From Ulva prolifera (lineage: Eukaryota > Chlorophyta > Ulvophyceae > Ulvales > Ulvaceae): a DNA stretch of 64,000 nt. This document shows positions 1 through 64,000 of the stretch, one piece after another. The stretch spans positions 4,971,658 through 5,035,657 of the forward strand of contig CM041196.1 in assembly GCA_023078555.1 (NCBI GenBank), written 5' to 3'. The translations under genes were made by a program, and so were the position numbers. The first letter of the stretch is position 1; each line of letters opens with the position of its first letter. The notes under the pieces are model-generated. The model did not search any database. It was not told the DNA's origin and saw only the letters and a program-made list of their open reading frames with translations.

Positions 1-1177
1 CTCCATCAGGCAGATGCTGTGCATGCATGACAGCGACTGAGAGAATCTGTGGTCGCCATGTCGGCAGTCCCTGACGTGATGTGTGTGTCCCAGGCCATGA
101 GCGTGTGCTGCATGTGGGGCTGCACGCATTGGGCATCCACACACAGGCTGCATGCAGGGGACCTCCCGCTGGCACTACCGCAGGCAACACGATATCCAAG
201 AAGATGTAAAGATGAAGTACATGTGAATATGGATCTACAGGGGCCTCCGAGGTTGTATCACTCTGTACCCCCAGCACCACGTCAGCTTCCCTTTTGGACT
301 TGGGACAGAAATTTGGGACGGTTTGCTGGGAGCCAGGACTCTCAGTAGAGTCCTCCTCTCTGTCTCACAGCTGCAGAGCTCTAGATATTTAAACAGATGC
401 AGCGATGACGGCGGATTGACAACTGCAGACTGTATGCAATTATAGTATGTAAGCTTAAGCGTATGCAAGCTACATGCCCATCTGCAGCAGGCACATGCTG
501 GGCCTGTCCACATCGATGATTCCCGTAGTGCCCCCCTGCAGTGCGTGCGGATCTCGATCTCTGCGGACATGAAAGTCATAACCCAACCCCCGTCCCCACC
601 CGCCGGGAGTGACCTCGAATCGCGACGGTTTCCATCGCCACTGGCAATCGCTCCGCGCCCATGTGTGGCAGTTTGGTGTACTGGCAAAGCTTCGCCGCCT
701 TGATCATAGAGCTCACAGGCAGCAGACCCTCTGGTACGCGGAACTGGTCTGCTTTCACTTTGCTGTTGCGCAGCGGAGCCAGCAGGAATAGCAGTGACGG
801 GGCGGTCGCACAGCAAGAGCCCACGCCACTTGGTCACTTGGTCGGTGCACATTTTGGCGCTGTACACAGAGACAGCTCGGCAGCGTGCCTGCTGCAGGTC
901 AGGGCCTCTGCAGCGTGCAAAAAGCATGTCCTCCCTGCAACTCCTCAGCAGCCCGCCCGGGCCTGCACAGCCGCACACTGCGGCCGGCATGCCGCCACCC
1001 TCAACATTCAACAACCAATTGAGTATGGCTCTGCAGATTGCGGGCGGGCGGTGGGCGCGGAAGGCTGTGAGGACAATTGAGACCCTGACGTGATATCACG
1101 TTTGGTGGATGTAAATATGGAGGATGTAAGTTTATCAATTGATGCAGGTTGCACTTCTAGATTGGCCAAGCTTGCTT

Positions 1178-1232
1178 ACAGGGTACAACTATAGTTGTAA
1201 CCTGTAAAAAGCTGTATACAGCTTTTTACAGG
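1178..1232. repeat. Two adjoining palindromes
   Basis: Bases 1201-1232 form a perfect 32-bp palindrome (CCTGTAAAAAGCTGTA followed by its exact reverse complement). Bases 1178-1205 form a 28-bp near-palindrome with one mismatched pair, centred on ACTATAGT. The two share the CCTGT at 1201-1205. They could be a hairpin-ended mobile element remnant or a cruciform-forming site; no flanking duplication was found. Confidence 0.8.
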
Positions 1233-2264
1233 CTGGCTTCGCCAACATTTCTACGTTGCAGCTCTGAGACCCAAGGCCGGCAGGCCTCACTGGACCACAC
1301 TGGAATTGCGCTGCAGGGAGCCCCTCTACCTGCTAGCGCCAGCTTCTGTGGGACGCCATGAAACAGGATCCATCTGAAGGAGAGCATCAAACAATCCCGG
1401 ATTCCCGCACTGATGATGGCCTCACGCAGTCAGCCCCCACTTTCCAACATCTTGTATTAGGGAGCCAGGAATTACCTCATAGCCTGCATCAACAGTATCA
1501 TCTCTCGGTAAGAGCCCTTGGGCAGCTTCGCGGCCCCTGGCCACTTATGCTTTTTTCTTATGTATACCCAGCACCTGCGCCAGCACACACCGATGGACGC
1601 GCCTCGCGGCTAGAAATGGGCAGGACCAGAAGGCTCCACACGCTGCGCCAAGCCATGACTGGCCATATGGGGGAGTGCCACCTAGAGCTCTGCCTAACTG
1701 TTGGCTGTACGCGCCCACGTGCCAGACAAGTGAGGGGGGCAACCAGCTGCCCTGTGCACCAGCCTCTCAGCGCCCTCTGGAAGCGGTGCCGGTGATGTTA
1801 TGACCTGCAGTGAGCACAGTGATCGAAAAGACTGGTCTGCAAGACTACTCCGCATTGAGTACGATCGCAGTGATAGATACATATCCGGGGCCCCCCGCCG
1901 CCGCCAGCCCGCGCTCCCATCTGCAGATCCACCTTTCCACACTCGCCACACCACAGGGCCGGCTCTGAGCGACACGAACCACGGGGGCACACAGGCACAG
2001 TTGGCCACAGGAACTCCATGCAGAGCCCCCATCCCACAGAATGTGCACCACGCTCATGCGCTTGGGGACTAGTGCTCACCCCGGCTGAGACGCAGGCGAT
2101 GCCCAGTACACGCAGCGTGTCCAATGGTGCACAGGCCTCCGCGATGCATGGCCTCCATGCACCCAGACCATGCTCCATGCCGCACCCATGGCAGGCATGC
2201 AGGTCGAGACAAGGGCGGCCGGTCCCACAAGGCCAGAGCCACTGCGGCGGCGGCGATCGCTCTC

Positions 2265-2265
<1 letters not shown>

Positions 2266-2298
<33 letters not shown>
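2266..2298 (+). repeat. Poly-C tract (33 bp)
   Basis: An uninterrupted run of 33 C follows CGATCGCTCTCT. The other very long run at 5531 also follows a CGATCGC-like word. Length may be affected by assembly. Confidence 0.95.
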
Positions 2299-2299
<1 letters not shown>

Positions 2300-2501
2300 T
2301 CCACCCCTTCCGAAGATCTAAGTGTGTACTCTAGAGATCGTGAGAGCGGGGATTCGGAAGTGCAGATTGACTAAAGGACCTGAGCAGCGGCGTGGTTGTT
2401 GGTCGGGACAGAGCGTGTCCTGTATGTCCTGCACTGCACTGGCGCGGAGGCGGTGTACATGAGCATGGGCCAGTGCACCGCAGGACACCAGGTGAGACTC
2501 C

Positions 2502-2529
2502 CAGCATCAGCATCAGCATCAGCATCAGC
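2502..2529 (+). repeat. AGCATC microsatellite
   Basis: Four to five tandem copies of CAGCAT. A shorter relative of the same motif occurs near 5866-5884. Confidence 0.9.
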
Positions 2530-4512
2530 GTTCGGATACACCACCACGCAGGGCATTGCCGCTCTGGAGCGCGGCGGCCGACCTTCGGTAAGGGCAGTGC
2601 GCTCCCTGCGCGATGATCGTTGAGCACGACATGCACACACCCGCGGCGGCCGCAGCGCTACGGTGAGGGGTGTTGGGCGCGGAACGGCGCCGCGCCGGGA
2701 CACCGCCGCAGCAGCGGCGCGCTCTATCTCTGACCTGGTTGCTCCAGAACCGTGCAATGAAACTACTAGCCGCGAGTACCGCTTTGTGAAGACGTTTGAC
2801 TTGCTGTAACGCGGGCGCGTGGCAAAGGCCATGGAGCGGGGCGCCGTGCTGCCAGAAGAAAGCAGTGAATTTCTGGCTATTTCAGCATCAGGCTGTGATG
2901 ACACAGGATCCGGATGAGCAGCCTGGCGGGCTTGCATGCATGTAGTTACAAAGGACAGAGGCCGGGCAGCGAGCCGTTGCCAGGAATACACACGCAAATC
3001 CACTCACGCAGTCATGGCACTAGGCCGGGCTTGCATGCATGTACGTGTACATACAGCCGCAGCTGCATGCACACAGCTAGGCATCACACTAGCCTGTGTT
3101 GGCACCAGTTCACTGTTTTTGCAACATCGTACCGGGCTTATCCACCCATGTGCACGCCCACACATGTTGCCGGCATCACATGTGGCCACGGGGGAACGTG
3201 GTGGACAACGTGATGTAGAACGTGCAAGCTTTGCCGCGGTGGGTTTGAGTGTGGGAGAAAGGACGCCGCAATCTCCGGTTGGCACGAGGGATTTGTGTCG
3301 TCGAGACACGCAAGGTTCGTGCCACGCTCGTACGAGCTCGCACCGAGCTGGTTGCGAAGTAGCGCACAAGCAGATCACTGTCTCGTCTTCTCGAACGACC
3401 ATCAAGATGGCAAAAAGCAGGACTTCAGAGTCTCACAAGACGTTCCATCTGCATTGACGACACCAAAGTCACTGTACACACGAAAACGCGAAGTTTGTCC
3501 AAATTGACGCGGAGGGTTAAGTTCAGGCCACAGGCATTGCGATGCTCGTCCCGGATCTGGCTGTCCAAGCAGCGCACAGAGAAGTTCACGGCGGTTTGAC
3601 ATAGCCTGTTACCATTCGACTTCAATTGCTATGCCATGCAGATTCTGCCGATCGTCCTGACTTGGGCTGCACACAGCTGCAGCCCGTGAGTGCACTCAGG
3701 ACACCCAGCGCACAACGCTGCAGCCAGATGTGGTGATCTAGGACTACAATGCACTGTCGACTCTTTCAAGTCTTCATCAACAATCTCATTGCTACTCGGA
3801 TCTGCCCTCTTTATGAGTCACCGCTGTGGCCCCACCGGCGGTCAGCGCAGGGGAACATTGACCATGCTGTATGGGAAAATCATAACCTACGAAGCGGCAT
3901 CAGTATGCGGCCGTGGCAAACAGTGGTACTGTACGAGTGCACGGGTGTCTCATGCGGCGGCTTGCTGCCACTACACAACAGATAGGAGCAGATGAGGGGA
4001 ACCCTCGCTGGCACTGTGTAGGTATACACTGCTGTCACCATGCGCCTGTAGGCGATTATAGATAAAGCCCCGGACTGGAGCATGCACTCTCGGTTGGGTT
4101 GTGAATCAGCTGCCCCAAAACCGTTGCCATGTTTATTCAGACAATGGTACTGGAAGCCACAAAGCCCTGCGTATCACCAGGTACCATGCCTTTGTATGGG
4201 GTATCACTGTGGGCATCAGGCCAAACCAGCACAAACTAAAGCTGGATATCCACTGCATTAGCACAAATTGTACAGCCTGTGGCTTGGGTGTGTCCTTGGC
4301 TTTGTGTGCGTCACAGCCCTGCCCCATATGGTGTGGACTCGCGCATACCAGCTGGTTGCCTGGCTGTGACGCATGAATGATCACACGCGCACTGATGCCT
4401 GTGAGTTCAGTTGTGGTTCTGCATCTGGGATTGTGCTCGTATGAATGCCGTCGGTATGGTGGGGCAAGCTGCAGCAGTATGTAGTTACACTCAACCTCCC
4501 TAGCGCTGTGGC

Positions 4513-4550
4513 ACAAGGATCAAGCCCGCGAGGCGGGCAGCACCGCAAAG
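4513..4550 (-). mobile_element. Non-LTR retrotransposon 3'-end fragment (LINE/SINE-like)
   Basis: ACAAGGATCAAG followed by GCGAGGCGGGCAGCACCGC matches the conserved end shared with the copies at 5040, 6671, 15338 and 63371. Read on the minus strand, the shared word is the 3' terminus (TTGATCCTTGT). No clear target duplication is left around this copy, so it looks older. Confidence 0.5.
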
Positions 4551-5023
4551 GCAGCAGCGCGGGAACACAATCACCAACCCTGGCACCTTGCCTTGTGCTG
4601 TACTCGAACTCTACATATGCACTTGCGACTGAAAGGGGCTGGGCACTCAGCACAGTTACAGCATATGTAATATTAACCGTCCCGGGAGCTGTAGTGAAAT
4701 GAGCGTGGTGCACTTGCAATTTTGTAGCGGAGATGGACGCCGAGTCTAGGGCGCCTGCACGACCAACGTCTCGACAGACAATTCTGTGACGTGTCCACTG
4801 CACTACTCGACCTCAGAGCACCCAGCTTTGGTAGCAAGCCGGTGATACGACCGCTCCGCCACAACCGGTGCGGATCACCACCCATGCCCCGCTGCTGCCT
4901 GTTCCGCTGTCACTACTGCAGCAGGATCTGTGCTCTATTGCAGGCTGTCTATGGTGCTCCAACGGCCATGCAGGCTGTGCGGTCGGCTCCACACCCATGA
5001 GGCTGTGACCACCTCGCTTAGCA

Positions 5024-5106
5024 CAGGAGGTGGCCCTGTAAGTTACAAGGATCAAGGTTGCGAGGCGGGCAGCACCGCGAAAGAAGCAAGCAGGAGGTGG
5101 CCCTGT
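5024..5106 (-). mobile_element. 51-bp retrotransposon stub with 16-bp target duplication
   Basis: Bases 5040-5090 carry the shared end motif, and perfect 16-bp direct repeats CAGGAGGTGGCCCTGT flank it at 5024-5039 and 5091-5106. The repeats are a target-site duplication, so this is a real insertion, extremely 5'-truncated. Orientation is minus: the common 3' terminus is at the left. Confidence 0.75.
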
Positions 5107-5529
5107 CAGTAGCCTGCGGTTGTCTGCGGGGGGGTTTCCAGGTGGTTTACTCCTTCGGCATGTGGTGCCGTTCATCGGAGTCCATCGGAGTCGTCGATGT
5201 CCTCTTCAGGATCCTTGTACTGCAGTAGTATTGAAGTAGTACTACTGAATGCAGAGTGTGTGAGCCTGTCTGTGGTAGTCTAGTGATGTGGCCGCTAAGC
5301 CACTGGACTGCCACACAGTTACCTCCACAGTGGCTGGAGGCCCGTTGCCAAGTTTCCTGGCAAATGTCTGACATGTCCACTACATCGCCCGGTCCCAGCG
5401 GCCGGAACTATCAGTGGCCCAATGGATATGCCTGTGTACTGGGCCACACACTCCACTCGCACTCACACACCACGGCTTCTGCAGGAGCTCCGCAGCCAAG
5501 CAGACGCTCGTATCACACAACCCGATCGC

Positions 5530-5530
<1 letters not shown>

Positions 5531-5566
<36 letters not shown>
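5531..5566 (+). repeat. Poly-C tract (36 bp)
   Basis: The longest C homopolymer of the window, 36 bases, followed by T and two more short C runs. Confidence 0.95.
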
Positions 5567-5569
<3 letters not shown>

Positions 5570-6670
5570 CCCCTCTTGCAGTGTTTACACACGAACACCC
5601 TTCTGTAACACGGGTTCGAGTGTCACCACCTCGGTGCACCGCGGTCGGCAAGGTAGAAGTTGAGTAAAAAATGAATACGGCACAGGGCGCCGTCCAACAC
5701 TCAACACTAGCCCGCGCCCCCGCGTTCCTGCTGAACTGCCTGCTCTGCGGCCGGCCATCTTGCAGATCCAGCAACAACTGTCAGGGTGCAGCCAGGTTTT
5801 TGCAGTGGATGGAACTGCCAGCACCCTGTATTATGATGACCCCTGAGCACAGCACATGCATATGCACATCAGCATCAGCATCAGCAAGCACAGTCACCAG
5901 CAGACCCACCAGCTGCATCGGGCCACGTTCTCGTTCTCGTTCTCAACGTGTAGCCAGGAACCACCCCTCTGCTGGGACCGTGGTGCAGCCCTGCCCAGGA
6001 TGCTGTGGTGGCTGATTGCCCATTGGACTGGGTGGTGGTGGCGCACAGGGGCACAGGGGCACAGGGGTCATTTCTGCGCTCCTGCAGGTGTTGTTGAGAT
6101 TGCAGGAGTCTGGCCTACACAGTTTCAACTCAAGGATTGTGGTTGTGTTCTTGCCCTGCAACGGTGCTGCCCGTCTCACTGCCTGTATAATTGTAAGACA
6201 CTTTCAACTCATGTTAGTCTCGCCTGACCGAATCTGGCATCGGCCTCACACACGTGTCCTAAGGGGCACGGCTCAGTGGATCACGAATTACTTTACTTTG
6301 CTGTACGCCTGCTGCGTGCTGTGTCATAAAGTGAGCCCAGAAGCCCTGGTGAGCACACTCTTATGAGGGCATGGGCGAGGCATGATACACCCAGCTAGGT
6401 CCACCTGGTGGGGGCGCCGCTTGACGCTTGACGCTTGGACGTTGGATTGGGTTTGACTGCCTGCTAGTTGGGTTGATGTAGCATGCAGTGCCCCTCACTC
6501 ACTGACTTCCACTGTCTCTGCACCACCTGACATGGCTGCATGTGGCTGCATGAGTGGACAGCATATGCACCAGCGCCTTCATGCATGCCAGGGGCCTGGC
6601 ACCTGCAACAACTGCATGCAGTTCGAGGTCGAGATGTTGGAGTGAGTTTGGGGCTGTATGTATGTGTGTG

Positions 6671-6760
6671 ACAAGGATCAAGGTGGCAAGGGCCACGGAA
6701 GCAGCAGCAGCAGCAGCAGCAAGCAGAGCAGCAGCAGCGAAGAGGTCAAGAGTATGCGAT
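6671..6760 (-). mobile_element. Diverged retrotransposon fragment with AGC microsatellite
   Basis: ACAAGGATCAAGG at the left matches the shared 3' terminus of the family. It is followed by diverged sequence and an AGC trinucleotide run at about 6700-6735. TGTGTGAC occurs at both edges and may be a worn target duplication. Confidence 0.4.
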
Positions 6761-9556
6761 TGTGTGACTGGACTTTGAGGCACGTCCTGCAGGGAGCTCA
6801 GGGAGCTTGAAATCTGTGGGTACCTGTGGATAATCAGGAGCACGAATCTGTACAGTATTGCTGTGGCTACAAACCATGTGTTGTGGCTACCATGATTTTG
6901 TGAAGCAAGCTGCCGTTGAGGTGGGAGGAGCCACTGGCTGAACCACTTGTGAAGCCACTCATGGTAGTATCTCTATATCTGGTAGAGATAGCAGCAGGCT
7001 ACAGCTTCGTTTGTGCACCCCAGACGCTGGAAGAATGGCTTGGTGTGCATCTGGCAAGCTAGACGGCTGTCTGAGAGATAGATGACGTCGTTTCGCAAGA
7101 GATCTCTCTGACCTATCTCAGAGATACCGGAGGTATTCTTGGAATAGCGGCACCAGGGTGTGAACTGTTTTCGGGTAGAGCAACACAATGACCGAGGATT
7201 GAGCAATCCATGACCCCTACGCATACGCAGCCGTGCGTCAGGCGACTGACACACAAACCCCTGCCAACGAGCTGGTCACAGGAGACTGCGGCATCGTATG
7301 TTGTACGGCCCAACAGGTCGTGAGCCGATCGGCTCACCGCCACCGCACCGAACGAAGCCTGCGGTTCGCATGTGGTGTTGGTGCGCCTCACGCACGGCCA
7401 CGCAGTTCGCAGCACCGCATATCTGCTCTACCGTCGCTGGAGTAGGGCTGAAGGGTGGCAAGTCACAACAGGTCGCCTCCTGTTCATGCGAGCGCACGCC
7501 GGCGCCGAGGTGCGACCGCTCGAGCGTGAATGACGCATTGCGAACGCAAGCGGCACCTTTAACTTTTCGGATCGTGGCGCGCAGGTCCCCGCGCTGCTTG
7601 CAACGCGAGCATGCGGGAGAAGCCGTGCATGCGGGCGTCCACGGCGCCTCAAAATCTCAATCGTGAGGCACTCTGAAAGCCGAGATGTGACGAGCAACAC
7701 ACTCGCGCGTGAGATACGTAGAGGTTTGTGTGATCGATGGTACATGTCGGAGATACACGCGCCAAAGGCGGAAGGCGTTGAACAAGCCCGAGCCACCTGC
7801 CACGCCGCGGGGTTGAAATGGACAGTCCAGTGTGCAGCCACCGCGCCGTGCCTCAGAGAGAGAGAGAGAGAGTAGAGGCGTGCCGGGCGATGCACTTTGT
7901 AACACATTCGACGTTGTCCGTGCAAAACACCTGCATCAGCCACATCTTACATCGCTGTCGCATGCGTCATGTGAGCACATCGTGAGCGTGGGGCGCGTAC
8001 CTGACAGAAAAACCGAACGTTCGGTGGTCCGATGTGCACAAGGCAGGCGAGGAAGAGGTAAGCACGGCGACACCGACGTGGCTGAAAAAGAAGCATCGTG
8101 GCCGGAGAGCTGGTCTGGGTTAGTTTCCGGCTACCAACACAATAGGATGGTGGCCTTAGATGTGGACGGGGTTGAACACGAGAGTTCCGGTGATTTTGCG
8201 TATGCGTCCCGCGTTTTGTCACGTGCAGTCAGTCGATCACATGACCCCGCACATCCCCTGAAATGAAGTGTTTTGTCAGCAGTTGCATGACATATTGCAT
8301 GCCACCTACCGCGTTTTCACCTACGCAAGCCACCTCACGCGATTCTTCAAGCAGACAGCAAGAGGACGAAGGTATCTCTGCACGCTGGTAAACGTTTATG
8401 ATGAACAATGATTTTGGATTTCGCAGGCGTCAAGCTCCTCCTCAGATCGCAAAGAAAATGACGTTGGACTAGTCCGTGTTGCCACGGCAGGAGGCAGCAC
8501 TCACAATACTGACACCGCTTACCCTTGTCGCCGAAACTTTCATTCAATAACTTGTAGGTTCATTGTGTACCGTCGTTTCCTGGTGCGAGAGACGCACGAC
8601 GGACGGCAACAAGCGCAGGTCTCCGGATAAGTCAGTGCGCCCTTCATTGCTGAACCACCTCTATAATGATCTATGTTCTAGGTTTGCATCATTGGTATGG
8701 TAGCCAGACCTGACTCCTCCCTTGCACGTTCTCGTTGTTTGTCATTGCGAAGCCTGATGCAAGGCGGCAGACGCCGGAATACGCAAATTCACATCACCGA
8801 GCGTAGCGCATGTGCTTAATATGATGTTGTGCGCTTCCGCTGTCAGCAATGGTTGCGATCGCCACTGGTTGACTGATAACTCCGACTCCGTGTTCTTTGT
8901 TGTTTGACGACTTCTCCATGTCCCGCCGATGCAATTGCAGGTCAGATATTGAGCAGCATTCAATTCATTAGGTGTATGGACCCTCTGATGGCATCTCAGA
9001 TCCGTTCGAACCGGGCTTTCGCGGACCCAGCCCCAACCGTTTCGCTCGACGATGTCAATGACGGTGCGAACTCCGGTCGTGCTTGCGATGCAGTTCTGCA
9101 ATGTGATCCGGAACGAAACCACTATTTGACCTTTAGGCTGCTAGTGTTTGAAAAGGCACCGGTTTTGTGTTCGCAAGAAGTGTTCCTGCAGTTGGCCGAT
9201 GCGATCACTGTGATCAATTGTATCTCTGCTGCATAGCCATGATCATGTAGCTCAAGTTCTGCGTTCGGGAATGCTACACTGTCGTTGTCATTCGTCTAGT
9301 CTTTTTCTCACTCGTGGCCGGCGTTCTTCCTTGCCATGCTGCCAAGACAATGGGCGCTGAGAGTAACATCATCACGCAGCATTATACAACTAAGTGGTGA
9401 CGGCGTGTGCTGCGATTGCATTGTTTTGAAAGGTGCTGTCACGAGGAAAGCGGCACCTCGCTGTCGACATCAGTATGAAACCGACGTGCAGGCGAGTACA
9501 CACCAGTGCAACGGGATCAGCTGGATTTGTCATGTATGGTCGACCGAGCTTACAGT

Positions 9557-12500
9557 ATGGCAGAGTGGTCCATGAATGGTCAAAGTGTTGCCTCCGGACC
9601 GAATGCATCGTCCGACCGGGGTACGCCTGGAAATGGTGTGGACGGTCATGCCACTACTGTCGCCGATCTTGCGGCTCTGGATTCTATGTACACCGCGCTG
9701 TCATCGTTTGGCATGAATCAGGTGCGACTCGTCCAAGTCGATGTGCAGCGCTCATTTTCCTGCACCCGAGCTATGCTGTGCTCAGCGTTCTGATGTAGAT
9801 GGGTCGCGGTCGCCCCGCCCCGGTTGGTGATTAGCATAAGCAGCAAACATTATTGTTGTGCTTGCTGTTGCAGGACAGCGGTGTGATGCAGTCTGACTCT
9901 CTCTCTGGGTCTAATCATACTTCACCCAGCCCTGTGCCTTACGCATCCCCAGCATCAATAACGGACGCCGCCCAGGATGCTGCACCTCATCACCCGTATC
10001 AGGATCAGCTATATGCAACAGTCTCCGATGATGTTGGCCGCAGGCAGCATGTGTCAAATGCACTGCCGACGATGCGGACACGTGCTGGAGAAGCCCATCA
10101 CAGCAAAAGCATGGCTGCTGCAAGGTCCGCTTTGATGGAGATGCAGAGTCAAGGCTTGACATATCAAAACATACAGGAGCTAGTGCAGAACATACAGGAT
10201 CTTCTGAACTGTCTCAGGGTGTGTCTCTTTTCCAACCTGGTCTGCGTGCATGCTGGCATATCTGCGTCGTCTTGTGTTCCCTTGTTTTTGTGACCACAGT
10301 CCAGTAGAGTGGTTTCTGATGTAACGTAGCAACAGAAACTCGGGCCTGGCACAGGTGTACGTAGGCCACCCTCTGAAATCTGAAATCATGCATACCAAAC
10401 AAAACCTCACATACATGCACCTTTAGATTTGCAAAAACTGCACCGAGCTCCTAGTCCATGTCAGAGAACTCGGCAAGCAGACGCTGTAGTTCTTTCAGGA
10501 GATGTTCAAAGCTGTGTTGCAGCACTGTGTGGGTCGTGATTGTCCGCCGTGAACTGCAGGAACGGCAAGATGTAGGCAACGTTATCAACCAAGTTCAGAT
10601 AGATGAACGCGTGCGGCAAGCGGTGCTAGATATGATAGCTTCCCGTGGGCCACACGCCGCATATGACGCGTCCATGCTGTTCGCAGCAGCGGCGGCCGGG
10701 AATGCTGTGCCTCCTGCGCACCACTCACAAGGTCATCCGGGTGACAGCCCCTCGATGCGCTCACCGCATGCGGTTGCACCTCCGCCACTCACGCCAGACA
10801 GGAGCTCCGGATCGGGTGCACCAGTCTCTGGGAAACGGTGCCACACACCTCCACGTCGCGGGAGCTCACGCCGTGCGCATGATTCTGGGCGGGTGCACCC
10901 TTACGCCTCGCCATCCAGCGCTTCCATGCACGGAACTACGTTTGCTCCCGACCTCTCTCCTCCACCAACTCCGGGAGTCTTCAACACGCCGCCGAACCTC
11001 ACCCCCCGCAATCACGAGCGTTCCGGACACAGCGGGACTCTGTCGCACAGCCGTGTCCATGGAGCATCTACAGGTCAAATTCGCCGAGCGGGAGCGCAAG
11101 TCAAGAACTCTGCTGCTTCAGACGCTGATGCGGCCTCTGATAATCTTCCACAGAAGCCAGCGTTCAAGATCTCTGCATTGCAGAGCATGTATGATGACAA
11201 AGCAGCTTCGGAGCCGCTGCCAGGGCACAAGGGAGGCACTGGCGTGTTCATCCCAGGCCTGCACAGGCAGTCCAACACCACCGCCGGTGCTGGGGTTTCA
11301 GGACCATTACCCGGGATGAGCGCCCAGGGATTTAATGGTGGAGGCTCTTCCAAGGCACATGTGTCTGCCGCTCTCAGCGATGTAGCCTGCAGCCTTTCAT
11401 TGGGCACAGCAGATATACATGATGCCCAAACTTCGCCCGATTCCTTGGCGGGCTCGGCAGAACTGCCCAGGGTGAGTTCTTCCATTTTCGAGTCCTTGTG
11501 TTGTTCAGAGTCGCGGCTGCCTTCAATGTGTGTACAAGTCTTGCTTCCTGTGCTGTGTACGTGCTTGGCAGGGTGCACACTGAGGTTGAGGTCTGCAGGG
11601 CCGTAGCACACGCTACAGTGAGATGCGAAGCACTCCCCGTGCCTTGGACCGCTGCGCCAACCCCAGAGCCCCCCCCCCAATGGGGTACCCAAACTTGGGT
11701 CCTCCTGGTAGCCTGAACGTCGATTCAGCATACTCTGGGAGCCTCGTCGATCCTGGTGCGTACTCTGGGAGCTTCTACACCCAAGAGCTCCCTGAAGATG
11801 AAGAGAGCCGCGATCTGTCTGGCTCCGGCCCATTCCGCCACATGAGCTACCAAACATATGGTGGTGGCGAGATGAGCTGTACGCTGTATTCCACAGAAGC
11901 CGGCGTTGGAGGCCGCAGCGGGTTGCTTCCTCGTGCTGGTGATGACATCAGCCCTAGCCCTCATCAGCGGGGGCCCCCCCGCAACAGCAGCGGTCGGCTA
12001 GCCGGATTTTCCGCTCCCATCCCAGAGTCTACACTGTATGGCGAGCCAGATGAACATCATTCGTTGTCGGCCTCGCTGTCACCGCATTCTGGGTCAATCG
12101 ATGTTGTACCAGGCCACACGCCTACGCCCCCGCCCGCAGCTGCTTTGCGTCGGCCTGGTCAAACAGACTGTCTCGCCGATGCCCTTGGGCATTTGTCTAT
12201 TCCCAGCGATCCTTCAGCAACTCCCGCTCCTGGAGCTAGTTCAGTCGCAGCAGCTGCTGCGTACCGGCGTGCTATGCGTGCCTCTGCAGCAGCGATGGCA
12301 CCGCCTCATGTGCAGCCTCCTGGAGGGAACCACATGGGGCATGCCTCGTGGCAGGCTGCGCCGTATGCGGCTGCACCGCCGGCCCCACGTGCTGATGTCA
12401 GGGGCCTGCCGTCCGCTGGGGAATGCATCCCATTGACAGTTTCACAGTGGTCGCAGGACCACACATCTGTCACAATATTTTTGGAGCTGGAAAAGTTCAA

Positions 12501-13073
12501 TCCCGCTAGTTTGATGGTTCAGATTCAGCAGCACATGGTGGTCGTGATGGCTTTGAACACAGATTCTCCAAGCCATGTATTCATGATGCGACCGGAGCAT
12601 GCTGTTCGAGTACAGGGCTCGAAGTCAAGACCACAGCCTGGAAACGGGATTCACATCGTTCTTCAGGTGCGGTGTCGCTTCAGCGTTTGTGTGGCTGCAG
12701 CTGTATGCCGTGTCATGAGGGTATATGTCTTTGCTCAAGAGTTGATGCAGTCAGAGATTTTGACTGGTCAGCGGTGGACTCTGACGTCCGCAACTGCCGA
12801 CCACTTTGTCAATCAGAATGTAGATCAGGGTTATCCCTGTGTCTCCCAGGTTGAGCTGTTTGCAGCTGTGGAAGTGAACCTGATTTGGTGCACTGAATGC
12901 CAGGTTATCACAGCCTAAACGTCGTCTTGAGGTGAATGTTTACATCAAACATGCTCACCCGCTTCAGATGTATGTTTACTGCTGTTGTTGACCTTGTGCG
13001 TATTGTGCAGAAGCGCTCTCCAGGCAATACATGGTCCACGTTTGGAACACCTCTCGGGCCAGGGCAGTCGTAG
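9557..13073 (+). CDS. CS-domain protein with long disordered N-terminus
   Basis: Five exons join in phase 0: 9557-9721, 9874-10218, 10560-11471, 11599-12666, 13011-13073, giving 850 residues. Donors are mostly GTGCG or GTGAG and acceptors TGCAG. Residues 1-745 are rich in Ser, Pro, Gly and His, with a short helical-looking stretch near residue 145 (NIQELVQNIQDLLNCLR) that continues across the second intron. Residues about 749-850 read as a CS domain, the beta-sandwich of p23, SGT1 and NudC: QWSQDHTSVTIFLELEKF near its start and IVLQKRSPGNTWSTF at its end match the W-Q-T-x-x-V-x-I and L-x-K-x-W signatures. CS proteins are usually Hsp90 or other chaperone partners; that role is inferred. The start is the ATG of MAEWSMNG; ATG 9536 lies in the same frame, and an upstream exon cannot be excluded. 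Confidence 0.75.
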
Positions 13074-14782
13074 GGGGGCACTTCAAGGGTCATAGTCGGT
13101 AAGAGAACATGTGGGACTGCGCGGCAAAGGTGGGCATGTGGTATGGGTGTCTGTAGGACAGCTGCAAGAGGCTGCCTGCTTGGTGCGGAATGAAGCAGTT
13201 ATGCATACAAAAGCCGCAGCTGCGGATTAATTAAATGTTCTGCTGTCTCAACAGAGGCACGCAATTTTGATTGCATGATTTGCAGGTTGGGCATGGACCT
13301 GGTTGCCAGATTATTTCTCCATGACCAGCCTTGCTTTGTTTCTGTTTTTCCGTTGGTTCAAATCTGGGTGCATGTGTTGAGCCTGGGTCAGGGTGTTGTT
13401 GGATACGGCAGTGAAGGGGAGCCGTGGGCTCTGCTTGGGACAGAGTTTCCAGATGTTGTGCTGCGGCTGTTGTTCGTGGAGAGGTGGAGTGTGTCTTGCT
13501 GCCATCGAGCCACAACTTGGTCTGATGGCATGCCTTCAAGTAGGCCACGGCAATGCACTGGCATGTTGATTTGACGGTTCAGATCCGTGCTGGTGGGCGT
13601 TACGATTGCATGCCTTTGCGTAGTCTGGCTGGTGGGCAGTGCGCATTGTTTGGCCCGTGGCAATGTAGTGAATGAGCTGTGTTCACATGGCGCTGGTCGC
13701 TGGCAAAGGCCTGTTGCAGTGTCTGGGTGTGGAGCTGTGCCATGTCGTGGTCACAGATGGGTGGAGTCAGGACTTGTTGGGTCGCTAAACTGCACTGAAT
13801 AATTGGTGGGCTTGGGCGACCTTTTTTCCGCAGCATTGCTGGGCTGCTAGTGTATATATGTCCAATCAGAATAACTGTGTGATCTCACTGCGTAAGATAA
13901 TTCGTCATATCACTGTAAACCAGGGCGTGTGATGTGAAGGCAATGGACCAGGGTTATCTGTCACATCTGATTGCATTATATGTGTCAGTTGGCGCAGCAA
14001 GGCCAGTCTACAAGCGTCGTTGGCCAGCACACATCACAATTCCTGGCAGTGTGTGGCTGTACGATTTCCAGAAAGCCCTATGGCTGGACATGAATCCAAT
14101 TCATCCAATCGTGTTGAGACACGACCATCAGCATGTCATTCATATCAAAGTGTACCAAAACACAATCATACAAGGCACATATACGCGCTGCTTTGCCAGT
14201 TCTTGTACCTCACGCTGTGTGTAGCAGCTCTGGGGACAGATGAGTTTCATCCATGGATGTCTGTACATTTCCCGGACATGTTCTGTGCTGAAGTACATCA
14301 CATCCTTCCTGAGGGCAGAGCATGGACAGGCACCAGTAACATCGCAGGTGCACACTAACGAACCACCCTGTTGATCAGGAATCCATTAAGTGGGTCTGTG
14401 AAGTGCATGAAATGTGGCCTCATGTATGCAATGCAAGCATGCATGGCGTTGTGATTCCGTTCCAATCCGTGCCCGCGAGATGTCAGCGTGCATGCACTGA
14501 CGTTGGATCGGGGCCGTACCCAGATTTCGACCATATGTAGTCCCAGCATGCATGGGCACCTCCTCTTGTACAGCAGGAGGCGTCTGGTAGCCACGACCGT
14601 TCTAGATTGAAGACTGAACCACTCACCTGGTCGGTGTAGCACCAGAAAAAAAATCTAGGATGGATGAAAGGGAATATCGTCCAGCGCTTGGAAAGCCGAT
14701 CAAGTCTACTCCAGTAAAGTTATCTGGTGGTCTCTTTCATCCCCAAGACCCATCCGATCCAATTACACAATATCGCCGTGTT

Positions 14783-14880
14783 GGCGTAGACTGCAATCCA
14801 GGCTGTCCTGGTGCTCTCTGGTCTCTCTAGTGGCATAGACTGCAATCCAGGCTGTCCTGGTGCTCTCTGGTCTCTCCAGT
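14783..14880 (+). repeat. Tandem duplication, 49-bp unit x2
   Basis: Two adjacent copies of a 49-bp unit containing ACTGCAATCCAGGCTGTCC, at 14783-14831 and 14832-14880. They differ at only about two positions, so the duplication is recent. Confidence 0.9.
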
Positions 14881-15326
14881 GGCGTATACTACAGCACAGC
14901 CTCTCCTTCAGGATGCTGGAGCTCTGTGGACGTACTCTGTACATCTGTATAGATCATGGTACTGAGGCACAAGGAGCAAGAGGAGCGGGTACAAGACAGG
15001 ACAGGCCGAAACATTGCCCCGAATGCCTACAGAGGACACTGGCCAGGATGTGAGAAGACCAGGATGTGAGGAGACTCACGTGTCGGTGGAAATGGAAGTG
15101 GCAGTGATTGTGCATCTGATGGCTCCGCCTTTGTCTTTGTGACCTGCTACAGGAAGCCTGTCTTCATACCACATTTCTAGCACAGCGCAAGGACACGCAG
15201 GTATGCCATGCTACAGGTATGCCATACTAGAGTAGGCACTGGAAGGAGATGCGATGTGTGCGTTGTGATGTGCACATTTGTGCGTCGGTGGTTTGGGTGC
15301 ATTTTCTGCAAGGTCATCTGCATGGG

Positions 15327-15453
15327 AGTGGTGTTGAGTTACAAGCATCAAGCCAGCAAGGCAGGTAGCACCGCAGGTCACGAACAGGCAGCGGAATTGA
15401 GTGTTTGCAGTGGCCAGGGATTGCTCTGTGGTGGGTGCCAGCAGTGGTGTTGA
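15327..15453 (-). mobile_element. 105-bp retrotransposon fragment with 11-bp target duplication
   Basis: Bases 15338-15442 begin at the left with GTTACAAGCATCAAG and the GCAAGGCAGGTAGCACCGC block that marks this family. AGTGGTGTTGA flanks it at 15327-15337 and 15443-15453. In the minus orientation the conserved end is the 3' terminus and the copy is 5'-truncated, as expected for target-primed reverse transcription. Confidence 0.7.
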
Positions 15454-18400
15454 TCTGCTGTGCTGTGTTCCTGTGGCACGACCTACCTACCTCTCCGACA
15501 TGCATCTTGTGATGCATCTTTCACCTCAGGAATCACCTGTGGAGAAGTTTGCACCTGGGATTCTGTTGGTAAGTGTCTCACTGAGCCTGTGGGCATTACA
15601 GGATTGATTGTGGCATCACTGCTGCACCAAGGCTGTTAACTGCCACAGATCGCTGGCCTGAGAATATGGCTAGGCTTATGCTCAAGGTAAGCAAAATGCA
15701 TGGCTACAGCAAGTGGGCATTACGCCCAGCCACAGCAGCCTGGTCACTTGCTAAACCCTGCGGCTGCCATTGTATGCAGGCTTGAACGCTAGTTTCTGGC
15801 GACTTGCAACTAGATTTTATGTGGGATGTTGGCCTGGTGTGGGCAGCAGTGAGCTTGTATGCAGCAGGTGGGCTTGGCACCTACAGGCATGCCAGACCTG
15901 GCGGAGAGACACCGGAACAGCCAGGCTCTTGTATAAATCAGCCAGTATAGCCTAAGAAAACGGATCAGTATGCTTGCGCCTACTTTTTGACGCGCGGGAG
16001 GGTTTGTCTGGCTCTGTTGCGGGCTGGTGTGGCATGAAGCAGCGAGGACAGGCTACCAGGTTGGCATAGCCAGTGCAACCAAACAATCTCCAGCTCACAA
16101 TAGATCATCGTTTCGCGCTGCAATTTTCAGAGTTGCGCCGGGCAGGTGAATGGGTTTGAACATGAAACCTAATTAGGCCTAAGCTCAAATGCGTAAGTCT
16201 GGATGGTCGCGCGGCCCATCAGCAGGACGGGTCTTCAGTAGCCTCGAGGGTTGCCCAGCACAGTATTTTGTGTCAGGGCGGTGCTCAGGTTTGCGGAGCA
16301 GGGTGCCGAATGCTGCAAACTACCGTGCCGTGGCCGCATATATGCATGCGTATACCGTTTGGCAAGGCTGTCACCAAAGCGCGCAGCTGCGGGCAGAGCG
16401 TAATCGTGTGACAGAGAACTTCGATTCAGGGTCGCGCCTCGTCACGCACGTGCACACCACAGTGGGAAAGTGTCGGGGATCTCTTTTCCGTCACAGGCTG
16501 CACCACAGCGTGTCCAGGGCTGTGTGAGCTAGCTAGGTCGGTTCCGTCATGGCCTCGCCGCGGCTGACGCACCGCAGCACTGCTATCAGATTCAACCGAC
16601 CTGCATTAACGGTAGACTGGACTGTTGCATGATATATGCATCGCTTCTGCACTTCCCTCACCGCAGACGAGCAACTGTGTTTGAATCGCTCTGCTGCTTG
16701 TGCACAGACACGCCTTCGCTGACCATTTTGACGTTGTCGTGTCGCTCCTGCACCAAACGCTGCAGCTCTCAACATGCGTGTGTGCACGTCGAATGCAACG
16801 TCAGCCGTAACGCGTTATAGCGTTAGAACGTGCGCATCCGACGGTCGGCACGAGTGGAAAGGTCGGGCACGTGTAACACACAACACCTGCCCTGCGACAC
16901 AAACACAAAGGAACTGCAGCGCGCTTTAAAATATTTATTGTTTGGGCAGTTGTGGCCCTCGCAGTCGCTGCAGGCGCACACGAGCTGCAAGTCCGACATT
17001 CCCAGACCTGACTCACTATCGCGCATGCATGTTAATTCTCGTACATTGCAATCTGCATGACGCCGCGTACGCGGCAAGTCGCCGCCTTGATCAGCACGGA
17101 CAAGCGCCATTCTGCAGCGCTGGCAGCTGCAACACCGTGTAGTGTGAATCGCGCACGCAGACGTATTTTCATGCCATTCGATGCGCTCCCGAAACCATGG
17201 TCAAGCATGTTAAGCTGGAGATTGGGTCGACATCCGGTAGCGAGTTAACGTCCGCTGATCATATGCATGGGAAGGGCCCCCGGGCACGCGCGCTGGGCTT
17301 GTCGAGTCTCACACTGCAGCCAATGACTCCATCAATGAATGTCGATTGAATTTGGTAGAAGTTGATGGGCATCCTGCAGCACATGTGCGCTCTGGCGGTC
17401 GCAACCGCTGCGACAGGCATGCGCGCGGGCCCGGGGACTGGCAACATACATATGCGTCGACGGTCTACCGAGCTTAGCATATGCCCCGTGCTTCGAGTCG
17501 CCGCAAACAGCTGTGCAGGCCTGTGTCGCACGATCACAGCACGCGCGCGCAACGTAACCTCACGCGTGCTTATCAGTGATCAATGTCGAGTCAAAGTGTA
17601 CTACATAGTATACGGTCGCGGATAGTAAAATACAATGGCTTCTACGAGTGCCAGGCAACGTGATTTCGAAGCGCATGTCGGATGCATTGCCATGGCGAGA
17701 AGCAGTGCAGTCGGTGCTGTGGGGTCCAGGTACAGAGGGACTGGCATATGCGCAGTCTGGTGGGCACCAGGGCAGTACTGGTGCGGCCAGGCAATCAGGG
17801 CTTGACATCTGCAGCCCGACTGTGACGGCCAACCATAGCGCACGCCTTGACAGCAGCACCCTGACGTTGTGTAGAGTTCCGCCGGCGGAGTTGTGTTCCA
17901 GGGGTACGCGTTTTGCTTGGGCGAGCCCGCGAAGCGGTCGATCGGTGCATGCAGCAGCCCAGCTATCTAGAAATACGGTGCGGAAGCGACGGGAATGCAC
18001 TGCACGCGGCCTCAGAACTCTGCTGAAATACAGGATTTTTAATCAGGAGGGAGAGTGCTGTCACCATCTTGCTCTGTACAGCGCATGCAAACGCCTGCGT
18101 CGGATGAACATTCGGGTATGGAGAATGTTCCTGCCACCCAAGAGCCTGGGACAGCGCGTCCATGCAACGCCCGACGGTACAGGATGCAGCAGTACGACCA
18201 GCGACGGGAGCGTGCGCCTGGCGGTGATGAGGAAACTACAGCCACACATCGATGTTCTTTGAACTTTGTCCATTTAATCATAAGAGCGTGGATCCAACAT
18301 CAGATAACAAACGCCCCGACGCTCCCCTGCCCGTCCGAGACATGGGCAGCGTTTCAGCGGACGTGAGCGGCGGGAGTCATCGAAAGGTGCTTACTCTTGG

Positions 18401-19966
18401 CTTCAAATGAGTGGGTTGATATGCCAGGCCTGGCTGTCGCGTTGGCGGTGGCAATGTGTCATTTCGGTGTTCCGGGTCGAACGACTGACTTGTTTGCACT
18501 CTGGTAGCAGCTAGCGCTGAGGACGAGTTGTGATACGCGTACCTCTTTGAGGAATGCAGCAATAAGGTCGCCTCTTCACAGGCGATGGAGGCGCGATGTC
18601 GGAAATGTTACAGTTGCATCGACTTATACCCCAGGCGTGCGATCGCTGTCGGTGCTGCAACATGCCTTGTATATTTATCTAGCTACAGCCTGGTCCCACG
18701 AGAACTCTTCTCTGTGGCTGTGCCTTTCTCTTTTCAGCAGCAGAATCGCCTGCTAAGTACAGTTGCGCGGTGCACGATCAGAACCGCAATGTCGCAGCAG
18801 CCAAGGCTGTGGCGATATCTGCCGTCCGTTTTCAGCATGAGGTTAAGCCTACATCGCTTGTTTGGTCGAGTCGAAGTTTTGTTTTTCAGTGTTCTGTTGG
18901 TGACTGACGCGCAGCTGATCTAGCGAAATCTTAGTGGCCAATATGAGCTGTACCCACCCTTTGGGTTTGAAACATACACCTTACATCATCTAGCTGTCCG
19001 TGGATCAATGCAGCTGTCTGTATGCGTTGGCAATGACACGTGTATCCCTAGTGTCCAAGATTCAACCAGTCCGTGCGGCCACTGTAAATGCTGCCAGCCC
19101 CAAGGCTTCCTGTGTGATCAGAAGCGCTTTCCTCAAGGAGTCTATCACGTAGATCCCTGGCGAGTGTTAACCGTAGCTGTTTATGCGCTATCGTACCGCG
19201 CGGCCGCGGCGTTGCTGATGCGGAATGATCTGCGTGCCAGCTGTCCGGATACCATGTTTGCTTCTTAGCGTTGCCCGATCGTGCATGTTTGACAGCCACC
19301 ATCCGTGTTGAAAACCGTGAATCGAAGGGCTCTCTTATGGTACATGCATATCTGGCAGCGACGACGCCGATGTGATTAGTCTCTCGTCAGTAGTCCGCGA
19401 TCGATGCTTACACAGCTGTAGACCGGGCAGTGAAGCTGTAGCTGCTCACTGCCATGCTAGCGACATCTTGTCCATTCATACTTGGGTATCAAGCCTTCTG
19501 AACATGGTGCGCGAACGGTGTTGCCAACAATACTAACACCGGCTTGGTGCCGTCACTACACCGCACACCCCACTCTTCGCCTGTGAGAGAGTCGCGCATT
19601 ATATGCGTCAAGCTGTTGCTGCCAATGTACGTATGAGCGTGCTGCGTGCCGAGGATCTGCTCCTTGTATCCGTGACTGAGAAGGCTTCTTCAGGTGGACG
19701 AACCTTGCGATTGCGACCGGCAAAGCGGGGCCCTGCTGCGATCACAACACTGTATCACTGTATAGGTTGCACATACGCCAGAGTACATTAGATGTCGTAT
19801 GTTCGCTAGGTGTTACGTCAGCTTCAGCGGCGGTGTCGAGATCAGCAGGCGTACTCCAGTCGGCCATGCACCGCCTGTGCGTCATGTTGCGAAGGCTAAG
19901 GCTGGATGATTGCATGATAATGGTGCATATCCGCTGCAGGGCAGCCATGACTCGTACAAGAGGCAC

Positions 19967-22900
19967 ATGCAGCTGCCAGTCGGATTCCTGCCCTCACAGC
20001 CCGCTCCCACAATCTCACCCACTCATCTCCCCGACATGCCCACGATCGCCCTCGTGGATACCAGCGCACATGAGAGTCTTGGATCAATTGCGCAGAGCAA
20101 GCTCGAAGAGTACATCGGGCGCGACCAGGTGCGCTGCAAATGCTGCAGACTAGGCCGTGTGCCTTCATGCAATGTTGACTTCTCGCATTGCCTACTGGCC
20201 CCACAACATCCCGATTGTGCTGTCACTGCTTCCTCGGCTTCATCTGGATCTGTTACTTACGGTCGAGTGCTTGCTTATTTATAGAGGTCATGTGTGTGTA
20301 TTTTGCAGGTGTTTGACATCTCTGGCACCCCCCCAGAGAAAGTCGTGCAGAACATGTTTGATCACCTGGAAGTCCTGATGGGGAATGACATCAGGGGAGC
20401 CTCCGAAGTACAGGCCCAGCTGCGGGTGCTGCTCATGGGTGATCACAAGCGTGTCTACCGCACCCTCCAGGTGCTCCCCCCCCCCCCCCCCCCCCCCCCC
20501 CCCCACAGCATGCCTGCATCCTCTCCTGAAACCTTTTCCAAAGCATCTCAGGCCACTTCACAACCTCGTCTGCGTGAGAGCTGAGTACTGTGGCTCTGGA
20601 CCCAGTGACTGCTGCCAGTGACTAGAGGATGTGACTATCGTGTCAGCTTCAGTCATTCTTTAGTAACCGCCCGCCATGTGGCTGGCCAAAACCAAGCTGC
20701 CGCTGCCTCAGCACATCTCTGTGTTTCCCTAGCATGCACTGCAGCTGTGCGGCGTTGAATGGGCCAGGTTGTTATGGCACTCCTGCAGTGGCCGGTCCTC
20801 CACGCACAACCCTGCCGAAGCCGGCTCAATCAAGCCCACACGCCTCCTCCACCTGGGACCCGGCTGCCCCTGCATCCCCCTGCGAAGGCCAAAGTGCACC
20901 TCACCAGCACCCACCCTCCAGCAGTGCCATGCTTACATGCATCTCGGCCACCCCGCATCTGAAGCATCCGCCTCGGCATCACATCAGCCCCCCCCCCCCC
21001 CCCCCCCCGCTTCCCACGATGTCATTCTCCCAGGTTTCGGGGCCACATGATCGCCCATACACGCGCCCGCATGTCACGCTGCAACACCACCAGCCCCGCA
21101 CGCCTCATCCCCCACCCGGCCTCGCACAACCAAACCCACGCTCGTTGATTTTCACCTTCCAATTCGTCAGTGCACCCCTGACCCCCGTGCACTCCCGCGC
21201 AGGCGTTCGTGCGGTCGAGGACCCTGCCGGAGGTGTCCCTCGCCATCGCGCCCCTCGGCAGCAGCAACGACATCTCCCGCTCCGTCGGCTGGGGATCCTT
21301 CAAGGAGGACTACTGGAGCAACTCGGCATACGTGCCCAACATGCTGAAGACCGTCGGCCTCGGGCGGCCGGTGTACGTGGACTGCTGGAGCGTGCGCGTC
21401 GCTTGCGACAAGAGCAAGAGCCTCATCTCCTCCGGCCTGCCAGAGTCGTTCCTCGACTCCCAGGAGGTGCGCCCCCCGCCCCCTGGACTTTGGCTCGATC
21501 GCCCCCTCTGCCGTGTGTGCATGCGTAGCTGTGCGTGTGTGTGTCTGTACTGCCCGCCTTACAGAAGCGCTCCGCGTGGGCGTCTCCTCGCAGCTGGGGA
21601 GCGTCCACATGTTCAAAGCGTGACAAGCAGATAAGCTCTTGGGCTGTGACTGTGCGAGACCGGGCCGGTGCGGCAGTCGGCCAGTGTGGGGTCCTCCGGT
21701 GGCTGTGCCGGCCGGTGCATGCACATGTGCGCGTGTGGTGTGTGTGGAGCTGACACAGCCGCGCGTTTCGCAGGGCGCCACCGGCAAGGTGTCGCTCGCA
21801 TGGAACTCGATGTACGTGGCTCTCGACGCGGAGGCCGCCAACGGCTTTGCGCGCCTCGCCGGCCCGCGCGCACTACGTGCCACCAAGCCCCCGCCCGCCT
21901 CCGCATCCTCCGGCAGCAAGCGCCGCATGTTCAACTGCTTCTGCGGCGCGCCCGCCAACACGATGCAGCCGCACCTCGAGATCCTGTCGCTGACGACGGG
22001 CGCGTGGCGCAAGGTCACGCTGCCGTCCGGCCTCTCGGCGATCATGGTGGAGAACCTGCCCAAGCGCTGGGCCAACGGCGACGACTTCTGGGACCAGGAC
22101 CGCGAGGTGCGTGCTCCCAAACCCCCCTGCTGCCTCTTGTTGTGCCTGCGCCTGCTGTTCATGCAGAGCAGCAGGGCCCGGCTGCCACGGGAGATCCCAC
22201 AGCGGCACCTGCGCTCTCAGTGTCGGGTGACACTCCTGTTGTTCTCTAGGGGACAGCCCAGTGCTGATAGGGTTTGGTGGTTGACAACCCCCATCCCCTC
22301 ACTGATCAGCGCTGGTAGCTGCCTGCTAGCTCGTGCACTGTGTCGGCATCTAAGCACTGCTGCCTGTTCCCACTGTGCACGGCAGCGCCCTCGTTTGTGC
22401 ATCAACGCTCGCAAGCGGTCGCACTTCCATGTTCCCACCGGCAAATCCAGTGGCGACAGCAAGCTGAGCGCGGCAGCCGCGACATGGTGTGTGCATGCAT
22501 GCAGGGCGACCAGCAGGCCCCCCCCGCGTACCACGACAAGCTGGTGGAGGTGTACGGCCTCACGCAGGGCGCCCTGCACCAGGGCTGGAACGTGCGGTCG
22601 GTCGAGAACCACACGAAGCGCCTCGGCCAGGGCGGCGGCGTGCGGCTGTACGTCCAGGCCTCCGAGAGCAACCACTCGGTGTACGTGCTCATGGACGGCG
22701 AGGACTGGTGGCAGAAGGTTCCGGCGGGTCGCAGTGACACCATCAAGAAGGACGGCATTCTCGTGCGCTGCCCCCCTTTCGCCCCTGCTGGGGACGTTTC
22801 GCTGCACATCTCCTGGATGCAGTGAGTCAATGCTGCTACCTCCTGCATGTCTAGATGGTCAGGTGTGTGCACAGATTTCGCATGGCATGGGAACGTCGTG

Positions 22901-25900
22901 GTGCCAATGCGCAGACCGGAAGGGGGACTGCGATTGGTGCACCCACAGGGTTGCAGTTTTGCGCCACGGGTACGTGCAAGGTCAGGCGGTCCGTGCCTGC
23001 AGCTCCAAGTGGCTAGGCATCTTCGGGTCGAAAGGGTCTGCACCTCTGAAAATGCAGAACGCGTGTGGTTAGTGATGTGTGCTGTCATGCAGTTCGAGAT
23101 GAGTCACCACGGCCAGACGCGTATCCTCGCCAACGCGTCCCCCCACGCCTCCGTCGGCAAGCCCAAGGCCGCAGCCTCCACGTCCATCTCCGCAGGCGGC
23201 CGCACCTCCTCTCGCCTCACCGCCGGCGGCCGCTCCGAGGGCGTGTCCGCCTCCGCCGAGGGCTCGAGCCCAGAGGTGGCGCTCGGCGCCTCCGCGGCCG
23301 CAGCAGCCGCCGCCGCCGGCGCCGGCATCGCCGTCGGCGCCGCTGGCAGCAAGGGTGATGAGGACTACCGGCCCCCGGAGGTGGAGGGCGGCACCCGCAT
23401 CGACGTGCCGGTGGTGCAGCTGGATACGCCGGAGGGGCCCTCTGGCGCAGTGCCTCTGGCTGACATGGAATCGCCTGGAGGTGGTGCAGGTGCGCAGCCG
23501 ACCTGGGCGTTTGCCGTTTGTCTCGTCGCCAGCTCCAGCAAGAGCCGGTGTCTGACGGCGGTAGGCGACCGCGTACGTAGAGTATTATTGCACTCGCATC
23601 TGCCACCTCTTCTTCAGCTGCAGCTGTCCCACACGATGAAATCAGGATCTGGCAGTTGTCTCATAGGTGCAGCTTGTAGGTGCTGCGTGTGCTCCGGAAA
23701 CAACGTTGCCGCCTGCGGTCTATCTATTCCACTGGTGCCATCTCAGAGCTGCATCATCTGCCAGCATTTGCCGGGACTCGTGTGATTCTATCACAGGCCA
23801 TTGATCTGCGACGCTTCCCTTGCAGCTGTAGCACCCCATGTTCCAATCATGCACCACAAACCAAACAGCTGCCGCGCTGCTGCAGTCATCGACGCGACCG
23901 GCGCGCCTCCGGCCGCCGACTCTGGCGACATCGAGGTTTCCGCAGCCCTCCCCGGCGCCGCCGTGTCTACCAGCGGCTCCAAGCGCAAGAGTGGCTTCTC
24001 CTTCCTGAACAAAGGCGCCTCCGCCAACGTGCCCTCCGCTGCATTCGATGCCGACTCCGCGGCTGTGGAGGGCTCTGCCCCCGGTGCTGACATCGACGTG
24101 TCAGGTCCGTCCGGTGCCGCCGGTTCTCTGCCGACCGTTGGTCTCGATGCGGACGGCCCGTCAGTCAGCTTTGATGCGCATGCATCGGATGCGCGCGGGC
24201 CGGACCTCGTGATCCCCGGCGCTGACGTGTCGATGTCCGGCACGCGGCCGAGCGGCAGCTTCCGCGCGTCCGGCACGCTGCCTGACGTCGGCGAGCCTCA
24301 TGGCATTCATGGGCCGGACATGACAATCCCGACTGGTGGTGCAACGATGCCCTCTGGCGAGGTCGGCGTGCCGTCCGGCGATGTGGACGTCGACATGCCG
24401 TCTGGCGATGTGTCCGCGCCAGATGTGCATGTGTCTGCGGGCGAGGGCCGCCTGGGATCGTACAAGGCTGGCGTTGCTGCTGGCGCTGCCGGTGTGGCTG
24501 GTGCGCTGGGTGCTGCTGGCGGGTATGCGGCTGGCAAGCTCAAGGGAGACAAGCCCGAGGTGGACGCAAAGCTGGATGCGCCCGATGTGGATGTGGATGC
24601 TCCGAGCGCGAGCCTGGATGTGGATGTGGACAAGCCGAAGAAGGGCTTCTTCTCTGGCATGTTTGGCCGCAAGAAGGGCGATGTCGACGTCTCTGCCAGC
24701 CTGCCAGGTGCGTGCTGCCGCCGCTGGCCACTACAAGATGCTCAGAGTTCTTGCAGTGCTGACTCGGGCTCTTCTGTCATTACTGACCATGTGGCATAAC
24801 CTGTTGCTGAAGCATAGCCGCACCTGGCCTCTCCAGAAGGACAGCATATAGTGGGCTGCTGAGTGAGCAGTATCGACCACGTGGCATGGCTTGTTGTTCA
24901 GAGACACAGGCACATCTCTGGTAGGGGAATGTGTAGTGGGCTGGTGTGGTTTATCCTGTATTGCTCGCCCATGCTACTAGGTCAAAGCTGTAGCACAGTC
25001 CGCTGGCATTATCCAGCAGCTGCGACCGCCTGGGTGACGTTGCATGCTGACATCTGCGACATGCGGCCCTGTTGCGGTGCTGTACAGTGTGATGTGATGT
25101 GCAGGCGTCGCGGGCTCCATGGATGTGCAAAGCCCAGACGTGGATGCGTCAATGCCATCGGCTGATGTTTCTGCTCCTGGATACAATGTATCAGTGCCAG
25201 ACGTGTCCCTGAAGACCCCAGATGTCGACGCCTCGTTGCCAACTGTAGACCTCAAGGTCCCAGAGGTGGATGCATCCCTGCCCACAGCTGACATGGACAT
25301 GCCGTCTGCTGATGCGCAACTGGACATGCCATCTGCTGATGTGTCAGCGCCAGATGTGCACGTGTCTGCACCAGAGGGCGGCCTGGATGCTGGCTCCCTG
25401 AAGGCCGGTGTTGCTGCTGGTGCTGCTGGCATGGCTGGTGCGCTGGGAGCTGCTGGTGGGTATGCTGTTGGCAAGTTCGAGGGAGACAAGCCAGAGGTGG
25501 ATGTGAAGGTGGATGCTCCCTCTGCAGAGTTCGCTATGCCCTCTGCGGAAGTCGACATGCCATCTGTGGACGTGGATGCGCCTTCAGCAAGCCTGGGTGT
25601 GGACAAGCCAAAGTCGAAATTCTCGATGAAGGGTCTCTTTGGGCGCAAGAAAGGCGACGTGGGCGCCTCTGCCAGCCTCCCAGGTGTGACAAAGCTAGGC
25701 TCCGTGGTCACCACAACAGCTTGTGTCCATGCTTACCATGGTGCTATCCCCATGTGCTTGAACGCAGTGCACAGATATGTTCAATCTCTGGCATCTCGTT
25801 CATTGTGCCGTACTCAGTCCCTGTGTCCTGACATGGAATTCTCAGAAGTGGAGGGACACAGCATTCAGTTCCTACCAGGCTTGTCCTCACAGCTGCAATT

Positions 25901-28900
25901 TGCAGAATTGAACAATGGTTATATGGCGAGAACGCTAGACCTTTCCTTCCTGGTTTGCAATGGTCTACATCGCCGCTGGCATGTTGCAGCTGCGCAGTTC
26001 TTGCGCAGCTGCCGATGCGAAAGACATCCAGCCCAAGCTCGTTCATCTCCCAGGTTGATTATTGTAAATTGACTCGAGGCATAGTTCCTTGCCCGCTAGT
26101 GCACAGAGAACTTTGTTTTCACTGGCGGCCCCGGGCGCAGGTGTGGATGTGGACGCGTCATTGCCATCTGCTGATGTGTCTGCTCCTGCATTCGATGCAT
26201 CGGCGCCAGACATGTCCCTGAAGACCCCGGATGTTGATGCCACTCTGCCAACGGTGGACCTTCAGATGCCACAGGTCGATGGGTCGCTGCCGACCGCAGA
26301 CATGAACGTCCCGTCTGCGGATGTGCACATGGACATGCCATCTGCTGATGTGTCAGCGCCAGATGTGCACGTGTCTGGTCCAGAGGGCGGCCTGGATGTT
26401 GGCTCCCTGAAGGCCGGTGTTGCTGCTGGTGCTGCCGGTGTGGCTGGTGCACTGGGCGCTGCTGGCGGTTATGCTGCTGGCAAGCTCGAGGGAGACAAGC
26501 CAGAGGTGGATGTGAAGGTGGATGCTCCCTCTGCAGAGTTCGCTATGCCCTCTGCGGAAGTCGACATGCCATCCGTGGACGTGGACGCTCCGTCAGCAAG
26601 CCTGGGTGTGGACAAGCCAAAGTCGAAATTCTCGATGAAGGGTCTCTTTGGGCGCAAGAAGGGCGACGTGGGTGCCTCTGCCAGCCTGCCAGGTGTGGCC
26701 ATCCCTGATACCATCCCAGATACCATCGTTACCAAGCAAGTCGACCTTGTTCAATGCTTTCCAAAGTACTGTTCTGTTGTCCAAGAAAGCATTCCCTTCA
26801 TGGCGAGGCCTCTGGCGAGTAACTTGCAGTTCTTCACAAGCACATCTGTCCTGGCATACTGTTATCATAAAAGAAGGGCAGCGATATTAGGCCTACTTCG
26901 CTTGTTCCCAAATTTGAAACTCGCTGATGCCAGTAATGCTGATGTCGAGAGAACGCTCGTCTGTCCTGTCTGTGCTGGTCTGCAGTTGTGTCATCCTGAA
27001 TATTTTGCTGAAGCGCCCAGTTCTTACGCAGCCGTTGATGCGCAGTACTGGTGTCATCTAGCCTGATTTCCGAATCTGTGTGTGACTAATACTGTATGTG
27101 CTGGAACTTGCATGTGGCAAACGTCGTCCTCTTGCCACTCCACATCGAAGTTTTTCTCACCGGCTGAAAGTGGGCGCAGGTGTAGACGTGGACGCCTCTT
27201 TGCCGTCTGCGGACGTGTCTGCCCCAGATGCTGGCATCTCCATGCCATCGGCTGATATCTCTGCTCCCGCATTCGATGCATCAGTGCCAGAGATGTCCCT
27301 GAAGACCCCAGATGTCGACGCCTCGTTGCCAACTGTAGACCTCAAGGTCCCAGAGGTGGATGCATCCCTGCCCACAGCTGACATGGACATGCCATCTGCT
27401 GATGTGTCAGCGCCAGATGTGCACGTGTCTGCGCCAGACGGTGGCCTGAACGTCGACTCTATGAAGGCTGGCGTCGCTGCCGGCGCCGCTGGCGTGGCTG
27501 GCGCGCTGGGAGCTGCTGGTGGGTATGCTGCTGGTAAATTCAAGGGAGACAAGCCAGAGGTGGATGTGAAGGTGGATGCTCCCTCTGCAGAGTTCGCTAT
27601 GCCCTCTGCAGAGTTCGCTATGCCCTCTGCGGAAGTCGACATGCCATCCGTGGACGTGGACGCTCCGTCAGCAAGCCTGGGTGTGGACAAGCCCAAGTCG
27701 AAGTTTTCGATGAAGGGTCTCTTTGGCCGCAAGAAGGGTGATGCTGGTGTTTCTGCCACCCTGCCCTCTGCAGACATCCCCACTCCCGAGATTGGTGTGT
27801 CGGCCTCGGCTGTCGAGGCTGCGCTGCCTTCTGCTAGCTTCAAGGCCCCAGATGTCGATGCCTCCCTACCCTCTGCAGACGTCTCCATGCCATCAGCGGA
27901 CATGTCTGCTCCTGCCATCGATGCATCGGCGCCAGACATGTCCCTGAAGACCCCAGATGTTGACGCATCGCTGCCAACAGTGGACCTGCAGATGCCGCAG
28001 GTCGAAGGGGCGCTGCCAACAGCTGACGTGGACGTCCCATCCGCTGATGTGTCAGCGCCAGATGTGCACGTGTCTGCACCAGAGGGCGGCCTGGATGTTG
28101 GCTCCCTGAAGGCCGGTGTTGCTGCTGGTGCTGCTGGCATGGCTGGTGCGCTGGGGGCTGCTGGCGGTTATGCCGCAGGCAAGCTCAAGGGAGATACGCC
28201 AGAGGTGGATGTGAAGGTGGATGCTCCTTCTGCGGACGTGGAGATGCCGTCTGTGGATGTGGATGCGCCATCTGTCGATATTGATGCCCCCTCTGCAAGC
28301 CTTGGAGTTGACAAGCCCAAGAAGTCCAAGTTTTCGATGAAGGGCCTATTCGGCCGCAAGAAGGGCGAGGCTGGTGTTTCAGCCACCCTGCCCTCTGCAG
28401 ACATCCCCACCCCCGAGATTGACGTGTCTGCCTCAGCTGTCGAGGCTGCACTGCCCTCCGCAGACGTCCCCATGCCATCAGCAGACCTCAAGGCCCCTGA
28501 TGTGGACGCCTCCCTTCCCTCTGCAGACGTCTCCATGCCCTCTGTTGACGTGTCTGCCCCAGATGCCGGCTTCTCCATGCCCTCAGCTGACATCACCACG
28601 CCAGAGGTGGACGCCTCGGTGCCAGACATGTCCCTGAAGACTCCAGACGTCGACGCCTCGTTGCCAACTGTAGACCTCAAGGTCCCAGAGGTGGATGCAT
28701 CCCTGCCAACAGCAGACATGGACGTGCCCTCTGCTGATGTGCAACTGGACATGCCTTCCGCCGATGTGTCAGCGCCAGATGTGCACGTGTCTGCGCCAGA
28801 GGGTGGCATGGACGTCGGCTCCCTGAAGGCTGGCGTTGCTGCTGGCGCCGCCGGTGTGGCTGGTGCGCTGGGAGCTGCTGGTGGGTATGCGGCTGGCCAG

Positions 28901-31900
28901 TTCAAGAGCGACAAACCAGAGGTGGATGTGAAGGTCGACGCTCCCTCTGCAGACGTTGACATGCCGTCTGTGGATGTGGATGCGCCATCTGTGGATGTTG
29001 ACGCTCCGTCAGCAAGCCTCGGTGGTGACAAGCCGAAGAAGTCCAAGTTCTCAATGAAGGGTCTATTTGGGCGCATGAAGGGCGATGCCGGTGTTTCTGC
29101 CACCCTGCCCTCTGCAGACATCCCCACCCCCGAGATTGACGTGTCTGCCTCGGCAGTTGAGGCTGCACTGCCTTCTGCCAGCTTCAAGGCCCCAGATGTC
29201 GATGCATCTCTGCCCTCCGCAGACGTCTCCATGCCATCAGCAGACCTCAAGGCCCCGGATGTGGACGCCTCCCTGCCCTCTGCAGGCGTCTCGATGCCCT
29301 CAATCAGTGGCAAGACACCAGAGGTCGATGCATCCCTGCCTTCAGCTGACCTCAAGGCTCCGGACATGGACATCGCCATGCCCTCGGCTGATATCGCCGC
29401 ACCAGCGGTCGATGTCTCGATGCCCGACATGTCTCTCAAGACACCAGACGTCGATGCCTCCCTGCCAACTGTAGACCTCAAGGCCCCAGAGGTGGATGCA
29501 TCACTCCCAACGGCCGACATGACAGTTCCCTCTGCTGATGTGCACGTGGACGTGCCATCTGCTGACGTCTCGCCCCCAGATGTGCATGTGTCTGCGCCGG
29601 AGGGTGGCCTGGACGTTGGCTCCCTCGGGGCTGGTGTTGCCGCTGGCGCTGCTGGCATGGCTGGTGCGCTTGGCGTGGCTGGTGCGCTGTCTGGCGACAA
29701 GCCGGAGGTCGATGTGAAGGTGGATGCTCCCGATGTGGACATCGATGCCCCGAGCGCGAGTCTGGAAGCGGGCAAGCCCAAGAAGGGCTTCTTCAAGGGT
29801 CTCTTCGGCCGCAAGAAGGGCGACGTTGACGTTGGTGTGCTATCTTCATGCCCAATCATATCTGGTACCTCTGTTCATTTGCCTTTGATCAGCTCGTGCC
29901 ATTGTTGGTCATTTTGTCTGCAATCCCCCTAAATGCATGGCCTGCTTTGAGTGATGGTGAGTTGAAAATTATCAATGAGATCGTGTGCCAGCTTCTCACC
30001 ATCTCAACCTTGCACCGCATGTTGTGACAGTTTGAGGTCTCCAGGCTGCCGCTATGAGCGCCCTCAGATCTGCAAGTGCATATCCTCATCTGTATCATCC
30101 GTTCAGGTGGCTCCATGGATGTGTCCGGCCCGGACGTCGACGCGACCCTGCCCTCAGCAGCGGCTGACCTCTCCGCTCCTGCCATCGATGCTGGCATCTC
30201 TGCTCCCGACGTGGACGCCTCACTGCCTGCAGCAGACGTCACAGTTCCCTCTGTGGACGCCACTCTGCCTTCAGTCGGCGCGTCGGCTCCTGACGTCGAT
30301 GTCGAGGTGCCAGACATCTCCGCACCTGGCTTTGACGTCTCTGCTCCCGCTGCTAAGGTTGATATGGCAGCCCCAGATGTGGACGCCGCGTTGCCATCCG
30401 CTGATGTGGATGTTCCGGCAGTCGATGTCAACGTCTCTGCACCCGACGCTGATGCCAACACCTTCACGCCCGGCCTTGCTGCCGGCGCCGCGAGCGTCGC
30501 TGGCGCGCTCGGCGCTGCCGGCGCGCTCGCGGGCGCCTCCCTCAAGGGCGACACGCCAGAGGTCGACGTGAAGGTCGATGCGCCCTCTGCAGATGTGGAC
30601 ATGCCATCTGTGGACGTGGATGCGCCGTCTGTGGACGTGGAGGGCGTCTCCGCGTCGCTGGACAAGCCCAAGAAGTCGTTCTTCAAGAGCATGTTCGGGC
30701 GCAAGAAGAGTGACGCCTCGGCCTCTCTGTCTGGTGCGAGCCTGCCCCACTTCTCCGACTCGCAGCCTTGCTACGGTGGCTCAATGCATGTAACAGCAAA
30801 TCCACTGTTTTGCATCAACCCTTCTCGTATTATGTTCCTGAAATAAGTAACACATGCCGTGCAGTTGTCCATTGTGTAGAGTTTAGTGCTGCAGCGCGTC
30901 TGTGTGTAACCTTGAGAGGTACTCAATGGACTTTGTGAGCTGTCGCGATTGCATTGTTTGATGATGATCTCTTTGATCTGCTAGAGGCGCATGTGCTGCC
31001 CAGGTTGTCTACTCCCATCGTCATAGCTCATCTGAATCTGAGCAAGCTGTGGATGTGCGTTCGTTCGTTATCCAGAGGCTGCTGGTCGTTATTGCAGTGT
31101 TTCCTCATGCAGGCGCCGTGGCGACACCCGAGCTTGATGCCTCCCTGCCCTCTGCAGATGTGAGCATGCCCGGTGTCTCTGCAGAGGCCCCTGGCATCTC
31201 TCTGCCAACAGTGGATGACTACGCAGGCAAGGCTGATGTCTCCCTGCCGACAGCCGATGTCTCCCTGCCGACGGCGGATGTCTCTCTGCCCTCTGCAGAT
31301 GTGAGCATGCCTGGCATTTCGGGCGATGCGCCTGGCGTGTCTCTGCCAACAGTCGATGCGTATGCAGGCAAGGCTGATGTCTCCCTGCCTTCAGCAGACA
31401 TGTCCGGTCCAGACTTCAGTGGCGTCGCTCCTGCAGTGGACGCCTCCCTGCCAACCGTTGACCTGCAGGCACCGCAGCTTGATGTCGATGCAGGGCTGCC
31501 CTCTGCTGACGTCAGCATGCCTGCTGTGGATGTGGACGCCTCGATCCCATCTGCTGATGTCGAGGTGCCAGCTGTGGTCGTCTCCACACCAGAAGGCGAA
31601 GGCGGCACGCTCATTCCTGGTGTTGCTGCTGGCGCGCTCGGCGCTGCCGGCGCGCTCGCGGGTGCCTCTCTCAAGGGTGACAAGCCAGAGGTGGACGTGA
31701 AGGTTGATGCGCCCTCTGCGGATGTGGACATGCCCTCTGTGGACGTGGATGGGCCGTCTGTTGATGTGGACGGACCGTCTGGATCGCTGGGAGTGGACAA
31801 GCCGAAGAAGAGGTCCCGGTTCTCGATGAAGGGCCTCTTTGGCCGCAAGAAGAGCGATGCCTCTGCCAGCCTCCCAGGTATGCTGCCTCTGCATTGGTTT

Positions 31901-34900
31901 TGGAGTCATCATCACCGCGTCTGCCTCAGACCTTCCGCCTTGCAAGAACACCAACATATTGGCATATGGATCATTGTTTGCTTTCATCAACTCCGCCGCA
32001 GCTGTTTATTTCAAATGGTGCTTACTGGGATGTACGATGTGCCCTCCTGCTGCTCCGAAGGTTTGTGCTGGCCGCTGTGACCATGCTAGTCGAAGTGCTG
32101 GCATTCAGTCAGGAGCTGGCGTGCTCCGTCGTACCGCCACGAGGCGCCCGTGTTGCCGCATCGTTGCCACTGCACGCCACTCGCTCCTCAGTCAGCATTC
32201 TGCGATGTCGTGAACACCCACGCATGCGATCTTGGAATCCGCGCTCATGCTGACTTATATGTAGGCGTCTCAGGCTCCATGGACATGCCCAGCGCAGATG
32301 CTGATGTCTCTCTGCCCTCAGCCGATGTCACTGCCCCTGCCATCGACGTGTCTGTGCCAGAAGGGTCCATGGAGGCTCCAGAGGTCGATGCCTCACTGCC
32401 TGCTGTGGATGTCAACGTGGACACCCAGGCCATGGACCTGTCAGCTCCCAAGGTGGATGTGTCTCTCCCGGAAGTCGGCGCGGATCTCCCCACCGCAGAC
32501 ATCTCAGCACCTGCAGTCGACATGCAAGCAGACATGCCGTCAGCTCATGTCAATGTGCCGGATGTAACGGCTCAGGTTGTGGATGTGGACGGCTCGGTGC
32601 CAACCATCGAGGTCACGGTCCCTGAAGCGGCTGTGGACGCTCCTGAAGGCGGCATCTCGGTGCCTGGCATCGCTGCCGGCGCTGCAGGCATGGCTGGTGC
32701 TCTTGGCGCTGCTGGCGCACTCGCCTCGGGCAAGTTCTCCGGTGACACGCCTGCGGTCGATGTGAAGGTGGATGCTCCCTCCGTGGATGTGGATGCTCCC
32801 AGCGTTGATGTCGACATGCCCTCTGTTGACGTTGATGCACCGTCTGTGGACGTCGGCATGCCATCGGCAGATGTCACTGCGCCGTCGTTTGATGTGGACG
32901 CGCCCTCCGCAAGCCTTGAGGGCGACAAGCCGAAGAAGAAGTCCAAGTTCTCGATGAAGGGCATCTTTGGCCGCAAGAAGGGCGATGCCGGTGCCTCAGC
33001 AACCCTGCCATCTGCAGACATCCCTACACCCGAGATTGGCGTGTCTGCCTCGGCTATGGAGGCCGCACTGCCCAGCGCCAGCCTCAAGGCCCCAGATGTG
33101 GACGCCTCCCTGCCCTCAGCAGACATCTCCATGCCCGCTGCAGACATCAGCGCACCTGAGGTCGATGCCTCACTCCCATCTGCAGATGTTTCCATGCCAG
33201 CTGTTGATGCTTCACTGCCATCAGTAGATGCTGCGCTGCCCTCAGTGGCCGTGGAGGCACCTGAGGTGGACGCATCCATGCCTACAGCTGATGTGTCCCT
33301 TCCAACGGCTGACGTTACCGCCCAGGTGGTCGATGTGGACGGCTCAGTGCCAACCGTCGAGGTCACGGTCCCTGAAGCGGCTGTGGACGCTCCTGAAGGT
33401 GGCATCTCGGTGCCTGGCATCGCTGCCGGCGCTGCAGGCATGGCTGGTGCTCTTGGCGCTGCTGGCGCACTCGCCTCGGGCAAGTTCTCCGGTGACACGC
33501 CTGAGGTAGATGTGAAGGTGGATGCTCCCTCCGTGGATGTGGATGCTCCGAGCGTCGACGTGGACATGCCCTCTGTTGATGTGGATGGCCCATCTGCGGA
33601 TGTTGACATGCCTTCTGTGGATGTTGATGCGCCCTCCGCAAGCCTCGGGGTGGACAAGCCCAAGAAGTCCAAGTTCTCGATGAAGGGCCTCTTCGGCCGC
33701 AAGAAGGGCGATGCGGGTGCTTCTGCCACCCTGCCCTCTGCGGACATCCCCACCCCTGAGATTGGTGTGTCTGCCTCGGCTGTTGAGGCTGCATTGCCTT
33801 CTGCCAGCTTCAAGGCCCCGGATGTTGATGCATCCCTACCCTCTGCAGACGCCTCCTTGCCTGCTGTTGATGCATCGATGCCATCTGTGGATATCAAGGC
33901 ACCCGAGGTCGATGCCTCGATGCCTTCAGCTGATGTCTCCGCTCCAGCCTTTGACGCCAGCGCTCCTGGGGTCGAGGGCTACCTGCCATCTGTGGGCGGG
34001 GACATGCCATCTGCTGATGCTTCCCTGCCATCGATGGACTTCAAGGCCCCTGCATTTGATGCCTCCCTGCCAACAGCTGATGCCTCCATGCCCTCTGCAG
34101 ACGTCTCGATGCCTGCTGTTGATGCATCAATGCCATCTGTGGACATCAAGGCACCTGAGGTCGAGGGGTACCTGCCATCGGTAGGCGGGGACATGCCATC
34201 CGCTGATGCTTCCCTGCCGTCAATGGACTTCAAGGCACCTGCATTCGACGCCTCCCTGCCATCAGCTGGTGTCTCTGCTCCAGGCTTCACTGGGTCCATG
34301 CCAGAAGTCGATGCATCCCTGCCAGAAGTCGATGTGTCTGCGCCTCAGGTGGATGTGTCTATGCCAGACACAGACATATCTGCACCAAAGGTGGATGTGA
34401 TGATGCCATCTGGCGATGTCTCACTGCCAACGGCTGATGTGTCAATGCCAACGGTGGACGTGTCTGCCCCGGTTGTGGATGTTGACGGTGCAGTGCCAGA
34501 TGTTGGCGTGCAAGTGGATGCTCCAGAGGGTGGCGTGTCCATCCCTGGCGTCACTGCTGGCGCCACAGCTGTGGCTGGTGCTCTGGGCGCTGCAGGCCTG
34601 CTTGCCTCTGACAAACTCTCTGGCGAGACGCCTGCGGTGGATGTCAAGGTGGACACTCCCTCTGTGGATGTGGACGCGCCGTCCGTGGATGTAGACATGC
34701 CTTCTGTCGATGTCGATGCACCATCTGGATCTCTGGGCGTCGACAAGCCAAAGAAGAAGTCCAAATTCTCGATGAAGGGCCTCTTCAGCCGCAAGAAGAG
34801 CGATGCCTCTGCCAGCCTCCCAGGTGGGTACATGATCACATATTCTGGCTTTTTCGCCCAAAAATAATGTTGCCGCGGTCTGCCTGCTTTGACTGCATTT

Positions 34901-37900
34901 GAAGCTGTACTGTGAGCGTGTTGGTGTGCATCAACTGTCTATTTCCTCGGCCACCTGCTGGTGCACTTGAGCTCCAACGCCCTCTCATACCTGTTGAGTT
35001 GCTTCTTCCTATGAGACACAATGCCAGAGTGCTGCAAGGGTGCACTAGCTGGATGCAGGAGCCTCTGCTGCCCTGGAGGTGCCCAGCGTGGATGCCGGAG
35101 CTTCTCTGCCTTCTGCAGACATCACTATGCCTTCAGTCGATGCCGCGATGCCAGCCGTAGACATCAAGGCTCCTGAGGTCGATGCCTCGCTACCCTCCGC
35201 AGACGTGGCCGTGCCTGAAATCGATGCCTCCCTACCATCAGTGGATGTCTCCGCCCCGGGTTTCACCACACCTGAGTTTGGCACTTCCATGCCCTCTGTG
35301 GATGTCTCTGCTCCGGCTGTAGACTCCTCCATGCCTGAGGTTGGGGCCTCCATGCCTGAAGTCGATGTGTCTGCACCCACCATGGACACCTCACTGCCAG
35401 CTGTTGACGCCTCGCTGCCAACGGCCGACATCTCTCTGCCTACAGCTGACGTATCTGTACCAGACGCTGACGCCTCACTGCCCTCGGCTGATGTGTCCCT
35501 CCCAACAGTTGACGCCTCACTGCCAACGGCTGACGTGTCACTACCTGTTGTTGATGTGTCAGTCCCATCGGCTGATGTCGATGGCTCCATGCCGACCGTC
35601 GGTGTCACCGCCCCAGAAGTCGATGTGGACGCTCCTGAAGGTGGTATCTCCATGCCTGGCGTCGCTGCTGGAGCCACGGCCGTGGCTGGTGCTCTGGGCG
35701 CTGCTGGCCTGCTTGCCTCTGACAAGCTCTCTGGAGAGACGCCTGCGGTGGACGTCAAGGTGGATGGCCCCTCTGTCGGTGCCGATGCTCCGTCAGTGGA
35801 CGTGGACATGCCTTCTGTGGATGTGGATGGCCCATCTGTGGATGTTGACGCTCCCTCTGCAAGCCTCGGTGTTGACAAGCCGAAGAAGAAGTCCAAGTTC
35901 TCGATGAAGGGCCTCTTCAGCCGCAAGAAGAGTGACGCCTCCGCCAGCCTGCCAGGTCTGTTTCTTTGATGTAATGTGTGAGGCTGTTGATGTAGCTTTC
36001 GCGGTGTTGATGTTTGGGGTGTTTGCATCAGTAGATGTCAGGCGTGATGCTCATAGCAGCATCATTCCTGGACTGGAGACATGCACTGTGATGCTTCGCA
36101 TCGATGTTGGCATGTTGTGTGTCTGATCGTGTGTAATCAATGGCGCACTGTTGCCTGCTGATGCAAGCGCCCATTCCAGTTCTCAGTGCTGTCTCATTGA
36201 TGCGAGATGCTCGTGAAGGACAAGGAAGCCTTTGAAGCCTGCGTTTCTTACATTCGCTGAGCATTTCATGTGCTCCTGCAGGTGCCTCGGGCGGTCTGGA
36301 AGTGCCCAGCGTCGACACCAGTGCTGCTGCACCCTCTGCAGACATCACCATGCCTTCGGTCGATGCCTCGATGCCACCCGTCGATGTCCAGGCACCCGAA
36401 GTCGACACCACGTTCCCTGCGGTGGGCACTTCAGCACTCACGCCTGATGTTGTCCTGCCTCAAGCCGACATCTCTGCACCCGAGGTGGACGCCTCGATGC
36501 CTTCGGTCGATGTCTCTACACTGAAGGCTGATGCCTCGCTGGCAGGCGCGGGTGTCTCTATGCCTGAGGTGGACGCTTCTGTGCCAGGAATTGATGTGGC
36601 TGTACCCTCAGTCGACGCAGTACTGCCTGCTGCGGACATGGCTGCACCAGAGGTGGATGCCTCGCTTCCCACGGCTGATGTGTCGCTGCCAACGGCTGAC
36701 ATCTCACTCCCAGCAGGCGATGTGTCGCTGCCATCAGGCGATGCTTCTCTGCCAGCTGGTGATGTGACAGCCCAGGTGGTTGATGTGGACGGCTCGGTGC
36801 CAACCGTCGAGGTCACGGTCCCTGAAGCGGCCGTGGATGCTCCTGAAGGTGGCATCTCGGTGCCTGGCATCGCTGCCGGCGCTGCAGGCATGGCTGGTGC
36901 TCTGGGCGCTGCTGGTGCACTCGCCTCTGGCAAGTTCTCTGGCGAGGCGCCCGCAGTCGACGTGAAGGTGGATGCTCCCTCTGCAGATGTGGACATGCCC
37001 TCTGCTGATGTTGACATGCCATCCGTGGATGTCGATGCGCCATCAGTGGACATGGATGCTCCATCAGCAAGCCTCGGGGTGGACAAGCCGAAGAAGAAGT
37101 CCAAGTTCTCGATGAAGGGCTTGTTTGGCCGCAAGAAGGGTGACGCGGGTGTCTCTGCCACCCTGCCTTCTGCAGACATCCCTACCCCCGAGATTGGCGT
37201 GTCTGCCTCTGCTGTGGAGGCCGCGCTGCCCAGCGCCAGCCTCAAGGCCCCGGATGTCGATGCCTCCCTGCCCTCTGCAGATATCTCCATGCCATCGACA
37301 GACTTCAAGGCCCCAGATGTGGACGCCTCCCTGCCCTCAGCAGACATCGCCATGCCTTCGGTCGATGCCTCGATGCCATCCGTGGACGTCAAGGCACCTG
37401 AGATTGACACTTCGCTGCCCTCAGTGGATGTCCCAGCACTCAAGGCAGATGCTTCTCTGCCCACGGCTGATGTCTCTTCGCCTGAGATGGATGTTTCGCT
37501 GCCTTCGGTCGATGTCTCTGCATTCAAGGCCGATGCATCGCTGCCAGGCGCCGATGTGTCTGTGCCTGAGGTGGACGCTTCCCTGCCATCGGCTGATGTG
37601 TCCCTCCCAACAATTGACGCCTCACTGCCAACGGCTGACGTGTCACTGCCTGTGGTTGATGTGTCAGCCCCATCGGCTGATGTCGATGGCTCCATGCCGA
37701 CCGTCGGGGTCACCGCCCCAGAAGTCGGTGTGGACGCTCCTGAAGGTGGTATCTCCATGCCTGGCGTCGCTGCTGGTGCCACGGCCGTGGCTGGTGCTCT
37801 GGGCGCTGCTGGCCTGCTTGCCTCTGATAAGCTCTCTGGCGAGACGCCTGCGGTGGATGTCAAGGTGGACGCTCCCTCTGTGGATGTGGATGCTCCCAGT

Positions 37901-40900
37901 GTTGATGTTGACATGCCGTCTGTCGATGTGGATGCGCCTTCCGTGGATGTTGACGCTCCCTCTGCAAGCCTCGGTGTGGACAAGCCCAAGAAATCGAAGT
38001 TTTCGATGAAGGGCCTCTTCAGCCGCAAGAAGGGTGATGCCGGTGCCTCTGCCAGCCTCCCAGGTGTGACACATCCGTAGCCTTGACAACATTGTACTTG
38101 TATACCTTTGAAGTGGTTGGGTTTGGCTGCAATGGAGTTGCATGCGTTCATCACTCTTCACATCACTTCCTGGACAGAGAATCCTTGTGTGTTCCAATTT
38201 AGACCGATTGGAGCAGCCAATCACTCCGTGAGTGCAGCCTTGCACTAGTGCTGATCGTGTGAAATATACAGTCCTGTGCCAGAGTATCCCAGTGTGATTT
38301 GGCTATACATCAGTAGTACACACAGAATCAAGCAAACAGATCAAGTGTGGCCCACACCATCACCCGACCCTCCATTGCGATGGCTCCGAACAGTACTGTG
38401 GTGCACAGTACGTTGTGCATGTGTGTTCCCAGTTTAAAAGAATGTCTTCTTGCCCTCAGGTGCCTCAGGTGCTCTCGAGGTGCCCAGCGTGGATGTGGGT
38501 GCTTCCATGCCCTCTGCAGACATCGCCATGCCTTCGGTCGATGCCTCGATGCCACCCGTGGACGTCAAGGCACCTGAGCTTGACACTCCGCTGCCCTCAG
38601 TGGATGTCCCAGCACTCAAGGCTGATGCTTCTCTGCCCACAGCTGATATCTCTGCTCCTGAGATGGATGCCTCCCTTCCTTCGGTCGATGTCTCTGCACT
38701 GAAGGCTGATGCATCGCTGCCAGGCGCCGACATGTCTGTGCCTGAGATGGATGCTTCTGTGCCAGATTTCGATGTGTCTGCTCCTAAGGTGGATGCCTCG
38801 CTTCCCACGGCTGATGTGTCGCTGCCAATGGCTGACATCTCACTCCCAGCAGGCGATGTGTCGCTGCCATCAGGCGATGCTTCTCTGCCAGCTGGTGATG
38901 TAACGGCCCAGGTGGTTGATGTGGACGGCTCGGTGCCAACTGTCGAGGTCACGGTCCCTGAAGCGGCCGTGGATGCTCCTGAAGGTGGCATCTCGGTGCC
39001 TGGCATTGCCGCCGGCGCTGCAGGCATGGCTGGTGCTCTGGGCGCTGCTGGCGCCCTCGCCTCGGACAAGTTCTCTGGCGAGGCGCCCGCAGTCGATGTG
39101 AAGGTGGATGCTCCCTCTGTGGATGTGGACATGCCCTCTGCAGATGTTGACATGCCGTCCGTGGACGTCGATGCGCCATCTGTGGACATGCCATCGGCAG
39201 ATGTCACTGCGCCGTCGATCGACGTGGACGCTCCCTCCGCAAGCCTCGGGGTTGACAAGCCCAAGAAGTCCAAGTTCTCGATGAAGGGCCTCTTCAGCCG
39301 CAAGAAGGGCGATGCCGGTGCCTCTGCCACCCTGCCCTCTGCAGACATCCCCACACCCGAGATTGATGTGTCTGCCTCAGCTGTGGAGGCCGCGCTGCCC
39401 AGCGCCAGCTTCAAGGCCCCGGATGTCGATGCCTCCCTTCCCTCCGCAGACGCCTCCATGCCATCAGCAGAATTCAAGGCCCCGGATGTCGATGCCTCCC
39501 TGCCCTCGGCAGATGTGTCTTTGCCAGCTGTTGAAGCGTCGATGCCACCTGTGGACACCAGCGCACCTGAGGTTGATGCGTCTCTGCCCTCTGCGGATGT
39601 ATCCCTCCCCACTGCAGACATCTCCATGCCCTCGTTTGATGGCAAGGCACCAGAGGTCGATACCTCTCTGCCCAGCTTCAAGGCCCCAGATGTCGACGCC
39701 TCGATGCCAAGCGTCGATGTCGCTGCTCCAGCTATTGACGTTTCCTTGCCCACTGTTGACCTCAAGGCACCGGTTGTGGATGCATCCATGCCTTCAGCTG
39801 ATGTCGAGGCCCCAGCAGTTGACACGGAGTTGCCTTCTGCTGACGTCCAGATGCCAGCATTGAGTGCATCTGCCCCGGAGTTCAAGCCGCAAGGTGATGC
39901 CAGCTTCAGCACAGGAGCCCTTGGCGCTGGTCTGGGTGCAGCAGGCGCTGCTGGTCTTGCTGGTGTGGCGGGCGCTTTCTCTGCTGACAAGCCTGAGGAG
40001 CCTTCCTCTGGGCTCAATGTGGATGCGCCGGGTTTGAATGTGGACATGCCGGACGTGGATGCCTCGGCGTCGGCGTCATTGACCGGCGAACAACCCAAGA
40101 AGAAGTCATTCTTCAAGAGCATGTTCAGCCGAAAGAAGGGCGGTACGTGCTGCTTCAGCTTCAGTGCTCCCACACAAACAGCCTCACACATCTGATCACT
40201 CCCTCAGCCCTGTTGATTTACCATGGTGCATTCCGAATCAGTCGTACTGTCTTTCACAGACTTGCAGCTGCCTTGCCTCAAGGCCACACAGTGCATTTTG
40301 GCTTGCATTTCGTAACCAACGGCTGTTCTGCCCTGCACAGTTCAGAGGCTGTCCTGCTATGTTGCACTGTTACCTACACTATGTATGCCTAGCTGAGATG
40401 GTGTGGCTACGCTGCAGGTGCCTCAGGCGCTATCCCGTCCCCCGATGTCTCAGCTCAGGGCTTCTCCGCAAGCGCCGCTGGCCCCGATGTCGACGCGTCG
40501 GCCCCCGGGTTCTCCATCGACGCCTCCGCCCCCGACGCCAGCATCACCACCCCCGACGTGGACATGGCAGCCCCGGACGCGGCCGTGGCGCTGCCAGACC
40601 TCCAGGCTGGGGACATCTCGATGCCCCCGGGAGAAGCCACCATCGCCGCCGGCGCCACCCTCCCGACCGTCGACGCGCCCGATGCGGACGTTGACATCTC
40701 TGCCCCGGAGGTCACGCTTCCGGCTGTCGATGCGTCCCCGCCAGAGGCTGGTGTTGACGCCTCGCTGCCCAGTGCAGACGTCGCTCCGCCAGTGGTCGAT
40801 GTGTCCGTGCCGACCGCCGATGCTGCGGTGCCGGCTGTCGGTGTGCCCGCTGCGGAGTTCGGCGCAGATGTGCCGTCCGTGGATGTGGATGTGGGCGGGC

Positions 40901-41199
40901 CTGCGGCCGATGCGGATGTGCCGTCGGTGGATGTGCCGGGCGCTTCCGCGGTCCTGAAGCCGAAGAAGTCGTCTCTGTTCAAGGGCATGTTTGGCCGCAA
41001 GAAGGACATGACTGGCAGCTTGCCTGGTGTGCCCCGGCCCACGCGCATGCTCCGTGCTCTCAATCAGACGGGGAGTCTGCAAGTTTGGCAGAAGCTACTT
41101 GGTGGGCCCGATGCATCACGGGCATTGCCATACATGATGTGGTGCTTGCGGCAGCATCAGTCCTGACCCGCAGCCGCTGTGCCAGTACACATGCATGTA

Positions 41200-41271
<72 letters not shown>

Positions 41272-44200
41272 GAACAGAAGTTATTTTGTGGGTGTGGAGG
41301 GCACTGCTCCGGTGCTCTGCCACGCAGCTGTTCTCATCACCAGAGCCCCGGGTTGTCAACAACATCACACAACCTAATTCCAACGTGCCTGTGCTGCTGC
41401 AGAGCCCGAGGTGACCCTCAGCGGGCCCACCGTCTCCGCCGACGTGCCGGAGTTTACGCCACCAGACGCCGCCGCCGGCTCCGTCGCAGCCGCGCTGCCC
41501 ACCGTCGACGCAGCCACCCCGGCCGTCGACGCCGCCGCCCCGGCCCTCGACCTGCCCACGGCAGACGCCGCCGCCCCTGAGGCCTCTGCTGGCCTCGACG
41601 TCAGCGCGCCGGACGTGTCGGCCGCGCTGCCCGCGATCGATGCCGATGTCAGCGCCCCCGGCACCACTGCGGAGCTTCCAGGCGTTGAGGGCATGTCTGG
41701 CGCGATTGGCGGTAGCGGAAAGAAGAAGGGCAGCCTGTTCAAGGGCCTCTTCGGCCGCAAGAAGGGCGAGACCTCCGGCCTGCCTGAAGCCGACATCGGA
41801 GGTCCGCACCTTTCCTGTTCTATGAGGCCTACGTCGTGTGATTGTACGGCGGTGCTCAAATGCTCTCACTCACGGCCATCAGTGCACCGGCTGCTGATCC
41901 TGGCTGTTTGTGGAGCTGTTTCGTTCGGTCACCGCCATGTCTTTTTCACAACCTCTGCAGATCTACATTGCAGCTTGAGCGAATCACATGCACAGCTCGA
42001 CGCTGATGTTGTGACAATGTGTTGCAGTGGACGCGTCGGTGCCGTCGGCGCACGCGGACATGCCGCACGGCGACATCTCGATGCCGAGTGCGATGGTCTC
42101 CGTGCCATCCTCGGACGCCGCGGCGCCCGCGGCAGACCTGACCATCCCGGAGGGCGATGTGGTCGTGCCACCTGTGGACATGGACATGACCGGGGCTGCC
42201 GTGCCAATGGGCTCGTCTCCCCTTGACGGCACTTTGCCCTCCGCGGACGTCTCTCTGCCTTCGGCAGACATCACGCTGCCGTCAGGAGAGGTGTGTTTCT
42301 GCCCATGCACCCGAGCGACCCTTCCAGATAGCCCACTCTCCGTTTTCAACTGGTCTCGTCATCATGCAGCGGTGGCCCTTACGCCCATCATGCATGTGGC
42401 AAGTCGCACCAAATTCGTCATGCATGTGGCAAGTCGCACCAAATGCGTCTGCTCCCCATTGACCCTCCCCGTTGAGACAAAAGCGGAGACAGGATTCCAC
42501 ATCATGCGTGGCTTGTGCAGGTGGATGCATCGCTTCCGTCCGCCGGTGCGGCTGCGCCCGCAGCGTCCGCGGACTTCTCCACACCGGACATGTCTGGATC
42601 GGCAGGCGCCTCGGCGCCGGCCGTCGGCGTGGATGCGAGCCTACCGTCCCTCGGCACAACCGCCGAGGCGCCGGCGGCGAGCTACGGCGGGAATGCCGAG
42701 AAGCCGACCAGCAAGGGCAAATTCAGCGGCCTCTTCCGGCGGAAGCGCAAGGGCTCGGTTGACGCCGACGCCTCTGCGGGGCTGCCGGGAGTGTCTGCCG
42801 CGCTTGGTGGTGTTGCCGCCAGCCTCCCAGGTCCGCATCTGCCCCTTTCCTCGCACCCCCCGCCTCTGCCAGCCTCGCTACAGCGACACCGTGGTCGCTG
42901 TACTGGACATCACTGTGGGGCGAACTGTGGCGGTGGTGTCTAGCTGCGCTCGTACCATCCAGCACTGGTCCCGCACTCGCCATGGATGACCCATCTGGTG
43001 TCTTTAGGTGCTGACCGCGATGGCGTGATTGCAGGTGTGGGTGCTTCAGTGGACTCGCCAGAGGTGTCCACACCGGCGCTGGACGCGACGGCGCCGTCCG
43101 TCAGCGTCACCGGTGCCACGCCAGTCGTTGACCTCGACGCCGGAGCGGACACGTCACTCACGTCCATGACCGCCAATGCCTCCGTCACCCCCGCCGGCTC
43201 GGAGCTGCCCTCCATCGCCGCCGACGTGTCACCCCCATCGCTCGCCACGCCAGCAGACGTGTCGCTAACGCCCCCGTCCGCCAGTGGCGCCACCCCGGAC
43301 CCCTCAGCATCCGCGGCTCTGCCCCTGGGCGCGATTGAAGCGGAGCTGACGGCTGACGATCTCAACCTTGCACCAGCGCCACCGGACACCGGCGCGTCGA
43401 GCATGTACGCTGAGCCCCCAACGGTCCGCGCGGACCCCGCAGTGCCCTCGGCTGATGCCAGTGGTGACGGCGTGTCGATGTCTGTTGGGTCGTACGCCGC
43501 CGCGGCCGCCACAACGGCGGCCGGTGCGGCTGTGGGGCTCAGCGGCGCTGACGAGGCGCCGAGCAGCGACAAGACCTCGACCAAGTCGAAGATCCGGAAG
43601 CTGTTCACGCGGAAGAAGGGCAACAAGGGCTCCCTGGAGCAGGAGGCCTTCTCTGGCGCGCTTACAGGCACGTTCCGCTGCTGCCGCGCACCCAGACTAC
43701 GGCCTATGCGTGTGGCCCCCCCCCCCCCCTTGTGCAAGGCGGTCCATGACAACACACGCGCACAAGCAACGCTATTGCTTCTGCACCGCTTTTGTTCACA
43801 TGCACTGCCACCGTGGGATTGTCGCCAGAATCACACATGCTTGCCTCGGGCCTGCCTCCAGAGTAGCTCTCTGACTCGGGAGGCGCGACGGTGCAGGCCA
43901 GCTTGACACCCCATCCCAGGATGTCTCCCTGCACGGCCCAGACGCCACCGTTCCAGAAGCCAATGCATCGTTCGAGGCCCTCCCCCACGCGGACCCCGGC
44001 ATCTCAGCCCCCCTCTACCCGCCCGGAACCTCCGTCGGCCTCGCCGAAACCTCGCCGGTCGGGGTCTCCATTGGTGGCGGCCCCGGCATCGCTGAGGAAA
44101 CCGCCGAGCTGCCCGCTGGCCCCTCGGCCAGTGTGACCCCGGAGCTCTCGTCCGGCGTGTCAGCTCCGTTGGCGGGCGCCAGCAGCAGCAGCGGGCGGCG

Positions 44201-45626
44201 CTCCAACCGCCACACGTTCTCGATGAGCCGCCGCAAGAAGCCGACGGCTTCGGACTCTGGGCCGCTCGGGGCTATGGTGCGCTCCTCTCTGCCCCTGTGG
44301 CCATGCCGTCGCATGTGTGCGCACCCGTCCATACTTTGTTTCTGGCTGCCTCTGCATGGACAGCCCTTTCTTGTCTTACACTAACACACACACACACACA
44401 CAGAGTCATTCAGTTTCAGTCGTGTGGTTTGCCTGAGCGTGTTTTTCAGTACATTGTTCAACGCAAGCCTCTGTTGGAAGGTCCGGATGCGAAGCCTGTT
44501 GTATCTGATCAACAAAGAGGGGGTCATGTGCTGAGCGGGGCGAGATGGTGCAGAGTGCCGGCAACAGCATGCTGGATGATGAGGCAGCCACGGCGCCGCT
44601 CGAGGGCGAAGCTGGCACCTCCCGCAGCCGCCTCAAGTCGATGTTCTCGCGCAGCAAGCGCAAGTCCCGTGGCGAGTCACTGACGCTGTCGCCCCCAGAG
44701 GCCGCAGCCACCGAGGCCGATTTCCCCTCCGCCGTCGCCTTCAACATCCCCTCCGGCCAGAAGGTCAAGCATCCGCCGCCAAAGCTGACTGCGCGCGAAC
44801 ACGAGGAGGCGGAGGCCGCACGCGCCGCAGCGCAGGCCACGCCGGCAGGGGTCGGAACCGTCCGGGCCCCCCCCAGCACGCCCCCGCAGCTGCAGATGCC
44901 CACACAGGGCGCCCAGGCATCGCTCTACCCTGACCTCAAGCCTGAGGTGTGGCCCCATCCCACCCCGGCCTCGTCGCCCATGCATCGTGCATTCACATCC
45001 CTCGGCTGCATTGACTTGCGTCTGTATGTTGTGCTGCCAGGGCTCGCGGCTCGTGGCTGCATCTGTGCATATTTGTTCAATATGGGGAATCTGCAGTGTG
45101 GCAGAGCTGCTTGCAGCCGTTGAAAATTGCACAGATGGGTGATGGTGGCTGACTACAGGGTGTGTGTATGTGTAGTCAGAGACGGTCGTGGGCGGGGCGA
45201 CACACGACGGGAAGCCCTTCGAGGGTACCCTTGCGGAGGTGCCGCCAATGGGCCGCATTGAGCTCCCGTCTGAGCAGTCCACTGGCTCCGCCATTGCGGT
45301 GTGGCCCTGATAACCCCTGCTTCTGCCCCTTCTCTCTCAAGGCAATGTCCTCTGTGATCGGTACAACGATTGCCCATGCTTCTCGAGCCGATGAAGGCGA
45401 GGATTGGCTACTGTTTTTGAAGTGGGAGACTGTGCATGGTCAGGATGACTCGTTGCGATCTCTACTGAATTCCCTCTTGTGGTCAGATAAGCTTTCAGTA
45501 TGTGTGGTCTGCGCTGATGTGGCCATGCTGTGTGTGCAGTCGCAGCCGGTGCAACTGACCAAAGCAGAGGAGATGGATGACGAGGACAAGACGGAGGATG
45601 ACTCTAAGAACTGCATCATCATGTGA
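19967..45626 (+). CDS. Giant DGK-like / AHNAK-like repeat protein with CaaX end
   Basis: Twenty-five exons join with every phase consistent: 19967-20128, 20309-20470, 21203-21466, 21774-22106, 22505-22762, 23093-23489, 23886-24707, 25105-25683, 26141-26692, 27180-29834, 30107-30733, 31113-31877, 32265-34823, 35059-35955, 36282-38063, 38460-40142, 40418-41026, 41403-41801, 42028-42290, 42521-42830, 43035-43667, 43897-44276, 44554-44946, 45176-45298, 45540-45626. The product is about 5,897 residues. Residues 1 to about 420 are a diacylglycerol kinase fold; about 526-5,170 are acidic V-D-x-P repeats with basic motifs; a Pro/Ala/Ser tail ends in CIIM. The acceptor at 43008 is an in-frame alternative to 43034, and the intron after 43667 would be GC-AG. 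The first in-frame ATG (19967) was taken as start, but an upstream exon is possible. A membrane scaffold role is inferred; no named family is claimed. Confidence 0.8.
20476..20504 (+). repeat. Poly-C tract at intron start (29 bp)
   Basis: Twenty-nine C begin five bases inside the intron whose donor is GTGCT at 20471. Confidence 0.95.
20988..21008 (+). repeat. Poly-C tract (21 bp), same intron
   Basis: A second C run in the 732-bp intron 20471-21202. Confidence 0.95.
23886..41801 (+). repeat. AHNAK-like coding repeat array with basic motifs
   Basis: Twelve exons encode tandem modules of roughly 190-270 residues. Each has a run of 9-13-residue units (for example [17 protein letters not shown]), a block [12 protein letters not shown], a Gly/Ala-rich stretch of about 22 residues, a VDVKVDAPS block, and then a basic motif such as [19 protein letters not shown] count 19 basic motifs here. 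Exons at 27180, 32265, 36282 and 38460 hold 4, 3, 2 and 2 modules; the others hold one each. Every exon enters and leaves in phase 1, and most end just after S-A-S-L-P-G. The hydrophobic-acidic P-x-V-D rhythm recalls vertebrate AHNAK, and the basic Phe/Ser/Lys motif recalls the MARCKS effector domain; both are resemblances of pattern, not shown homology. Confidence 0.85.
41197..41269. repeat. AT dinucleotide microsatellite
   Basis: About 36 TA/AT units with one early interruption, inside the intron 41027-41402 of the giant gene. Confidence 0.95.
43716..43729 (+). repeat. Poly-C tract (14 bp)
   Basis: Fourteen C about 48 bases into the probable GC-AG intron 43668-43896. Confidence 0.95.
44384..44402. 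repeat. CA dinucleotide microsatellite
   Basis: A short (AC)n run in the intron 44277-44553. Confidence 0.9.
45540..45626 (+). other. Terminal exon with CaaX prenylation box
   Basis: The last exon encodes an acidic tail ([15 protein letters not shown]) ending in C-I-I-M before TGA. A cysteine fourth from the end, two aliphatic residues and a terminal Met fit a farnesyltransferase CaaX site. The phase-0 junction from 45298 and a TGTGTGCAG acceptor support the exon. Prenylation is inferred. Confidence 0.7.
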
Positions 45627-46685
45627 GGCCCCTCCCGCCCCCGGCGGGATCTGGGTCCGCCTCATCTGTGGTGGTTCTTGCCTGCCGGTGATCACCGGGT
45701 GAATCGGGGTTGGCTGGATTCCAGCTGGAATGATGCCACAGCCTGGCTCCCCCTCCAGGGGGCACCGCTGGGGTGTCTCGTTTTCAGGGCTATTGGATTG
45801 GATTGTTGGGACTGCGAGCTCGGTGCGGGAGCAGCGGGAAATAAGATTCGTGAGAGTGGCTGGACTGGGTAGGAGCATCATGTGTGCGTGTGTCATAGGC
45901 TCTCATGTTGTGAGAGCTGCTGCAGGCCGTGGCCTTTGAGCGCTGCGAGCCTGCCGCTGTGTGCCAGGGCGATGTGTGTTACACAGCCAATGTCGGCGCC
46001 AGCTGTGCAAGCGTCTTGAGCCTGCATTGGCGTTTTTTTTTTGTGTGTCTGGTGCTATGTGCACTTTCTTGGCTGGACGTGGGATGCCAGAGCTGACGCT
46101 CGGCAGTCCTGCGCTTTTGTATAGGACTTTTGATTGGACGCTCGTGGTGATGATGCCTGGTGTGTGCTGGCCATATTGCAGCAGGAATCTCCCGGCTGGG
46201 GTGAGGGCAAGACTCAATGTAGTGGAACGATTTGGTTGCTGACAAACTTCTTCAGCTGTAAAATTAAACTACCAACGCGACGTTGTGAGTATCCGGCTAA
46301 CAATTGCAATGGGCTTCTGACTAGGCTGGAGAGATGTTGCATACCACGCAGAGCCTGACGGCCTCCCTCGTTATCGCGCACTCTGTGAGTTCTGCGGCTC
46401 AGGCACGGCGCCATCATGCATTGCGTGTTTTTTTTAATCATGCTCTGCGGTTGCTCAGGGACGAAGCCAACAATGCATCACTACACATGTAGACATACAG
46501 AAGTGCCCTTCATGGCGCTCGTTAGCTCTGCGTATGCTGACACTCCGCCGAACACGCATTCCAGTTCGGCAACTTCAAGCGATCGACTCTGCTGCTGAAA
46601 CGTGCATCTAGTGGGACGAGTCCTCGCTCTCGTCCAGGCGTCAACATATTCCCTCACGCGCTGTCGCGTTGACTCATCCTACATC

Positions 46686-47955
46686 ATGGTTAACTTCAAG
46701 CTGTTGGAGGTGAAAGGGGACTATGACTTCGGCTCCAAGTCGTCGGAATACAAAGCTAACGTCGGCGTGGGAAACGCAGAGGTGCTCATGCAGCCACTAC
46801 TACGTTGTTGTACGCACGTCATGTTGTTGTATGCTACGTGCTTGCCACAAGCGCAAGCGCCTCTGCGCACGTGCTTGTAATGCACTCACAGGCCTCCAAC
46901 CGTTGGAGCCTAGTGTGAAAAATATCTCCACATACACCAACGCAGACATGGGAGTTCCCCTCTCTGGATTCTTTCATTTGTGCTTTGATACTGCCTAGTG
47001 TTTTATGGACTTGGTTTGACCTGCAGCTCAAACTCAAGCACAACCTGAAAAGCAACTGCGCCAAATTCGAGCTTGAAGGGCCTCTATGGGAAATTGGATA
47101 TGATCATAAGGGTATGCGACGCTTTTGGGGGTGTTGCAGTGCAAACAGCTGCTTCTGAGGCAAACGTCCACATGACCAGGCGATGCACCGCATGAGTGGT
47201 CTGCAGCATATTCAATAGTGACGCATTCGATTGCACCTGGATCTCGCTGTGCAGGACAAAATCTGCACGGAAAGAAGAAATGGGCACTCACTAAGAATCT
47301 GTTGTTTATTGTGCGGCAGGACTTCCCCAAGCTGAACTTTGGTGTCTTCCCAAGCCCTGAGCTCCAGCTTGAGCATGTGGTACGCGTGTCACCAAGCGAT
47401 CTCATGACGGTTTCACTACGGTGGTATCTCTCATCGCCTCACGCGGCTTGAAATGCTCACAGGTCAAGAAGTTGGGCACAGTAAGCAAGATGAAGCATGA
47501 GCTCAAGTATGACATGTTTTACAAAAAGAGCGTGCTCGAGCAAGAGATCTGTTTTGCCAAGTTCTACAAATACAAGGCTGCAATCAATTCCGCTGCAGTG
47601 CGTTCCGTTCCTGGGCTGGCACTGATGCTGCGCTTCCCATTCGTCTGGCGTGACTCTGTTCGGTGTGGTGCAGAAGTGGAAAGGTGCTGCGGCGTCGCTC
47701 AAGGCAGAGTACAACAAACCATACCTGAATGAGCTAGAGCTCAAGGCCTCCCCGAGCAAGCCAGTTGTGTTTTCTTACAAGATCAAACCCATGAAGGGCC
47801 TCAAACTGAAGCTGGTCACGGATTCTAAGAGCCGGCAAGTGTCGAGCGAAGCAGAGGTGGAGTTTGAGAGTGATGGCATGAAAGTGGAACTGAAACAGTT
47901 CTTCTCTGCCAAGGGATGGTCTCAACCACTGCTACAGATTGGATTCAAGTTCTGA
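46686..47955 (+). CDS. Putative organellar outer-membrane beta-barrel protein
   Basis: Five exons (46686-46781, 47027-47111, 47255-47379, 47463-47597, 47674-47955) join in consistent phase to 240 residues. The chain is Lys-rich and shows alternating polar/hydrophobic strands throughout, for example FKLLEVKGDYDF, KFELEGPLWEIGYDH, LKLKLVTDSKSRQVS and GMKVELKQFF. It has no cleavable presequence and ends in QIGFKF, a strand with terminal Phe typical of porin-like barrels. Length and pattern suit a 12-strand barrel in the plastid outer envelope or mitochondrial outer membrane. I could not match it to VDAC, Tom40, OEP21, OEP24 or OEP37 with conviction, so no symbol is given. Its 3' end faces the 3' end of GWD, 498 bases away. 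Confidence 0.6.
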
Positions 47956-48181
47956 GTTACTATCAAGTACCAATGAGGAATAGTCCATCCGTTGTCGAGA
48001 AATGGGCTGAGATTGTCGATTGAGTCATTTCTGCACTTCCACCGACGTCTTGAAGCTGTTCTGTGCAGCCAGACTGTTACATCAGCACACTCACTAACTG
48101 AACACACCGAGCCAACAACTATGTGGCCCACTTCACCAGTACGCATGTCAGGCCTTGTCTGGACAAGCTTTCAATCTTTCA

Positions 48182-48323
48182 TTCCGCAACTGTGGTGCAA
48201 GCGATTTGCTCCAGGCTCAGACCCTAGCTGACAACGTGCAATGATCCCGGCCTTCCGCAACTGTGGTGCAAGCGATTTGCTCCAGGCTCAGACCCTAGCT
48301 GACAACGTGCAATGATCCCGGCC
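48182..48323 (+). repeat. Tandem duplication, 71-bp unit x2
   Basis: Two copies of a 71-bp unit beginning TTCCGCAACTGTGGTGCAAG, at 48182-48252 and 48253-48323, read as identical. They lie in the spacer between the convergent beta-barrel and GWD genes, within the likely 3' UTR of one or both. Confidence 0.9.
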
Positions 48324-48452
48324 TCGCAGAAATTTGCTAACTCATGCGGCATGCGGACACGCCACAGCATCGACACACTGGTCATGGAGTCAGAACTGGC
48401 TGATCACAGGGTCACCATTGGACAGACCACGCCAGCTGGGAGGCAGGAGTGC

Positions 48453-51400
48453 CTACACCTGTGGCCTCGTCTGCACGACCGTGATGGAGCCATCCGGCCC
48501 AACAACACCCTCGATATCTTGCGGGCTGCCCATGCTCTCCTCCGTCGCCACACCCACCTGGCAGATGCGGCTGAGCAGCTCTTGCCTGCACAGGGAACCA
48601 AGTGGTCGCGCAGGCAGCATGGTAGCCTACGCATACCTCAGGGTGCACCTACGGTGTTGCAGCACGAAAGATGTACGCTTGTACGCATGATTGCATAGGC
48701 ATGTTCATTGGGACATCGAATGCTCTGAAGTCTGGGCGAAACAAGGCATCTATGCATACATGCTGCGCCACATCAGCATACATGAAACACAGGCCAGCTG
48801 CGATCCACCTGTCCAATTGAACAAAGGCAGGTGAGAATGTGCATACATGGTGATCCATGACGCGGCCCTGCGGACATCTGCATCATGCCTGGACAGATCC
48901 GCTACTGACCACGGCATTCATGGCGTGCAAACACAATTGCTCGACAGTGACCAAGTTCAAAATAAAACGCTGTGCCAGGAGAATTGCTGGACACGGTGGA
49001 GCATTGCTGTACTTGGCTTCACATGATGTAGGAGAAGGCGGGCGCACCGGAAGGAGGGCTTGGTCATGATGGGGTCGGCGGAGAAGTCGACGATGTCGAG
49101 GGTGGAGGGGTCCATGGTGATGCTCTCGTAGAGGCCGGCGCCGGCGTAGCCCGCAAGGTCCTCGCCGTTGCTGTCACTGCGGAAGATGAGCGACTCCGGC
49201 ACAAACATGCCGTGCGACTTGCTCATGAACGTGCGCACCTCGGGCGCCGAGAGGTCGGCCTTGGGCGCGGTGAACGACAGCGCAGAGCCCGGCACAGTGC
49301 CGCTCACGAGCGACTCCCCGAGGCCCTTCACGAGCTCGCAGTACACCTCGTCCTCGTTCCCTGCGCACATGCTGCGCCGCGCTCAGGGGTCGGGGTTGTG
49401 GAGCGCCCAGTGTCAGCCTCCCATCCGCGCCAGGCCGTGAGCGGCTGGCAAGACAGGTAGCGCCAAGTGGCGGCATACAAAAGCCCTAGGGCGCGCTGGA
49501 GGCATCGGCAGCGACCACACTGAATGGGTGGTCACGTAACAAGTTCAGGCCCTTCCCCGGGCAGCATGCCGTGTGGACAGTAGCCTAAGCACCGGCATGC
49601 CCTCCACAGCAAAACAACATCTCGCCCCAAGCGTGAGCACATTCGAAATCACCAGGCCTCGGGCAGGATGTCGGCGCGCTTTGCCACAACAACAGCATAG
49701 AGCCGGGGCGGCGGGCGCGCACCGGTGGAGGGGTTGACGGTGTGGATGACAAACGCGTAGTCCGCGGGCACGACGCGCTGCACCAGCACGGCCATGCGGA
49801 GGTCCATGAAGTTGAGGCCGACCTTGCGCATTGAGAAGTAGGCGCGGTCGTTGAACTTGGAGGCCCAGACGCCGATGATGGCGGCCTCTGCCTGCTCCCA
49901 CCGCCCGGGGCCCTCCGGCAGCGGGATGCCCGCCTGCCGCATCTGCGTCGCGAGCTCCTCCCGCAGCACCGCCGGCAGCGCCATCGCCCGCACCGCCTCC
50001 CTGCACGGCACCGCACGCCGCTTGTGTCCCCGTGATGCTTCATGCGTCTGGCCATGGGGCCCCAGAGAGTCGTGCACAAGTTACGTCTAGGAGACAGGAC
50101 GTCTGCGAAGGTTGCTCGGACGTTCAACAGACATCTGATCTTAGCATGGGAGATGCAAGCTTGCATGTGAGCATGCACGAGGTGTCGCCTGCGACATGCA
50201 ATTACAGCCGTTGAATGAAAGTCGTGGAGGCATTGCCCCGATCCCAGCAGCGAGGCGCGTGCCGCGGCGGAGTGAGCGCCGGGCGTGCGATGCGCACGTT
50301 GCACCGCCCGCGTGGCCACAGGGAAGCGAGCGGGGACGCACCGGCAGTCGTGCAGGTGCTGGGCCGGGTTGTCGGGAACAAGCTTTGCGGACTCGAGGAG
50401 GCGGCGCTTGACATCGGCGTTGGCGGGGTCGGCGAGGGCCTGCTCGAAGCAGCCGAACGGCAGCGTGACGCTCGAGGGCAGCGCGATCCAGTCTGGGATG
50501 TCGCCGCGCAGCGCCGCGAGGTTCTTGCTCTTCGCGCCGACGACGCCGTCCTTGTACTCCGACATCGGCACCGCCCACTTGCCGCTCCTGAACACGCGAC
50601 CGGCGTCAGCATGTCAGAAAGAGCTTGGGTGTTGCATAGCAGAACAACACGTTAGACTACACGCCACTCCGGCACGCCGCAACGACGCCGCGCAGACACG
50701 CGCAAGCAGACTCACAGACATGCAGGAGGGCCACAGCGGTAAGATTAGCCCGCTGACAGCCTGCGGCTGGGCAAGGCCCCCTCCTCACACCAGCCCCAGC
50801 CAGCGCACGCTAGCTGATGCGGTGCAGTGCCCCACATGCATATTGCGCCATCCTCTGACGGCCCTCCCACAGCACACAGCACGCACCACTCCGGGATCTC
50901 CATCTTCAGCTTCCCGATCTTGCTGCCGGAGCTGCCGTCGCCATTGCTGTCGGAGAGGTCAGACTCTTCCGCGGTGTCCCACGTCACGTTGCCGGCGGCC
51001 GTCGTCTGAATTGACAGCAGCTTGCCGACGTAGCTGCGCATCTCGTCGAGGGGCTCGGGGTCATGGCACGTCACGAGCAGCACACCCATGTTGCGCGCGC
51101 GCACCGACGAGTGCGACAGGATGTCCGGGGCGTCTGGGGTCACCACGCCGACGACGTTCTCGGGGATCTCCTCTTCCCCGGACACCTGCTGCGCGAGCAG
51201 GATTGTCGGCTCCGGGTAGACCTTGTCCTGCACCTCGTGCAGTGCAGGCACCTCCATGACGCGGCCTGCACACCACCAAGCGCCGGCATCTTTGTATCGA
51301 TGTGAGCAAGGGTCTCCATGGGTGCTGTTGCGTGCTTCGTTGTGACAGCCGTGGCAGTGGTGCAGTCACGCGCGCTGGGCAGGCGGTGTGGTGTGGGGCC

Positions 51401-54400
51401 GCAGAGGCTCTGTGGATGCGATGATGACAGCCACGCAACGGCACCCGGCGCTGGCTCTCAGGGCTCAGCGCTCAGTAATGCCTGGGTCGGGATATCATGC
51501 AGGGGCCGCCTGCAGATGTCCAAAAAAGCCGCGGCGCATGCCGAAACGCCGGACGGAGATCTGCTGAGTACGCCGCTGCGTGCGAACAGGGCCTCCTGCC
51601 GGCAGCGAAGGAGGTGGATCAAGCGACCAGCGACATGGTATCGTGGGGAGGAGGGGTGGTCGGGGAGGGGGGGGCTGCGCACCGACGACGTCGGCGGGGG
51701 AGATGATCTGCCAGGCGCCGAGGTCGGCGTGGCGGCGTAGCGCCGGCTCGACGGTGGCGAGCACGAGGGACACCGCGAAGGCGGGGCCGCCACGAACCAC
51801 CTCCTCCGAGAACAACTCGATCGTCCAGTCCTCAATGCCGCAGTTCTGCCCGATGCCAGCAGCGATCGGCTGCACAAGTGGACAAGTGTGAACACGCGTG
51901 ACCTAGCAGGCCGCCTTTGAATGAGCAAGAGTGTTGTACGTCGCTCTGTGAGGCTCTGTACGAGCGCGAGGTGCGAAACTCAAGGCAAGCTTCGACGTCT
52001 TGCACACAATACTCCAGCTGGGAACTGAGCGTTGACACACAAACAGCCACCATCGTTTAAACTCGGCACTGCGGTCATGCCTGCACTGTAGCATGCCGGC
52101 TGGCGTTCCGGTTTCACAGAACGTGACCTGTCGTGGAGCCAACGCGGAAGTCCACGCTCACGGGTGTGTCTCATTCGCAATGCACACCTGAAACACAAGG
52201 ACCGCAACTGCGGTGCTGATGCCAACACCACTCAAGACATGACCGCACACATCACGACAGCGCGGCGCAGGCGGAGGCCCGGGCACACCTGGATGCGGTC
52301 GGAGACGGCGATGGAGAGGGCGCCGACGGCGCGGCGCAGGCGGTCCACGACGGCGGTGGCCTGCAGCGCCTCGACGGTGGACGGCGTCGCGCCAAACTGC
52401 ACGGAGCGCGGCAGCGCCTGCCACGCCTTCAAGCAGTAGCACATCTCCTCGTTGTCTCCCGCCGTCAGCACCTGCAGCCCCCGCACAGCCTCAGGCCTCC
52501 ACACACCCTCAGTGCCAGCGCAGCCGCGGCCACCGCCTCGCACGTGCATGTGATCCATGCATGGCATGACACGCGCGCACCGTCCAACCACACAAACGCC
52601 GCCGTAGCAGTTATATCACTGGACGAAGCGGCACACGAACGAGGCGGGCATGTCTCATCTGGGACCAGACAAGCTGAACCCTTGAACCCCCCTGGGTTGA
52701 AGGGAGGGTCACGCTGAGGAGCGCGGTCAGCATGACTTGCAACAGAGACTAGGCTTGGTGCCCCATGGCCGCCACCATCGCCACCATGCACCTTCCCCTT
52801 GCAGTCACTTTTCTGCTCCTGCTACGCAGGCGGTGTGGGCGCACCAGGTTCTGCAGGAGGGGCCCGACGAAGGCGCAGGCGCCCATGCCGAGGGAGCCGA
52901 TGCCGCGCTCCATCGCGGAGCGCACGACGCCCTCGAGCGCGAGGTCGAGGTACAGCAGGTCCTTGTTGCCGGGCAGCGCGCTGTGCAGCTCGAGGCGGCA
53001 CGCCACCGCGCTCTGCACCAGCGGCAGAATCTGCACACGCACACGCACACGGCCGTCAGCTCACACCCTGTGCGACGGCACACACTGCGCTCGGTATGTG
53101 GCTGCGCAACCGCCGTAGCGGCAGGCGCCCGTGGTGGCGCAGCCCGGGGGCACGGCACGGTCCACACACTGCACGCGCATGCATGGCGGCTGCGGCTGGG
53201 GGATCCTGCCAGAATGAATGCATTTGTGCGCAAGCGTTGGCGCTCCCACTGCATCGCATGCGCCTCCACGAGGACTGTATGCATGTGATGCCACACGAGG
53301 ACATCCACAGCAGCATGAGGCAGCAGAAGCCGTGGCTACATGGACACAGAAGGGGAAACGGAAGGGGGGGGGGGGGGGGGGGTGCCTGGTTGGAGCCGAG
53401 GGAGGCGAGGACGTAGCCGAGGTGGCCCTTGGCGCCGCTGGGCAGGCAGTGGCCGGCGGCTTTCGCGGAGGCCTGCAGGTCGGCGCCGGAGTGCACCGCC
53501 TTCAGGATGCCGAGGTAGTGCTCAAAGTCCCGGATGAGCTGCCCCCGCTTGTCTGGGTAGTCTGCAGGCTCCTGCACGCAACCGACTCGGCTGGCCGGAG
53601 TGAATGATTGCCTGCCGCTTGTGCAGAGTGTGCACTGCTGCAGATGCGGGGCAGGTTTCGGACGCTACCATTGCGGGGGCAACGTCTCAGTGCAATGCAG
53701 ATCAAACGGATGACAGACAACGAGATGGTTGCAGCTGCGGTCGTCTGACAGTAACGATGCCTGCAGCGCCACTGGACACGTGCGAGAATCGTCCTCCCTG
53801 CATGACAGCAGATTGGCCTGCTCTGGCGCGTACACAGCAGGTACAGAACAGGAACATCGACTCAACGGAGAGTGGACGCGCACGCCCGGCAGGCATTTGA
53901 GGAGAGGGAGGGACGGGGGCTGCGCACCTGCATGATCGGCCGGTCAAAGGACTCGAGGCGGGCGCGGCTGATGCCGGCGTCGGAGAGGACGCGCCAGTAC
54001 GCACCGTTGTCACCATTGGCGCGCAGGAAGGCGAGGTACGCGCGGCAGATGGGCACGTCGTCGGGGGTCGTGTTGTTGTGCAGCTTCTGGTGCCACTCCT
54101 CCATCCAGGTGCCCTTCAACTCGGGGATGTGGTTGCGGTGCATGATGTGGAGGATCTCGTCGCGGATGGCCTGGCCGTCGCCGCCGCGGCCGACCGTACC
54201 CAGCGCCAGCCGGATCTGCACCGCACATGCCGTTGCCATGGCTTCCATTCATGACATAGCGTGGCTGCGCAGGCGCTGGCCATCGCAGGACACACAGACT
54301 TCAACCAACCACGTGCTGTATCATTTTTGACGAATCGAAAGATTTGCCAAATAATTTTCTGGATACGTGTACGCAGGACTGCCACATCGATTCACATGGG

Positions 54401-57400
54401 CATGCGGAGACCCTTTGTCTGGGGCATCCACGCAACACGAAGCTGCACGCGTTGTGTACAGGCACAGGCAGCGGAGGAGCGGTTGGCGCGCACCCACTCC
54501 TGCGCCTCGCCTTGCGTCCGCGCGTGCGCCTCCGCCATCGTGTTGGTCAGGTGCGACTGCGCGCCCGCGAGCTGCCGCGGCTGCGTGTTGTAATTGCGCT
54601 GCCACGTCAGCGCGCGGGTTGCGCTGTAGCGCATCCACACGTACGCCGCGGCCGCCGCGCGCGGCACATCCTCCCCCCCGCCCAGCACGCGGTCCTGCAG
54701 CAGCCCCGCGACCGCGTTGAAGCGGTGCATCAGCGTCCACTTATCCGAGTTCTCGGCGTCAACTATGCCCTGCAGCAGCGAGTCGAGCGTCTCGGCGGCC
54801 GCGTGGCTGCCCGCGCGGCGCATCAGCGGCACGAAGAAGTTGCCCGAGCCGTCGCGGTACCACGCGGAGCGATCGCTCGAGCGCAGCACAAACTGCAGCG
54901 CGCTGACATTGCCGTCGGGAGGGACCGTGAACTGCAGCTCCTGCAGCGGCACGGTGTCCTTCCAGTCGCCGGAGTCACCTTCATGGGGGGCCTCCGCCTT
55001 TCGACGCTGGAACGGCGTCTCAATCGCCTTCCCTGCACACACCGGAACCCCCGCTCAGCATCGAGATATGGCATACTTGCCATTTCACATGATGCCCATG
55101 CTCTGTCACACCTGGACACCAACGCCACAGCACTGCGATGTCAAGCACACAGCACGCGGAGCGCTCTGACGCAGACAGGAGATACGCCGAAGCGCAGCGC
55201 AGAGCACGGCGACCCCGGACTGCTCACTTCCTGACACACGCACGGCTTGACACTCGCACGAACAGCAGTGCAAACGCGGCCCAACTGCCTACTTGCATCG
55301 CCGCAACCCCACCCCCCAGAAAGGCAGGAAGAAGCGCAGCAGGGGGTGGGCCGCACCGCCGGCGTCGGCCATCGAGCCCGTCACCTGCTTCCACAGCGGC
55401 TTCGGCGGCAGCACCCACGCCTTGTCGTTCTTCGACACACCCCAGTGCAGCACCATCTCGTTCGGGGCGCTCGTCGTAAGCGTCACGACCGTCGGGCCGC
55501 TACCCTCCGCACCGCTCTCCGCGCCGTTGCCACTCGCCTCCTCCGGGTCACCGTCGTCGCGGCGCACCGTCACCAGCAGCTCCGCGCCGTCCGCGAGCCT
55601 GTACAGCCGCCGGAAGCGCGTGGCCTCGTCCACAGCCGCCGCCTGCACCGGGGCCTTGGCGTTCATACCCCCAGGCGAAGAACAAGACCAACAGCAGACG
55701 TCAATGGGACACGGTGTGCTGCGCATGTCGATTTGCATCAGACAGATGCCACACGCATGGCAGTGTGTCTCTGTGGTTCAGAGTTCGGTCGATCTCCGGC
55801 CGACTAAATGCGGATGCCTGCTGCCATCCGGTTCTGGTTCTGTTGATAAGCTACAATACGACAGCGTGTATCACAGTAAGAGGAAGCGATCTACACCTAC
55901 GAGGGCAGAAGAAACCACAACTGGCAGTCGCAAGGGATGTCCATATGGACAGGAGATGGGACGCGAGGGGCCAGGGGGGGGGGGGCACCTGCACGAGGAA
56001 CTCAAGGGGACCGGCCTTGCGCTTGCGCTTCTCCGAAGACAGCAGTGGCACCGTTGCGTTCTTGATCAGCTTCAGGGGATCCGCTGCCGGCAGGCCGTCC
56101 AGGCCGTTGCCGATCTCAACACTGGCCATGGCGGGGGCGGGCGCCGGTGCCGGCTTTGCCTCCTCCTTCGGCTGCGCCTCCGCAGCCTTGGGCTTGTCAT
56201 CAGTGGCCGCTGGGGGCTTTTGCTCCGCCGCCTTGGGCTGTTCTGCCGGTGTCGGCCGGGGCGGTGAGGTTTGTGGGACGGCTTGGGGTGGCGGCGTCGG
56301 GCTTCGCAGCGCAGCCTCGATCTCCTGTGGCCGTGCGCTGGCGCAGTCAACACAGTTTGCACGATGAGAGCGTGCCAAAGACTCATCCGAACAACATGTG
56401 AGGTGAGGATGCATGGCCAATCGGAGCACCCACGCTGTGTGAGGACAAGTCAGCGCCAGCGAGGTGATGATACCGCTGCAACACCGATATCATACTGCCA
56501 CCACCATGACCGTATTACCCATGATGTGCATGCGTGTATTGCATCTCATCAAGGCACTGAGGGTGGTGTCGCCATGTGTGCACTGACGTGGAAAGAATAT
56601 ATATATATATATATTTAAATTAACAGTGAATTGGCCCTCTCACAACAACTAACGCCCCACATGACCAAAGATACAGCGGTGGGAAGGCGGCTGCAGCAAG
56701 GGGGGCTCACCTTCAGGTCTTTGCCGCTCTTGAGCTGGGAGTGGATGGCGTCACGCGCCTGCTGCGAGAAGTCAGCGCCATCCGGGCGGCCTGCCTTCTC
56801 CCACAGGATGTAGGCCTGGATGCCAATGACATCATCCGGCACATACACCTACACCGCCACTCCCCGTCAGAGCTTTCTCTCATGGGGGTGCCGCTGAAAT
56901 TCAAACAGTTGCGCCTGGCAGCCATGATCGTGCAAGCTCCGCACTGTAGCTTCAGGCAGACAACCCACACTGCGCGAAGCTGCTAAGGGTCTTTCAACCA
57001 CCTGAACACGCCTGCAGATCCCTCCAGGTATCCACTTCGTCAAGATCTGGGAGGAATCTGCCACCAATACTGCGCCAGACAGGCAGTCTTCTCCGATCCG
57101 TAGACTGCCGATTGATAATATCAAAGCACCACCAAGAGTGTACTCCGACAGCACCTGGGCTGCCCACACAAGCAGCAATGGCCACAGGGGCAGACGCAGC
57201 ACTGCACAGCAGGGGGGGACAAACCTCGGTGACTTCGACCGTGTGTTGCACGTCGCGTTCGCTTTCACTGCCGCTGCCCGCGCCATCCTGCTGGCCGTCC
57301 ATCTGCTCGATGACCGCGCGCGCCTCCATCTCTGCGCGACGGCCGCCGCCGATGTCGATGAACTCCTTCTTGAACTGCGTGTACGGGGTCTCCCCCCCTG

Positions 57401-59133
57401 CCACCTGCACGCCGGCGACCGCTGCTGCCCATGGCCGCACTTATGCAGGCCCGCACAGCCACACAGCCCACCCTCTAGCTGCTCCGGCATCCGTGCCACT
57501 GGATCTGCCAGCCTGTCAAGACACACGAGCTGCGACTGCTGCAGGGATGCTCTGCAGAGGTGCCGGCGTGGGGGGCTGATGCTCTTCTGCGCATGCGGCT
57601 GGTCTGGACCTGCTCCGCGCTGTCAAAGCGACTGAGGCTGAGGTGTCGAGCCTGCGATACAAGAAAAAGCGAGGACACTCAAGTGAGTGACAGGCAAGCA
57701 CGACTGCAGCCAGTAGCTGTTCAAGCAAACACTACCGCTCAGAGTCTGAGCCTCAGATTGATGTGCCATGCCACAGACCCGGAACTGCATCAAATAGCCA
57801 GGAGCGCCCACTGTCCACAGGCCACCGATCCCTCGGCCTCGCGTTCCCAGCGAAATCCCTACTGAGCTGCCCACAAAAGACTACAGGGACGGGGTGGCGG
57901 GCACAGGGCGGGCAGGCAAGCGGCGCACCTGCCATAGCTCGTCGAGGGTCTTGCCGCGGCAGAGGCACTGCTGTAGCTCAGCGATGCCCTCCCGATACTC
58001 CCGGTCCGCCGCATCCTGCGACCGCTGCGGGCAGCCCGCGCTCTCCCACATGATGTACGCCCAGATGCCCGCCAGCTCCGCCGGGATCTCCGGGATCTCC
58101 TCGAGGCTCAGCACGGGGCCCTGCACGGCGCAGCACAGCACCTCACCACGCATCTCGCACCGGCAACAGGTCCGGGCAAGGTCCATCCAGAGCCGAAGAT
58201 CTATTCCCGCGTGCATGATGGGCGCATGGGGGTCCTTGTGTGCTGAAGCGACGATGACAAAGGGGGGATGAGAGGGGGAGCGCACGAATTCGGAGTCATC
58301 GATGGACATGAACGAGCGCAGCGAGTTGCGTAGAGCGAGCTGGAAGTTGCTGCCATTGGAGTCGAACCATGTGTTGGTGGCGGCGTCCTTGATGACAAAG
58401 TTGAGGTAGTCTGCTGCCTCATCTGGCGACAGCTCGATGTCGATCTTTAGCTTGCCACCCTCTTGCCTGCACAGACGAGAATGTGATGCTGACTGTGTGG
58501 CTGGCGCTGTCAGAAGTGAGACGATCAGGAACAGGAGGCAGGACACTGCAGCATGCTGAGCAGGTTATTGAAGTGTTGGCAGCAATCATGTGTGAGTGGC
58601 AATCATGATCGACAGCAGTTCAGTGAGCTGGGCATGCACAGGCACCACGCTTTCATGACACTGCTCAAGAGGCGGTAGCTTTGAGCAGTACGTACCTCCA
58701 TCCAGTCTGCAGTGCGCGGTCCTTGTACTGAATCGTGTTTGGGGGGCGCTGATCCGGCAGGCGCCACCCCCCAAAATAGTTTTTGCCGCCTTGCACACCC
58801 CAATGAAGGATGAGGTTGGATGCGGTGGGATAGTCTGTCTCCAAATGCAGAGTTTGAGCTCCACTAGCGATCTCTACCACATGCGTGTGCAATTTGAACT
58901 GACCCTTGCCATAGGTGAACGTCTTGTTGTGCTCCAGCAGAACCTCGTTTGTGAGCTCTGCTTCATCGACCACTGCAGCCCGACAGACAGTCTGACGGGG
59001 GATCCGAATCCGACTTCCGTCAAGCACATGTGAGATGTGCTGCAAGGCAGCGTCTGCCCTAGCTCTCCGTGAAACGGACCAGGCGGAAGCATGTCGGAAG
59101 CCTGAGGCAGGGCAGACGGCCTTGTTCACCCTC
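48453..59133 (-). CDS. Alpha-glucan water dikinase (GWD), N-terminus incomplete
   Basis: GWD moves the beta-phosphate of ATP to C6 of starch glucosyl units in the plastid and so starts starch breakdown. Exons on the minus strand: 59133-58696, 58466-58286, 58120-57929, 57404-57225, 56848-56711, 56324-55989, 55642-55357, 55032-54494, 54215-53928, 53571-53386, 53030-52845, 52471-52289, 51869-51683, 51265-50887, 50587-50342, 50000-49723, 49360-49048, 48585-48453 (about 1,555 residues). Starch-binding CBM45 modules lie in 59133-58696 and 55642-55357. IWAYIMWESAG and IQAYILWEKAG are the paired linker motifs. ILSHSSVRARN carries the phospho-accepting His (51111-51113). FRSDSNGEDLAGYAGAGLY and VVQTRPQV are the nucleotide-binding end. 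The first listed exon reads as a transit peptide (SAWSVSRRARAD, then VCRAAV); the initiating exon upstream is not resolved. The exon ending at 53386 would use a GC donor. Confidence 0.93.
53364..53382 (-). repeat. Poly-C tract in GWD sense (19 bp)
   Basis: Nineteen G on the + strand, C in the sense of GWD, starting a few bases after the GC donor at 53385. Confidence 0.95.
55974..55985 (-). repeat. Poly-C tract in GWD sense (12 bp)
   Basis: Twelve G on the + strand, lying directly after the donor GTGC at 55988 in GWD sense. Confidence 0.95.
56597..56614. repeat. AT microsatellite
   Basis: Short TA/AT run within a GWD intron, followed by TTTAAATT. Confidence 0.9.
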
Positions 59134-60447
59134 CTGCAGACACATTACCGACTGAATACGCCTACATCATCTTATGGATGGTCAGGCCAGCATTTTGCTA
59201 CGAAAACGCGGCCTGCGCTTGAAAAATGGATTGGCCTCATCACATCTGCAGCGGATCATTCGTGTCATGCCAGCACCATGCATCACATCTGCGATGAGTC
59301 AACATTTGTACTTCTTGATTATCTTCAACGCGTCCCCTGTGCTCTTGCTGCGCTGGGATGGTGTAGAACAGCTGCGCGACAGCGCAACGAAAGCGGTGCA
59401 ACTCTCTCGGAGAAGAATGATGGAGCCCCGACTTGCAAAAAAATTGAATCGACGAAAACCTAAAGCCTAACAGTGTTTCGACAGAGATAGGTTGCAGGGA
59501 CAATATGTCAGACGGCAAACACCGGGAGCTCGCTTGCTTCAATCCGTCCCTCGAACCTCACACCCGAGCCATTGCGCAAGTGAGCTGCCCATCTGTTGTA
59601 CCAAAGCCATATAAGTCAGGCAAGTCTCCGAGCACCGACAACTCGCATGCAACCGAGCTTCCCTGGTACTGAAATACCGACGCCAGAGCAAGCCGGGCTT
59701 GACCGACAAAAGCTGCCGCAAACGTGCGTGGCGCAATTATTTATCCAGTGCTGCTTATTGGCGCGACAAAGGCCCACTGCTTCACCATATGATGGTGACG
59801 GTTCCAGACCTGTCGGAGAGATCGGAAGCACACCGCACAGCTCCATCGCGCCCGAGGCTTCGGACTGCATGGCCCTGACAAGCCCACATGTGCTTCCGTG
59901 ACTTTACGAGCTGCTTTGAGCTCGAAACTGTTAGTAATACGAGAAATAGGAGAACGCGTCACGACGGTAAGTCGCGGCCTAGGGATGTTCCGACACAGCA
60001 CCTATTGACAACCACGGAGCCGATGCTGCTTGTAGTTCACAATCGAAGGGCGGCCAGATTTCAGCCTTGGCCGTGCGCCCAGACAGCGCGCACTGCAGCG
60101 GTGTGTCAAGAACTCGCTATGCGTCGAGATGTTGTTTGAGTCTGTGGACACCGAGGCATCGAGGTATGGCCGGAAATGCAGCCTAACGCTAGCCACAGCT
60201 GTTGCTCTTGCTCCCGACAACGACATGCCATATATCACGTTCGCAGCCGGTCTATACAGGCGGGCACGTCGCTAGAACCGGCGTTGTGTCTGTGAGCATG
60301 TCAGGGCGGGGAGGCAACAAACTCACGAGCAGGCCGTAAGTGGCTGTGGTGATCGAGTGCGCCTTATCCATTCGTTCACAGAAAACCATGTGTTATCGTC
60401 GTTGACATATACAGCGGCACCTACAAACAGAAAACCTTCCTTACTGT
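59134..60447. other. Spacer between DNAJC17-like gene and GWD
   Basis: The missing first exon and promoter of GWD should lie here, since the exon at 59133 is entered in phase 2 through a TCTGCAG acceptor. Minus-strand frames beginning at 59736 (Arg-rich, MRHARLRQLLSV) and 59542 are candidates for the presequence. Neither offered a clean phase-2 donor, so none is called. Confidence 0.4.
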
Positions 60448-62104
60448 CTACTCAGGATTAAGCGCATCCTCTGCTTCTGCTTCAGCAAGCAGCTTCGCAC
60501 GTATCGCCTCACGCTCTAGCTGTTTTGCAGCTGCGCTCTGCCCTTTGCCCTGGCCCACTGTACTCAAGCCCGCACCCGCGCTGCCACCTTCATGCACTTG
60601 GCCGCGAGCCCCCTCGTCCTGCACCCCAGCCTCCCCCGCGACACCTGAGCCACTTCCAATTTCTCCAGGGGCTGCTGCACTACCGCCTGCATCGCGAGAA
60701 GCTGGTGGATATTCTCCGGGGCCAGCGGCATCATCAGCGCCTGGCACAGGCCTGTCAACAGCAGTCTTCGCTGTGCCAGGGAACGAAGACGGGAACGATG
60801 CCGGGAATGATGAGGGCCGCGCTGATGCCCCCGGAAACGAAGTTGCGCCTGCCCTTGATCCCGAGACACCAGCAGCAAAGCCGCCGCTGGGGGCTTGCTG
60901 GCCAAGCTGGGGTGCCGCGGAGGCAGGCCCAGGCGGCGCAGCCGGGGCGGCAGCTGCAATGTCAGCACGTCGCAGCCGCGCCGCGGCCGCCTGGGCCGCG
61001 CCCGGGGCCGCGACTGTCAGCCCGTCCACGTCCGCAACCTTCGGCAGCGGTGTGACAAGCAGCGGGTGCCGCACGGTGGCAGCAGCACGCTTGCAAGCGG
61101 ATGCTGCCGCTGTGGCGGTGCCCATGACCACCACGGCGCTGCGATTCGGGCCAGCTTTGCTGCTCGGCTTCCGCATTGAAACATGCACGACCTCCCCGAA
61201 GCGCGCGAACAGTTCACGCACCGATGACGAGTCATGCTTCGCGTGATCTGTGCTCCATCGCACTTGCAGCGAGGATTTCAGGAGAGTGAGTGTTTCCGCG
61301 TCGACCTGGGGTGGCGCATCGGGGTCGTCTTGCACACCCAGACCAGCCGCTGATGCCTCCGCAACCGCCGCCGCGGCCGCCTGGGCTGCCGTCGCTGCCT
61401 GAGAGCTGAGTTCGGCGCGCTTGCGCGCGATCGCAATTTCCCGCATGCGCCGCATCTGTGCTGCCAGGTTGGCTTGAGCACGCTGTAGGTCTGACAGCGA
61501 CTTGGCGGACACACGTTCCCGCCTGTCAAGCTCTTCAGCCATTGCACGCCGCTGCTTAGACCGTGCACGGGCCTGCTCATCCATCTCTTGCTCTTGCTCT
61601 TGGCGAGCACGCTTGGCCCTACATGCTTCTTGTTAGTGAATGCCAATGTCCAGCAAAGATCTGAGCACATGGCTCCTGTAAACAGTGAGGCACACCTTCG
61701 CACTTGGACATACGCAGCTTTTGCTTCAGCATCCAGAAGCATATCCCGCGCCGCCGTGAGGCGTTGAAACATCTGGGTGGCATTCTCGCTCTTGTTCCTG
61801 TCAGGATGGTACTTGAGCGATAACTTCCTGTATGCCTGCAGGTGCAAGGCCAGAACGTGACGCCCATCATGTAAAATCGGGGCCCAATTGCCGCAGATGG
61901 TGGCATTCACAATTGAATTGTGTATGAACACGAACCTGGCATGTCGAGCAACGGCGCTGGCAGCGCCTTGCCTTCAGCCAGGACACAGGCGTGCTCACCC
62001 ACGGTTGCACATGGGCTTACCTTCAGCACATCGGCATCTCCAAGATCCTCGAGTGTTGAGTCCAGCTCAAGTATCTTGTATGGGTCGATGTCCGCGTCCT
62101 CCAT
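60448..62104 (-). CDS. DNAJC17-like J-domain and RRM protein
   Basis: Three exons (62104-62021, 61835-61696, 61618-60448) join to 464 residues. MEDADIDPYKILELD opens a J domain with the HPD motif at residues 38-40 (KYHPDRN). AKAAYVQVRRAKRARQEQ then leads into a charged coiled coil, as in human DNAJC17 and yeast Cwc23. A degenerate RRM (VRELFARFGEVVHVSMRK) occupies roughly residues 190-265. The C-terminal 200 residues are Ala/Pro/Ser-rich with a SFP repeat, and end in a charged helix (EREAIRAKLLAEAEAEDALN). In known members the J domain recruits Hsp70 and the protein acts in spliceosome remodelling in the nucleus; that role is carried over by homology. The second donor (61695, GTGTGC) was chosen because it alone restores frame into AKRARQEQ. 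The 5' end of GWD lies downstream on the same strand. Confidence 0.88.
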
Positions 62105-62763
62105 CGCTGCCTGAACTGCTGCTGTAGCGACGGTGCTCCGAGATCAACAATTGATTGCGCCTGGTGCCTGCTCTCCAGGATCAACACTGTGTAGTCCGAA
62201 TAATAATCGATATTGGCGTTGACCCGGAGTATGTTCGCAGGAGTAGAAAGTTCGACAAAAGGATGTGTACGGCAAAAACAGCCCGTGAAGGCCGTTCACT
62301 GGGACATCACTGGCACACAGACGAGATGGCGGTTGCTGTGCTTACATCAAACATCAGTGGCACGGTTGCATGTCAGCTTTGTTGCCGAGACCTTGCAACA
62401 AGCTGGTCGCGAGCTCGACCAGAGCGACAAAAGCATGGGGAGACAGGTGCAGGCGACAGATGCATCCAGACGCGGCCGGCAAATGGCAGTGTGCAAGACA
62501 CAGAACAACGTCTGCATTTAACGACATCAGCTGCGTCCTTCGCATATTTCAGTTCGAATTCAGAAAATTGCCAGAGCTTTCGGATGGCAGGGCATGAAGG
62601 TCGAAGCTTAAGGACGCAGAGCCCCATCAAGCAGGAGCATCCCATCAGCAAGCTTGTGCCCACAAGTGCGCATTTGTGTCCCCATCCTGAACGCAAATGG
62701 CCCTAAAGTCCTCCTGTAACGTGTGCCAGCAGCCTGAAACCTGTCGCCTGCACTGTTATGTGT
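62105..62763. other. Spacer, no gene seen
   Basis: No frame with domain or splice support. It holds the promoter side of the DNAJC17-like gene and ends at the left target duplication of the LINE-like copy. Confidence 0.5.
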
Positions 62764-63420
62764 CACGTCTGTGTCGGGCAAGGCTGTTTTGACGGGGCTG
62801 TCGGTCCCGTCTGATGACCTCACGCCGCTCACGGGCCACCCGGCTTGAGCGGCGCTGCGCACCCGCCCGGGCTGCGTGGTGGGCAGTGGCTGCTGCGTGT
62901 GCGCTCTCAGCCTTGTCCGCTTTATTGTGGTGACGGCTCAGGCGTGCCGCGTTTCGCTGGTGTCTTCCCCGTGCGCCTGTGTGTGGCCCGCCGTTGGGGC
63001 GCGGCCGGGTGGTTTGGGCGGGTTGGGCTGGCCTCTGGGGGTTGCGGGTGTGGGTTTGCGGGCGGGCGGGGTGGTGTGCGCGGGCTGGGCTTGGGGGGTT
63101 GTGCTGGGGGAGGCGGGGGCCTCCCCGGGCTGGGGGTTGTTGCGGGTTCGCTGTTTGTTTGCTGAGCGGCCTTGGCTGCAGGTGCTTCCGGGGCTCGTGC
63201 GCCTTGCTGTTGGGCGGGGTTCGGGTGGGGATGGGCGTGTGGGCATGGGCGTGTGTGTGGTTGTGTGGCCGTGTCGCTGTGTTCGGCGCGGGTGCTGCCG
63301 TTGCGTGGGTGTTTTGGTGTGCGCTTCGTGTGGCTTGCTGCGTGGTGTGCGTTTTCCCCTGCTTCTTGCTTGCGGTGCTACCTGCCTCGCTTACTTTGTC
63401 CTTGTAACACGTCTGTGTCG
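62764..63420 (+). mobile_element. 631-bp LINE-like copy with 13-bp target duplication
   Basis: Perfect 13-bp direct repeats CACGTCTGTGTCG at 62764-62776 and 63408-63420 bracket 62777-63407. The right end, GCGGTGCTACCTGCCTCGC then TTTGTCCTTGTAA (63371-63407), is the reverse complement of the block at 4513, 5045 and 15341, so it is the common 3' terminus; the left end is a 5' truncation. The body is very G/T-rich on this strand, with almost no A at 63001-63120. No reverse-transcriptase motif is present. It is probably 3' UTR of a non-LTR element or a SINE built on its tail. The perfect duplication implies a young insertion. Confidence 0.7.
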
Positions 63421-63742
63421 CAAGAACTGCGACATGGCGGTCACACGACATCGGATCCAAATCCTGCAGCGCGCTGAGATATAGCGAGCTAACATAGCCA
63501 GCGTTAGCCACTTCCACTGGTGTGTCTCCTCCGGCCTTCGTCAGCGGGCTGCACCGCCCCACCCACCAGCCACTGCGTGCAGATCTGTGGCGGGCACGGC
63601 ACGACGTCAGCGGCAGGAACTGCATCATCAGCGTGTCGCCTGCTCCAGTGGCGCCCGCGGAGAAGCTGGGGTTCGCAGTCACGCCAGCACAGGCCACAAA
63701 CCATGTCAGTGAGATTGTCAGCAGTTTGCTCACTGCCCGCAC
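63421..63742 (-). CDS. Possible first exon of a secreted protein
   Basis: An ATG at 63742 opens a frame whose first 23 residues look like a signal peptide (MRAVSKLLTISLTWFVACAG, then VTA). It runs about 107 residues to the edge of the LINE-like insertion. Without the insertion the frame would reach a stop within a few codons, so the longer 328-codon frame down to 62756 is a host/element chimera. No domain is recognised, and it may splice earlier. Weakly supported. Confidence 0.3.
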
Positions 63743-63920
63743 CGGCGCATCCTGTGAGCGACCCGGCTGGTACGTCTACTGTTGCGAGCAGGTCCGGAGC
63801 GCATATGCATCCGTGGCAGGGGCGGCTGAGGAATCAGGCTGTCTTGCTGCGTAGGAGCATGGCGTACTACTGATCGTAGGACGCTCATCCGGGGAGGCTC
63901 GGGGAGACGGCGCGCCGTGC

Positions 63921-63991
63921 ATGGTGGCACAGCCTGGGATCGGAGGAGAAGCCGCAGGGATGTTGGAGGGGGCCGCCTGGGCGCCATGGGG
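63921..63991 (+). CDS. Possible first coding exon at window edge
   Basis: ATG 63921 begins a 23-codon frame (MVAQPGIGGEAAGMLEG) that meets a consensus-like donor GTAAGC at 63992. It could be the start of a gene running out of the window. Only composition and the donor support it. Confidence 0.2.
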
Positions 63992-64000
63992 GTAAGCAGG

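What the first reader, a model, noticed from the sequence alone, without database searches (positions are those of the whole stretch)
19967..45626. Undescribed architecture: dead DGK head, AHNAK-like repeat body, CaaX tail
Seen: one exon chain of 25 exons with all phases agreeing joins a diacylglycerol-kinase fold, about 4,600 residues of V-D-x-P repeats and a terminal CIIM. Known: DGKs act on membrane lipid; AHNAK is a giant membrane-associated scaffold; CaaX boxes anchor proteins in membranes. Inference: a giant multivalent membrane scaffold of an alga that has converged on AHNAK-like design. I know of no named family with this order of parts.
Basis: partly seen in the sequence, partly recalled or inferred. 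Interest (0 to 1): 0.9.

Follow-up and report, generated by a model that had tools for sequence, protein, structure and literature searches.

The report
Giant algal scaffold with dead-kinase head
A photosynthetic alga carries one 25-exon gene for a giant, highly acidic protein with a degenerate lipid-kinase head, thousands of residues of short repeats punctuated by positively charged, greasy patches, and a lipid-anchor signal at its end, which suggests a membrane scaffold that resembles animal AHNAK but arose separately.

Summary
The gene structure is confirmed by sequence: 25 exons (19967-45626, +) splice in frame to 5,897 aa, 578 kDa, pI 4.05. The head is a diverged diacylglycerol kinase, 28% identical over 418 aa to a DGK elsewhere in this genome, with matching introns. 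It looks dead: GGDGT has become MGDHK. The body is under purifying selection (median dN/dS 0.19 between units). Likeness to AHNAK is unchanged when heptad order is shuffled, so it is heptad-level only, as convergence predicts. The zipper-to-patch module recurs in unnamed metagenome ORFs and, more weakly, in Ectocarpus. The tail is CIIM, the only Cys outside the head. No second protein joining head and repeats was found, but proteins above about 4,420 aa could not be seen, and no transcript was available. Best reading: a prenylated, multivalent, acidic-lipid-binding membrane scaffold. The architecture is well supported; the function is inferred.

The parts
19967..20128 (+). exon 1: start of pseudo-DGK head (canonical FINSRSGG region degenerate: [10 protein letters not shown]); true N-terminus uncertain
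   Evidence: codon score weak
20309..20470 (+). exon 2: pseudo-DGK, carries MGDHK in place of GGDGT
   Evidence: no GGDG or GDGT in any + frame of 18-24 kb
21203..21466 (+). exon 3: pseudo-DGK, PLGSSND in place of PLGTGND
   Evidence: relative P0001
21774..22106 (+). exon 4: DGK accessory domain, with MFNCFCG cysteine patch
   Evidence: DAGK_acc 7.6e-10; P0001
22505..22762 (+). exon 5: DGK accessory domain (MDGEDWWQ)
   Evidence: donor chosen in the light of the paralogue
23093..23489 (+). exon 6: end of DGK ([12 protein letters not shown]) continuing into Ser/Gly/Ala linker; ties head to body
23886..24707 (+). exon 7: first repeat exon, phase 1-1; two basic patches (codons from 23996 and 24647), one zipper
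   Evidence: relatives P0002 (95%), P0005 (64%), P0007 (62%)
25105..25683 (+). exon 8: one unit (heptads, zipper, VD array, patch from 25620)
26141..26692 (+). exon 9: one unit, patch from 26629
   Evidence: AlphaFold2 pLDDT 50
27180..29834 (+). exon 10: four units, patches from 27704, 28331, 29048, 29789
30107..30733 (+). exon 11: one unit, patch from 30679
31113..31877 (+). exon 12: one unit, patch from 31820
32265..34823 (+). exon 13: three units, patches from 32948, 33674, 34766
35059..35955 (+). exon 14: one unit, patch from 35898
36282..38063 (+). exon 15: two units, patches from 37106, 38000
38460..40142 (+). exon 16: two units, patches from 39275, 40109
40418..41801 (+). exons 17 (40418-41026) and 18 (41403-41801): heptads and patches from 40975, 41735, no zipper by the pattern used
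42028..42830 (+). exons 19 (42028-42290) and 20 (42521-42830): heptads; patch from 42719
   Evidence: exon 20 codon score low
43035..43667 (+). exon 21: Ala-rich segment and patch from 43589; GC donor
   Evidence: similar ORF P0038
43897..44946 (+). exons 22 (43897-44276) and 23 (44554-44946): patches from 44214, 44629
45176..45298 (+). exon 24: 41-residue linker
   Evidence: codon score barely over 95% of intron windows
45540..45626 (+). exon 25: acidic tail ending CIIM (CaaX) and stop
   Evidence: only Cys outside the head

Best explanation
A single gene encodes a giant scaffold that works on the cytosolic face of membranes. The head descends from a duplicated diacylglycerol kinase that lost its nucleotide loop, and probably serves as a lipid- or partner-binding domain, not an enzyme. 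About 5,000 residues of acidic, probably disordered VDxP heptads act as spacers. Once per unit (mean spacing 224 residues) a short Lys/Arg patch with Phe/Leu/Met ([17 protein letters not shown] type) inserts into or binds acidic lipids, as the MARCKS effector domain does; 24 such patches give strong, avid binding. Ala/Gly zippers promote self-association. A prenylated C-terminal Cys (CIIM) pins the far end. Net effect: a protein carpet that sequesters acidic lipids and organises or reinforces the membrane. Shown here: parts, order, reading frame, selection, loss of the loop. Inferred: lipid binding, zipper pairing, prenylation, scaffolding.
For: Spliced model. Head: 28% identity over 418 aa with a DGK of the same genome, shared introns; DAGK_acc 39.8 bits, cut-off 27; MGDHK breaks the GXGXXG/A ATP site required in plant DGKs (passages of PMC5293798); P0001 shares PI(S/G)xSND and [18 protein letters not shown], so the altered head exists elsewhere. 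Body: dN/dS median 0.19, 118 of 118 usable pairs below 1; 24 patches, net +4 to +8, zippers net 0, the rest of the body net -655. MARCKS comparison: Lys hold PIP2 and Phe insert in the bilayer; DGK-zeta itself has a MARCKS-like stretch (passages of PMC4607481). Tail: CIIM; PPTA-type prenyltransferase subunit repeats at two places of the genome.
Against: No transcript, localisation or lipid-binding datum. phmmer of the head found no DGK in the PDB sequences, and the six-frame DAGK_cat search passed the window over; DAGK_cat is below its cut-off. AlphaFold2 gave no confident structure for a unit (pLDDT 50.4). Hydrophobic moments of the [10 protein letters not shown] patches are modest (0.27-0.39), so a simple amphipathic helix is not indicated. 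Exons 1, 20 and 24 have weak codon support. PPTA repeats also occur in Rab geranylgeranyl transferase (recalled), so farnesylation is not shown.
Confidence: 0.5

Rival explanations
1. A stress protectant of the LEA/dehydrin style: a giant disordered hydrophilic protein whose basic patches, like dehydrin K-segments, coat membranes during drying or freezing; head and CaaX merely locate it.
For: Disorder-like model, extreme acidity. A related metagenome ORF, P0023, has GFLSKIKDKLP after a Gly-rich segment, which resembles a dehydrin K-segment (recalled motif).
Against: CaaX and a DGK-derived head are not dehydrin features (recalled); P0023 did not show the zipper-patch pair in my scan; habitat and expression unknown; no dehydrin model was tested specifically beyond the Pfam scans.
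Confidence: 0.2
2. Two genes: an ordinary diverged DGK (exons 1-6) and a repeat protein (exons 7-25) joined only by the reader's and my splice choices.
For: No second protein joining the two was found; the exon 6-7 join rests on one 396-base intron.
Against: Exon 6 has no stop before its donor and runs from the DGK end into a Ser/Gly/Ala linker; phase 1 meets phase 1; exon 7 has an in-frame acceptor and no nearby repeat-frame start.
Confidence: 0.12
3. The head is an active lipid kinase with an unusual nucleotide loop, so the protein is an enzyme on a long tether.
For: The Asp of GGDGT and the ND of GTGND remain; some pseudokinases are active (title and abstract of PMC9403797 in the listing).
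Against: Both Gly of the loop and the Thr are gone and the SGG motif is lost; P0001 has PISKSND.
Confidence: 0.08
4. A true AHNAK homologue by descent or transfer.
For: phmmer hits to AHNAK/AHNAK2 down to 9e-114; Pfam DUF4097 fires on exon 15 (23.1 bits, cut-off 22.9) and is precomputed on several AHNAK rows.
Against: Best-domain scores of 4 named AHNAKs are not above 40 heptad-order shuffles (49.5 v 46.6, 51.8 v 52.1, 44.9 v 37.5, 34.6 v 37.1); no PDZ in the head; 66 of 67 giants lack a zipper by my pattern.
Confidence: 0.05

Closest known systems
AHNAK / AHNAK2
   Same: Giant (AHNAK2 is 5,795 aa with 24 units, passages of PMC8833689 and PMC10682155), heptad VDxP-like repeats with basic or hydrophobic interruptions, tripartite, acidic.
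   Different: PDZ head instead of pseudo-DGK; units of 128 or 165 aa against 46-364 (mean 224) here; no Ala/Gly zipper; no CaaX was looked for; likeness not above heptad-shuffled controls.
MARCKS and its effector domain
   Same: Clusters of Lys with Phe and Ser; 13 sites of [KR]FSxK form here compare with RFSF/GFSF in the effector domain (sequence printed in PMC4607481).
   Different: One 25-residue patch and N-myristoylation in MARCKS; 24 shorter patches and a CaaX end here. No homology claimed.
Plant/algal diacylglycerol kinases, and DGK-zeta
   Same: Catalytic plus accessory domain order, intron positions shared with this genome's other DGK; DGK-zeta also joins a DGK to a MARCKS-like stretch.
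   Different: Nucleotide loop lost; followed by a 5,000-residue repeat body.
Unnamed algal-type repeat ORFs P0005, P0007, P0011, P0016 and P0021 (Ectocarpus sp.), P0017, P0022, P0030, P0038
   Same: Heptads, Ala/Gly zipper mostly ending L(S/K)GDK/RP, then VD array, then K-rich FG/LF patch, in that order.
   Different: Fragments; head and tail unseen. Only P0005, P0007, P0011, P0017, P0030 and, barely, P0038 beat all their shuffles; P0016, P0021, P0022 did not.

Membership tests
Active diacylglycerol kinase | ATP-site GXGXXG/A (GGDGT) | tested here: not met
   MGDHKRV in the aligned place; no GGDG/GDGT in + frames of 18-24 kb; consensus from passages of PMC5293798
Active diacylglycerol kinase | Pfam DAGK_cat over cut-off | tested here: not met
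   16.3 bits, cut-off 23.6
DGK by descent | accessory domain and alignment to a DGK over its length | tested here: met
   DAGK_acc 39.8 bits, cut-off 27; 28% over 418 aa
AHNAK family | N-terminal PDZ domain | tested here: not met
   Pfam scan of the 465-aa head gives only DAGK models
AHNAK family | repeat units of about 128 or 165 aa | tested here: not met
   patch spacing 46-364, mean 224
AHNAK family | similarity beyond heptad composition | tested here: not met
   4 of 4 named AHNAKs score within the range of 40 heptad-order shuffles
CaaX proteins | C-terminal C-a-a-X | tested here: met
   CIIM at the stop in the model
CaaX proteins | prenylated in the cell | not testable with these tools
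   PPTA repeats present in the genome show at most that a prenyltransferase exists
MARCKS-type effectors | Lys/Phe/Ser patch that binds acidic lipid | tested here: inconclusive
   24 patches by sequence; binding not testable
MARCKS-type effectors | N-myristoylation (N-terminal Met-Gly) | tested here: not met
   model begins MQLP, though the start is uncertain
Dehydrin/LEA | K-segment | not tested
   only a recalled likeness in P0023

The most novel reading that the evidence does not exclude
A new family of giant prenylated lipid-corralling scaffolds, built by exon duplication (13 exons symmetric in phase 1-1) from a zipper-plus-basic-patch module that green-type and brown algae share, and capped in this lineage by a kinase-dead DGK that senses or holds DAG/PA; an independent invention, in photosynthetic cells, of what AHNAK does in animals.
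Probability: 0.3. Interest if true: 0.82.

Novelty: new variant of a known kind. Interest (0 to 1): 0.6.

Why it matters
If true, cells without AHNAK evolved a giant membrane scaffold of the same style from different parts. That would let one ask which features such scaffolds need (acidic spacers, periodic lipid-binding patches, end anchors), and it would give plants and algae a pseudo-DGK, a kind of protein I found no description of in nine searches of open-access papers (capped listings).

Tried and rejected
Rejected: AHNAK homology (shuffle control); a canonical glycine loop hidden in an alternative exon; the first exon-5 donor at 22795, replaced at 22762 after comparison with the paralogue. 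An exon at about 21567-21624 reading [18 protein letters not shown] was considered and dropped because its phase fits neither neighbour.

Led nowhere: AlphaFold2 of a repeat unit (pLDDT 50.4); PDB sequence searches (no meaningful match); viral contigs (none); Pfam on ten flanking stop-to-stop ORFs (none). TGTAA, a polyadenylation signal of green algae by recall, lies 631 bases after the stop, but occurs 30 times on the + strand of the window and 8 times between 19000 and the stop, so it says little.

Limits: the three homologue searches scored about 8,000 candidates each (7994, 7992, 7983). The last used a 2,526-residue query, so only proteins of about 1,389-4,420 aa were candidates and a full-length orthologue could not appear. 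Words for the patches and zippers were patterns I wrote after reading the protein. The zipper-patch pair pattern rang in 38 of 128 proteins: 10 of algal type and 28 of one bacterial family (two named Clostridia) where the K-rich stretch precedes a hydrophobic segment, so the pattern alone is not specific. Two bacterial proteins (P0006, P0019) also beat all 40 of their shuffles, so beating shuffles is not proof of kinship. In one search P0016 scored 22.1 bits with bias 15.2, no more than several AHNAKs; what differs is that its match runs from zipper to patch (model positions 12-96), while the named AHNAK matches read in the listing begin near position 34-40 or, for AHNAK2 P0066, P0087 and P0107, at 22 and 4-5 without an Ala/Gly zipper in the matched stretch. 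Only the best 45 matches were printed, none a reversed decoy. dN/dS used 16 of the 17 zipper blocks, which are not independent.
Full report
Gene model. The chain of 25 exons between 19967 and 45626 on the + strand was rebuilt by hand from three-frame translations and spliced in a script. It gives 5,897 residues without an internal stop, 578 kDa, pI 4.05. Introns are 180-732 bases; 23 of 24 begin GT, one GC; 22 end CAG, two TAG. Exons 7-18 and exon 21 are symmetric in phase 1, the pattern expected if the body grew by exon duplication. No two introns resemble each other at E 1e-3, while the units they separate do, so the likeness is kept by selection on protein. Between 16 unit blocks dN/dS has median 0.19 and is below 1 in 118 of 118 usable pairs of 120.

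The head. Pfam finds the DGK accessory domain over its cut-off and the catalytic domain only below it. Elsewhere on the same contig (C1 about 2562.3-2565.5 kb, minus strand) lies a DGK with SRSGG, GGDGT and GTGND. Head and this DGK align over 418 residues at 28% identity. In that alignment introns 1, 2, 3 and 5 fall at the same residue and intron 4 one residue off, all phase 0; a second aligner (MAFFT, same call) agrees for 1, 2 and 5, is one column off for 4, and does not align 3. The exon-5 donor was picked with this comparison in view. In the head SRSGG reads SAHES, GGDGT reads MGDHK and GTGND reads GSSND. The plant ATP-site consensus GXGXXG/A (passages of PMC5293798) is not met, and no GGDG or GDGT exists in any + frame of 18-24 kb. 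The single homologue found by the head search, P0001 (unnamed ENA ORF, 34% identity, E 1.9e-30), shares the same departures in its part ([26 protein letters not shown]), so the altered head is not private to this genome. Against: neither the PDB sequence search nor the six-frame DAGK_cat search recognised the head.

The body. Prolines are spaced by 7 in 342 of 636 intervals. One is a basic-aromatic patch, 24 copies, net charge +4 to +8 over 17-21 residues, most often [19 protein letters not shown], closing the units of exons 7-18. The other is an uncharged Ala/Gly-rich segment with small residues every 3-4 positions, 17 copies in exons 7-16, plus one Ala-rich stretch in the linker and one in exon 21. 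The remaining 4,461 residues after position 520 carry net charge -655. Thirteen patches contain [KR]FSxK, a shape seen in the MARCKS effector domain, whose Lys hold PIP2 and whose Phe enter the bilayer (passages of PMC4607481). AlphaFold2 gave no confident fold for a unit.

AHNAK or not. AHNAK and AHNAK2 dominate the long hits. For four named ones the best-domain score with one unit is no better than after shuffling the order of their heptads, while residue shuffling abolishes it. The likeness is thus in the heptad, as convergence predicts. A defining PDZ is absent and unit length differs (family description from passages of PMC10682155 and PMC8833689).

Relatives. P0002 (95% over exon 7), P0005 and P0007 (64% and 62%) are unnamed metagenome ORFs of the same exon; P0038 resembles exon 21. 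P0011, P0017, P0022, P0030 (unnamed) and P0016, P0021 (named Ectocarpus sp.) show zipper, VD array and patch in the same order. A profile of 16 blocks spans zipper to patch in P0002, P0005, P0007, P0017, P0011, P0030 and P0016. Strength varies: P0017 41.3 bits, P0016 22.1 with large bias; P0016, P0021 and P0022 did not beat all their shuffles, and two bacterial proteins did. Kinship with brown algae is therefore likely but not shown.

The tail. Exons 23-25 join in phase 0 and end SKNCIIM. The protein has five Cys, at 169, 176, 251, 253 and 5894: four in the head, none in the body, one at the CaaX position. Codon support is good for exon 23, fair for 25, marginal for 24. PPTA repeats occur at two places in the genome. 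That a terminal Met favours farnesylation is recalled, not tested.

Reading. The parts favour a membrane scaffold: many weak acidic-lipid contacts, self-association, an end anchor, and a head from a DAG-binding enzyme. A dehydrin-like protectant is the main functional rival. Both rest on inference. In print I found nothing on such a protein: one paper with AHNAK and green algae, on wound repair; passages read; none with AHNAK and Ectocarpus; listings only, capped.

Noticed in passing
host genome C2:8149240-8149347 (-), locus L026: A 36-residue stretch 69% identical to the repeat unit ([32 protein letters not shown]) whose continuation looks shifted out of frame; probably a decayed dispersed copy.
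   Followed up: partly
host genome C1 about 2562283-2565493 (-), loci L023-L025: A DGK gene with intact motifs and two GC-AG introns among five, used here as the comparison gene.
   Followed up: yes
P0006, P0012 (bacteria; P0006 named Thiolinea) and P0019/P0035 type (P0035 named Clostridia): Bacterial proteins with VDxP-like arrays and Ala/Gly segments, in the second type behind a sigma-factor-like N-terminus (PF08281 precomputed on some rows); an independent, undescribed-looking architecture.
   Followed up: no
P0032: A metagenome protein with PDZ models and GGVKGFFKGIGGKIKAP patches between VDxP-like heptads: an AHNAK-like protein with its own basic-aromatic patches.
   Followed up: no
P0023 and P0030: ORFs sharing DGHVMTVGE(Y/F)(I/V)D; P0023 also has GFLSKIKDKLP, which looks like a dehydrin K-segment (motif recalled).
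   Followed up: no
head residues 246-253 (exon 4): [10 protein letters not shown]: a basic-aromatic stretch with two Cys, and a similar RFGCLACG in P0001; possible palmitoylation site, inference only.
   Followed up: no
window 41198-41268: A (TA)35 tract inside intron 17.
   Followed up: no
window 48182-48324: A perfect two-copy 71-base tandem duplication downstream of the gene.
   Followed up: no
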